Positions 1 to 64,000 of a stretch of DNA of 64,000 nucleotides are shown in pieces. This DNA comes from Tethya wilhelma (taxonomy: Eukaryota > Porifera > Demospongiae > Tethyida > Tethyidae). The stretch's first letter is position 1. Every line of letters begins with the position of its first letter. The stretch covers positions 4,801,121 through 4,865,120 of the forward strand of contig CAXIPT010000008.1 in assembly GCA_964030475.1 (NCBI GenBank). Direction: 5' to 3'. The translations under genes and the position numbers were made by a program. The notes below the pieces were generated by a model. The model was not told the DNA's origin and ran no database searches. It was given only the letters and a program-made list of their open reading frames with translations.

Positions 1-545
1 GGAAATTGAACTTTTGGAGGAAACCAGTACTAGTGCAAAGTTTGATCAAACTGTGAATGGTATTCAGCTCATTGTTGAGCTATAGAATCAGTTTATTATT
101 CACTGCAGGCTATATAGCTGAGGGGAAATGCTGCACTGCTCAAGATATACCACAGATATTAGTTTATAGACCCAGGAAGTTGAAGGAGGAAACCATTTTC
201 AACTGCCCAGAGTGTGGATCACTGACTTGCTATAGTAATCTATAACTATTCACGCTACTGCACTAACTTTGCATGGATGTATGCTGTACAAGTATTAAGC
301 TTTAGCAAGCACATACAGTCTAGCTGCAAAAATCAGTGAGCAATTTTTCTAAGTATTGCTAACTAGTTCTCATAGAAATACTCTACAGTAAGTTCATCAA
401 TAGAGAGTAAGATAGAAACTGTTATAGTTATATAATACCAGACTGCAGTCCGTTGTGTTGGTTATCAGTAATCATTGCAGGAGGCCAGACAATATAGCTG
501 AAGTCAGCTAGATTGTGGTCACTTTTCCCTGCTGTAAAATTAGCA
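1..545. other. upstream non-coding stretch
   Basis: No convincing coding exon is seen. The reading frame at 57-245 is short, has no recognisable domain and no clear splice partners. The stretch probably holds the promoter and 5' leader of the death-domain gene whose ATG is at 546. Confidence 0.4.
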
Positions 546-3500
546 ATGAAATTGGATGAGCTGCTAAATCATTGTGAGTTGACTGAGGAGCAGCTGAAGC
601 AGGAGTGCTTGGACCAACACCTAGTTACCATTTCTGAGTTCATTGGTTGCTGGGAGACGTGTGCACCTCATTTTGAACTCACAGAAGCAGACATCAAAGT
701 GATCAAAGTAAATGGAATAAATCATGAGCAAAGGAAGCTCTACATGCTGAGAAAATGGAAAGAAAAGAAGGCATTTTTGGCCACATTTGGTGCTCTTGTG
801 GAAATTTTCTTGGAGTGTGGCAATGCACAAATGGCACAGAATGTGTGTGAAGTGCTCAAGAAAGCAATGGAAGACTTGGAAAAAATGCAACGTGCAAAGC
901 GACAATTCTCAAACCAGTCACTTCAGTCTCAGCATTCCAATCAGTCATCATACCGGTCTCAACACTCAACGCAGTCTTTTGGTTCTCAGAGCTCAGTGAA
1001 CAAGTCACCAAACCTGTCATACCGGTCACAGCATTCCAACCAGTCACCAAACCTGTCATACCGGTCTCAGCATTCCATCCAATCATGTCGATCTCAGTAC
1101 TCCACCCAGTCAAGCCAGTCAACGTCATTTGAAAGTGAGTAGTTATATAGACAGTACATCAACATTGTTTGAAAAAAATTCCAAGCATAAAAATTTAATG
1201 GTATATTTAACTTATGGAATGATGATACATTTCTCAAGAAAAGGGAAATCAAACAATTTATATAATTATATTATAATAATTATTATTATTGTTTGTTTTA
1301 TTGTAATCACTATCCTTAGAGCTAATCATGTTTGGCATAGTGGGAGCACCTCTCATTTGTATAACCTTCACATGTGTAGTATGTACATGTACATTGGGGT
1401 GTCCCACACATGGTGTATGCATGCCGTGATACATAACTATGTTGTTGGTTTATAGAATTCTTTGCCCTGCACTAACTATGAGCAAGTTGTTGTAGCTCAG
1501 TGGTGAGAGCTTTGGGTGTTACAGTTGTAGTCAAATTACACACTGAAATATTAACTTTTCCTCAACCATTTTAGCCCTTTTTATCGTTACTCAGAGTCAT
1601 TCCAGTACAATGAATGTGGCTTGAGAAGGGAAGAATCTGTGCAGTCCAGTACATCTGCCCCCTCAGGGTGCATATCTCTAGATCCTCGCGATAAGGAACT
1701 TGGCAACTTGTGTTCAGAATTGTGCCATTTTCTCAATGAAGATGAGCACGCACTCAGGAACATAAAAGCCGGGCTGGTGGGCATTGGATTCACTGGTGAT
1801 AAGTATTACAATGCTGGCGATGTGTGCGAGCTTCTGAGAAATGTTCGAAAGTATTTCAACAACAGTGATATCAGTTTCCTCCAAACGGTCATCGGCTTCT
1901 CCAAAAATGAAACAGCTGTTGACATGGTGAAGAAATATGCCAATGGTCTGAATCCAGACGAAGAAATACCCCTCAAAGAAGAAGAAGACGTATCACCACA
2001 AAATGATGGTGACTCTCCACCTCCCAAAGAAGATCAGAGTGCTCCAGTACCTAAAGCAGCTGCTGAGAAGAATCCTGCTTCCCAACCAGTCGATTCAAAT
2101 CCACCAAGTCCACCCGAGAAGCAACAGAATCGTGACACCAACCAGCCAACAGTGGAGGTTGATATAAATGCAGACAATGTATCGAGCAAATTCCTAGAAG
2201 GAGTAGTGAAACATTTGGTATGTAGTTTGCCGTGTCCTCTGATACCCACGTGTACCGTAGACCCCCCACCATCACCCCCAGTCTTGAAACCCCCCAGTGT
2301 GGAGCCCATTGTTCACCACGGTGAGCCTCTGCCAGGACTGATCGATTTTACAACCAAAGTGGAATCGGAGTCCATGACTCGTGGTGTACTGGAGTGCTTG
2401 AAGAGTGCCGTCGCCAGCACATTCTGTTTGGATGAAATGCTGCTCTTCTTCAGCCATGCCAACAAGAGCTCTGTCCTTGTGCACTGGCACATTTCAAGCA
2501 GCCTTGTATCTCAGATCGAGAGTGTCAAGATCTCACGTGAGAATGAAGAGAGGCTAAAAGAGCTCCGTGTGTCGAACATCATCCTGGGAGGAAGGTGTCT
2601 GTACCTTGACCCTGTGTACAGCTTTAGTGAGGTGAGTTTGAAACAGAAGACACTACATTGTCTATTTGTAGTGATACCATAATGGACCCCCATACTCTAT
2701 CATGGTATCTCAGCATTAAATATTGTAGACAATAGATTCCCATCTATTAATGTGATAATTAAGGACAATCCCCATGTGAGTAAGTTAGTATCTTATGTGA
2801 ATTTTCCCAACAGGATGTTCGCAGTTCAGTTGGTCCCATAAGAGTCAAGTACATTGCCACTGAAGAAGAGTTTGATTTGGCAGTTGACGAGGCTGCTGAT
2901 AGACCTATTGTCATGGAGTTCTTTGCTCGAGAGTATGTTCCTTGTCCAATCTTTTTGCATGTATACACAATCATAAATGGTTACATTTCACCGTCATTTT
3001 GTTTTCCTTATACAGTCGTCCAGAGACGATGAAGATTGCTCCATACTTTGCCAAACTCAGTATGGAATATCTTGACATTGTCTTCTTGCTGGTTGACAGA
3101 GACCTCTGTGAGGTGCGTGCACAAGTATAAGTCACTATATAAGTTAATTCCCTCCTCTGTTGTATCTCTCTCTATAGGATACAGCAAGTTACTTCCGTGT
3201 GGCTGAAGTTCCAGTGTTCCACTTTATGAAGAGCAGCTACTTGTTCCCTAAGCTTCGAGTATGGACAACTGAATTTCTGGTGATTTAATTCACATACAAT
3301 GTTTAATTCGATCCAACAGATCATTGGCAGGACGAGAGCTAGCTTTGAGCAGCTGGAGAAGAATGTCCAGGAGATAGCATATGAACCACTGGGTGACAGA
3401 GACCCTAGCAACTTTGTGAGCAAAGATTTGACTGAATCTGGTCAATATAAGTGAAGTTCAATTCATCCACAACAGGTTAATCTCAACTACTTGATTGAGG

Positions 3501-4656
3501 AGACACAGAGTGAGTGCTTCAACACTGACCAGACACTGCGTGATGTCCTGAAGAAGAACAAGAAGGTGTTTATGGAGAGCTACTACGACCCTGAGGATGA
3601 AGATGAAACAGAGAACATTGGAAAGGTAATCACACAATTACAAGAGAAGAAATGTACACCATAGACACACTGGTCTGTTACAAAGACAACAACAATAATT
3701 ATTGAATGCCCTTCTCTTTCGATCTTTTACAGCTTTTGCTGTACTACTCTTTCCCTGAGGCAATGAAGCTGCACTCCATACAAATCCTTGGGCCAGCTGG
3801 AGGCAAGTGATAATTATGACTAGTACCTTTAATAGTAATGCTTTGACAGTTTCAGCAAATACACTTCAGGTCAAGCACCACAAGATGTCCAGTTGTTTGT
3901 CAACCAGGACATCAGAAGTTTTGATGACATTATGGGTAGCAACAGGCCTTTTGTTCCTTTACGGTTTGTTATTTGTGGGGAAGATAGCCGACTATTGTGA
4001 TTATCTTTTTATCTCTGCAGTTTGAGTGAGGCAGACACCAGTGGAAATGTACCAAAGACACTTCCTGAACTGTATAGATTCAGTAACGTCCGAAATCTGA
4101 CGGTATGACATTGAGTATACAGTATGCAGTATACAGTATACAGTATATAGTATACAGTATACAGTATGTAGTACGCAGTATGCAGTATGCAGTACGCAGT
4201 ATGCAGTATGCAGTACGCAGTATGCAGTACGCAGTACGCAGTATGCAGTACGCAGTGCGCAGTATACATTATACAGTCGACAGTCATACAGTATACAGTC
4301 GACAGTCGACAGTATACATTATACAGTCGACAGTCATACAGTATACAGTATACAGTCGACAGTATACAGTATAATATACAGTTGACAGTTGACAGTCGAC
4401 AGTCATACATGAAGAAGATTCAGCTAATGATTGTGATCAACGCCCCAACTTTTGTTCGTCTCCTCACTGACTCACCCATCCCTACACCCAGGTGTTTGTG
4501 ACCAGCAATCAAGGTGGACTGCCTGTAACAGCTGTCAACTACGTGGGCATCTTTGGTGAGCCAAAGGAGGGGATTGGAGCAAGGGAGATAAGCGAAGTGG
4601 ACTTCAGCAAGTTTGTTGCCTGTGAAGCATACAAGTGTCCCAGGCATGACAAGTGA
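546..4656 (+). CDS. death-domain / thioredoxin-like / PITH fusion protein (predicted)
   Basis: Eleven exons read in frame for about 859 residues: 546-1134, 1595-2631, 2814-2932, 3016-3112, 3178-3258, 3320-3415, 3476-3625, 3733-3802, 3870-3963, 4021-4102, 4492-4656. Residues 1-105 form a death domain starting MKLDELL. A Ser/Gln-rich repeat tail with recurring YRSQHS units follows. Residues about 215-310 are helical and CARD- or DED-like, then comes a Pro/Glu-rich linker and an unrecognised domain containing LVHWHI. About 543-640 is a thioredoxin fold, and about 670-859 is a PITH domain ([17 protein letters not shown]), as in TXNL1, a proteasome-associated protein. The redox CxxC is absent: the site reads FFARDRPETM, so reductase activity is unlikely. 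The join of exon 1 to exon 2 is inferred from matching phase and a GTGAGT donor. If it is wrong, two genes lie here. The Trx-PITH part is sure. Confidence 0.75.
4110..4408. repeat. 7-bp minisatellite in an intron
   Basis: About 300 bp of head-to-tail 7-mers of the form ACAGTAT, GCAGTAT, GCAGTAC and ACAGTCG. Because 7 is not a multiple of 3 and the units lack stops, the tract is open in several frames on both strands, giving spurious YCILYC-like or VYSIQY-like translations. It fills the last intron of the PITH gene. GTATAC and GTCGAC palindromes recur, so local hairpins are possible. Confidence 0.9.
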
Positions 4657-4798
4657 AATGGGAATTGAACATATATAGTATCATGTAAAAATTTCCATGC
4701 ACTACAAATGTCAGGTTTTTGTGTTGGTGTTTTTTTGTGTGTGTGTGTGTGTTTTGTTTTGTTTTGTCAGACCCTAAGCCTGTAACTGCAGTGTACAA

Positions 4799-4812
4799 AA
4801 TAAAATTTTATT
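4799..4812. terminator. palindromic two-way poly(A) signal
   Basis: AATAAAATTTTATT is a perfect palindrome that gives AATAAA on both strands. It lies 143 bp past the stop of the plus-strand PITH gene and about 148 bp past the stop of the minus-strand PDZD8 gene, so one 14-bp site could serve both convergent transcripts. Confidence 0.6.
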
Positions 4813-4959
4813 GTCAATATTAAGTGAAATATATTGCAAATTTGATAACACAGTAAGCAAACTCATGATAAAACTGTATACAGCTGAAACACAAACTCTC
4901 AAATGAAACACTCGATCCATTAATAATTTTCATAAAATTAAAATTTTACCCAAATAATG

Positions 4960-7900
4960 CTACAATCCTGATTGTTCACAATTATCCAACTCAAGAAGGA
5001 GCTGCATCATCAGGAGTTTCAGAGGTTCTAGCTTGGCTTCGTATTGACTCTAAAATGCGTGAAGAATGTACCAAGATGTATTATATAAGCTTCAATTGAG
5101 TGTGTTCTAATTCAAGCACACTGACATAAAATGGACCTAACTGAAGAAATGCCCACTCAATCTATGCTCAAATACAGCTGCGTGGCTTACCACTTCATTT
5201 TCTAGTCGTTCCGTTTGAGCTTGTGATGTGTTGGAGTGATGGACTTCACTCAGACAATCATTGATCAGCTCGTTGATGCGATCGATTTCAGCTTGAAGAC
5301 TGGTCACCTACATGTAGAGATGATTCGAGTGACACAATGTTACACAGATTTACACTAACACTTTACCTTTGATTTCAAAGCTGCCTGCCTCTCTTCCAAT
5401 GGCATGTGGCCATACCAACTGATCTGTAAGGCAAGAAACAAGGACCTGAACCCACACTCTCACTCAATGATATCACCCACAAACCTCTTGAAGAGCCTTC
5501 CGTTGTTCAACCAAATCATTCTCAGTGTCTGATCCGGCAGTTGACTCCGGTGTGAGCAGCTGTAGGGACCAATCAATAGAACAATCATTCATGTAAGACC
5601 CTCACATGTGAAGCAGGAGTCCATAGCTCCTGTGTGTAGATATTGGCTGTACCTCTTCAGCACTTTCACTCGAAGCACCATCTTCCTTCTCCTCCTCTTG
5701 TAACATCTCAAGAAGGTCGCCATCTTCGTTAGATCCGGCATCTCTCTCGCCACTCTCCTCTTCTTTCTCCTGTGGGTGATGCTCAACCTCAACTATGACC
5801 TCTCTGGCAGCTGCCATCGCACTAGCTTCATTTTCTTCTTCCTTTTCTTCTTCAATTTCTTGTTCAACAATTTCAAAGGAACTGCTTCGATGACTGCGAC
5901 GTCTTTCGTCTACACACAAACACAAAACTTTAATAATGCCTTCACAAAATCTCTTACATATTAAGAGCGTCTGTACCTCGTCCGATAGATTGCCTCTGCT
6001 CCAATACTCTGTGATTGGAGGGTCTTCTTTCGGCTTCTGATCTGTTCTGCTCTCGGCTGGTTTCCTCGCCAGAATAGATCGTAAAGTCTCCGTCAGAAGA
6101 TTGGCGAAGGGTATCCAAATTGATATTTTCTCGTCTACATGATTATGGGTATATACCCACATTTACTAATTGACCACTCCCATAACCACACCCACTTACT
6201 TTATACAGCGAACTTTGTCCTGACAATAAGCAACACACTTCTTGTGACATCTGATGTGACACTTCTGACACTCCTGGACCTTTGAGTTCAGGGACCAAAT
6301 CTACAAGAGATTGATCAACACAGGAGGTAAATAGCAGCATAATCCCGCACTATTTGTACAGATATCCAATAAACTAATGTTCCTTGAGAATCTGTGTAAG
6401 TTTTTTCAAACCTTTTTGTAGCATATTTCACACTTTTGTATCTTGTCCACTTCAATACCAACAAAACGATGGTTTCGAGGATTGTTCTCTTCACTGACAG
6501 TAGGATGCCGCTCACCACTGCAAGGAGATGACACAAAACTTCTTTAGTTAAGATTTACATAAATAGTCCACAAGTTCTCTTCAATACTTACACTGCCTGT
6601 GAAGTTTGTGGCTGCCCCTCCTAATGAAAAAGAAACAACTATGATTACATTATGTGGATCACAAGCTAACAAAGATGATTCTCATTTACCGTTGTTTCAC
6701 TTTCTTTCTGCTCTCCTCTCTCTTTGTCCTTCCTCTTCTTGTCCCTGTCTGCCATGGTGTGGTGAAACCTCAGCATCACTTCTCCCACAAACACTTTATC
6801 CTTATCCTTTTCCTTCTCTTTCTCTCTCTTTGGACCTCCACTGTTGCCACGGTTCGACTGAGAAGACGTCGCTTGAAGCACAGCACGACTAAGAGGGGTC
6901 AAAGTTCACAAATCAAACCAATACACACTATCAAAATTTTAGAGATAAATAATCTGCTACCACTGCTACCTATATATATATACCTGGCAGCTGCTTTGCT
7001 AGGTTCCGTAGCAACCAGGACGTATCTCTGATGGTGGGTACCAGCACCTGTACACATACACTCGACAGCTATGTCCACCAGTGAAATGGTCACCTGTAAG
7101 GGATTTATGAAGACATGTGAGCTTGTAGAATAGGCTGAGATATGTGAATAGCTTGTTTGAATACAGAAGCAGTTAAGTACAAGTATGTATGCATACAACT
7201 TCTGTTCATAGCATTATGTTGTAAGCAGGATAGTGTAACTATACATAGTACCTGCTGCTTTTTCACATGAAGTATAATATTGGACAAGATACAATACACT
7301 TCAGTCTGAAGGATACCCTTAGACCTTATCTAACTAGGATCATGCAAAATGTTTACTATACTTACATATCCAACAAGTACATCAATGTTTTCTTCGTGCA
7401 GCTTGCTCCAGACACACAGGTTGAGATAGCAATGTTTCTCATGCACATTAAACTTGAAGGTCTCGTTCCAAACAGGATTCTATTTCAATGGAAAGTTTTA
7501 TACCATCAAATGAATACACAAGAATCAAGACAAGTTTGTGTTTTTGTGTGCCATAAACGACTACAGTATTTCAGTTTCACTCTTACTCTGCGCATGTCCA
7601 CATCTTTTGTTTTTCTTTGGTAGGGATTTTGTCGTCTGCTCGACTGACTTGTACCTGTCGGAGGTGTTTCCCTGGTACTCCTGCTCAGGCTACCCCCGTC
7701 CACCGTGTCCCGAGGGGGAGTTGGAGAGGGGGTTATGTCCAAGCGGGGTTCCAGGCTACGAAGAAGGGGGTTGTGGCTATCCGAATCTTGAAGAATTGAT
7801 GATGCCGATGCTGCCATATTTAGAACACTATAAATAATACATGATAGAATCACCTTATTAGGAAACTTACTTGTGGTTCTGTTTGAGTCTGCGAGAGTAC

Positions 7901-8162
7901 GTGCTCGTCTTCTCCTAATGTTTGTGAGGTTTCCCTCTCCAGCCTCCACCCCTCCACCACCCTCCCTCCTCTCATCCATCCCACGCTCACCACTCACACC
8001 ACACAGACTGACCGTGTCTCCATCACCGCGAGGGGGCCTTCAATCATTACATCATCATTACATCATCATTTCCTATGAAATACAATTTAACCTACCGTGG
8101 AAAGTTTGGCAGAGGTTGAAGGTCATCTTCACTTGAAGCTAACACTGCATCACATGCATAGC

Positions 8163-8196
<34 letters not shown>

Positions 8197-10458
8197 NACG
8201 TCTTTCGTCTACACACAAACACAAAACTTTAATAATGCCTTCACAAAATCTCTTACATATTAAGAGCGTCTGTACCTCGTCCGATAGATTGCCTCTGCTC
8301 CAATACTCTGTGATTGGAGGGTCTTCTTTCGGCTTCTGATCTGTTCTGCTCTCGGCTGGTTTCCTCGCCAGAATAGATCGTAAAGTCTCCGTCAGAAGAT
8401 TGGCGAAGGGTATCCAAATTGATATTTTCTCGTCTACATGATTATGGGTATATACCCACATTTACTAATTGACCACTCCCATAACCACACCCACTTACTT
8501 TATACAGCGAACTTTGTCCTGACAATAAGCAACACACTTCTTGTGACATCTGATGTGACACTTCTGACACTCCTGGACCTTTGAGTTCAGGGACCAAATC
8601 TACAAGAGATTGATCAACACAGGAGGTAAATAGCAGCATAATCCTGCACTATTTGCACAGATATCCAATAAACTAATGTTCCTTGAGAATCTGTGTAAGT
8701 TTTTCAAACCTTTTTGTAGCATATTTCACACTTTTGTATCTTATCCACTTCAATACCAACAAATCGATGATTTCGAGGATTGTTCTCTTCACTGACAGTA
8801 GGATGCCGCTCACCACTGCATGGAGAAGACTTTTAGTTAAGATTTACATAAATAGTCCACAAGTTCTCTTCAATACTCACACTGCCTGTGAAGTTTGTGG
8901 CTGCCCCTCCTAAGAAAAAGAGAAAAAGAAACAACCATGATTATATCATGTGGATCACAAGCTAACAAAGACGATTCTCATTTACCGTTGTTTCACTTTC
9001 TTTCTGCTCTCCTCTCTCTTTGTCCTTTCTCTTCTTGTCCCTGTCTGCCATGGTGTGGTGAAACCTCAGCATCACTTCTCCCACAAACACTTTATCCTTA
9101 TCCTTCTCTTTCTCTTTCTCTCTCTTTGGACCTCCACTGTTGCCACGGTTTGACTGAGAAGACATCGCTTGAAGCACAGCACGACTAACAGGGGTCAAAG
9201 TTCACAAATCAAACCATGTGCAATACACATTATCAAACGACAATTTTAGAGATAAATAATCTGCTAGCACTGCTACCTATATATATATATACCTGGCAGC
9301 TGCTTTGCTAGGTTCCGTAGCAACCAGGACGTATCTCTGATGGTGGGTACCAGCGCCTGTACACATACACTGGACAGCTATGTCCACCAGTGAAATGGTC
9401 ACCTGTAAGGGATTGATGGAGACATGTGAGCTTGTAGAATAGGCTGAGATATGTGAATAGCTTGTTTGAATACAGAAGCAGTTAAGTACACGTATGTATG
9501 CAGACAACTTCTGTCCATAGCATTACATTGTAAGTGGGATAGTGTTACTATACATAGTACCTGCTGCTTTTTCACATGAAATAATATACAATACACTTCA
9601 GTCTGAAGGATACCCTTAGACCTTATCTAACCAGGTTCATGCAAAATGTTTACTATACTCACGTATCCAACAAGTACATCAATGTTTTCTTCGTGCAGCT
9701 TGCTCCAGACACACAGGTTGAGATAGCAATGTTTCTCATGCACATTAAACTTGAAGGTCTCATTCCAAACAGGATTCTATTTCAATGGAAGTTTTATACC
9801 ATCAAATGAATACACAAGAATCAAGACAAGTTTGTGTTTTTGTGTGCCATAAACGACTACAGTATTTCAGTTTCACTCTTACTCTGCGCATGTCCACATC
9901 TTTTGTTTTTCTTTGGTAGGGATTTTGTCGTCTGCTCGACTGACTTGTACCTGTCGGAGGTGTTTCCCTGGTACTCCTGCTCAGGCTACCCCCGTCCACC
10001 GTGTCCCGAGGGGGAGTTGGAGAGGGGGTTATGTCCAAGCGGGGTTCCAGGCTACGAAGAAGGGGGTTGTGGCTATCCGAATCTTGAAGAATTGATGATG
10101 CCGATGCTGCCATATTTAGAACACTATAAATAATACATGATAGAATCACCTTATTAGGAAACTTACTTGTGGTTCTGTTTGAGTCTGCGAGAGTACGTGC
10201 TCGTCTTCTCCTAATGTTTGTGAGGTTTCCCTCTCCAGCCTCCACCCCTCCACCACCCTCCCTCCTCTCATCCATCCCACGCTCACCACTCACACCACAC
10301 AGACTGACCGTGTCTCCATCACCGCGAGGGGGCCTTCAATCATTACATCATCATTACATCATCATTTCCTATGAAATACAATTTAACCTACCGTGGAAAG
10401 TTTGGCAGAGGTTGAAGGTCATCTTCACTTGAAGCTAACACTGCATCACATGCATAGC

Positions 10459-10504
<46 letters not shown>

Positions 10505-13382
10505 GTCAAATTAGCCTGATGTGCAATAAATGGAACCTACATATACAACCAGAGACTTTGCCATACAGTTTTACATACCACCAATTTCAATGCTGTTTTC
10601 TTCAATTCCAGCTGTGGGTGTGAGCTCTTCCAAGAGAGCATCAATTCCATCGCTACCTTGAGGACTTCCACTCACTTGAACACTACCTGTGCTTAGGTTT
10701 GCTCTGCCTGATGTAGCACCATTGCTTGCTCTCGATCTACTGCTGGAGGTCTTTCTGCTTGAAGAGCTTGAGCCTTTCTTTCGAGAAGAAGAAGAAGAAG
10801 AGGACTTCCTTGCCAATGACGATGAGAGGCTTCGATCATCCAGCAATCGTCTTGAAACCTTCGAGGGAGGTCGTTGGACCGTTATCAAGACACTGGAAGG
10901 AGAAGAGAGATGGCAGATATTGCTATGGATACCAACATCAATAGCACTGCAGTAGTGCAGTAAGACTATGTCAAGTGATTATTAGTAAAAAATTATACCT
11001 TTTCTTTGATTTCTGGATGATTTTCTCAGCCTGTTTCACTGAACTAATTCTAACATTGTTCACTTTGGTCAAAATGTCACCCTGGACAAAACACACACAC
11101 ACACACATAACAATACAAACGTCACAGCTGTAGTCAGTGTTTCTTTATATCATGATTCCATTCTTACAATCCTGACTCCCGTGACAGAAGCAGCTGATGG
11201 ATGTATCACCTGGGAGACCATCACTAGGACACTGCGATCTGGCTTATCATCATGTACCACCTTATAAAATTGTTCGGAAGTAAGATTACTATTATTTACT
11301 GGTCAATGAAGGGAGGGACCTTCAAATGACTCAGTTTATGCTGAAGAACTAACTTACAGCTTTGTATTTGATTCCTATGGTCACCCCTGCCTGCTTCTCA
11401 ACAACAAACTCGTGCAGCGGCCATTTTGTTCTCCAAAGGTACAAAACCGGCTCCCAAGGCATCGAATCTTAAGAAAGGAACAACAATAAACAGACACAGA
11501 ATGAACTACATACAGTGCTTGTACAATTTGGTTCCAAAAAGCACAGCCATATACCTAGTTCCAGAGTGCAGTACAGCTTCTCTCCTCCTTCCACGTCCAC
11601 TAGACGTGAACATTCCATGATCTCCACTTCAAGTCGACCTACTGTCAATTTCTGGTCGTGTACATAGACCTGCATTTGGTAAGAATTAGGTGAAGGAGGC
11701 TCCTGTCTAAACAAAGATCAGCTTACGTCAAGTAGCTGGTTTTGTGGCTTAAACTTCTCAAAGAATGGTTTGAATCTGCATAGATATGTAAGATACATTT
11801 CAAGAGAGATAACAGCTGCTTTCTGAGACACCTCCTACCTTCTCTTGCAATGAGGTAATGTGTGCTTTCTTCTCACCCACTTCCTCAGCTAAAACAATAG
11901 CACAAGCATGAGTAGATGAGATCTTACACTCCACAAGTCGACCAAAACCAACTTAGAGAGTCTTACTTGGTTTTCAATAAAGGAGCTCAGTTGAGGGACT
12001 CTTCTTCCTTCAAAGTTGGACTCCACTTCCATTTCAATCTCAGGATCCTGCACGAAACAGAAGGAGACAGTGGTTGATCTAACAAACACAAAATGCAATG
12101 GCCAACCATCCTGGCTTGAGACTACTGTTTTCTATTGTGCTGTGCATATCAATACTTGTTTTCGGATATTTTCTTTATGTCCGATTATTCAACCAACAAA
12201 CCACGACTACAATGTCTCCACGTACCTCGTAGAAAGCGAAAGAATAATGGGTGTAGGGCTTCTTCGAGAACTGCAGCCTTCCCTTTCCTTTGACAGAGAC
12301 GACAGTGATGCCAACATATGCCGCCTTGTTGAACACCTAGGGTGAACAAAGCCATCGAGACAAGTCATGTGTGGAAGGTGCAAACTAGAGAGGGTGCTTT
12401 CACACACAAAAAATACAAATCATGTGGTCAGGCACAAACACACGACGATGATAATCATTATGCAAACTCACAAACAAAACAGGCTACGTACAATGTGCTA
12501 ATTTTATCGACTTTCTTTCAACATTGACAACTCACCAGGTCAGCATCTATCTCCACCCTACAGCATCCAGTGTACTTCACCTCAAGAGCAATATCAATCT
12601 CCTAAAAATTATTTAAGTAATTTCAATTTATGGTTGAAATTGTAGTAACGTTTGTCTCTCTCAAACTTACTTCAATATCATTGTCATCCTCTGGAGCACA
12701 CTGTATTCTCTCCACAGCAGCATCAATGATAACTGGCAGGGACGTACCAATTGAGTAGTCTCTAGCCTGTGTGTGTGTGTGTGTGTGTGTGTGAGTGTGT
12801 GTGTGTGTGTGNGAGGAGAAATATAAATGAGGTGGGTGTTTTTTGTAGGTAACAATATAATCCTTACGATCAATTGCTCAACCATTCGTCCTTCAGTTTT
12901 AGTCATCATGAATTCTTCAAATTCTTTATTGATCTTCTTAATCACCCATCTACAGCAGCAAGCACACAACCACACATTGATAGATGTGGATTTCAAGATC
13001 TATAGAAGCCATAAACAGAAAGGTAACCTCTTGACTCTTGTCGAGTCTCTGAGCTCTCCAAAGACAAACTGAACAATGATGTTGAACCAGTTGCAAGTCT
13101 CTCTCCTCACAGTTGCTTCATCTGGATTGGACTGGTTCACTTCAGCATACAGCTCTCTCAGATGCTGCGTAAATACCAGAGCAAGTTATACTAAAAGTTA
13201 TGGATTCATACCACATTCTTTACCTGGGGTAGTTGTGGTCGGGAAAACGGTCCAAAACCTGTTTCTCTGGGCTTTGATGAAGCTACCTGTGGTTGAGAGT
13301 TGAACCATGATAATGCTCCAGCTATCACCAGTACTAGAGTGAAAGTTGCGCCGGCTAGAAATGCAACTATCAGACCGATCAT
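4960..13382 (-). CDS. PDZD8: PDZD8 ortholog, ER-anchored SMP-domain lipid-transfer protein
   Basis: A 29-exon model from ATG 13382 to stop 4960 stays in frame for about 1132 residues; human PDZD8 is about 1150. Residues 1-25 are a membrane anchor. An SMP domain (about 60-265; RWVIKKINKEFEEF, LVFNKAAYVG, SNFEGRRVPQL) is followed by a C2-like segment, a PDZ domain (about 335-425; GDILTKVNNVRI), a Ser/Arg-rich linker, and a second C2-like segment (about 655-790; NPVWNETFKF). A C1 zinc finger lies at about 827-880, with His, CEIC and CQKCHIRCHKKC. An acidic stretch and a coiled coil end the protein. In other animals it sits in the ER at contacts with late endosomes or mitochondria and transfers lipids. 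The exons from 5899 to 8144 are present twice (second copy 8198-10440). The model uses the 10167-10440 copy of the three linker exons and the 5977-7479 copy of the C2 and C1 exons. The final exons (4960-5909) occur once. Confidence 0.92.
5899..10501. repeat. tandem duplicate of the PDZD8 3' half, joined at N 8197
   Basis: Bases 5899-8196 and 8198-about 10495 are nearly identical, offset 2296-2299. Both contain the C1, C2 and linker exons. The unit starts in the middle of an exon (ACGTCTTTCGTC) and ends in a CA microsatellite (8163-8196 and 10459-10501), with a single N at 8197. Silent and intronic differences (for example TAT versus TAC before one donor) suggest two alleles placed side by side. 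Confidence 0.8.
12771..12812. repeat. TG microsatellite with N at 12812
   Basis: TG repeats inside a PDZD8 intron, ended by a single ambiguous base. Unlike the other N positions, no tandem copy flanks it, so the exons on both sides join normally. Confidence 0.9.
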
Positions 13383-13738
13383 GGTAGAGGCTTCTTGAGT
13401 CTCTGTTTGGCTATGTTTATTTTATACACGTGTAGGCCACGCCTAGTCAATTGTACCGTGAATTTAATTAACGATAAATTTGAGCGGGAAAAATTGTTTC
13501 AAACTGGATCTAACTGCCTTGAAGGAGAATCGGTGCCCATGACTTTGGACTGAATGCAACGTCGTGTTGACAACGCCAAGTTGTTTGTATTTACCTTTGT
13601 TCGAAGAACATCTCTCGTCACTATGAATTCAAGAAAAGCAACAATCACAACAAGTGGATAAATATATATTATTCTCTATTTTTGTAAACACATTCAAATT
13701 TCTACTTTTGTGGTGAAGTACAATTTATTTGGACGACT
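13383..13738. promoter_or_regulatory. divergent promoter region of PDZD8 and cyclin A
   Basis: The 356 bp between two divergent ATGs. An E2F-type GCGGGAAA lies at 13484-13491, and GTTTCAAAC at 13496-13504 contains TTTGAA (the CHR motif) on the minus strand. E2F and CHR sites drive cell-cycle genes such as cyclin A in other animals. The pairing here is suggestive only, since the start of transcription is unknown. Confidence 0.4.
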
Positions 13739-14693
13739 ATGGCACACCTACTAGTATCCAGAGAGACTGTTATAGACCAAGAGAACATTGGTTTTCAGTA
13801 CAACAGCGGAAGCAACCCGAAGAGTATAGGAAAGCACAAAAGAACTAGTCAAGGAGAAGTCAGTTTTGATTTCTCCAGTGGCACCACAAATTCTGGCAGC
13901 AAGAGGCGTGCTCTGGCCTCAATTACCAACCAATCACTGTCCAAGGAAAAGCCCACAGCATCTGGAAACAAAGCTGGCAGCTTTCAGAGTGTGAGAAACA
14001 GTGCCTCAGTGCATCAAAGCTCTGTTCTTCCAGTTGTAAGTAAAACAAACAAAAATTTGATGTGTGAAAAACATAAATGAATTTTTAGTGAATGTGTTGA
14101 ATGTTTTGTGATCGTATTAAAAATGTCACCACTTTACAGTTCACAGCACACTCTAATCTACTTCTTCTCTCAACCTCCTTCCCTGGACTGGCAAGCAACG
14201 AAGACATTCCCCATTATGGCGGTCTCAGTCTTCAACCCATTGGCAAACCACAGGTCGGCTGCTCCACATGTCATAGCAGGTGTGGCAGCCAACAGAGTCT
14301 CAATACGACCGGCTCCTCCTTCAATAGCTTCAGAGCTCTGGATTCACCAGGTAAAAGATCTTACTCGTACAATTGGCTGGTTAGTTTCAAGCCAGGTAGT
14401 ATAACCTCTGGAGTCTGTGCTGCCAAATCAACAGAATGCAAGAAATTGTCACCTCTTTGCAGGTGGTAATTCTTTCTTTTCACCGATGTTGATCACCTCT
14501 CCCGATGACAGTGCGTTCACTTCTCGTTTGGAGTGCAAAGAAATCATCGATATTGACCTTTTGGATGACCCTAACTGTGCAGTGAGTGGAGACTACACCA
14601 AAGACATATTCACTTATCTGAAGGATGCAGAGGTTGGTTTAAGGCTCTTGATAGTATGTCGTCCCTTCCACTTTTGATCTTAACACTTCTACT

Positions 14694-14744
<51 letters not shown>

Positions 14745-16264
14745 TCTCTCTCTCTCTCTCTCTGAGATGTGCACCCATCCACTCACTCACCCACCCACAC
14801 ATACACACATTATAGGAGAGGTTTCACCCTCTTCCTCACTACATCAGCAAGCAGCCTGACATCACAATCGGGATGAGGTCCATCCTGGTGGACTGGCTAG
14901 TGGAAGTGGCCGATGAATTCAAACTCTGCTCTCAAACCCTCTTTTTGGCCATGTCCATTGTGGACAGGTAAACAGTGGAATGGGATTAGGGGCTAAAGAT
15001 TCATTCATTTCAAAAAACTTAAACAAACTTGTCAAATTCTATGTGTTAGGTTTCTCTCTACCATGTCAATCATGAGAGGCAAGCTACAGCTGGTTGGAGT
15101 CACTGCCATGTACATTGCTGCCAAGTTTGAGGAGATTTTCCCTCCAGAGTTGAGCGACTTTGCATACATTACGGACGACACATACACTAAATCACAGGTA
15201 TTTATGCTTCCACATAACAAATGTACTGCATAATTTTGTGCCAATGTACTCTCAACATAGATTGTGCGTATGGAAATGTTGATTCTCAAGACTTTGGACT
15301 TCAATATCTCGGCACCGACAGTAAATGTGTTTCTGCTACGATACTTGAAGGCTGCTGAAGCGGAACAGCTCCACCCCACAGCAGCCTTGGCTGCCGGACG
15401 ATCACTCCAACCATTTGGAGGGATGGCTGGGAAAGAATCAGTGGAAAGTATCATACAAACCATCTCCTCTTTGTCCCAGGTAGCTTAACAGAGAGGAATT
15501 GAAAGGAAATGTTTTTAAAGGAACTGTGTCACTATAATTATAAGCGCTGTTTTGTTACCAAAAATAAAATGCGTGGCGTTTTGTACGTTTTTTGTTTACA
15601 AACATGCAATATATGTACGTACACAGAGCTAAACAAAGCAAAAAACATCACAAAGGTCATAAAACATCGTGAATTTTATTTTTAGTAACAAAACAGCACT
15701 TATATAGTGACACAGTTCCTTTAAACTTATCCTTTTACCTTGATTATGTGGTGTTCCTCCACCAAAATTTTGAACATATGTAATTTTTTTGAAGAAGCCT
15801 TGCTATTTATCTAGTATCTGAGTGAACTGGCATTGATGGATGGTGACCCTTATCTCAAGTACTATCCCTCCGTCATTGCTGCATCAGCAGTCTGTCTTGC
15901 TCGACACACGCTCGGACAAGTAGCATGGGTAGGTTGATTCACACAGCGATAGAGATTGAGAGAAATTGGTCCATTTTGTTGTGAGTCTGTGTTTTCTCTT
16001 CACCTGATGCAGCCGTCCATTCTGCAACACTATTCTGGCTACAATGTATCAGACATTGGCAGCTGTGTTCAGGACTTACACCGCACGTTTGCAATGTCAC
16101 CTCAACACAACCAGCAAGCCATCAGGACCAAATACAACACTGATATGTACGTCTATCTAATTCTTTAGTTGCGTTATTATGCTATGCCAATAAAGCTTTT
16201 TTTTTTCCATCGCAGGTTTATGAAAGTTTCTACTCTGAAGGTGCCTGAAACCCTGCCTTGTTGA
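13739..16264 (+). CDS. CCNA: cyclin A
   Basis: Nine exons: 13739-14035, 14140-14350, 14463-14632, 14816-14967, 15050-15197, 15261-15479, 15815-15928, 16013-16146 and 16216-16264, about 497 residues. A destruction box RRALASITN sits at residues 56-64, so APC/C-driven turnover is expected. The N-terminal cyclin box carries [12 protein letters not shown] and KFEEIFPPE. The C-terminal box carries [12 protein letters not shown] and [12 protein letters not shown], and the tail KVPETLPC is cyclin-A-like rather than B-like. It should activate CDK1/CDK2 in S and G2/M. Exons 7-9 recur after the N at 17440. A CT microsatellite (14699-14763) fills the intron before exon 4. Confidence 0.93.
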
Positions 16265-17359
16265 GTGGACTGTATGCTCATTCTCCCATTTGAAATGCAC
16301 ACTCTTGTTCATTGATTGCACTGTATAATTATATACTTGATTTATTTTGTCTTCTGCAACAATTATATTTTTGTCTGTTGCCACTAATTTTCAACCTCAC
16401 TTTGTCACAATTTTATCCCCATGCACTGTTTTCGTAACAGCTTATTATTTAGTGCTCATTTATTTATTGCCTATTTTACTTGTCACACTTTTGTTTATTT
16501 TACTCTGTTTGACTGTAAATACAAACAAATTTCGCGCGCATTTCCGCAATGAAAGTTAATTGTTTTACGCGCGCACATGCAATTGCGCAACGAGCTTTCA
16601 GAATTGACGACCTTTACCTCATTTCACACAACACGCGCTGTCGCATGCAAACAACATGGCTACTAATGGAACACAAATCTTCGAACTAGGCGAGATAAGA
16701 GCCGCCACGGACGACGACTGCGATCGCTTCATACATCTAGTCGAAGACAATGACGGCTGGGTGAAAAAACTGGACAAAGTTGTGACGGTTTGGCAGAAAG
16801 AGACAGGTCACTCCACAATCAAGCTGGTCAAGGTACTGAACTACTGATAGAAAGAGGAGAATGAATGGCCTTTTACATATGTGCTTGTAACTGGCTTGTA
16901 GAGGGCTTTGTTTGGGCCTTGTTTTAGACTTGGGTTAGAGAATTTATCACCAATTCATGCATTCTCAACTGATATAATTTGGTAAGAGGTGTGAAGTGCC
17001 TCAAAGAACATAGTTTTCACTACTTTACAGTGCGTTTTGCCAATGATCACTGAATAACCATCATATATTTATTGTAACTACATGTACATACCATAGTTTG
17101 CCGAGGAAAGTGTGTAATGATGATAACAGATCTGTAGTACGTAGTGTAGATTTTTATGCCATAGATTCATAGTGTGTGTGTGTTTGTTGTGGACCATCTG
17201 TAGGTGTGTGGTGTGTTCAAGGACCTGACAGCTGGTATGACGTTCGATGCCCTCATGGACGGGGAGTATCGTAAGACGTGGGATGAGAACGTGATTGAAG
17301 ACTATGAGTTGTGCCGACTGGACGATTGCAATGACATAGGGTACTATGCTAGTAAGTTT

Positions 17360-17439
<80 letters not shown>

Positions 17440-18980
17440 NTGAACTGGCACTAATGGATGGTGACCCTTATCTCAAGTACTATCCCTCTGTCATTGCTGC
17501 ATCAGCAGTCTGTCTTGCTCGACACACGCTCGGACAAGTAGCATGGGTAGGTTTGATTCACACAGCGATAGAGATTGAGAGAAATTGGTCCATTTTGTTG
17601 TGAGTCTGTATGTTTCTCTTCACCTGATGCAGCCGTCCATTCTTCAACACTATTCTGGCTACAGTGTATCAGACATTGGCAGCTGTGTTCAAGACTTGCA
17701 TCGCACGTTTGCAATGTCACCTCAACACAACCAGCAAGCCATCAGGACCAAATACAACACTGATATGTGCGTCTATATAATTCTTTAGTGGCAATATTAT
17801 GCTATGCCAAAAGCTTTTTTTTCATCGCAGGTTTATGAAAGTGTCCACTCTGAAGGTGCCTGAAACCCTACCTTGTTGAGTGGACTGTATGCTCCTTCTC
17901 CCATTTGAAATGCACACTCTTGTTCATTGATTGCACTGTATAATTATATATTTGATTTATTTTGTCTTCTGCAATAACTATATTTTTGTCTGTCGCCACT
18001 AATTTTCAACGTCACTTTGTCACAATTTTATCCCCATGCACTGTTTTTGTAACAGCTTATTATTTAGTGCTCATTTATTTATTGCTTATTTTACTTGTCA
18101 CACTTGTTTATTTTACTCAGACTGTAAATACAAACAAATTTCGCGCGCATTTCCGCTAATGAAAGTAAATATTAAATTGTTTCACGCGCGCACTTGCAAC
18201 GAGCTTTCAGACTTGACGACCTTTACCTCATTTCACACAACACGCGCTGTCGCATGCAAACAACATGGCTACTAATGGAACACAAATCTTCGAACTAGGC
18301 GAGATAAGAGCCGCCACGGACGACGACTGCGATCGCTTCATACATCTAGTCGAAGACAATGACGGCTGGGTGAAAAAACTGGACAAGGTTGTGACGGTTT
18401 GGCAGAAAGAGACAGGTCACTCCACAATCAAGCTGGTCAAGGTACTGAACTACTGATAGAAAGAGAAGAATAATGGACTTTACACATGTGCTTGTAACTG
18501 GCTTGTAGATGGCTTTGTTTGGGCCTTGTTTTAGACACCTACAAGGTGACTTGGGTTAGAGGATTTATCACCAATTCATGCATTCTCAACTGATAAGAGG
18601 TGTGAAGTGCCTCAAAGAACATAGTTTTCACTACTTTACAGTGCATTTTGCCAATGATCACTAAAAAAACCATCATACATTTATTGTGGCTACATATACA
18701 TGCCATAGTTTGCTGAGGAAAAGTGAACTATGATAAAATATTAATGATGATAAATAGATCTGTAGTATGTACGTAGATTATGCCATAGATTCATAGTGTG
18801 TGTGTTTGTTGTGGACCATCTGTAGGTGTGTGGTGTGTTCAAGGACCTGACCGCTGGTATGACATTCGATGCCCTCATGGACGGGGAGTATCGTAAGACG
18901 TGGGACGAGAACGTGATTGAAGACTACGAGTTGTGTCGACTGGACGATTGCAACGACATAGGGTATTATGCTAGTAAGTC

Positions 18981-19026
<46 letters not shown>
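15823..19026. repeat. tandem duplicate of the cyclin A 3' end plus STARD10 5' end, joined at N 17440
   Basis: Bases 15823-17439 and 17441-about 19026 repeat cyclin A exons 7-9, the intergenic stretch and STARD10-like exons 1-2 with scattered SNPs and short indels. The first copy ends in a TG microsatellite (17353-17438) and an N. The second starts inside cyclin exon 7, without its first eight bases. This looks like two alleles in tandem. Confidence 0.8.
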
Positions 19027-19028
<2 letters not shown>

Positions 19029-19924
19029 TGCCAATTACTGTTCTGTTCTGCTGTTGAGTGTAGGTTGTGGTGGATGCTTGGTAACCGCAGTAGGTTGTCT
19101 TCCTGTGTTGACTAAAAGAGAGATTATGAAACTATTTGCTGTAAACTATGTAATGTACACTAGTACCAATTCCACTGATACTATACAGTGTTTAGTGTAT
19201 CTAGAGTATTCGGTCTAATAGTGCATGTCTTTGCATGTAGGTCGGGGTGTATTCTGTAGTACATGTGTGCCTGTGTTGTGTGAGGTATTTCATTTAACGT
19301 GAAACCTCTCACGAGTGTCTACTCATTCTTCCTTCCTTTGTGTCAAGCGCCTTGGTCTGTGTGTCGGTACATACATGCAGCAAGGTCGTGATACTGTTGA
19401 TATAATACGTACACACTCTCAGTATTTGTTGTAGGAAGTTTTGGCACCTAACACTGTTCCTCTTTGCCATGGGTGATCTTTTTCTTGAGATTATATATTT
19501 TAGTCTTGCAGAGACAACTTGGCTCTGAGGTGTAAACCACTGAACCTGATATTGTATTTGTTTGCCATTTAAGGTGCCAGGCTAACCCTCTTGCCAGGAT
19601 GAGTAAACTGAGATAGAGTGTGTGTTGTTTTTTTAGCTCCTAGTGTGCTACAATGGTTACCATGGTGATGGCTCATGATTCAGTGCACTTTGATGTTGTT
19701 TTGTAATGCAACCTCACATGATGTGAAGTCATACACACACACTGAGCACTTGAGGGGATATTTTGTGGTTGTACTGTTACAAGCAAAAACCACCACAAAA
19801 GCCAATCTCTTCATCTGCAATGAGGCATTTACTGCCTTCATACATGGGTGCTCTTGTCAAACTTTCTGGTTCTTTCATGTGAAACTTTCTGCATGCTGGT
19901 TCTTTCATAAATTGTGCCTTATTT

Positions 19925-19981
<57 letters not shown>

Positions 19982-20381
19982 GGACATCCCTCCAAAGAAG
20001 CAGTTCATTCGAGGTATCTCCTACATCACGGGCTTCTTGCTACAGAGCACCGCAGAAGGCTGCTCCGTCAAATACATCACACAATCAGACCCAAGAGGTA
20101 TGCCTGCCTGCATGCTTATAGGCTGTTGTAGCTGTTAGCAATAGGTGTACATGCACCCCTTGTAAGATTGTCTTCTTCTTGTGTTGAATAAAATTGTGGT
20201 TGGATCTTGTTGCTACTTTACAGGGAAGCTCCCTAAGTGGATAATAAACTTGGCAGTGAAAGAGATTGCTCCAGCTGTAAGTAATTATGATGCTCACTGT
20301 ATATTCTTGGCATGTATTAGTATGCTTGAAAATGTGTTGTACATGTGAACTATATTTAACTAAATTCACAGCAATGGTTTT

Positions 20382-20426
<45 letters not shown>

Positions 20427-20700
20427 GTTTACAAGAGATTGTTTGTGGCTGCTTCAAACTACAATGAGTGGAAGTCAAAGAACAACCCGGACCAGAAACC
20501 GTGGAGAAATGCTGACCAGAACACCTTACCACTGGTACATGTAGAAACATAATAGCCTCGATCATTCCCATACATATGGAGGCACCTTTGTGAATAGTTT
20601 TTACACAAAGAGAGGAAGGCCTCCATGAGAATGAGGCTTGTTAGTTGTTCATAGCTTGTTTGTTAAAATGTATCTTTTTTTATTATTACCTCTACTTTAT

Positions 20701-20751
<51 letters not shown>

Positions 20752-21490
20752 CCCCCTCCCTCCCTCCCAGGTTGATGTGGAAGAGCTGAGACAGCAGTCG
20801 ACGGAGTTATTGTCCCCGGGAGCAGGGACAGGGACATCAGGAGGAGGAGGAGGAGCGGCTGTGGGGGTGAACGGAGACCAAGAGGAAGAGGAGACACCAC
20901 CGAAAGAAGAACTGAAGGAGTTGGTGGAGNAGGTTTACAAGAGATTGTTTGTAGCTGCTTCAAACTACAATGAGTGGAAGTCAAAGAACAACCCGGACCA
21001 GAAACCGTGGAGAAATGCTGACCAGAACACCTTACCACTGGTACATGTAGAAACACAACATAATATTGATGTTCATTGGCCTCATTCTCATGGAGGCTCC
21101 TTTGTGAATAGTTGGTTACACAAATTAAGAGAGGAAGGCCTGGTGGGAATGATCGAGGCTGATTGTTCATAGCTTGTTTGTTACAAAGTTTCATTTTAAA
21201 CTGGAGAAAATTTCCAAGTGTTTTAAAACACCTCTCTCTCTCTCCCTCTCTCCCTCCCTCCCTCCCAGGTTGATGTGGAAGAGCTGAGACAGCAGTCGAC
21301 GGAGTTATTGTCCCCGGGAGCAGGGACAGGGACATCAGGAGGAGGAGGAGGTGCGGCTGTGGGGGTGAACGGAGACCAAGAGGAAGAGGAGACACCACCG
21401 AAAGAAGAACTGAAGGAGTTGGTGGAGCATTTCGTTGAGAGTTACGAGCAGGAGACTGAGAAACAGGAGCACGAACACGAGAAACACTAA
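16656..21490 (+). CDS. STARD10: STARD10-like START-domain lipid-transfer protein
   Basis: Exons seen: 16656-16832 (copy 18265-18441), 17204-17351 (copy 18826-18973), 19983-20097, 20224-20276, 20427-20534 (copy 20933-21040) and 21269-21490 (partial copy 20771-20929). The START fold shows FDALMDGEYRKTWDENVIE and SVKYITQSDPRGKLPKW, and exon 20427-20534 encodes YNEWKSKNNPDQKPW; order and spacing match STARD10/PCTP-like proteins that carry phosphatidylcholine and phosphatidylethanolamine. The acidic, Gly-rich tail ends EHEHEKH. The exon that should encode the central strands of the START domain (the region with R-D-x-x-x-x-R in STARD10) is not found between 18974 and 19982. A 53-bp CA repeat directly precedes exon 19983, so an assembly loss is likely. 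Which duplicate exons belong to one allele cannot be told. Confidence 0.82.
17441..17879 (+). pseudogene. CCNA: partial second copy of cyclin A exons 7-9
   Basis: Exons 17441-17546, 17633-17766 and 17831-17879 repeat the C-terminal cyclin box and stop codon. There is no upstream cyclin sequence. The N at 17440 joins it to a STARD10 intron, so this is most likely an allelic fragment, not a gene. Confidence 0.85.
18974..19982 (+). other. STARD10-like intron with CA/TG microsatellites; expected exon not found
   Basis: TG repeats at 18983-19026 and CA repeats at 19927-19979 flank about 900 bp in which no START-domain coding sequence is visible. The next exon's acceptor lies directly behind the CA tract (ACACAAAG), with no pyrimidine run. 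Confidence 0.6.
20425..21430. repeat. tandem duplicate of STARD10-like last exons, joined at N 20930
   Basis: Bases 20425-20929 and 20931-about 21430 repeat the penultimate exon, its intron and most of the last exon. The first copy breaks within the last exon at the N; the second completes it. The introns differ: a CT microsatellite at 20705-20750 in the first copy, and a hairpin-like element whose two ends are exchanged between copies. Confidence 0.8.
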
Positions 21491-21616
21491 AATTGATTTT
21501 AATTTATCAATTTTATGATTGTGTATGTATGTTTTCCCTGTCTTATTTATAAATGACGTACTGCTCCAGTAATATAGCTCTTGTGAGATAGGTGATAACC
21601 TAATTTTGGTCTGATA

Positions 21617-21635
21617 TTTATTGATTTTAAATAAA
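21617..21635. terminator. poly(A) signals of convergent genes
   Basis: AATAAA on the plus strand at 21630-21635 lies 140 bp past the STARD10-like stop. TTTATT at 21617-21622 gives AATAAA on the minus strand for CLHC1, whose stop is at 21842. The 21491-21841 gap holds nothing else recognised. Confidence 0.5.
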
Positions 21636-21841
21636 TAATTATAGGGTTATAATAATATTTTATTATTTTTATCTATTGTGCTCTCCTATTCACAGATATA
21701 ACCATTATAATTATCATTGCCTTGGTGTGTGATGTGTGTGCACATATATAATAGTAATGGATTAAAAGTTTATTATAAAATGAATCAAAGTTTACAGGTA
21801 TGGTACCATGGTATAGCTGTCATTACCCAGACCTCATTCTC

Positions 21842-22689
21842 TCAACCATCACCATCTTCTGTGCTTCCCTCAGAGCCCGACTCATACTCGGATGACGATG
21901 GTGAATATTCGGAGCTCTCTTCTTCATCACCTGATACTGCACTTGAAGTGTAGAGGGATCCCGTTTCAGAGGTCAAAGGTCGAGACTGAAACACATCACC
22001 TAAAAAATATACAACACATCAGCTAGCTAAATGTTCACACACTGGCAAAATGGGTTAGGCTGGGAGGACATAAACAAGTTTGATTATTTCTTAGTTTTTG
22101 ATGGTTTCAAAATCTTACCAGTAGCAGTGGTAGTTGAGACGGTGTCTTGCTGGGAGTGAGGCTGTGACTGGTAGTGATGGTGTCGAGGTGAGGGTGGAGT
22201 GAGGGAAGAGCTCTTTGGTTGTCGCTGGTCAAGATTGACATGATCCATTGCTTCAGAGAAACACTCCTTGATGAGCAGCAGCGACAGCAACCTTGCTGCC
22301 TGTAAGGGATGGACGACATTGAACTTGAGAAAATGACTTATGAACGAAAGGTCGTGTTGTAGCTAATGTATGCTATATATGTACCAGTTCTGTCAGCTGT
22401 GCCTGGTGCAAGGAGGTGAGCAGGCTCTCCCAAACCTCTTCACTCGTGGAGTCATCCTTCATCACAGCTTCAGCAACACTCACACTCTTCTCCCTGAGAA
22501 AACCCTGAGACATTTAGTAATTATTGTTAATTCGATACTCTCCATGTGGTGACAGATCACACTGATAGATCTCATTACATTATGTGTCTAGGATATCATT
22601 TGAAATGGTAACAAAATACCTGAAGGAAAGTAGCCACAGGTGCTTGGACTCCACCTCTCAACATCAAATGCATTGCCTATTATATGGGG

Positions 22690-22733
<44 letters not shown>

Positions 22734-25700
22734 TGTACTGTATTCAACCGTGAAGTGTTAAATCCTATATTATACCGATGCAAGCATTACCCACCTCAAA
22801 CACATTGAGGGTCGGCTGATATGGGGAGGGTGGTGACACAAGCAACTTTGCAAACTCGTTAGTTGGATAAGAATAGAGAATGGAGGCAAAATCTAGAAGG
22901 TTGAGGGGAAAAAATGGGGAATTATTTTGAACTACACAAAACCAGCTTCTAAACTAGCTGACCTTGTTTGTTGAATCTCCTCTTCTTGGCTAGAGAGAGA
23001 AAGGCAACGAATCTTCCCTGATGGGCAAGACAGAGAGCTGCCTGAGTGAGCCAGAGAGAGGAGATATGTATATAAATTATACACAAGATCTCAACGACCC
23101 CATTCTAATATACCTGTTGGTGAGAACCACACTTGTCAAAGATGGTGAATGCCAGACGCTTACATCCACAGGTGCATCTAGCATGTGGGGTGAAATTACA
23201 GTGAGTACATGTGTCTCACTATCAGTGGGTATTAGTACCTATTGGGGCACTTGCAGTGTTGAAAGATGAGATTTCCGACTTCAAAGGAAGGAGCCATCTG
23301 TGTTTGGATTGAAGATCCTAAGTCATACTTTAACTATAAACCAATGCATGGTTATTATGTGGTATAGCAATACGACCTGACTAAACTAAGATATTTAGTC
23401 TTTTGCAGTGATGAGAATCTGAACTGAAATCAATATGTTTTTTCAAAAAATTTACACTGGACCATGGGTTCATGGTTAATATGAATCTAGTGGCTGGGGA
23501 CCTAAATTGACATTTTCTTCATAATATCTCAGCAGAGGAAGGTCGTAGGAAGCTGTGTTTGTGAAAAAAGGACACTTACAAAGCCTTGAGCAATCCAATG
23601 AGTTATCGTTGAAACTTCACCTACAGTACATTTATACATGCACATCACACAAACAGACACATTATCACAGAACCAAATCCAAACTCTCTCCCTCACCACG
23701 TTGGAGCACACATTGGACACAGTGCAGGCTCTCCTCAAGGGAGATTTGTCTGTAAGCTGGAGCACACATCAACAGTGCCTCGCAGTAGCTGAGCAGAGGC
23801 AGCTTCTGACCAGGCTGATGGCGGGCAGAGTTCTTGAACTTGAGCAGTGTGTCCATGGTTCTCAACACACCCTGAATGATAGAAGGTGTACATAATGGTC
23901 CTTCATTATGATAACTATTTAAGGAGAGGAGGATTAAGAGTATTTACAATACACACAATGTGGTAGTAGTTTGGTTATTGTTCACTGGTTGTGATTGATG
24001 ATGGGTATAATTTATTGTGCTATGTGACGTGTAATTATGCTAGACGGCATTCCATGCAAACCCACAAGTATTTTGTAACAAGTAGGTGCATATAAATAGC
24101 TGTCTTACTCTTGGTGAGGTGGCTGCATGGACAGCTGCCTCTTCATAGAGCTCACTCTCAAAGAGCTGAGAAAGGACAAGATGTACATTTGTGATAAACT
24201 CGACCTCAATTTGCCAATTGAGGCAGAGAGGGGAAGCTAGGTTGACATACGAAGGAGTCCAGAATCATCTCAGCCTCCATCTCTTTAGCTGGATCCTGTG
24301 CAGTGAGAGTAAGACAATCAGTTGAAATATTACAACTATGCACTGATCTGTCGAAGACATGCCAAGCCCCCTCCTACCTCTGGTTCTTCATCACTGATCT
24401 CCTCAACTTCATCAGAATGGCGGGCTGAAAGTCAATTTGAAAAGGAGTCACCATGCTAGATTCCACACAGCATAATTATGTATAGCCTCATAAACCAGGC
24501 CTCCCCTTCTATGCTTATTGCTATGTGCTAACCTCCCTGCACTTAGCAATATAAAGTGCACAGAGAGGGTCTGGTTTATGAAGCTAGCATATACACACAC
24601 CAACAACTGCCTTGATGTAGTCCACCAAGCTCAGTTGAGATGGCTCAAGATTGTGTTTTCTCAGATAGGTGCGGTAGTTTTCAGCTGCCTGTGGATGGAT
24701 ACAATCAACAGTGTACATGGACGTCATGGGAGGTAAAGGCTATAGAATGGGAACTGAACCACGTGTCATTCATGCATGGGTGCGTGAAAGTGGGGGATTG
24801 ATTCTGAAAGGATTCTATGAAAATAAAATGTATAAAGTGCACACAGTATAATTATATACAGCATGCAACATATAGCAACACAGTATACAGTACAATGTCA
24901 TACATGAGTATATGTGTGTGTTGCTGCTCACTCACTTGGATGGAGAGTCTGAGATTTTTGACTTGTAAGGTTAACTTCTTGTTTTCAATGGCAAGGTGTT
25001 GTCTTGCTTCCTGAGCAGATACAAGAAGAGGGAAATATAGCAAATGTTTGAAGCCTCAATGAGAATAATAAACCAAAGACACACTCACACTCCCAATTTG
25101 TAACAACCACTGAAGATTAATCAAATTATTGCACTTTTGATGTGTAGTTTCCTTCTGGCTAATGCAATTGTGCGTAAATAATTGCACACCTCTTTCTCAT
25201 GAAGTTGTTGCTGGAGATGTTCTTTCCTGTCTCCCGAGACATACCTACGCACATGGAATAGGGAGGGCAGTATGTCGGACACACACATCACTTTTAGTGA
25301 CATTTTGAATGTCATACTTCTTCTCTGTCACTTCCCTAGCCTCGCTCAACTCAGCTCTTGCTCTCTGTAGCTGCATGATGTATGTACAGTCAGTGTTAGC
25401 AGAAACTGTTGTAAAAGTTATCATGTGCAAGTATGTGCATCTTGGGGGGCTAGTCTTACCTCTTGTTCTAGGCTGGTAATGCATGTTGCTTCGTTAATGC
25501 TTAATTGAAGGGTTCTCCTTTTTCCACTTGTCATTCGAGGTGTCTTCTCTTTCAGCAGCTCCAACCTACGCTCTGTGCACCAACATACACACACTTCAAT
25601 CAGATAGCATATACTGCTATAATTTAAACTAATGCTGTGGTCTGAACCTCGTTCCTTTGTGGCCATAGCTCTCTCTTTCCTGTGGGGAGAAAAGAGAGAA

Positions 25701-26651
25701 GTCCAATAAAACCACATCTAAGCTGAGTCAGTGGGGTGAGACTTACTTCATATCTTCCATTTCATTTTTGATCCTATGTACATTTAATATCAAGAAATCG
25801 AGCAATTATTGAACCATTTCTTGGAAGCATACTATACAATATAATTTATTAGGCTAGTACAAACCGTTGATTATCGACTTTCATTCTGAGTAGTTTCACT
25901 TCCAGTTCTTGTATTCGCTTGCAATAGTTGCTACAAGAGGAGATTAGTCACATGGCCATATGGACTAACCCACATGTCATGTGACCCGACTTTATACCTG
26001 ATGGTTGCCATTTCCACCTTCTTGTCTAGCAGCTGTTGAGTCTTGTTGCTGGCCTCTCGTCTGGCTTCTAGTATTCTTTCTAATGTTGATTCATACTCTC
26101 TCTTCAGAGGGAAAGAAAACAAAATATCTAGCAGACATCAAAGTACATCTACACAAAGGTTGATAACATGCAATGTACCTTGATTCTTGCCAGGAGGGGG
26201 CCTGAAGCTGGTAGCCTCTCAATAACCTCATCAAAGAGCTGCTGGTAGGTCTTGAAGGTCTCCTGTATGTGCATGTATGGCAGTGAGTCTCATAATGAAA
26301 GGGTGGAGCTGTTTGCATGAGGCCATAGGAATGCAAGGCAGCTGCCCCACATGGCCTCAGGCGCTAGGCATAATTTTAGAATTTTTTGATTTTGCATAAA
26401 ATTAATTATTTTACCTCGCAAATTTCGCCATGTTCAAGAGCAGCCGAGTCTTCTACTTGGAAGTGTTTGGTCTGTTGAAGGGTGTGCAAGAAATATAAGG
26501 TATATTTAGTCTTACTGTAGTGCGGTGTAGTTTACAATACTGAAATTGGAAATAGCGGGTATAAATTATTTTCTGAGGTCAGAAAACTTACTTTTTCCAG
26601 CTTTTCACGTACAAAACCAATGTCATTTTGTAACAGTGCTGTGTTGTCCAT
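21842..26651 (-). CDS. CLHC1: CLHC1 ortholog (clathrin heavy-chain linker domain protein)
   Basis: A 25-exon model from ATG 26651 to stop 21842 reads in frame for about 664 residues; human CLHC1 is about 590. Residues 30-130 (FDEVIERLPASGPLLARIK, then EYESTL) match the TSNAXIP1 N-terminal domain. Coiled coil follows to about 260. The C-terminal half has the clathrin-linker helices (YEEAAVHAATSPRGVLRTM, THWIAQGF), and the tail is Ser/Glu-rich. Its molecular role is poorly known. TSNAXIP1 relatives are linked to cilia and sperm, which would fit ciliated cells, but that is inference. Introns are short, and one holds a CA microsatellite (22691-22732). Confidence 0.85.
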
Positions 26652-27461
26652 ATTCACTGAACTGAATTCAGCCCTCACAGCTAGCTTCTATGATGGTGGG
26701 CACTAATTAGAACAAAATACTGTAACCATGGCAACAGCTAAACAGCTGTTCTGTCAAATATTCATTGAATACCCGACAATTAAGTGCAATTTCTATTATT
26801 CACATCATTGAATGGCCAGGATAACCATTTGATATTCATGACTGAGTTATCCAGCCGACTAGTCGACTGTGTACACGGTAGCTACATGGATAAATATAGA
26901 CACGTAACCTATACTATCTATATATGACAGTACCAATTCACCCACAAGTGGGGGCTGTACCGTCTACATGACATTGTGATAGTCCTGGGCAAAATATGAT
27001 AGAAATGAAATTTGATAGCCACGCAATACAAAGGGAGTGAAGAGTCGTGATCTGAGACAGGTGTGTTATTTGGGATGGTTTTTTTCCAGTACAGTTATTT
27101 TAGCCTGGTATTTGTTATGGAAACTAGTAATTTGAAGTATTTCACGGTGATTGATCATGCAGGCTGTACTCTGAATAGATTGGTTTTTGCTATGTGTATA
27201 AGTTGTTGTGTTGATCGCTTTTGAAGTGAGTCAGTGAGAACTGAATACAAGTCCTATTGTAGTTAGAATTGCTATTCACTATTGCTGCATATGTTATCAG
27301 CAATTCAATACATGACCACCATCTAATCATTAGCTTAGTCTACAACTGAGATTTCAAGTCGTGATAGAGTGATGTGTGTGAGTAGTACCTAATTTATACT
27401 CTTGGGGAAAGCTGTCAGTTTGGACTCACTGCAATCACTGACTCAGTACCTGGCATAAACT
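26652..27461. other. intergenic, divergent promoters of CLHC1 and a class C receptor
   Basis: 810 bp of AT-rich sequence between two divergent start codons. No coding exon or repeat is recognised. Confidence 0.5.
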
Positions 27462-29828
27462 ATGGATATTCTACAAGTTGTCTTCAAGCTGTTGTGTTTG
27501 GTAATGTGTCCAAGTATTGCTAGCATAGTTTTGGCTCTATCTGGTTCTGAATCGTGCCATGATGGCATCTCAAAGGAGTCCCAATCTAGTAAGTATCCCA
27601 AAGTGAGACCTGTCTATAACAGGGTGCCAAATGATACTTGTGAAACTCTCTACTTACTGAATATTCTGCCATATCCCGATGGCAATGGACCTTCACTGTT
27701 TGATCGTGGTGATGATGTAGTTCCTGCTGGCCTGCTAGCAATAAAACATATAAACAACAATCCAGAAATTCTCAGCGGTTACACACTCGAGTTGATTAAT
27801 GCTGAATCAGAACCGTGTGACAGAGGCTATGCTATTAATGGGCAGATCAACTTCTTGAAGAACACGGTGCACAATACAGACCCCACCAAATGTGTTGTGG
27901 GTATAATTGGACTCTACTGTTCCACTACAACACATGCAGTCTCACTGATCGCTAGCTATCCAGACGTCAGTTACATTCAACTTGCCGGTTCTACCTCTCC
28001 ACTTCATCGTAGAAAAGAGACAAAGTTCCAGCATGTGTATCACACCTTAGCATCCTCCACTGTCTACAATGAGGCCGTGATTGCAATGATGAAGAAGCTA
28101 GGATGGAAACAAATTGGACAGGTCTACCATCCACTCGGTTTTTACCTGCAGAGCACTGCAGACGATTTCACTAGGAAAGTTAGTCAGGAGTCAAACGAAT
28201 TGGAGTTGGTAGCACATATCGCGTTTATATCTTCTCCTCAAGCTGCTGTCAACTCTCTCAATGCAAAAGGTGCAAGAATCAGCTACTGGTCACTAACTCA
28301 TCAACAGGCTGCAGAGTGCTTGTGTGAAGCATATCGCAGGCAGTTTTTGTGGCCGCGCTACATATACATCATACATGATCACTCAGTAGGTTCTCTTCTA
28401 TCTGCAGATGTGTCGTGTTCTCACGAAGAAATGATGCAAGCAGTTGAGCAAATATTCTTAGTAAACTATCACGTTGAAAGTGGTCTGACTACTCCACTAG
28501 TGTCTGGAAGCACCTACAATGAATACTACAGTCAATATCTGAAGGAGCTTGAATACTACAGCAACATTACTGGTAGAAGTGCTGGAGGTACTCATTGGGC
28601 TAACCCACTCTATGATCAAGTGTGGGCATTTGCTTTGGCTCTTGATAGTTCCATCGGTCAGCTAACTGAATTAAACCTTCCATTTAGTGGCTACAAACCA
28701 GCTAGATCAGAATCAGCACCAAAGTTTACTCAAATTCTTGAATCTAACCTCGAGAAAGTTTGCTTTCAAGGGGTAACCGGTACAATAAAGTTCACAGAGA
28801 ACCTTGAAGTGAAGACATTTGTAAACATTTATCAAGTACGAAATGGAACAGAAATATTGATTGGTGTTTACGACCCGTACAGTGATCAGTTTATTCCTGG
28901 TGAGAGTAATGATACGATAATTCCCGAAGATAGATTTGAAACAAAACAAGTCATTTTGCCAATTATGATAGGAATGATCATATTCTTGATGCAAGGATTG
29001 CTGTTTCTTCTCATCTCTTTCAATCTGGTCTGTTTCCTTATTTGGCGAAATGAACAAGACATCAAAGCCACTGGTGTGCCACTGAGCATGCTCATCACTG
29101 CTGGCTGTTACATTTTGTGTTTTTCTTCCATTCCTCAGACAGTAGGCGCTATTTTTATAGTCAATGATATCTCATTCAGTGTGTTGTGTATGTTAGAGAA
29201 GTGGTTAGAATTTCTCGGAATGCCACTAATATTTGCTTCTCTATTTATGAGATTGCTGCGAGTGTTTCACCTGTTTCGATCTGACATAAAAAGAATGGGA
29301 AAGTATTGGTCTAATTCCTACCTCATCCTCTATATCTTTTTGATATGTTTGGTACCTGTTTGCATATTGATAGTGTGGACAGCGATAGACCCTCTTCGAC
29401 GTAAAGTTATTGTATATTATGTTGAATCAGCACAGCCGCCCCACTACGAAGAAACATCGCAATGTAATTCCAGAAGCACTATCATTTGGATCGTTGTCTA
29501 TTTCGCATTCATCATCGTGTTCATACTGATGGTGATGTTTCTGTCAGTTCAAACTCGTCACATCAAATGGCAACAGTTTAAGGACACAAAAAAAGTGAAC
29601 GTGTTTGTGTTTGGGTCTGTGATCCTAGCCTCTCTATGTATTCCTCTATGGTTTGTGTTTGCATTTACTGGCATTGCTGCAGGAGCTTTTCTTGTTAACT
29701 GGTTGGCCTATTTTTTTATCACTGTTTTATGTCAGTTGTGTTTGTTTGTGCCCAAAACTGTTCCACTCTTCTATCGAAAGAGATCTAGGTCTTGTTCTTT
29801 ATCCACTGCCGCTCGTCCTGAGAGTTGA
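27462..29828 (+). CDS. GABA-B-like class C G-protein-coupled receptor, intronless
   Basis: A single 788-residue exon. A signal peptide covers about residues 1-26. A Venus-flytrap ligand-binding domain spans about 50-485 (AIKHINNNPEILSGYTLELI, IGLYCSTTTHAVSLIASYP, LGWKQIGQVY). Seven membrane segments span about 500-765. There is no Cys-rich domain between flytrap and membrane part, which marks the GABA-B branch rather than the glutamate or calcium-sensing branch. The third-helix region (CMLEKWLEFLGMPLIF) and the FVPK end of helix 7 are class C signatures. The ligand cannot be told; sponges have many such genes and the family has diversified widely. Lack of introns, unlike its neighbours, hints at a retroposed origin followed by tandem duplication. 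Confidence 0.9.
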   Translation: MDILQVVFKLLCLVMCPSIASIVLALSGSESCHDGISKESQSSKYPKVRPVYNRVPNDTCETLYLLNILPYPDGNGPSLFDRGDDVVPAGLLAIKHINNNPEILSGYTLELINAESEPCDRGYAINGQINFLKNTVHNTDPTKCVVGIIGLYCSTTTHAVSLIASYPDVSYIQLAGSTSPLHRRKETKFQHVYHTLASSTVYNEAVIAMMKKLGWKQIGQVYHPLGFYLQSTADDFTRKVSQESNELELVAHIAFISSPQAAVNSLNAKGARISYWSLTHQQAAECLCEAYRRQFLWPRYIYIIHDHSVGSLLSADVSCSHEEMMQAVEQIFLVNYHVESGLTTPLVSGSTYNEYYSQYLKELEYYSNITGRSAGGTHWANPLYDQVWAFALALDSSIGQLTELNLPFSGYKPARSESAPKFTQILESNLEKVCFQGVTGTIKFTENLEVKTFVNIYQVRNGTEILIGVYDPYSDQFIPGESNDTIIPEDRFETKQVILPIMIGMIIFLMQGLLFLLISFNLVCFLIWRNEQDIKATGVPLSMLITAGCYILCFSSIPQTVGAIFIVNDISFSVLCMLEKWLEFLGMPLIFASLFMRLLRVFHLFRSDIKRMGKYWSNSYLILYIFLICLVPVCILIVWTAIDPLRRKVIVYYVESAQPPHYEETSQCNSRSTIIWIVVYFAFIIVFILMVMFLSVQTRHIKWQQFKDTKKVNVFVFGSVILASLCIPLWFVFAFTGIAAGAFLVNWLAYFFITVLCQLCLFVPKTVPLFYRKRSRSCSLSTAARPES

Positions 29829-30754
29829 CCATGTATGAAGTATGTTATGATAGTCACTGTATTATTGATCTGATTGTCATGAAAAAATGTTTGGAATGTT
29901 ATTATTCAAGGTGTGTACGTTTTGCTCTCAGTTGGCATATAATTGTCACAATACTGCATTTAGAGTGCATGTATGAGGTACAGACGAACTTGGTATATAT
30001 GTCTCTATACACTATATCACGAGTATATAATCGGTGAAGGTATTATGATTATGTACTCTTGACTGTATATATATATATACAGTATGTGTCTCATGACAGT
30101 TATTGTGGAATAATCATGTGTATTGTAGAATGGTGGAACATTTATAATGATTGTATAAACACTCAAAATCAGTTTTTGACAAGAGGTCTCAAGTCTCAGT
30201 TCGTATTATCAAAATATACTTTCTCGGAATTGTTATTACTTCACCCTTTTATCTTTAATGAATATTATTAAATTAGCCTTGTTCCCAGGCTCCCCACAGG
30301 GAATGAGGCTATACCTTTGAATACATGTGTGCATGTGACACTGTGTTGTGTTTACCACTTCATGCAGGAGGTTATTAATGCATAGCACAAACAATTAAGG
30401 TACTAGTAATCATGGTACTGTGTGCAATTGTGCAATGAGTCATTGGTTCCCAGGAAGGGAAGTGGTTGTACCCCTTGGTAGGCTTCGAGTCCACTGTGGT
30501 TATAATTTGGTAGTGAACTTTTAAGATATTATTGTTAGCTGTATGTGCTCACCATGGTATATAGAGTGATGTAATGTGAGTGTATATATAATTGCATGTT
30601 TTTGTACAGGATACAGGCAATAGAGTTGCACAAGTTTTACATATGAGTTTTGTAAATATTATGTTTTTATCATGTGACTATATGAATGATTCTCTCAAGA
30701 TTTAAAACTAGCTGTAACTGGAAGAAAGCTTACTTTGAAGTCAGAAGCCTGAGA
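29829..30754 (+). other. intergenic between the two receptors
   Basis: No missing flytrap exons of the second receptor were found here. A short inverted pair near 30283-30316 (GTTCCCAGGCTCC / GGGAATGAGGC) resembles the hairpin element in the STARD10-like introns. Confidence 0.4.
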
Positions 30755-32829
30755 ATGAGTCTTGCTGGTCAAACAGCATCATTTTGTATACCAGCTCTTT
30801 TGGTGGTTGCTTGGCTTGTGATGTGTGTCTCAAGAACTGACTCAACAATGGTTCCAGGGCAATCTCATCATAATTGCTCAGGGCCCTCCTCTCCTTCAGT
30901 GGATGATTTTGGTGGTGGTGGTGCGAACTACAGCTCATCTGTCTGTCAAGTCATCACGATCCAAAGCTCTATCCCCGACTCTTTCACATTATCGCTACAT
31001 TCTCAGTCATTGAAATTGCTGCTATTTCCATGATGAAGAGATTTAGCTGGTCTAGAATTGGACTGATCTACGACGATGATGGTTTATTCTTCTATAGCTC
31101 AGCTATAGCATTTTCAAAGACGATAGTGCAAGATCCGAATCTAGAATTGGCCATACGTTTTCCTCTTGATGAGCGCAATATCACCGAGATATTTGCCAGT
31201 CTCATACAGAGTGAAGTAAGGATCAGTTTCTGGTCTGTGTCGGCTGAACAGGCAGCTAGTATTATGTGTGAAGCGTATAGCAAGCAACTCTTTTGGGAAA
31301 GTTACGTGCACATATTTCACGGTCACACTGTACGTGAGATACTCAATGCAAATACAAGTTGTACACCAGATGAACTTTTGAAGGCGATTGATGGGATTTT
31401 CCTGCTAAACTATGACTTGAGTGCCGACTCAAACGAGAGCCACATCCTTGTGTCCAATATCACTTACAATCAATACAAACATAAGTACGTGGAGGAACTG
31501 AAAGAGTACTCTGCTGCTAGAGGTCTAGATAATCATACTACTCCTAGTGAGTGGGCTAGTTCACTATACGATCAAATATGGGCATTTGCAATGGCTCTAA
31601 ATGGTACGGTCGAGTCTATTGGCAAGAATTCCTTTAGTCCTCACTGTTTTGGTGGCACTGAATCAGAGTCTCTGTCAGAAATGATAGCTAAAGAGCTCAA
31701 GATGCTATCTTTTGAAGGAGCTTCTGGTCACATTGAATTTGGTGAGCAACATGAGGTCCAAACATCAGTGAGAATCATTCGAGTTAGAAATGGCATGGAG
31801 GAAATTGTTGGTGAGTTCCATCCGTACATCAGCAATGAGAGCATGATTTGGTTGAGTATTGACGAAGTACCTGAAGATCGATTTGAAACTAAATATACTC
31901 TTGTTCCATTCCCAATAGCAATTGTTGCCTTTTCATTACAGTGTATACTGTTTGTCATCACAACATCTAATCTTGTACTCTTTATTTTTTGGAGAAACAA
32001 AACTCCCATCAAAGCCACAAGTCCAAACTTGAGTCTCCTAATCTTTGTCGGTTGCTATTTTTTGTGCTTTGCTCCTGTGGCTCAAACTGTTGGCAAATCT
32101 GTTCGTATAAGCAACGAAAAACACTTTGTCGCTTTGTGTCACTTAGAGAACTGGTTGCTATTCAATGGCATGAACCTCATCCTGGCTACTCTGTTGTTTT
32201 GTCTTCTTCGAATCTACTACGTGTTCAGAGTCTTTCGAAAGACCACCAAGTATTTCTCCGACCAGTTCTTGTTTCTCTACATCCTTCTTACGTGTCTTTT
32301 CGAAGTGCTCATTCTCTCGGTGTGGTCGATATTCAGCTCCTTTAGAAGGATCACTGAAGTAGAATACATATCCAAGCCTCACCCACCTTTCTATCGAGTG
32401 ACTGAGACATGCACCAGCAACGAGATTGATACACTGCTCTCATTATCGTACTTTTATTCAGGGGTGTTACTCATCATGGTCGTTTTCCTAGCCGTTCAGA
32501 CACGCCACATACAGAAAGAGGCATTCAAGGATACCAAGAAGGTGAATGTGTTTGTATTTACAGTGGTGGCCATCATTGCCGTGGCAACCCCTCTACAGCA
32601 CCACTTCTCTAACATTGGTAGTATCACATTGGAGTACATCTTCAAGTGGCTGGCATGTTTCTCTGTGCCATTGCTCTGTCAGCTGCTCTTGTTTTCAACC
32701 AAAACACTTCCTCTACTATTGAGACAATGGAAAAACAGGTGTAGGGGTAAGGATGCCCACAATACAGGCCCAGCTGGTTTTATTAACCCTTTAACCCAGG
32801 TAACTGTAATAGCGAAAAGGCCTGACTAA
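30755..32829 (+). pseudogene. second GABA-B-like receptor, N-terminus truncated or frameshifted
   Basis: The frame from 30907 to 32829 is open (599 residues from ATG 31030). It encodes the second half of a flytrap domain (PRLFHIIATFSVIE, MMKRFSWSRIGLIY) and seven membrane segments ending FSTKTLPLLL. It is clearly a paralog of the receptor at 27462. A Met-initiated hydrophobic stretch starting MSLAGQTAS lies just upstream (30755) in another frame and looks like a signal peptide, so a frameshift or unseen splice near 30930 is needed. Even then about 150 residues of flytrap lobe 1 are missing. It could be a young pseudogene, an assembly error, or a receptor with reduced ligand domain. Confidence 0.7.
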
Positions 32830-33118
32830 TATAGTTTAGCTAAATTGGGAGTTTTGGGGAAGTAATTTGTTTGATCATTTCTCACAATATTTATAACAGT
32901 CACCCAGAGTGCTTTTATGTTAATACTATTATGTTTTTGTCCTTTGTTTATTATTACATTTTGACAACCATGTGGCTGTGCTTTTATACCGGTTTCCTGA
33001 ATACATGAAATTGGATATTTAATACCATTCAACACTTCAAGTATGCCACATACATGTACTAAACCAACAACCAACCAAACTACAAAAAATAAAACAAAAA
33101 CAGTGAGTGAGCCTATGA

Positions 33119-34097
33119 TTACATCTTGCTCAGTGTCTCTCTAATTCGTGCTGCCACTGCTCTTTCTCCCATACTGTCTAACGCTGTACAGAGTTTCTCC
33201 CAAGACATCTCTAGATCATAAGACAGCCAAAGAGATATCATGTCGTCTTTCATTCGAGACTGTCCATAAGGTGAACAGTCTATTTCAATTGTTTTTAGTT
33301 TGTACGATGGTAGGTCTAGTTGCTTTCCGAGTTCTTTCCAGTCCACGACAGGCTTTATTGCATTGGAGATGTTGAGGAGAGTTAGCCTAGTGTTGACTAA
33401 AGTGTGTGTGTGTACATGTGTGTATAAGCACATTGATATACGTGACTTGATGTAGATTCACAAGCAAACATGTTTAACATTTTGTGATGGCCTTCAACTG
33501 ATGTACTCTTCCTTGAATGAAACATGTATTCTGACACACAAAGTCACAATTCACACCTGATTGAACATTTATACACTCACTTGGTTTCCAAGGAGGTAGG
33601 TTGTGTGTGATTTGACCTTTGGGTTCTCTCACAACAGCTGGAGAGTGTGGTCTCTTGGCATTCTGTTGACCACTCCCATTAGTTGGACCTACATCAGTGG
33701 TGTCTGTGTGTACGTGTTTATCATGGTGTGTATTAACATTACTCATTGTCTCAGAACAAAATTTACCTTTGCTTTGTAACAAATCACACACTTTTTCTGC
33801 TAGCAATGCATTTTCAGCGGCCAAGAAAACATCTACTACGAGGTACCTATACGTAGCCTTGAAAGCATTCTTTGACTGCCATTTTTGTAGAGCTAAGATC
33901 TTCTTCTGGTCATTAGACCGGCTGTCATCCTTGATGCTTTCAATGTCTGCTGGAGTGAGGCCTAGATAGGTTGAGTAGACCTCCCACTTGTCCATGTGGT
34001 GGGCAACATCTAGAAGATGCTGATCTGAAACACGTTGTTTTAGCTGACTCTCTTGTATGCCAACATGCTCCAGCAACTCCTTCAGTGTCACCCCCAT
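33119..34097 (-). CDS. tandem death-domain protein
   Basis: Two exons (33581-34097 and 33119-33396) joined in phase 1 give about 264 residues. The first death domain starts MGVTLKELLEHVG and closely resembles the N-terminal domain of the gene at 546 (shared L-x-W-x-x-K and KAFxATY pattern). A polar linker follows, then a second death domain (DWKELGKQLDLPSYKLKTIE). No enzyme part is present, so it should act as an adaptor through death-fold contacts. The GTG at 34100 was rejected as a start in favour of ATG 34097. Confidence 0.75.
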
Positions 34098-34498
34098 CAC
34101 TGACTCTTTAGCTGCAGCTGCTAATGGTCACCTATGGTATAGAGGTTACCCTATGGGAATACAGGCAGAATCTTGATAAACATGACTCCATTTGAACAGA
34201 ACCTTCCAGATCATGGCGTGACCTAACTTGAACTTCAATATCTCTATGATAGCAAGAAGCCTAATACTATCAAAAACAGACTAGCAACACTTATAGTATC
34301 CCTATAATGACTGTTACCTTTCCTTGTGTTATACAAGCATCACAGGAGTGTCCTCCATCTTTGTTTCACTGACAGGAAATAAATTCAACCACGCAGAGGG
34401 CAAACAATATTCATAGCTATATTGAAATCATACATTAAACAGTGATACACATGTACATGTACACACAAAAAGAGAATTAAACTGTCCAATTATAGAGC
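34098..34498. other. intergenic, nothing recognised
   Basis: About 400 bp holding the 5' leader of the tandem death-domain gene and the 3' end of the Roco gene. No coding or repeat signal. Confidence 0.4.
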
Positions 34499-37488
34499 TT
34501 ATAGGTTATTGACAAGCTGTGATAGACTTGGGTCAAATGGTTCAATAGCGTCTGCGAGATCAGTTTTCCATGTTGAGCTCTTTTGAACTTGCTGTAACCA
34601 ACAGCTGAGCATTACATGTAAACAATCTTCACACTTTGGATTATCCATGGCTATCGTTTCAAGCTTTCCAGGTGTAATTTTGAGAAGGATTCCGATCGTT
34701 TTCCACTTACTTGCAACAGGCAACACCAGACGAACTATTTCAGCTAAATGAGTAGTTTGACTGCCCCACTGAGATCTAGGGGTAACTGTTAGTTGTGGGG
34801 AATTACCAATAGCTGATGAAATGGTGTTTGTGGTGGAATTGATGGGGGGAGTTGGTGGTGGTTTTCTGAACCAAACTAAGCAGCCTGGAGGAAGACAAAA
34901 TCTTTTTTGTATCTGTCTACAGAATAGCTTTGATGGTTTTCCTTTGTACATGCTCATTTCAGCTACATGTGAATTACTCGAAAAGATTTTACAAGGACAC
35001 TCAAATGTTACAGAGTGCTTGGCATAGTTGAGGTAGTTCATATCAGATGCTACCTTTTCCACTCCCTTCACCACTGCCAAGTGGACTTCACTGCAAACAT
35101 CTTCGATACTGCACACTCTATCAGCTCCTTGGGCACCTGGCACACAAGCAACCTTGATATTTGTGGGAAGGATCATTACAGTAATGGTATCGAAGTCAGG
35201 GCCAACAAGGAACGATACTTGATCTCGAAAAATCTCATTCGTTTGAAGACTCCATTCGAACTCAGACTGCATCTCGTTTGCTAGGAGGTATGCAATGAGT
35301 GAACCAGAAACACCTTTTGGGCAGTAACCACATTTGAATGTGATCACCAATGGACGGATTTCTGACTGTTGACTCGCTAAAGTTAGATCTGATGCTTTTG
35401 CGTGAGATAAGACACAAGGTATGAAGAATTTGGTCTCACCATCTTCTGTCTTGAAGGAAGCTATTATTCTAAGATGTTGCAACAGCTTCACCAGTAGTGC
35501 TGGAGTGAGAAGGGGGTTGGATCCCCCACTGATTCTTTCAAAATCTACCAAAGAAAAGATTCCTTTCTTCTTGAACTCATCTGTGGAATACCGGTCAACA
35601 TTCTTAAAAGTGAATGTACGCACAATAAGCTCAGTCACTTTGTCAAAGAGAAGCTGTGGATCTTTGACAACGATTCTATCAAGGCCTTCAACTGGGAAGT
35701 AACGTACTACACCTAATTTCGTATGCAAGTAAAACAAGGCTTCTTTAAGTTCTGCTTCATCTTCTATTCCACATTCCTTAGCTACTGAAAGGCATTGCTC
35801 AAAGCTAATGATGCGCGATGGGAGGTAACGAAGTACCAGACTGAAGATCAGCCAGTGAGATGGCGAACTTACTTTGAACTCTCCTCGCTGGACAAGCTCT
35901 TCAACTGCTAACTTGATTTTCTTAAAATCTGTATCATCTTCTGCTAGGTTGTTGACAGTGAAGATGAGCTGAGATGGAGAGGCAAACTGAATGAGCCCTT
36001 CACGATAGTGAGAAGTTGATGTGATCACTTCCTGGAGGTACTGATCTATCTCCTGTATTAGGTTCTCAGCAGTGGCTGGATCAAGCTGATCTTTGTGTGT
36101 CCCCACAAAAAAGACTTTTGGTCGAATAGGATCAAGCTGCTTTTGAAGGCCTTTGTAAATGAAACTGCCCATGGAGGAAATACTTGCAAGAGATGTTAGT
36201 ATGGCTTCCAAGAGAGTAAGTGTTGACTCGTAAGGCTCTGATTTGCTACCGTCTGGAAGCTCATACTGGATTGTGAATATCTGGCTAAGATCTTGATTGA
36301 GACGGAAAGTGATGAAGAACACCGAAGGTCCAGAAACAAGAAGTGGCAAGAGTTCCTGAAACTCCATTTGTCCTCCAGTGTCAGTGAGATACAGGGACCA
36401 TGAATTCTCCAGGTAACTGCTAATGTCTTCTCCACTTGTAGCAGCTCGAAGGATCTCCATTGGTGACTTGTACCCATCAGGGAGGGGTGTGGTTTGTGGA
36501 AGCTTTGGCTCTTGAGAATCAGTTGTTTGTACAGAAGTAGAATTCTCAGAAAGAGATGTTTGTGAGGGAGTAGGCTCCTCAGAAAGAGCTTCTTGTGGAG
36601 GGCTGGAGGCATTATATAGATCTCGAGTTTTCTTGGAGTCCTCAGGAGAATTACTTTGCTTTGATCCATGATCCAAGACTTTATCTGATTGACTTGTATT
36701 TGCATAATGAGGGGAATGAAAATGTGCTATCCGGTACAGCAACTCAACAGCTTCAGTGTTGTAGGTGAGCTTGAACCACATTGAGTCAGTGACACTCAGT
36801 GGTACCGAATAAGACTGTCGTACTTGGATGTGACAGGGCTCCTCAGCAACTCCAGTGCTGGGTGATATTGAGGATGGACCTTCACCAGTCAGTCGTTTGA
36901 TGAGAGAGCTCTTTCCTGAGCGTGCAGGACCAAGATACACACCTTGCATGATTGTGTGATCAAGAGTGCCTTTTCTTTCCATGGCTTGCTCTACTGCATC
37001 CAAGTGCTTTTCACTTTCTTTGTAGAGCCCTATATATACATCATTGCATATAATAAAATTAATGGTGGCTATGCTACATGATTGACTATATATAGTGCCT
37101 CATGCAATCAAATTCAAAACTGGTGATTTTTTTAAAAATTTACCTATAGGAGTTATAGGGACTAAATGATGGTGAAGTTTTGTGTTTAGTTCATCAGCAA
37201 GAGCACCATGGTTTGCCCTCAGCAAGGCCCTCTTTAGAGCTCCCAATGTGGCTTTCTCCTTGCTCCCTCTGCCATCTCCAGGGCACCACTGGTACCAGTC
37301 AGTCAACATGGCTCCCAACCAGTTTTGAGCTGGGTTGCCACTTATCACGTGCATGAGATTACCCTGGATGTTGGAAAGTTCTCCATCTCTGAATCCTAAG
37401 TATGTGCCTATCTTTCTCCATTCAAAGGCAATATCCAGAAGAGCAGTTAGTAGATCAGCATGATGGCTGTCTGTGAGCTGAGTGCTAT
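34499..37488 (-). CDS. death domain / Roc-COR GTPase / death domain protein (Roco family)
   Basis: Exon 37144-37488 encodes a death domain (TALLDIAFEWRKIGTYLGF), and exon 34499-37029 encodes the rest. P-loop GPARSGKSSL, switch DTGGQ and base-recognition THKD mark a Roc GTPase, with a long disordered insert between P-loop and DTGGQ. A COR domain follows (SPSHWLIFSLVLRYLP, ALFYLHTKLGVVRYFP). The C-terminus is a second death domain (VASKWKTIGILLKITPGKLE). Roco proteins are GTP-switched scaffolds. The death-domain exon has no ATG of its own and opens at a phase-1 acceptor. The nearest compatible upstream exon is the caspase-fold exon at 38094-38904, giving a predicted 1228-residue fusion. Domain calls are firm; the fusion needs transcript proof. 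Confidence 0.85.
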
Positions 37489-37556
37489 CTGAAAAGAGAA
37501 AAGAAGTATCATAATATGTCACCTACTATATACTCTTGATATCATGCATAATATTA

Positions 37557-37609
37557 TTATAACTGTCGTTCTCTGCAATTGCCACTTGGAGGTGCACCCC
37601 TACCACTCA
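37557..37609 (-). pseudogene. relic of a dsRBD-gene exon
   Basis: With the acceptor TGTAG it reads VSGRGAPPSGNCRERQ and then stop. It is almost identical to the first residues of the last exon of the caspase-dsRBD gene at 58086-58600, and the adjacent intron (TGTGATACAGACCA) also matches. So the upstream caspase exon came from a duplicate of that gene whose dsRBD body was later lost. Confidence 0.75.
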
Positions 37610-38093
37610 CTACAGTGTGTGTGATACAGACCACAGAGGTAACAAGAGCTCAGAGAGCTTGTACCCTGTGCACTGCAAGTGAAGGTTCTCTCAAGCCCAC
37701 TGAGTCTTATGCAGTTTGCAGTGAGTCAAAATCCGGATACTGCAATGTATGAAAGTATACGGACTACTGGCTACCACGTAATCTAAAGTGGCCACGTGGC
37801 ATGAAGTCTGCCTATGCTTCTCAAAACTGCCTAAAGGTGGGAAAGTTATACTTTTTTTTGGACTGTCAAGGAGAGAAGTGTACTTTGCTTGCAAACATAC
37901 TTGGTAATGGTTTCAGCACTAACCAATACTTTATAACTTCTTTATAACTAAATACGATAGACCTTAGTCATAAATTTTATATAATAATTATTACAGGTTG
38001 GTAGAGTATGAATGTGGTTCAACTGCTATGTACAAAATTCATGGCAAAGGATCATGCAGGCATGATCAATAATTCTATATCAAGCTGACTCAC

Positions 38094-38904
38094 CTAGGTT
38101 ACCATCAGGTGCTTGCTCATTCTCTGTATCAAGCAGGACCACTTTTTTGTTTAGACGATCTGTTTTTTCAGGTTGCTGCACGGCAAAATCCTTAGATTGG
38201 TTCATTTCAGTCAACTGTCTATTCACATCTGTGAGGACATCCAGTATTGATGTACCAGGGGATTTCATGATCGTTTCTGCCAGCAATCTAAGCCAAATTC
38301 CACCACTGCCGTCTTCATATGCTTTGTAGTTGGGCATTATAGAATAGGCCACCAGAAAATTGGCTCCTTCAGGCACCTTCAGCTGTTGCATTTGTGAGAG
38401 TCCTCGTGATAAAAATGGATCCTCACTGGCTGACTTTCCTCTTGGTACGAGAACAGTGTTCAATGTCTTTGAGCCACGGCAAGCATCAATAAAGAAGAGC
38501 TTTGGTATATTTCCCAGCTCTGTGCAGTGTTTGGGCAGCAGAGGATCAATGAGTTGATTGCTAATGTGGACCCTTTCGTGATCATACATGTAGACATAGT
38601 TATCAGTCGTGCCATGTCCAGAAAACACAAGAACAATGCATTTGTAATCTTTCAACTTCTTGTGTTTCAGATTCTTCACTTCATACATGATGAATTCCAG
38701 CCTCTTCTTGGTCACATTGTGCTCCCAGTGGACGACAAACTGCAAAGAAGTAAAAGTCTTTGAAAGGCTCTCTCCATCTTTCACTGTGCCAGGGAGCTCA
38801 TCCAGCTTTTGTGGAAATATTGGTGTTCCAATGTAGTCATTGGTGATGATGATGGCCAGCCCTTTGGCAGATGGATGTGAGTCAACTTCATGTGTCACTG
38901 ACAT
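38094..38904 (-). CDS. caspase-fold (C14) protease exon, probably the start of the Roco gene
   Basis: ATG 38904 opens a 270-residue protease domain: GLAIIITNDYIGT, catalytic His in VFSGHG, catalytic Cys in FIDACRG, and GGIWLRLL in the small-subunit half. No prodomain precedes it. It ends at a phase-1 donor (CTAG then GTGAGT). Splicing to 37488 adds a death domain and Roc-COR GTPase; splicing to the relic at 37609 would stop after about 17 residues. Its closest relative here is the protease at 59669-60482, with most residues identical. The S1-pocket Gln and Arg of caspases are replaced by Asp (of DACRG) and Glu (KAYED), as in paracaspases. Confidence 0.85.
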
Positions 38905-38961
38905 GGCAATGATGGCACGCTGTTGCTTTCCTTATGAAAATATACGCGCGCGAGGGAGGAG

Positions 38962-38976
38962 CCCCCCCCCCCCCCC
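38962..38976. repeat. poly(C) tract
   Basis: Fifteen consecutive C in the short gap between the caspase start codon and the next gene's end. Possible source of sequencing error. Confidence 0.9.
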
Positions 38977-39064
38977 TATATCCGCGAATAATACAAAAAA
39001 AACGTCACGATTTCATAACTATTCCCTATTATTATTTTATTACACGTGTCATTGTGTGTATACT

Positions 39065-39945
39065 TTACAACTGTACTTCTAATATCTTTTCAATTTTATC
39101 TGCTATATTAGCTTTACTATTATCCCGTAACAGTTCATTCAGAGTACGCCAAGTCATTGGTTTGACTCCATTGCCGTTTAGCCAGTGCTGGAACATCTTC
39201 TGACATCTATCCACTGGTGTCTTTAGTGTATCATCTGTTGCAAGCAACTCCACAAACTCTCCTGACTCATCAAAGTCCATGGAGATCCCAAACTGTTTCC
39301 ACTCTGGAGCTACCACCTTTATCACCGAGACCTCCTCTCCATTGCCTTTCAGTTTCAACAGCTGTGCCAATCTTGGCTTTTCTATGTAAATAAAATGTGA
39401 TTGAATCACTACTGTTGGTATTGACAATAGATGCATACCGTCTAACTGGCTTTTGAATTTTGCTCCTCCTCTTTCTCCTCCTCCTCCTCCAGGTGGTAAT
39501 GATCCACTTCCGTTTGAACCACCTACAGCAGCCCCAGGCTGTATGGCTGTATAAAGACACACAAGTCACACAGTGTATACATAAGCTGATCGTAGACTAC
39601 TTAATTACCTTTTGCACAGCGACACACTTTCTCTGCCAACTCAGCATTCTTCAACTTTAGGCACACACCTGTGAGGGTTCGATATGTTGCTTTGATCGAC
39701 GAACTTCTCTTCCATGCTTGTAACATGTTTAATTTTTTTTGTTGGTGTCCACGTGCATCTTCATCAATCCCATCCATCACAGCAGGAGAGAGACCAAGAT
39801 GAGCTCCAAACAGTTGCCAATCAGACAGTTCTAAAGCTATGTCACGAATGTGTTCACTGGTGCATTGTTGACCAAGTTGTTCATCAGTCACACCCACATA
39901 CTCCTTCATATCGTCTATTGTCATAGACATCTTTGTCTGTTGCAT
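39065..39945 (-). CDS. tandem death-domain protein with Gly-rich linker
   Basis: Exons 39609-39945, 39439-39546 and 39065-39381, all joined in phase 1, give about 253 residues from ATG 39945 (a second ATG lies at 39930). The first death domain includes LSDWQLFGAHLGLSP. The linker is Gly/Ser-rich, and the second death domain includes VVAPEWKQFGISMDFDESGE. This second domain is a close paralog of the terminal domain of the gene at 40409. A likely adaptor; no catalytic part. Confidence 0.78.
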
Positions 39946-40408
39946 GTGTGTATGGGTGTGCACATCAATTTTATGTTGTGTTTGTGAGCTATCACAGACT
40001 TAATTTACTATAAATTTATATTTATAGTTCCTCCTATTGTCTAGATAGTATCAGACTGTGCACAGGTTTATGTATATGCAAAAAGAGATTCATTAACAAC
40101 TGTAACAACCTGTTACCCACTTACCTCTGCTTGCTCTTGACTGGCGAGAGCTTTGGAACAAAAATGGCTGACAGGAAATTCAAATGTCATCAAAAATTCT
40201 TTCAAAGAGGAAATCATGTGATTGTGGTAATACTTGGTATTGGATGGTCACATGTGCCATAAAAGCATCACTGATTCAGCTAGCTATGAAATACTGCAAT
40301 AAATCCCACACATGTAGAAAAAACTTTTTTTATCATCAATCCAGTACACAATAATTGCAACTACATTCCACATATTACTAGACTACTATAAAGGTCAAGC
40401 TCTTTTAT
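39946..40408. other. intergenic, nothing recognised
   Basis: 460 bp between two minus-strand death-domain genes. No exon or repeat identified. Confidence 0.4.
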
Positions 40409-41334
40409 CTATGAAACTAATATTCTTGTAACTTTCTCTGCAAGATGTTTTTGGTCAAAATCGTCCAACAGTTCTATCAGTTTCTCCCAAGTGGCAGGAA
40501 CGCCATTTCCTTTCAACCAGTGCTGAAAGAGGGCCTGGCAGTAATCCTCAGGGCTCTTGAAGGTACAGTCTGCCTGGATTATGTCCAACTGTTCGCCAGA
40601 TTCATCAAAATCCAGCCGAGCACCGAAACGCTTCCAACCAGGAGCAACAACCTTGATGATTTCAGCCTCTTCTTCGTTTCCCTTCAGTTTCATTAGCTCA
40701 ACCAGTTTAGGCTTCTCTGGAGCACAAATATTAACAGATCAGGTTGTGACTTGAAATCAATGCGTGTACGTCTTGAACCACAAGGCATGTACATGTGTTA
40801 GCAAACATACATGTGCATGAATTGTAACGTACCACTGAGTCTGCTGTGACTGGCTGGTTGTGGGACTATGACAGCTGGTGATGATGGTTGTGATCTGAAT
40901 GGACTGACATAGGAGGGATCTTTGGTGCCTGTATAAAGTGTTAGGGAAAACAGTATTATTAAACACACAAATCCGAGATAAACTTTGGTTCACTTCTTAC
41001 GGCATTCATCAGCTAACTGTTGGGCAATGTCCTTCAACTCTAACTGATCGTGACAGAGAATAAGAAACTTGTTAAAGTTCTCTCTCCTCTTCTCTGGAGT
41101 TAGCGCAAGTTTGATAGCGGGGTCAACAGCAGAGAGGAGGTTGCAAATCTTGGTGTAGTTGGAAATCCCATTCGCGCTAGTCTTGTTATCTGCGATTCGT
41201 CTGGTCAAGAACTCATTCTGGACCAGCACGTTGGCGAACACACTAGGATCAGAGTTGTCCGTGATGTTGTCGATCAGCTTGGCGCTGAAGGACTGGAAGA
41301 CTTGATATTCGACAGAAAGACCTCCGTATGCCAT
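40409..41334 (-). CDS. CARD-like plus death-domain protein
   Basis: Exons 41001-41334, 40833-40928 and 40409-40716 (phase-1 joins) give about 245 residues. The first exon (MAYGGLSVEYQVFQSFSAKL, then a helical run ending IAQQLADECR) has the length and six-helix pattern of a CARD or related death fold, but the subtype is uncertain. A Pro/Ser-rich linker follows, then a death domain (VVAPGWKRFGARLDFDESGE). The architecture recalls RAIDD- or RIPK2-like adaptors that link a sensor to a protease; that role is inferred. Its ATG lies 72 bp from the divergent ATG at 41407. Confidence 0.75.
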
Positions 41335-41406
41335 GTTGTTTCGGGTTCGGGAAATCCCCCTTACCCTGGAGGTCAAAGTACAGTGATTTTCAACTTAGCA
41401 GCACTG
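41335..41406. promoter_or_regulatory. 72-bp bidirectional promoter
   Basis: Only 72 bp separate the start codons of the CARD-like/death gene (minus) and the triple-death gene (plus), so shared control is likely. No known motif is evident. Confidence 0.45.
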
Positions 41407-42084
41407 ATGTCAGGTAAGAGAATTGGTACTGAATTGACACTCATGGATGTTTTTTCTTGGCATTTTCAACAGCTGAAACTCGAGACCAACAAGCCTTAAG
41501 AATACTCAAACAGTATCCTGACTTAGATCCCACACAGCTGGGTATGTAACAGATGTATGTGTGTGAAGTTTCTTCACTGACTGATCACTCTTTTTCTCCC
41601 ATCAGGTCTAAAGGATTTGCCCTACATTAGAATTGCTATGGTCAATGTATCGGCACAATGGTACAACATTGGGGTTCATTTTGGCATATCCACGGACACT
41701 CTAGACGGCATTAGGACAAAGAACAATAAAGATACCGATAGATGTTTGACATACACGATAGCAGAGTGGCTCAAAAATTGGAAGCCAAAGTTTGGTGCTC
41801 CCTCGTGGAGAAGGGTGGTCATCATCGTTGCCTCAAGAGTCGGAGGAGACAACCCAGCAGAGGCAAGAAAGATTGCTGAGAATTACAAGAGTGAGTTAGG
41901 GGCATGGAGATTTTTTATTACACAATGGTATTGTAATTTCCGGTTGTTGTGTTGCCATTTTACTTTTTTTAAATGCACAATTCTTTGATTTAGGTTATGG
42001 AATTGACGGTTCCTTTCATGAAGCTGCAAACACTGAAAATAGATCACTGAGTAAGTGAAGCCACAATCAATTCACTATCTACAA

Positions 42085-42130
<46 letters not shown>

Positions 42131-43115
42131 CAGTAATACTGTAAGTCTCTGGACAAACTATACATTCAGCTTCAGAGTGTGAATATTTTCCTCTCTCTTA
42201 ATAGAATCAGATGACCAGCTGTATGTCACCCGAGCACTGATGGAAGGAGTGGCTGACAAGTGGATGTCAGTTGGTCTCCTTCTTGGTCTTCCTTACAAGA
42301 TCCTGCAGATCTGTGAGTTCTCTGACACTCTTGACGAGAAAGTCACTGGCATGGTGGAGGCTTGGCTTGCAAGGAAGTATGATGTTGAATCGTTTGGAGA
42401 TCCTTCTTGGAGAAAGCTGGTGGAAGTAGTGGCATCTCGAGCTGGAGGAAATCACCAGGCTCTGGCTGCAAAGATAGCAGGACAGCACCCCATTACGAAT
42501 GGTATGTAACCTTTTCAATATCGATCTGTTTGTTGTTTCAACTTTTGTGTGTCATTTCAGAGCCTGAGTATCATTCATCTGGTGCAGCTGTTAGGATGGA
42601 ATCAGTTGGAAGTCAATCATTGCCAAAACCTGCAGGTAAGATGTACGGAAACTTTCAAATTGATGAGAGTGTGAAATATATCTTGTTTGCAATCTCCCAT
42701 CCTGCAGATGTGCTGAGTGAGAGTGACCTAAAGATGCTGGTGAATGAACTCCGTGGCATTGCTTACAAGTGGATGGTGTTTGGCCAGCAGCTAGGACTCA
42801 CTATGGGAGAGCTACAGAACATCTCCGCCACCCCTATGCTTCTCTCTGGAGCTCCCGTTTCTTTCCTTCAACAAGTTTTGTACGTTTGGCTCAGTTTTGA
42901 GCCCCCCAACCACTCGTGGCCGACCATCACTGAGCTGTGTGAGGGACTCAGTAGCCCAGCAGTGGAAGAGGAGGTGCTGGCCTCTCAAGTGAGACAGAGA
43001 TTATCTCAACTGCAACAGAGAAGTGAGTGTATGTGTTGTTGCCTTTTTGGATTTCAAAATCAAAAATTATCATCCATATTTCTTATTTTATCTTGCAGAT
43101 CAAAGGCAGAGTTGA
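41407..43115 (+). CDS. triple death-domain protein
   Basis: Eight exons (41407-41413, 41473-41541, 41606-41890, 41994-42050, 42205-42501, 42561-42635, 42708-43022, 43099-43115) encode about 373 residues. Every intron is phase 1. The first coding exon is only seven bases (ATG TCA G). Death domains are recognised at VSAQWYNIGVHFGISTD, ADKWMSVGLLLGLPYK and AYKWMVFGQQLGLTMGEL. Short linker exons separate them. A CA microsatellite (42089-42127) lies in one intron. Probably a scaffold for death-fold complexes; nothing else can be assigned. Confidence 0.82.
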
Positions 43116-43295
43116 TAGTCAAGTGCTGTATCGACTAACTGTTACTGTGTAGTGTGTAGTCTGTGTCTGTGTCTTTGTGAAGTTGACAATTTTATATCCG
43201 CGCAAACCCATAATGTGGGCGTTGCAAAGTAAGATGCGCGAAAAAGATAAATTACGTTTTTAGGGAATTTCCCTATTTATCACAGCTGGACAACA

Positions 43296-44902
43296 ATGGA
43301 TGACCCCCAACTCAAATTTGTTTTAGACAAGTACCCAGTGGACTCCTCAATAAAGCTAGGTGAGAGACCATCATACAAGCATTATGTTGATAAATGATGA
43401 CTGTGTGTGTGTCTGTCTCTTAGGAGTGCAACACCTTGCCTTTGTGAGGGGTGCTATGATCAGCATGAGACACTGCTGGTACGACATTGGTGTTGAGTTT
43501 GAAATTGATACTGATGTACTGGACTACATCAGGAGCAAGCATAGGAATGATGGAGACGCCTGTCTCACTGACACCATTGCCACGTGGCTCAAGAATGCGT
43601 GAGTTAATTGAGAGATCTGCTGAGAGAAGTTATATGTAAATACTGTGCAAGTATATTTGTAGAGATCCATGGGACCAGTGTACGTATGATAAATTCTGGA
43701 CTATCTTCATTGTATGTAGGAAGCATCCTAACTTGAGGTCGATTGTGGTTGCTATAGGGAGTAAGTTTGGTGGTGGAAATCCTTCTGAAGCTGAGAAAGT
43801 TGCCAAACAATTTCGAAGTAAGACAGTCGATCAGCTACCTTGCGTGCTGATGACTTATTTTCCAATTTATAGATTCAGACGGGACTAATTTCCCAAGTGT
43901 GGTTCCAGAAGCAAATGGCGTAGATGATCAAGAATTGGGTGAGTTCAAATCTGATCTGTTTGTATCATTATTATGTAAGTAATGGCTATCCTTTTTTGTT
44001 ATCAAATCAGTCAAAAATGAGGAAAACCAAAAGAAGGTTTTCCAAGCACTCTCCCCTGTGGCTCACATGTGGAAGAAGGTTGGCATTTATCTTGGACTGG
44101 ATTACGATACCCTTCAGGTAGTGGAGAAAGAAGAGAAGCCATTGCAGTCAATGGTGAAGAAATGGCTCAAGAAAAAGTATGATGCATCAAAGTTTGGTCC
44201 TCCATCATGGAAGAAGCTGGTTGAAGCGATAGGATCAAAGGCAGGGGCTAATGATAGTGCCCATGCACTGGCCGTTGCAAAGCTTCACAAAGCTCCAATA
44301 AAAGGTGGGTAAATTGCATGACATGTAACTGATATGAGACAACAGTATTATGTATGTGCTGGATCAGAGTGACAGTTAGGAGATACATATGGGTGGAAGA
44401 ATGTAATACATAAACTAACTGACCATTTCCTTATGAAAGTTCAAAGTTCATTTCTCACTCTCCTTCATACATAGCTGATAGTACAGGAGCTATGGCAACT
44501 ACTGTGGGAGATATAGGTATGGACATGTAGAACTGTGTGATAGCAATGTCATATGGGTGTATATGCTCTCTCCTTTTAGACAGCACCCAGCTCTCTGATA
44601 GCCATCATTCTGATTTACTAATTGCTCTTCTAGATGTTGCTACTGATTGGAGAAATATAGGCACATTTCTTGGATTCAGAGATGGAGAACTTTCCAACAT
44701 CCAGGGTAACCCCATGCACTTGATGACTGGCAACCCAGCTATGAGTTGGTTGGGAGCCATGTTGACCACCTGGTACCAGTGGTCACCTGGAGATGGGAGA
44801 GGGAGTAAAGAGAAAGCCACCTTGGGAGCTCTAAAGAGGGCTTTGCTGAAGGCAAACCATGGAACTATAGCAGCAGACCTACACACAAAACTTCGCCTCT
44901 AG
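43296..44902 (+). CDS. triple death-domain protein
   Basis: Exons 43296-43359, 43424-43598, 43720-43817, 43873-43938, 44011-44304, 44475-44516 and 44580-44902 encode about 353 residues. The first death domain (CWYDIGVEFEIDTDVLDYI) is split by an intron. The second contains VAHMWKKVGIYLGLDYD, and the third contains VATDWRNIGTFLGF. It is a tandem relative of the preceding gene. The third domain exon is about 80 percent identical in protein to the death-domain exon of the Roco gene at 37144-37488, on the opposite strand. The stop is only 131 bp from the FPGT start. Confidence 0.82.
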
Positions 44903-45033
44903 CAAATCACTGTATATATTTTTATTCGTCAATGAAATTAATTTTTTGTAGCCTTTTTGTTGTTGTCAGTCCCACAGTCAGTAGTATAAATTAACTTCAA
45001 TTAGTGCCCACTTTGCTCTAATAATCCTGGAAG

Positions 45034-46532
45034 ATGGATCCTCTTGCGCTGGCTAAAGCTACTTCTTGGAAAATTGGACGATACCAACAAATTTTAAGGC
45101 AACCAGCAAAGGATTCTGAATTGTGAGTGAATGAATCACTAAAACGAGAAACTTTTGCAGCTAATTTTGTTTGTTGCACTCCCTGTCTTCTGCATGCAGG
45201 CCATTCTGGGACATAGTTTTAGTAACAGCTGGAGATGAAGAGCAGAGACTATGCTATGAAAAGCAAATAGACATCAAAGTAAAAAGAAAAGAGATACCAA
45301 CATTTGTCAAGTAATGATTGCCACAATTCAAATATTTTTCACAATTGAGACAAATTTACATGGATGTCCTTATTCCAGGTATCTTGTCATTGCTGATCTT
45401 CCTGGAGCTAAGATAGGCAATGGAGGGGCTACTATGCACGCATTTGAACAACTGGAGCAGATGCTAGGAGGCTGGGAGAAGCTGGAAAATTGTTAGGAAA
45501 AAATTCAACACTAATTTCTCTCACTCATAATATAAATTTTACATCTCTCTCTTTCATTCATAGCTAAGGTGTTGATGATCCACGCTGGTGGGTACAGTCA
45601 GAGGCTGCCCAGCGTTAGTGTGGTGGGCAAGGTGTTCATGGCTCTTCCATGTGGTCAGTAGTTTCATTCATTTGTGGCTATAAACAACTGGCATAGTTTT
45701 GGTCATACCTTAGGTGAACCAATGATGCACATGTTTGATGCTCTGCTCATGATGTACTGTGATCTTCCAGCAAGAATGGATGCTGGGGTAAGTTGGGACT
45801 CAAGAGTAGCTTGCTCAATCTCGGGCAGTGTGTTTGTATTAGCACCTCATTAGCTGCCACTTAGGCCTTCTTTGCTTCCCACTTAGTCAATATATACACA
45901 CAATTTCTGTGTGTGCTAACAACTGGTAATAATAGCAATGAGTGTAGACACTCGTTGGCTTTGTTTACTTTGTGCTTTTTACCTCATTTTCTTTCTTTGT
46001 CAGATATTCCTCACCTCGTCTGACGTCATCTTCTTGTACGACGGAAGTGGAGATTGGGACATGAAGCAGCCTGGTATCTCCGCCATTGCTCACCCCTCCT
46101 CCCTAAAGACTGCTACCTCACACGGCGTGTTTGTTCTAGAAGATGTTGAAAAGATCCAGAAGAAATATGAAGATGGTGAGCTAGTTGACTCAGCGGCTTG
46201 TAGCTAAATTTGGTCCAAAAATGAGTGCCCCTGTGGATATTAATATTGATTGATGTGACAGATCGTTCCAAACCATCTTCGATGGGGAAAGTGAGACAGT
46301 TTCTTCACAAGGTGTCCGTAGAGAGAATGAAGATAGCTGGTGCAATCATCCCGGGGAAAGAACAGGTGCTGTAATTTTATGAATTGAAGCTATAAAATTA
46401 TTAGTCACACGATCATTTTTTTTTTCTCTTGCAGGTGTATGTGGATTTGGCGTATACATTTGACATCCCTACTGTGAAAAAGATCACCAAGGTATGCAAC
46501 TGAAAGACTTTGAAAGTTTATATACTTTGAAT

Positions 46533-46594
<62 letters not shown>

Positions 46595-47483
46595 ATGTGT
46601 TTGTTCTTATAGTTTTATTCCAATATCAAGCCTCTTTGTTGTGAGATTGATGCATACGGAGACTTTCTTCAAGCGCTGGGACCTGATGCCTCATCTGAGG
46701 TTGGAAAGTACCCACACCTTGGTCAATCAGCACAAATGCACACACATACAATCACACACACACAGTATTGCAATAATGTTGCAAATGTGACGACTGTCAC
46801 TGAAGACTTGGTGAGAGTACGGCGACAAGTTTACAAGATGATGAAAGATACTCCACTCACTGCAGTCATTTTCAACCAAGTGAGCTCTGATAAGCTGGTA
46901 ATGGTCGCTACTACCATTTAGTTTGGCGACCATTTACCATATACAGGCACAGTTCAACCATGTGGGCACCACAGCAGAGTATTTAGATCACTTGTGCTTC
47001 AATCAGACACTGATCGACTCACTTCAGATCAAACCACAAGTGATGGTGGGTGACATAGGGAACCGGGAATCGGAATCAGACCTTGCACAGCCAGAATCAA
47101 AGAGGAGCAAAGTCTTGCATTTCACCGACTGTGCAATCATGCACTCCATTCTCCATGACAGAACAAGGTACAACATTCTACTTAATGACTCAAAATGGTT
47201 TAAACGCACCCTTATATCCACTATCCACTCTCTCTGTCTTCCATTCAATAAGTACTTACTCAAATACTGTAAATATGGCTGTGTCATTGTGTTCTCTCTC
47301 TATGACTGCAGTGTGTCAGTGGGAGGTGGTAGTGTTGTGGAGTATTGTACTCTGGAGGAGAATGTCTCCATTGGAAAGAACTGCATTGTCAGCAATCTCC
47401 ACATCCCCTCCAATGTGTCCATCCCAGACGGCTCTTTCCTTCATACCGTACCAGTTAGCATCAGAGGAGAAACACACTTTGTT

Positions 47484-47516
<33 letters not shown>

Positions 47517-49238
47517 ATGTGTTTGTTCTTATAGTTTTATTCCAATATCAAGCCTCTTTGTTGTGAGATTGATGCATACGGAGACTTCCTTCAAGCGCTG
47601 GGACCTGATGCCTCATCTGAGGTTGGAAAGTACCCACACCTTGGTCAATCAGCACAAATGCACACACATACAATCACACACACACACACACACACACAGT
47701 ATTGCAATAATGTTGCAAATGTGACGACTGTCACTGAAGACTTGGTGAGAGTACGGCGACAAGTTTACGAAATGATGAAAGATACTCCATTCACTGCAGT
47801 CATTTTCAACCAAGTGAGCTCTGATAAACTGGTAATGGTCGCTACTACCATTTAGTTTGGCGACCCTTTACCATATACAGGCACAGTTCAACCATGTGGG
47901 CACCACAGCAGAGTATTTAGATCACTTGTGCTTCAATCAGACACTGATCAACTCACTTCAGATCAAACCACAAGTGATGGTGGGTGACATAGGGAACCGG
48001 GAATCGGAATCAGACCTTGCACAGCCAGAATCAAAGAGGAGCAAAGTCTTGCATTTCACTGACTGTGCGATAATGCACTCCATTCTCCATGACAGAGCAA
48101 GGTACAACATTCTACTTAATGACTCAAAATGGCTTACAACACACCCTTATATCCACTATCCACTCTCTCTGTCTTTCCATTCAATAAGTACTTACTCAAA
48201 TACTGTAAATATGGCTGTGTCATTGTGTTCTCTCTCTATGACTGCAGTGTGTCAGTGGGAGGGGGTAGTGTTGTGGAGTATTGTACTCTGGAGGAGAATG
48301 TCTCCATTGGAAAGAACTGCATTGTCAGCAATCTCCACGTCCCCTCCAATGTGTCCATCCCAGATGGCTCTTTCCTTCATACCGTACCAGTTAGCATCAG
48401 AGGAGAGACACGCTTTGTTACTTTTGCTTTCGGTATGCATGTATGTATGTATGTATAATAAAATTATATTATGTGAATAGCTGATTGACAAACAATGTCT
48501 TGTTTATTCTCGATTTTGGTTTCAGATATCAGAGACAACATGAAGGCTTCTGTTCCCAAAGAGAAAGCTGGTGAACTGAACTACTGCAAACAGAATATGG
48601 TAAAGTTATTATAGGCTACAACTACACATGAGAACTGCAATTACTATGTCTATTGTTGGTGTAAATTTGTAGAGTACAGCTGTTCAGCTGTTTTCCGGAA
48701 ACTCCAAAACAGCAGCTGAGTTGTGGCAGTTGGATGAGGTTAGGGAAGGTTCAGATAATTATAGTTCACACCAAGCGATCACATGAAGGCCTTTCATTGT
48801 AACTCTATACATGCAGGGGACAGTCTGTAGCCTGTGGAATGCAAGGTTGTTTCCTGTGTTCAAAACCAGAAGGAAATCAGCTGATCATGCTATCAACCTG
48901 ATCAAGTGCTTGAAAGAGAACAATAAAACGTCCTCAGGTAAAGTTGTTTGAGTTCAGCCTAAGTAGAGGGTGAGATGTGAATAAGCTAGCAGTATATTGT
49001 GCAGGGAAGAGGAAAGGTTGTATAGATATATTTATCCTTTGGACGTGTATTAACTAACCAAGCAAGAATAGAATTCTTCCATTTTGCTTTAACGGAGCAT
49101 CATATCTTTCTTGTTGTCCCTGCAGCCGGCCACAGTGAGCAATGCCTATCACTTGCAGACATACTAAGGCAAAAATCTATTTCATTGTTGCTTGAATATC
49201 ACGAAAATCTTAGAACAAAAATCCTTCAATGCAGTTAG
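45034..49238 (+). CDS. FPGT: fucose-1-phosphate guanylyltransferase
   Basis: Fifteen exons (45034-45122, 45200-45310, 45379-45491, 45564-45653, 45714-45787, 46004-46175, 46262-46365, 46435-46491, then 47535-47813, 47881-48101, 48248-48432, 48526-48599, 48673-48738, 48817-48937, 49126-49238) give about 622 residues; human FPGT is about 600. Key matches are GAKIGNGGAT, IHAGGYSQRLPSVSVVGK, AHPSSLKTATSHGVFVL and EIDAYGDFLQALGPDAS. The C-terminal beta-helix part includes GGSVVEYCTL. It makes GDP-fucose from fucose-1-phosphate and GTP in the cytosolic salvage pathway. Exons equivalent to 47535-48432 also occur at 46613-47483, so one set is a duplicate. The model skips the first set because its last exon is broken. 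Confidence 0.92.
46541..48432 (+). repeat. 922-bp tandem duplicate within FPGT
   Basis: Exons 46613-46879, 46947-47167 and 47312-about 47483 repeat at 47535-47813, 47881-48101 and 48248-48432. The first set runs from GETHFV straight into a CT/GT microsatellite that precedes the second set. No N marks the join. Keeping both would repeat about 220 residues of the enzyme. A few SNPs separate the copies. Confidence 0.85.
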
Positions 49239-49657
49239 TAGTATATAATTTGACTTGGAAAAAATAGCCTATTTTTTGGTCACTGGTCTAATAATATTCT
49301 GTCATAACAATTTAAGTGAAATCGTGAATATTCACAATTTGATCAATAATATGAACTGTAATGATTACTGGAAACATAGTACTATTGATATTCATACATA
49401 TACATCTGTTGCTATGCAGTGGGCCACTGATTTGTGGTTCTCAGAAATGGTGTGTGAACAGAGGGAGGGAGAGGGCAGAGGAGGGGAATTTACTCCAAAT
49501 TATCTAACCACTGGTCCACTACAAACAAACAAGATGTTGATGCTGTCTAGACACAAACAAAAAACAATTCTACAATACATGAATAATCCTGATAGCTATT
49601 GCATGGTAATGTGTTCCCAAACTGAATTCATCTCTAATTATGCTATAATATAGTGTC
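49239..49657. other. intergenic between convergent FPGT and caspase-dsRBD gene
   Basis: A plus-strand open frame at 49255-49653 has no recognisable domain and is AT-rich, so it was not called a gene. Confidence 0.4.
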
Positions 49658-51154
49658 CTATATTGTGAGCTTCTGAAGATATTTAGTTGCTGCATCAAGT
49701 TCTGCATCTATCTTGGTTGCCTTGGGGTCTCCAGTGAGCCTACCAAATGCTCTTGCCACGTACAGAGTGCACTTGTACTTGCCATTCTTAAGCTCCTCCA
49801 CCTGAAACTGTGGTTTAGGCTTCTTCTCGTTCGTGCAGTAAGACTCTAACCTCTGCCTAGCATTGCCCCCCATGCCGCTGTGCTCTGCTGATATTGGCCT
49901 TGCAGCTGTAGCTGGTGATGGCTGTGACTTTTGTTTCCTCGTGGTAGGGTCCGATTGTGGTCTACCTAGCTGTGTTGCTTTACTGGCTGCTGTAGTCTTG
50001 CTGATCTTCTTGGGACAGGGAGGTGTGCTGCTCTTCCCTGCACTTGCTCCAGCTGCACTGGTCTTACTGGTGACAGATGCCTTCTTTGAAGTACTTGGAC
50101 TCTTTGCAGATTTCTTTGTCTTTGCTGCAGTTGGTGTTTCTTTGGTTGGCCCAGTTTTTGCTAATTATAGGAAAGAAAACAATTCTTGTTCACTTATCAG
50201 ATTGGTCGGTTTAATTATATGCTTACATTTGCTTGCAGCAGTCTTTGCTTTGCTTCTTCCAACTCCTTCTTCACTTTCTGCATCTGAATCTGTAGGAAAA
50301 GAAATAGATGAGTTGTGCTAGGTATTATTGATTCACATGGGAACTGAATATGTTTGCCAACCTGAATGTGTTGCTGTCTCTCCTCTGGCCTTTAGTGCTT
50401 CATGTCGCAGGTTTACTACGTCATTTAACCTGGAGACAAACTCAGGCTGTTGGATAACACCCCTGTATATCTCACTCTGGTACTTTGTGACCAATTCCTT
50501 ATTCACTTCCGTTAAGATATCGCAAACAGATTTGTTTTTGGTGCACAACTTTTCGGCCAGAGATGTGATCCATATTCCACCCTTTTTGGTATCTTCATAC
50601 GATTTATACTCAGGAAGAGTCGAATATGCTATTAGAAAGTTCCCTTTTTGTGGCACCTTGAGGGTATCAAGCACTCTTGACCCCTTTGGGACCATGGTAC
50701 CAGGATTGGCAGCATCACCACGGCATGCATCAATGAAGAAAAGCTTTGGTATGTTCCCAATCACTGGAGCCCTTACTGGATCAAAGGGAGCGATAATCTC
50801 TTCCACTTTGACTGACTTTGAGTCGTTGGTATAGAGAATCTGTCCTCTTGCTCCATGGCCTGAGAAGACTATTACGATTCTCTTATAGGAGGGTGGATAG
50901 CGGGTGAAGCTAGCGATGAATGAAACAATATCCAGCATGCCTTTTCTGCTAGCATTTTTTTCATAGTGAGTGGTGAAGTTTAGGCTCTCAAAGCATTTTT
51001 TCATCTTGTTGCCATCTTCAATAGTGCCACTGAGCTCTTTTAGGCTGCTCTCTACACTGCTGGCAGGAGTTTGATAGTCATTTGAGAATATGACCGCAAT
51101 CCCATTAGCAATGGGTTGGCTTTGTATCTTCCTGGATATTAGTCCTGATGCCAT
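49658..51154 (-). CDS. caspase-fold protease with C-terminal dsRBD
   Basis: Exons 50362-51154, 50227-50289 and 49658-50160 give about 452 residues, all joins phase 1. The protease part has GIAVIFSNDYQT, VFSGHG (His) and FIDACRG (Cys), with GGIWITSLAEKL in the small-subunit half. A Lys/Ser/Thr-rich linker follows. The C-terminal 65 residues form a dsRBD-like fold (RQRLESYCTNEKKPKPQF, then KCTLYVARAFGR, then DAELDAATKYLQ). Binding of dsRNA could bring the protease domains together, as dsRBDs do in PKR; that role is inferred. S1-pocket positions read Asp (DACRG) and Glu (KSYED), as in paracaspases. A 3'-truncated copy lies at 51876-53051. Confidence 0.88.
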
Positions 51155-51660
51155 TGTCCTTGCAATAACAGAGTACTACTAGCGGTCTATGATAGAACTA
51201 ATAGTTTTCAGAAGTATTATGCATAAACTCACTGAATCCAGATCCAAAGTTCACTTAAATAAACTCTCTAAACTATTGTGGCAGGGCTCAGTAGTGATAA
51301 GATTGCAAAATAAAATCCCTTCTGTTGGAGAATTTGGTTTTCCACAGACCACGTGGAATTATTCCTCGTAACTTAACTAAGGGAAGCGTAACTTTGCTAA
51401 GGGGAGTGTATTGATGTGAGCATGAGTAGGACCACATATACTCTTGTGGTGAACCATGCATAGTACTTTCCAGTAGCTCAGGTTATTCCATCAAATTTTA
51501 TCTTTATCGTGAATACAGTTGAACAAAATTAGCTAGAATTTTACTGAATGATATGAAGTGGATACTTGTACATTGATCATTATGAGTGATGACTTTAAAA
51601 GAACCTGTGGTACTGTAAAACATGCACATGACTGTTAAAATTGATGTATGTATAGTCTCA

Positions 51661-51945
51661 TCACAGACTCTCTTTTAGTTCCCACCTCCTATCATTTGGC
51701 ACATGACAATTGTTGCGGTGACAGAAGCTGTTTCTTATCTCTCTCAGAGACTTCACTGCATGCCATTGGGGTGTGCATAAGTGGAGTTCAAGCTGCTTGA
51801 TAGAAAACTGTCTTGAATTAAGAACAGCACAGGTGTCCCTCTCTCTGTAGATTGGAATTTTGATGATCATCTTCTTCAAACCATTACGAGAGTTAGTGTG
51901 TGTGACAAAGTTTGAATGGAAGAGAAGTCTGTTCTTTGTGCCGAG
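51661..51945 (-). pseudogene. duplicated 3' end of the HEPN-like gene
   Basis: Identical to 53558-53842, the last 95 codons of the HEPN-like gene, without its 5' part. Part of the 1,897-bp duplication. Confidence 0.85.
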
Positions 51946-53051
51946 AATTCTGCACTGGTCTTACTGGTGACAGATGCCTTCTTTGAAGTACTTGGACTCT
52001 TTGCAGATTTCTTTGTCTTTGCTGCAGTTGGTGTTTCTTTGGTTGGCCCAGTTTTTGCTAATTATAGGAAAGAAAACAATTCTTGTTCACTTATCAGATT
52101 GGTCGGTTTAATTATATGCTTACATTTGCTTGCAGCAGTCTTTGCTTTGCTTCTTCCAACTCCTTCTTCACTTTCTGCATCTGAATCTGTAGGAAAAGAA
52201 ATAGATGAGTTGTGCTAGGTATTATTGATTCACATGGGAACTGAATATGTTTGCCAACCTGAATGTGTTGCTGTCTCTCCTCTGGCCTTTAGTGCTTCAT
52301 GTCGCAGGTTTACTACGTCATTTAACCTGGAGACAAACTCAGGCTGTTGGATAACACCCCTGTATATCTCACTCTGGTACTTTGTGACCAATTCCTTATT
52401 CACTTCCGTTAAGATATCGCAAACAGATTTGTTTTTGGTGCACAACTTTTCGGCCAGAGATGTGATCCATATTCCACCCTTTTTGGTATCTTCATACGAT
52501 TTATACTCAGGAAGAGTCGAATATGCTATTAGAAAGTTCCCTTTTTGTGGCACCTTGAGGGTATCAAGCACTCTTGACCCCTTTGGGACCATGGTACCAG
52601 GATTGGCAGCATCACCACGGCATGCATCAATGAAGAAAAGCTTTGGTATGTTCCCAATCACTGGAGCCCTTACTGGATCAAAGGGAGCGATAATCTCTTC
52701 CACTTTGACTGACTTTGAGTCGTTGGTATAGAGAATCTGTCCTCTTGCTCCATGGCCTGAGAAGACTATTACGATTCTCTTATAGGAGGGTGGATAGCGG
52801 GTGAAGCTAGCGATGAATGAAACAATATCCAGCATGCCTTTTCTGCTAGCATTTTTTTCATAGTGAGTGGTGAAGTTTAGGCTCTCAAAGCATTTTTTCA
52901 TCTTGTTGCCATCTTCAATAGTGCCACTGAGCTCTTTTAGGCTGCTCTCTACACTGCTGGCAGGAGTTTGATAGTCATTTGAGAATATGACCGCAATCCC
53001 ATTAGCAATGGGTTGGCTTTGTATCTTCCTGGATATTAGTCCTGATGCCAT
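51876..53051 (-). CDS. caspase-fold protease copy lacking the dsRBD
   Basis: The second copy of the caspase-dsRBD gene: exons 52259-53051, 52124-52186 and a truncated last exon 51876-52057. Its protease domain is identical to the first copy. The duplication breakpoint cuts the linker after VTSKTSA. Translation then runs into HEPN-gene sequence in another frame and stops at 51876-51878, so the product (about 345 residues) has no dsRNA-binding part. If the duplication is real this is a sensor-less protease; if not, it is an artefact. Confidence 0.7.
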
Positions 53052-53557
53052 TGTCCTTGCAATAACAGAGTACTACTAGCGGTCTATGATAGAACTAATA
53101 GTTTTCAGAAGTATTATGCATAAACTCACTGAATCCAGATCCAAAGTTCACTTAAATAAACTCTCTAAACTATTGTGGCAGGGCTCAGTAGTGATAAGAT
53201 TGCAAAATAAAATCCCTTCTGTTGGAGAATTTGGTTTTCCACAGACCACGTGGAATTATTCCTCGTAACTTAACTAAGGGAAGCGTAACTTTGCTAAGGG
53301 GAGTGTATTGATGTGAGCATGAGTAGGACCACATATACTCTTGTGGTGAACCATGCATAGTACTTTCCAGTAGCTCAGGTTATTCCATCAAATTTTATCT
53401 TTATCGTGAATACAGTTGAACAAAATTAGCTAGAATTTTACTGAATGATATGAAGTGGATACTTGTACATTGATCATTATGAGTGATGACTTTAAAAGAA
53501 CCTGTGGTACTGTAAAACATGCACATGACTGTTAAAATTGATGTATGTATAGTCTCA
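53052..53557. other. intergenic, inside the duplicated unit
   Basis: Same sequence as 51155-51660. It should carry the promoter of the protease copy and the 3' flank of the HEPN-like gene. Nothing else recognised. Confidence 0.4.
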
Positions 53558-54439
53558 TCACAGACTCTCTTTTAGTTCCCACCTCCTATCATTTGGCACA
53601 TGACAATTGTTGCGGTGACAGAAGCTGTTTCTTATCTCTCTCAGAGACTTCACTGCATGCCATTGGGGTGTGCATAAGTGGAGTTCAAGCTGCTTGATAG
53701 AAAACTGTCTTGAATTAAGAACAGCACAGGTGTCCCTCTCTCTGTAGATTGGAATTTTGATGATCATCTTCTTCAAACCATTACGAGAGTTAGTGTGTGT
53801 GACAAAGTTTGAATGGAAGAGAAGTCTGTTCTTTGTGCCGAGAATGAGACGTATTTCATCTTCATAGGTTGGTAGTGGGTTGCGATATCCTACAATAAGT
53901 TCTTTATACTTTAAAACAGCTTTCTTCTTTACCGTCACTCCTTGAGAGAAATCAATCTTTAAAACTCGAGTCAGAATTCTTGAATTGAGAAGGATTTTTG
54001 CCAACAGTGTGGTATCCCAGTGTGTCATGTCGCTTTGTTCAATTTTGCTTTTATCCATTCGATTTAGATGGGGTTTTAGCCATCCTTCATGTAGTAGCAT
54101 TTCCAATCCATTTACTTTGGATGTTTTGTGTTTGCGTCGGAATTCGTCTCTGAGTGTGATTCGAAGAATCTTTGGTACGTGCCCAAAGATGGTTTGGTGT
54201 AAAAGGTAGATCTTGTCTTTGGGAGTGAGCAGGGACATTACAATGGTTTGCCAGGTTGCCTGGTTCATGCAAAAATACTGATAATGAGCATTCAAAAATG
54301 AACTATTTCCCCAAGGCAAAATGTGTGCATCTCCCTGAGGCAGCATCTTCACCATTGTGAGATTGTGCAAGTCAGAGTCAGGCAGGGTTGACCTGAGATC
54401 TATCTGATTGCAATGGTCTTTGGGAAACAGACTAAGCAT
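53558..54439 (-). CDS. possible HEPN-domain (DZIP3-like) protein
   Basis: A single 293-residue exon from ATG 54439. All-helical, with segments WDTTLLAKILLNSR and EIRLILGTKNRLLFHS, and near the end SLREIRNSFCHRNN. The last contains R-x4-H (RNSFCH), the usual HEPN ribonuclease-like motif, in the typical L-R-x-x-R-N context of the DZIP3-type HEPN family. HEPN proteins often cleave RNA in defence or regulate other immune domains. The assignment rests on motif spacing only, so the protein may be something else. Its 3' end is duplicated at 51661-51945. Confidence 0.45.
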   Translation of the reverse strand: MLSLFPKDHCNQIDLRSTLPDSDLHNLTMVKMLPQGDAHILPWGNSSFLNAHYQYFCMNQATWQTIVMSLLTPKDKIYLLHQTIFGHVPKILRITLRDEFRRKHKTSKVNGLEMLLHEGWLKPHLNRMDKSKIEQSDMTHWDTTLLAKILLNSRILTRVLKIDFSQGVTVKKKAVLKYKELIVGYRNPLPTYEDEIRLILGTKNRLLFHSNFVTHTNSRNGLKKMIIKIPIYRERDTCAVLNSRQFSIKQLELHLCTPQWHAVKSLREIRNSFCHRNNCHVPNDRRWELKESL

Positions 54440-54577
54440 AGATAATGAACTGACGCATGCATGGACGGACTGTGCAAACTTCCGGTCCGGTCTCTATCAG
54501 TCCCACCCCTTTCCAACCGAACTGTGCCCACAAAGAACGGCCCCGCGGGACTAAGAGAAACCACCCAGCTAGCCATT

Positions 54578-54820
54578 ATGATAATCATCATCCCAATCGG
54601 GCTCATAGTGGACCTCTGTTGCTACTGCATCCGATGCTGTGTAAGAAGTTGTGAAGACTGCGCCGCCGAGCGCCAAGCCGAACGTGCTGCTAGAGTTGGA
54701 CCAGATGAAACGGTTGTTCGCGTTGTTCGTACTCTGCCAAACGGCCAAAGACGAGTGGAACTTTACAAAGTAAAAAAGGACCAGTTAGAAGCACACAGAC
54801 AACAGTATGGCTCTACTTAA
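54578..54820 (+). CDS. small single-pass membrane protein
   Basis: 80 residues from ATG 54578. A hydrophobic helix (MIIIIPIGLIVDLCC) runs into a Cys-rich juxtamembrane stretch (CYCIRCC) and a basic, charged tail. An in-frame ATG at 54461 exists, but it lies 21 bp from the divergent HEPN-gene ATG. The start at 54578 is preferred because the neighbour at 55305 begins with the same motif. Function unknown; the Cys cluster could be palmitoylated. Confidence 0.5.
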   Translation: MIIIIPIGLIVDLCCYCIRCCVRSCEDCAAERQAERAARVGPDETVVRVVRTLPNGQRRVELYKVKKDQLEAHRQQYGST

Positions 54821-55304
54821 CTATGTGACCATGGTGTGGCTCTGCGCAGCATGCAGCGCAGAAACTTGAGAACGTTTTTTACATTTTGTTTTGTCGACCC
54901 CTACCATCTATTTAATTCCAGGTTTCTACCATAGATATATACTACCTAATTTTGTTGTGTGTCCTAATATTTATGCATTGCCTTGCATAAGGAGTTTACA
55001 TATCTGGCATGAGTTCTTCTGCACATATACTATATCTATGATAAGTACGTACAGATATTGCTACATGGTGAACTTTGATACTCCAGCTCCCCTGCATGGA
55101 GTTGTTTTGGCATTCCAAGAATGTTATACATTGTTTCAGTTCCCATATTACTGTATGTATAGTCACCTAGGAAAACAATATATCAGTTTCCTTATTGCAA
55201 AGAATTCTTTAATCACTGGCAGCCACACTAAAAGCCTGGTGCGACTCATTGATAGCTAGCTAGCTGACTAGTAGTATAGTGCAGGCCTCAGTGACTGTAT
55301 AGTG
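54821..55304. other. intergenic between two small membrane genes
   Basis: No exon, repeat or known element seen. Confidence 0.35.
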
Positions 55305-55679
55305 ATGATTGTTTTCATTCCTATTGGTTTGATAGCAAGTCTCTTTTCTGCCTGTGCAAAAAGTGCCCAGCAAAGAGAAGAACCACGAGCAGTCCGGTAT
55401 CAAGTGGTCCAACAACCAGCAGCACCACGTGCTCCGAGTCATTCCCGGGTGCCACCAATGAATGGTCGACAACAAGCTCAGTATCGAGTCCTGCCACCTC
55501 ATCAGCAGGTGGTAGTTCAACCACAACAATATCAATATGTTCCTGCTCAGACTCAGCCAGTGTCTGGTTCCCAGCAATCCACACCCCCTCCTGCTCAGGG
55601 CCGGCCTAAGAGGAGAAGGATATGGCAGCGTAGATCCAAAGGTGGATACTCATACTACGAACAGGGCCAGACTGAGTGA
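55305..55679 (+). CDS. small membrane protein with Pro/Gln-rich tail
   Basis: 124 residues from ATG 55305 (GTG at 55302 rejected). The start MIVFIPIGLIASLFS parallels the helix of the protein at 54578, suggesting a diverged tandem pair. The rest is Gln/Pro-rich with a basic cluster (PKRRRIWQRRSK) near the end and Tyr residues after it. Unrecognised. The tail could bind SH3 or WW domains, but that is only composition. Confidence 0.5.
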   Translation: MIVFIPIGLIASLFSACAKSAQQREEPRAVRYQVVQQPAAPRAPSHSRVPPMNGRQQAQYRVLPPHQQVVVQPQQYQYVPAQTQPVSGSQQSTPPPAQGRPKRRRIWQRRSKGGYSYYEQGQTE

Positions 55680-55899
55680 TATGTTATGTGCACTCAGATT
55701 TGCAGCAAACATGTCAACACAGTACTGTGTATGTAAAACTCCTGACAAATAACTTGTGATAATTATAAGTCTGTGTCAGTGTGTACTGGATAAGTATATA
55801 GAAGTTATTGTGTGTAGTATCATGCATTATTACAACTACATAGGCTATTGTATAATTATACAGATCAACAACTATTAAATTTCACGTCAATTTAACAAA

Positions 55900-57565
55900 C
55901 TAGTGAAGCATATCGAGAATCTTCTTTGCTGCACTGTGTTTAGCATCTTTTTTGTTTCCTTTTACTCCCCCTTCCTCCTCCAAGATTTCTACACCATCTC
56001 TTTTTATGACAACTGTGTACTGAAAGTTCTGTTTTCCAGGTTGTGTATTCTCTTTATAGTGAGGTTTTTCTAGCCCTATTCCACTGTGGCTTTGACAGTA
56101 TTCCTGTAGGCGTGATACTGCTGACTTGCCTGGATCACCAGACTCTTGTGGCAGTGACAGATTCCTAGCCAATGAGCTGCCGGATTTGCCTCGAGAGGTC
56201 ATGCTAGGCTTATCAATGAGACCTATCAGTATAATTTATTGCACAGTTGCATATACCACAATGAGTATACATGACTGTGTGATTTGTAATGCATGTCAAC
56301 AAACCTTGCTTTTCAAGAAATTCCACTGCAGCTTTTGCAGCATTTCCTTTTGCCAAGTTGACTGTTTTTTCTGGCTTGTCTCCAGTGAAACTCTCTTCTT
56401 TACCAGTTGCTTTAACAGTGAATTTGATCCTAACAGTGAATGTCCCATCTCCAAATTTAATGGGTGGGTCATCAAACTTAGGTTTTGATATTATATCCTT
56501 TTGAAAGGCTTTGTTTAGAGAGTTCTGTTCTGTAACATACTTATCACCAGCAGATTTTGGTGTCATCCCCAGTCCTGTATATAGGGCATGTATGGAAAGA
56601 AGTATTGTAACAATCGTTACTCTGTTTTGTACAGTAAATGTCGAGGATTTCTTTACAATACCTGATGCTATTGGTACACTTGGCTGAGACCACTGCCTGC
56701 TTGTTGCTGCTGCAGCAGTTTCTATCTTTGGCGGTTGAGGCATAAGATGTACAATGCCAATTCTGCTGATGTATTCTGGCTGGGTCATGGCTCTCTCGTA
56801 TGCAGAATCTTGATATTTTTCTTTCAACCTTTCGTGAACCGTTGCTAGAATATCTGTAATGGTTGTTGTAGCAGCTTTCTCACGAATCACCTTAGACAAT
56901 TCTCCCAACCAAATTCCTCCTTTATGTTTGACTTCAAAGGACTGGTAGTTTTCCATCGTTGAGTACGCAATGAGAATGTTGCTCTCAGGAGGCACTTTCA
57001 GACGTTCCATTTCTCTTCCACCCTTTTGGTGTATGCTAGCACTAGTGCTGTGAACGGCTCCTCCACTTTTAGGCACAGTAATTGCTTCTGGGAACATCTC
57101 TTCTTCACCTCGGCAAGCATCAATGAAGAACAGTTTCGGAATATTGCCTATTGTCGGAGCAGCTCTTGGGAAGAATTGTGATACAATATCTGAAACAGGA
57201 ATCTTATTACAGCTTCGATCATACACAAAGCTGGGTACAGGTTGAGGGTCATCATCTGCACCACAACCACCATGACCGGAAAATACGAAGCATATATTTT
57301 TGTAGCTCTCTGGATACTTCACTGATCGTGTTGCTTCATGGATGGTCGTCTGTAGCTGGTCAATGGTGACATTGTGTTGGTGTACAGTAGCAAATCCGAT
57401 GCTTTCGAAAGTGGTTTTCATCATTTGTCCATCTTTGTGTGTTCCTGTCAGTTCTTCAAGACTGGTTCCACGATAGTCATTGGAGATGATGATGGCAAGA
57501 CCATTTGCTTGAGGGTTTCTTCCAATAGCACCTTCTACTAGTCCTAGAGTAGCAGGAGACGCCAT
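55900..57565 (-). CDS. caspase-fold protease with two dsRBDs
   Basis: Exons 56662-57565, 56305-56574 and 55900-56222 (all phase 1) give about 498 residues. The intron 56575-56661 is a multiple of three and stop-free, so it also reads through. The protease domain shows GLAIIISNDYRGT, VFSGHGG and FIDACRGEE, with QSFEVKHKGGIW after it. The first dsRBD ends KGNAAKAAVEFLEK. The second ends KKDAKHSAAKKILDML, whose Lys residues match the RNA-contacting third region of dsRBDs. Likely a dsRNA-responsive protease. S1 positions are Asp and Glu, not Gln and Arg. Confidence 0.88.
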
Positions 57566-58085
57566 GATAAGTTGAATCAGTCATGAAAGTCACAAAAAAG
57601 CAGCTATTTATAGCACAACTTTGCATGCAGTGCAGAATTAAAGACAACTCCCAGTTGCCAAGCCACCCATGGTTGTTTTTAAATACCATAATTATTATTA
57701 CATGTTGTGTATAACCTGGTAGATATACCAGGGGATTTTTGTAGTAACAAGATAATATTATTCATGATGATTGAATTTAGTAATATTGTTTTCTTGGAAG
57801 GGACTATTCCTTGCATGCATGCATGGATACATGTGAATCCAAGAAATGTGCTACGTTGTACATGTGGTCATATCACAATAAAAATGATCATCTTGGCCTT
57901 TTACAACAATGCATGATACAGCACATTCTCTAGCTGTACTAGCAAATGATAAGAACTCAAACAAACCATGATTATGTTCACACAAACTTAGGGGAATCAC
58001 ATCTCCACTAAACCACACACAAACACAATCACAAAGCATGCCCAGCACATGATAGTTCCTTATTCTTCACCCACAAATAATATTA
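57566..58085. other. intergenic, nothing recognised
   Basis: 520 bp between the two caspase-dsRBD genes. No exon found. Confidence 0.4.
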
Positions 58086-60482
58086 TTATTGTTCTAGTAT
58101 CTTGAGAGCTCTTTGTGCAGCATTTTGTTCAGCATCTTTCTTACTGTCACAGACGTCACCTGTCACTCCATGTCTGAGATCACTAGTGGACACTGTTGAC
58201 TGGAATCGTCCCAGTGCAACTTCAAGTGTCTTGTATTCGATGAGAGCATTTGGTTGTCTTTGTTTATCGTAAAACTCCTTCAGTTTAGACTTCCAGAGTT
58301 TATCCTGAGGGGTTGTGTTCCTTCCACGAGCCACCATCTCCACCTTGCCTCCTTTCGTCTCCTTGTTCAGGACTTTCCTAGCAGCAATCTCCTTTGCTTC
58401 TCCCTTGCTGTTGTAGTAGCCTCCACTGTCCACTCTCTCTGTCTTTCCGTTCATGAAGTACTTGATGGTGCAGCGATATAGTGACTGGCCTCCGGTGTTG
58501 TCCGATACGTAGTCAAACTGTGGAGTGATTCGCTTAGTTTGGAAGAATTGGTTGAGTTGTTCTCTGCAACTGCCACTTGGAGGTGCACCCCTGCCACTGA
58601 CTACAGTGTGTGTGTGTGTGTGTGTGATACAGACCATATAAGCGAATAATAGGACACACACACACGTGCATACAGATGGAGCAATACATTTCAAAACAAC
58701 AAATTTACCTTGTAATTGTGATTGAGGGTTTCTCTGTTGCGGGAGAGAGGGTGCAGGAACACTTGCCACATTGTAGCTAGGTCTAGTGTAGCTCTGTTGG
58801 GCCATTGGACTGGCAGCAGCTGCCTGGGACTGTTGTGGATACAGCTGTTGAGGTGATGTGTTCACAGTACCAACAGGGTTGTGAACTGGAGTAGGCCATT
58901 GTTGATTCTGAGAATGAGCACCTCCTTTACAAACAAACATACAGTCAGTAAGGGAGTACTCTATCGTGTGGAACAAGTAAGGGCCTATTGAGACTCACCA
59001 TTGCACTGCTGCTGCTGAGAGTGCCATTGTACCTGTGCAATCCTTTCACAGGCATTCTTAGCTGCTTCTTCCAGAGAGAGTGCTGGTGAGTTGTAATACT
59101 TTCGGCTGTCTTCAGTAATGGTGTCTCCATTTTGTAAGTAAACTCTCACTCCACTCTTGAAGTACATTTGCTTATGCTCCGTTGAATAAAAGTCCACAGT
59201 CTCATAGTTTGGTGGAATTGTGCAATAGTTGCATGCAAACTGGCTCAGCATTGCTTGGTACTTTGGAAGGTTAGGTTGCACTGGCTGTTGCAAGTTGCCT
59301 ATGCACAAATTGAACAATATAAACTGTTAGTCATTACATGATATGTACTATAGGTACCTTGAGGTGGAGTGTGGTGTTGCTGACCATGCGGCAGTGCCCA
59401 CTGTCCTTGGCTGTTTGTTGCTGGTGATGGTGTTTGTTGGCTGGCAGTTGGTGTAGAGTACACATGTGGTTGGAGATGGGGGTTCCCCATCAGCATTCCA
59501 GTCGGCTGTGGTAGGTGACTACTACTACTACCACCAGGGAACACCGCAGCAATATTGATGGGTTTTCTTTTCGGTGAATTAATACTTGGTGTGACTTCAT
59601 CTGAAAGCATGAAAACAGCAAAAGGATTAGTCATGATCATGCAATTTAGCTACCTACAGTTACCTCACCTAGATCAATAACAGACGCTTGCCCATTCTCT
59701 GTATCAAGCAGGACCACTTTTTTATTGAGACGATCTGTTTTTTCAGGTTGCTGCACAGCAAAATCCTTAGATTGGTTCATTTCAGTCAACTGTCTATTCA
59801 CATCTGTGAGGACATCCAGTATTGACGTATCGGGGGATTTCATGATCGTTTCTGCCAGTAATCTGAGCCAAATTCCACCACTGCCATCTTCATATGCTTT
59901 ATAGTCGGGCATTGTAGAATAGGCCACTAGGAAATTGGCTCCTTCCGGTACCTTCAGCTGCTGCATTTGTGAGAGTCCTCGTGACGAAAATGGATCCTCA
60001 CTGGCTGACTTTCCTCTTGGTACAAGAACAGTGCTCAATGTCTTTGAGCCACGGCAAGCATCAATAAAGAAGAGCTTTGGTATGTTTCCCAGCTCTGTGC
60101 AGTGTTTGGGCAGCAGAGGATCAATGAGTTGATTGCTAATGTGGACCCTTTCACGATCATACATGTAGACATAGTTATCAGTCGTGCCATGTCCAGAGAA
60201 CACAAGAACAATGCATTTGTAATCTTTCAACTTCTTGTGTTTCAGATTCTTCACTTCATACATGATGAATTCCAGCCTCTTCTTGGTCACATTGTGCTCC
60301 CAGTGGATGACAAACTGCAAAGAAGTAAAAGTCTTGCTGAGGTTCTCTCCATCTTTCACTGTGCCAGGGAGCTCATCTAGCTTCTGTGGCCATGGTGGAG
60401 TTCCAATGTAGTCATTGGTGATGATGATGGCCAGCCCTTTGGCAGATGGATGCGATTCAACTTCTCTTGTCACCGACACCAT
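58086..60482 (-). CDS. caspase-fold protease with three dsRBDs
   Basis: Exons 59669-60482, 59358-59600, 58999-59298, 58709-58924 and 58086-58600 give about 695 residues, every join phase 1. ATG 60482 (MVSVT) is preferred over 60521 because the paralog at 38904 starts MSVTHEV. The protease has VFSGHG and FIDACRG. A Pro/Gln-rich exon precedes a first, divergent dsRBD (YYNSPALSLEEAAKNACERI). A second Gln-rich exon follows, then two dsRBDs (YNSKGEAKEIAARKVL; SKKDAEQNAAQRALKIL). The two Gln-rich spacers are separate exons. It is the source copy for the protease exon at 38094 and the relic at 37557. Confidence 0.88.
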
Positions 60483-60697
60483 CAAGAAAAGATAGGCGTG
60501 CTCAGTGCCACGATTGGCCACTGGTGACTTTTATACAGGGCTGGTGCAGCCTGCACACGTGGCAAATATTTAGACCATACAATATTCATAAGTTCACTAA
60601 TAAAACTCCACTCAATTATTAATAACCACAACATCAAAACATACCACAGTACCAATTATGATATTCATAGTATTTTTAACAAACATGCTGCTATTAA

Positions 60698-63373
60698 TTA
60701 AGGTAGAGCACCAAGTGTCTTGAGAGCATTGTAAGCTGCACTATGTTCAGCTGCTGATTTACTAGGACACTCTTTCTCTCCCTCTTCCATACCAATCACT
60801 GGACAGTAGACAGTAGCAGTGAAACGACCTGTCTTTGGATTCTCTTTGTGTTTGTAATTAATGTTTGGGTTCTTTTTCAACTTCTTTTCTAAGTGTTCCT
60901 TCAGTCTTTGCTTCCATATTTTAGCTGTTGGAGACTCCTTTTTCCTTGATTGTGGACTGGCAGAAGAAGGAGGCTCTTTCACCATAGAGCCCGGTCCAGT
61001 GTGTTTGCCTGTGTTACTATCCCTGAGGGTAGACTCTGAACCTAAAAGTTTAGTGAGCACATCAGGGTAAATTTGTGATCAATAATATTATGTGTTATAC
61101 ATTCGCACATACCTCTTCCTTTTTGACCTTTTGTAAGTGCATCAATTTGTTCAAAAGCATCTCTTGCAGCATCTTCCTTAGCTGCACCTTTGCTAGACAG
61201 GTATCGACTCGTCCCAAGTATTTTTCTCTGTGTGGCCACATGCTTCAGAGAAAGATAACTCTGATACAATATTCTGTTGCTCTCATGTTTTTCTATAAAA
61301 TCATGGTCATGATAGTCAGTGATAATACCAGTCTGTTGGAAGTGGTTCAGGAGACCTCTGTAGTACCCTTGTTCATTGCCACCTTGCAAGCTTGCCTGAC
61401 TTGGAACTGCACAAAGAATTTTTGGGGGGTAGAAACTCTTAAAAGTCATACAAAACCAGATAGAAGTACTATACAGACAGAGATAATAACATCACATACT
61501 ACGATGCTTAGTAATAGTTGGTTCGCTGTGTTGCTTTTGGTAGCCCATAGCCTGTGACTGTCTCATAGCAAACTGTGTTGGACCAGTACCTAATGCATTG
61601 TGGATCTTATAATTTTTTGACATAGAGTATTGCAAATTGCCCATACCTTGTGGATCACTAGGGTAGCGTTGGTAATCTTGGCCAATAGGCTGTGGAACAT
61701 TGGGTGATAAACTTGGAGCATAAGAGGTGGCTCCACCGTGACCCTGCTGTTGTAAGTCATGATGGGAGGCAGGGGTAGCAGCAGCTGCAATATATACAAC
61801 AAGAACAATGACTTCATTCATCAAAATTAGAGAACATCCATTATTCCCTCGATAAAGTGATTCATTGTTGACACTACTCACCATGAAGAAATGTGGAATT
61901 CCCAGAACAAACATTTGCTGAGTCTGATAACATCATGCGGGTCTCCCCATTTTGCATCGTCATACCACTGTGTTGAGAGTACTGGCCATGGGGATGCTGA
62001 TATGTGCCATGATACTGTGCAGGTGGTACCAAGGAAAGGCCTACAGTTTCATTGACTGGCCTAGGTGTAGCAGCAAAATCTAGAGTGCCAAGACAAAACA
62101 TTAAAATTGCTTCTGTTTCAAGTATATATATGTATTAGCTAATCACTATTACTTTCAATAAATGCCTGTTCACTAGTGTTTACTCCTTCGAGTTCCACTT
62201 GCTGAGGTAGCATGTTTGGCCACACAGAGCTGAGTGAAAAGGATCAGTAACAAAAATTAATTTACCACATGTCATTGGGCACACCTAATTAGCTGGGAAA
62301 GGCCCACTGACCAGATAACTTAATGTATAAACAAGACTATCTGACAACCAAAATATTCTTACCCCTGATGGTTGTTAGCCATACCAAAGTCTTGCACAGG
62401 CAACATTTGAGAGGGAGGTAGACCTGTGGGTTGTTGTTTCAGCTGTACATGTAACAGACATGCTGGATCAGTAAAGTAACACCCCTTTTCTGGATGATTC
62501 TCTGCAGTGCAACAAATTAATCATTTATTTTCAGTGCCAAGTGCTAACTGTCATGGTACTTGGCTTGTACTTACCAATGTATACTGCTTCCTTTAGGAGT
62601 TTCACAGGATCTCCAATTAATGTCGACTCAAGAACAGGTTGCTGCAAACTCTTGAATCCTGCCCTTTGCATTTTATCAATCAACTTTTTGTTCACTTTCC
62701 CAAGAACATCGTGCACTGACATATCAAAATTTTCAAGAAGACAGATTTGCCAGGCCAGCTCTTGTGTCCAAAACCCTCCATTAAGATTTTCAAATGATTT
62801 CTTTGTAGGTAAAGTTGAGCATGCCAGGAGATAGTTTCCAGCGCTAGTCGTACGTTCCCCATCGTCTCCTCCACCTCTTGCACGGAATTGCTGAATTCTA
62901 ACTCCTTCGTCTGTTCCACTTCCACGACAGGTGTCTAGGAAAAAGAACTTCGAAACTTTTGCTAAATGAGGGGACTTTTGGGGGAGAAATGGAGGATACA
63001 CTTCTTCATGAAGATTCACTGCTCCATCATGTGTGTAAATGGAAGTGCCATCCCCATGTCCAGAGAAGTAGAACACCAGCCTACCATATGCAGTTTGATC
63101 AGGTACATTTGGGTATTGTATGCTAACAGCTGCCTGTATGACTTTAATGAGCTCATCTTTTGATGGATTCAGTACCGGAACTGCAGTAAATTTTAGCCTC
63201 TCAAATGTATACTTCATTGTATCAAGATCCTTTCTAGCTCCTGGTAGGTGCTTGTGATCAGCCTTCATACCATGCTCACAGGCAACAATGATTGCTAGCC
63301 CATTAGCAACTGGCTTCCTACTCACAGCATCTTGGAGTTCACGAAACATAGTCCATTCTGAAGGCTCTCCCAT
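60698..63373 (-). CDS. caspase-fold protease with two dsRBDs and Gln-rich spacer
   Basis: Exons 62575-63373, 62363-62501, 62153-62229, 61882-62079, 61647-61784, 61500-61589, 61113-61406 and 60698-61041 give about 692 residues. The protease is the most divergent here: GLAIIVACEHG, FYFSGHGD and FLDTCRG (Thr before the catalytic Cys), with KKSFENLNGGFW. Four spacer exons are His/Gln/Pro-rich. The first dsRBD includes SKGAAKEDAARDAF, and the second includes SKSAAEHSAAYNALKTL. The 57-bp intron 61590-61646 is in frame and stop-free, so its retention would add 19 residues. One intron is phase 2, the rest phase 1. Confidence 0.85.
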
Positions 63374-63562
63374 CTTGACTCGGACTGGAGGCAGTATTGG
63401 GAAATTCCCATTTTAATATAGTCCAGTACACTGTTTATGCAGTGACGTAATGTATAAATAAACCCCTGTCAGTGCAATCCATCGCTAAAGAAAGTTCATA
63501 ATAATTATTGTTGCAAACACAAAATTGATGAAAAACCCAATAATTAAGCTTGGCACATGCAG

Positions 63563-64000
63563 TCAGTGACACACATGAAGTTGTTTATGCTGTAGTCTTA
63601 ATGACATCTTGAGTCCTTCTGACTCTTGAGATAGACCGAGATCTTCAAGAACACCAACAATTCCTTCCCATGTTAAAGGATAGTATTTGGATCCATTTTC
63701 TGTAGGACTGGAGATTTCTGTCTGTACTCCAACTGACTTTGTTGGACTGGAGATTTCTGTCTGTACTCCAACTGACTTTGTTGGACTGGAGATTTCAGTC
63801 TGTACTCCAACTGACTTTGTTGGACTGCACGACTCACCTAAAAATAAATATTACTCACCTTTCATTTTTCACACAAATTTATCTGATGAAATATGTACCT
63901 ATATTTCTAGCCTCCTTTAGAAATTTAATAGGGCCTTCAGTATTCAATGTTGACTCCCAAACAGGCTGCTGTAGGCTTGGGAAATCTGACATTTTCTTAA
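63563..64000 (-). CDS. 3' end of a further caspase-fold gene, cut by the window edge
   Basis: Exon 63899-64000 (continuing beyond the window) ends the protease domain: LQQPVWESTLNTEGPIKFLK matches LQQPVLESTLIGDPVKLLK of the gene at 62575. It joins in phase 1 to 63563-63837, which encodes three tandem copies of SPTKSVGVQTEIS and a 45-residue tail (YYPLTWEGIVGVLEDLGL) ending at a stop. No dsRBD is present in the part seen. The tail is unrecognised. Confidence 0.75.
63705..63821. repeat. 39-bp coding tandem repeat, three copies
   Basis: Three near-identical 39-bp units encoding the 13-residue motif SPTKSVGVQTEIS on the minus strand. The repeat length keeps frame. Confidence 0.9.

Follow-up and report, generated by a model that had tools for sequence, protein, structure and literature searches.

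A sponge cluster of caspase-related proteases with a predicted Arg/Lys-specific S1 pocket and linked double-stranded RNA-binding domains

Can a protease with a caspase-type domain be built to cleave after a basic residue instead of Asp, and in what setting would such an enzyme act? The locus described here raises both questions. The sequence analysed (hereafter the window) is a stretch of 64,000 nucleotides from contig C8 (positions 4801121-4865120) of the sponge Tethya wilhelma, whose 124.6-Mb assembly (204 contigs) was also searched. Between 38 and 63.4 kb, the minus strand of the window has six complete C14 open frames (Table 1). All five window proteins scanned match PF00656 (Peptidase_C14) with 89-125 bits, against a curated cut-off of 21.4. 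The frames of genes D and E are identical in DNA, so that the six represent five distinct C14 sequences and four motif types; genes B and F share 90% protein identity. Genes D and E lie within two tandem copies of about 1.9 kb each (window 50053-51948 and 51950-53845) that are identical in DNA; the duplication either happened very recently or is an artefact of assembly. A seventh family member, gene G, crosses the right edge of the window, and an eighth (L017) lies on a different contig of the same genome. Behind gene G, a 39-base tandem repeat (window 63701-63827) reads on the minus strand as a 13-residue repeat with VGVQTE, which we take to resemble a dynein light chain LC8 site.

Table 1. 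Features of the C14 cluster, in window positions.
Feature	Position	Whole open frame	Strand	Basis
Gene G, seventh family member, DTCRG type; 3' end in window, crosses right edge	63882..64000 (L013:403-1224)		-	sequence
Gene A, C14 protease, DTCRG / KSFE	62531..63373	62531-63412	-	Pfam Peptidase_C14 4.2e-25; first Met 63373; without VP[KR] loop motif
Gene A, weak dsRBD-like stretch between protease and dsRBD	61147..61287		-	own dsRBD profile E 0.006; no Pfam match
Gene A, dsRBD behind protease frame	60713..60916		-	PF00035 above cut-off
Gene B, C14 protease, DACRG / KAYE	59646..60482	59646-60530	-	Pfam 5.6e-35; first Met 60482
Gene B, pocket Asp (D157 of frame) = caspase-7 Q184 / MALT1 D462	60060..60062		-	Asp in 127/127
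Gene B, Arg172 in TVLVPRG, proposed self-cleavage P1 at place of caspase intersubunit Asp	60015..60017		-	loop comparison
Gene B, pocket Glu (E214 of frame) = caspase-7 R233 / MALT1 E500	59889..59891		-	Glu/Asp in 125/127; alignments
Gene B, dsRBD	58362..58559		-	PF00035 above cut-off
Gene B, second confident dsRBD	58095..58295		-	PF00035 above cut-off
Gene C, C14 protease (DACRG / QSFE) and dsRBD-fold tail in one open frame	56213..57565	56213-57580	-	Pfam C14 9.3e-33
Gene C, dsRBD-fold tail, in protease frame	~56312-56515		-	model core blocks pLDDT 85-93
Gene C, second dsRBD, next frame	55909..56121		-	PF00035 3.9e-12
Gene D, C14 protease, tandem copy identical to gene E	52230..53051	52230-53072	-	sequence identity
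Gene E, C14 protease, DACRG / KSYE, linker GTMVPKG	50333..51154	50333-51175	-	Pfam 5e-36
Gene E, dsRBD behind protease frame	49664..49870		-	PF00035 E 0.0007, 20.6 bits, under curated cut-off of 23
Gene F, C14 protease, DACRG / KAYE, linker TVLVPRG	38080..38904	38080-38931	-	Pfam 9.3e-34; 90% identical to gene B

The original prediction, made from the DNA alone, was that these proteases have a paracaspase-like S1 pocket, with DACRG or DTCRG in place of the QACxG of caspases and KAYE, KSYE, QSFE or KSFE in place of SWR. Both replacements were found. DTCRG occurs in the domain at 62534-63412 and DACRG in the remaining distinct domains; KAYE is present in the frames at 38083 and 59649, KSYE in that at 50336 and its copy, QSFE at 56216 and KSFE at 62534. 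Alignment with caspase-7 and MALT1 places these motifs where caspases carry QAC and WR, and the proposed change of pocket Gln to Asp and of pocket Arg to Glu holds in all six window C14 domains (five distinct). The family stretch from FLxAYST to GxW aligns gap-free with caspase-7 (AYSTVPGYYSWR; the caspase-7 row is PDB 4hq0/4hqr, described as a mutant form). HMMER, unaided, placed the AFE of MALT1 (E500) on the family YE, and MALT1 D365 on the alpha-1 Asp of the family.

To follow these positions beyond the window, a family set of 127 sequences was used, comprising five from the window (the second copy of gene E, at 52233, being excluded), two others from the same genome and 120 relatives (the best 120 of 504 matches). 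Asp occupies the pocket Gln position in all 127. The pocket Arg position holds Glu in 109 members, Asp in 16, Leu in one (L017) and Lys in one (P0040). The third Arg of the caspase pocket (R87 of caspase-7), whose loss was absent from the original prediction, is Arg in none of the 127 (Leu in 118, Pro in 5, Ile in 3, Gln in 1). Ordinary caspases, taken as the best 120 of 464 matches to the genome's own caspase, have Arg, Gln and Arg at the three positions in 115, 117 and 120 of 120, respectively; the only named organisms among them are Geodia barretti, Ephydatia muelleri and a goby. The Arg/Gln/Arg pocket for a P1 Asp, as in caspase-7, caspase-8 and the other caspases of MEROPS C14A, is thus replaced in the family by Leu/Asp/Glu. 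Conversely, the acids corresponding to D365, D462 and E500 of MALT1 (C14B) are present, in gene B numbering, as D60 in 127, D157 in 127 and E/D214 in 125 of 127 members. Conservation at this level rules out chance resemblance of short motifs. The catalytic residues are likewise kept (His in 126/127, Cys in 127/127); the exception, P0091, has GEG instead of GHG and is, to judge from this change, probably catalytically dead. Since the charge of the pocket is opposite to that of caspases, these proteases are predicted to cut after Arg or Lys instead of Asp.

A second signal, independent of the pocket and agreeing with it, comes from the loop between the two subunits, where caspases have an Asp self-cleavage site. 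A site of the form [VI]xxD[SGA] was found in 91 of 116 ordinary caspases (four of the 120, without a recognisable Cys motif, were dropped) as against 1 of 127 family members. In place of the Asp, the family has a basic residue: VP[KR] occurs in the loop of 76/127 members and in 0/116 caspases, and after thinning to less than 60% identity in 36/55 and 0/35. The looser type V-x-V-x-[KR] is found in 100/127 family members (16.0 expected from shuffling) and 8/116 caspases (7.3 expected). The basic residue most often lies 13 residues after the Cys, and the caspase Asp 14. Genes B and F read TVLVPRG, and exact LVPRG occurs in 9/127 members. According to excerpts of the papers cited, MALT1 cleaves Regnase at LVPR111-GGS (PMC6237847), the fastest MALT1 peptide ended in LVPR, with a fairly strict need for Gly at P1' (PMC6207715), and loop cleavage is dispensable for MALT1 activity (PMC4357240). 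The LVPRG of genes B and F is the sequence that MALT1 cuts in Regnase. In the AlphaFold2 model of the gene B protease (mean pLDDT 85.7), confidence is 84 for residues 161-170 and drops to 49 for residues 171-180, where the VP[KR] motif lies, as would be expected of an exposed loop.

Between family and caspases, then, the change in pocket charge is matched by a change in loop charge, which looks like a joint change of enzyme and substrate. The correspondence is not strict within the family. The looser motif is missing from 27/127 members, including genes A and G. P0040, with Lys in the pocket, has lost the basic loop residue and has Gln there; L017, with Leu in the pocket, has lost the motif yet still has a Lys equally far from the Cys. 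Strict tracking of pocket and loop is ruled out by L017, only P0040 fitting it. Taken together, the conserved pocket and the VP[KR] loop make the predicted cleavage after Arg or Lys well supported at the level of sequence.

The setting in which these enzymes might act is suggested by the double-stranded RNA-binding domains (dsRBDs) found in or behind the protease frames of genes A, B, C and E. Matches to PF00035 (dsrm) above cut-off were obtained for gene A, for gene B (two) and for the second domain of gene C; four of the 18 dsrm matches listed for the genome fall in the C14 cluster. The tail of gene C gave no match to Pfam dsrm, and the top Foldseek rows for its model are dsRBDs (best E 2.5e-3). 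The second dsRBD of gene C retains KKxAK, presumably a dsRBD motif. Introns were predicted with a simple search for GT-AG pairs, which gave candidate splices to the dsRBD exons in genes A, B and E. Profile searches gave no dsRBD match behind gene D, which is without a dsRBD exon. In gene F, the dsRBD region is apparently truncated, with a remnant like that of gene B at 37565-37623. Elsewhere, ten of the eleven relatives of at least 341 amino acids (all except P0053) were scanned: two (P0029 and P0055) have C14 and dsrm above cut-off in a single frame, two (P0032 and P0112) have dsrm below cut-off, and six have none.

The joining of proteases to dsRBDs suggests an immune or death switch triggered by RNA. 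The reading we favour, at a probability of about 70%, is that the locus encodes dsRNA-assembled, Arg/Lys-specific caspase relatives: a cluster of C14 proteases with complete active sites, whose domain is of the caspase type and whose S1 pocket is of the MALT1 type. In such a scheme, the dsRBDs behind the protease would gather several copies on dsRNA, viral or endogenous. The protease domains thus gathered would dimerise, by analogy with caspases and MALT1, and the paired proteases would cut their own linkers after VP[RK]. The active enzyme might then cut other proteins after Arg or Lys, leading to an antiviral or cell-death response. The step of specificity rests on the pocket residues seen here; the gathering on dsRNA, and hence activation by it, the targets and the outcome are what we infer. 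PKR and OAS are dsRNA-sensing effectors in which a dsRNA-binding part is coupled to an enzyme; the arrangement seen here is analogous, with a protease as the effector. We know of no dsRNA-sensing protein with a protease effector. Should the dsRBDs act as the sensor, dsRNA would be linked to a protease directly, without adaptor proteins. A literature search covering titles and the beginnings of abstracts, with subscription papers mostly outside it, revealed no dsRBD-fused or Arg-type sponge caspase and, over the same range, no caspase-type domain with an acidic pocket, matching self-cleavage loop or dsRBD fusion.

The alternative that survives best accepts the basic-P1 pocket and gives up dsRNA: VP[KR] could be a structural motif and the dsRBDs could serve for localisation or protein contacts. 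dsRBDs often mediate protein contacts, and complexes of this kind, DCL4 dsRBD2 with DRB4 and RPAP3 with TRBP, are among the Foldseek matches of the gene C tail; the loss of the catalytic His in P0091 points the same way. Against this stand the near-complete conservation of His and Cys in the family, the KKxAK kept by gene C, the loop charge that changes together with the pocket between family and caspases, and the low model confidence at VP[KR], suggestive of an exposed loop. We regard a role apart from dsRNA as rather unlikely, perhaps one chance to three against.

Another possibility is that the pocket is to be expected because these are ordinary sponge paracaspases, either MALT1 orthologues or the type 2 paracaspases of Porifera, the latter class reportedly defined by Hulpiau et al. 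2016. The likeness to MALT1 is plain in the pocket acids, in the Gly before the catalytic His (present in the family, MALT1 and yeast metacaspase, and missing from the caspase rows) and in the family loop LVPR-G, which matches a MALT1 substrate. The profile scores, however, point elsewhere: with a profile of the family, caspase-7 reaches 122 bits and caspase-8 113, as against 25 for MALT1, 21 for the MALT1-like L016 of the same genome and 6.8 for a yeast metacaspase fragment. Fold and profile alike mark the domain as that of a caspase and not of MALT1. The absence of a MALT1 entry from the best 60 of 253 PDB matches and from the 50 structural matches listed is uninformative on fold. Type 1 paracaspases have death and Ig domains ahead of the protease; a Pfam scan of five protease frames, confined to those frames, found neither, and several members carry dsRBDs.

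Phylogenetic analysis gave a less uniform answer. The first tree, of 71 rows, was built after removal of the pocket columns and took in 24 of the 120 family relatives, 11 of the 120 caspase relatives, and L018 with six of its eight relatives (see below). In it, 29 vertebrate, insect and sponge caspases (PDB 3sir being, we assume, a fly protein) form one side without the family (100/99); the family adjoins them (family plus caspases, 96/92), with MALT1 and metacaspase outside. In a second tree of 64 rows, seven having been dropped, the caspase branch was recovered again (99/97) and MALT1 moved beside the family (81/69). Unity of the family is moderate (85/89 and 93/64 in the first and second tree). 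In AU tests, neither a clade of family and MALT1 (p 0.186) nor one of family and L018 group (p 0.261) was rejected. The family is outside the sampled caspases in both trees; its deeper position differs between them.

The second tree and the AU value are what the paracaspase explanation can claim from these data. It has to contend with the low MALT1 score and with separate MALT1-like paracaspase exons, reading DCCR and LDMCR, elsewhere in the genome (L016:569-1012, minus strand, and 1351-1581; L020:197-934), which group with human MALT1 (99/89, first tree) from partial sequences. On these grounds MALT1 orthology is not favoured. Arg-type C14 proteases have already been reported from sponges in the form of type 2 paracaspases, which excerpts of PMC5978004, citing earlier work, describe as a paracaspase domain alone, found in porifera, placozoa and ctenophora; the predicted Arg specificity is common to both, and the dsRBDs of several members, outside that definition, set the family apart at the level of description. 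We consider it unlikely that the cluster consists of ordinary paracaspases. That these are true sponge caspases with a secondarily flipped pocket charge would agree with their overall caspase-like fold and sequence and is quite improbable, given their place outside the sampled caspases, the rejection, albeit weak, of nesting within sponge caspases (AU p 0.0305), and the Gly before the catalytic His.

Metacaspases and orthocaspases share with the family a basic P1 specificity, which for the family is a prediction, and the Asp before the catalytic Cys; they differ in reading DSCHSG in place of DACRG, and in the low profile score of the yeast fragment. A bacterial origin was set aside with respect to the two family peptide patterns searched against genome contigs, whose 35 pattern matches included no confirmed relative.

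Returning to caspase relatives assembled on dsRNA, the most likely history is that the family diverged before animal caspases acquired their Asp pocket and retained the pocket with which older C14 proteases cut after basic residues. A fuller version, in which a sponge relic family pre-dating Asp-cutting caspases became a direct dsRNA sensor with self-cleavage at an LVPR-G site of the MALT1 type, is put forward tentatively, at somewhat less than even odds. If true, the family would represent a surviving intermediate stage in the evolution of caspase specificity as well as a dsRNA-activated protease. How caspases gained a strict preference for Asp from Arg-cutting relatives is, to our knowledge, an open question, and a family with a caspase domain and the older pocket, outside the sampled caspases, offers a place to test it.

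The surroundings of the C14 cluster are consistent with a locus for immunity or cell death. In the window, death-domain frames lie at 39-40 kb (one above the Pfam cut-off and one just below), and a Roc-COR-like frame, with matches below cut-off, at 34.5-37.1 kb. In gene F (window 38094-37490), a GTGAGT donor follows AACCTAG and a TTTCAG acceptor precedes a death-domain-like exon, in seemingly matching phase; by this candidate splice, a death domain or a Roc-COR-death protein may have taken the place of the dsRBDs of gene F. Less than 20 kb to the left of the window (contig C8, 4786129-4798416; L014 and L015) there are apparently three multi-exon ordinary caspase genes, with RxGT, SWR and, in one, QACRG, accompanied by death-domain-like frames akin to those at 39-40 kb.

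Other C14 genes of this genome vary the pocket in other ways. A frame upstream in L016 appears Ig-like by eye; if confirmed, L016 would extend type 1-like paracaspases beyond cnidarians and bilaterians. A further group, L018:594-1547 (minus strand) with P0241-P0248, has FDCCR or FDTCR and GHG, and in most cases lacks an acid at the Glu position; the seven rows used form a branch of their own (97/97, first tree). Finally, a caspase-like cluster on contig C4 (L006-L012, 0.91-1.06 Mb) has Ser for the pocket Gln (SACR, STCR, SCCR) and keeps the last pocket Arg.
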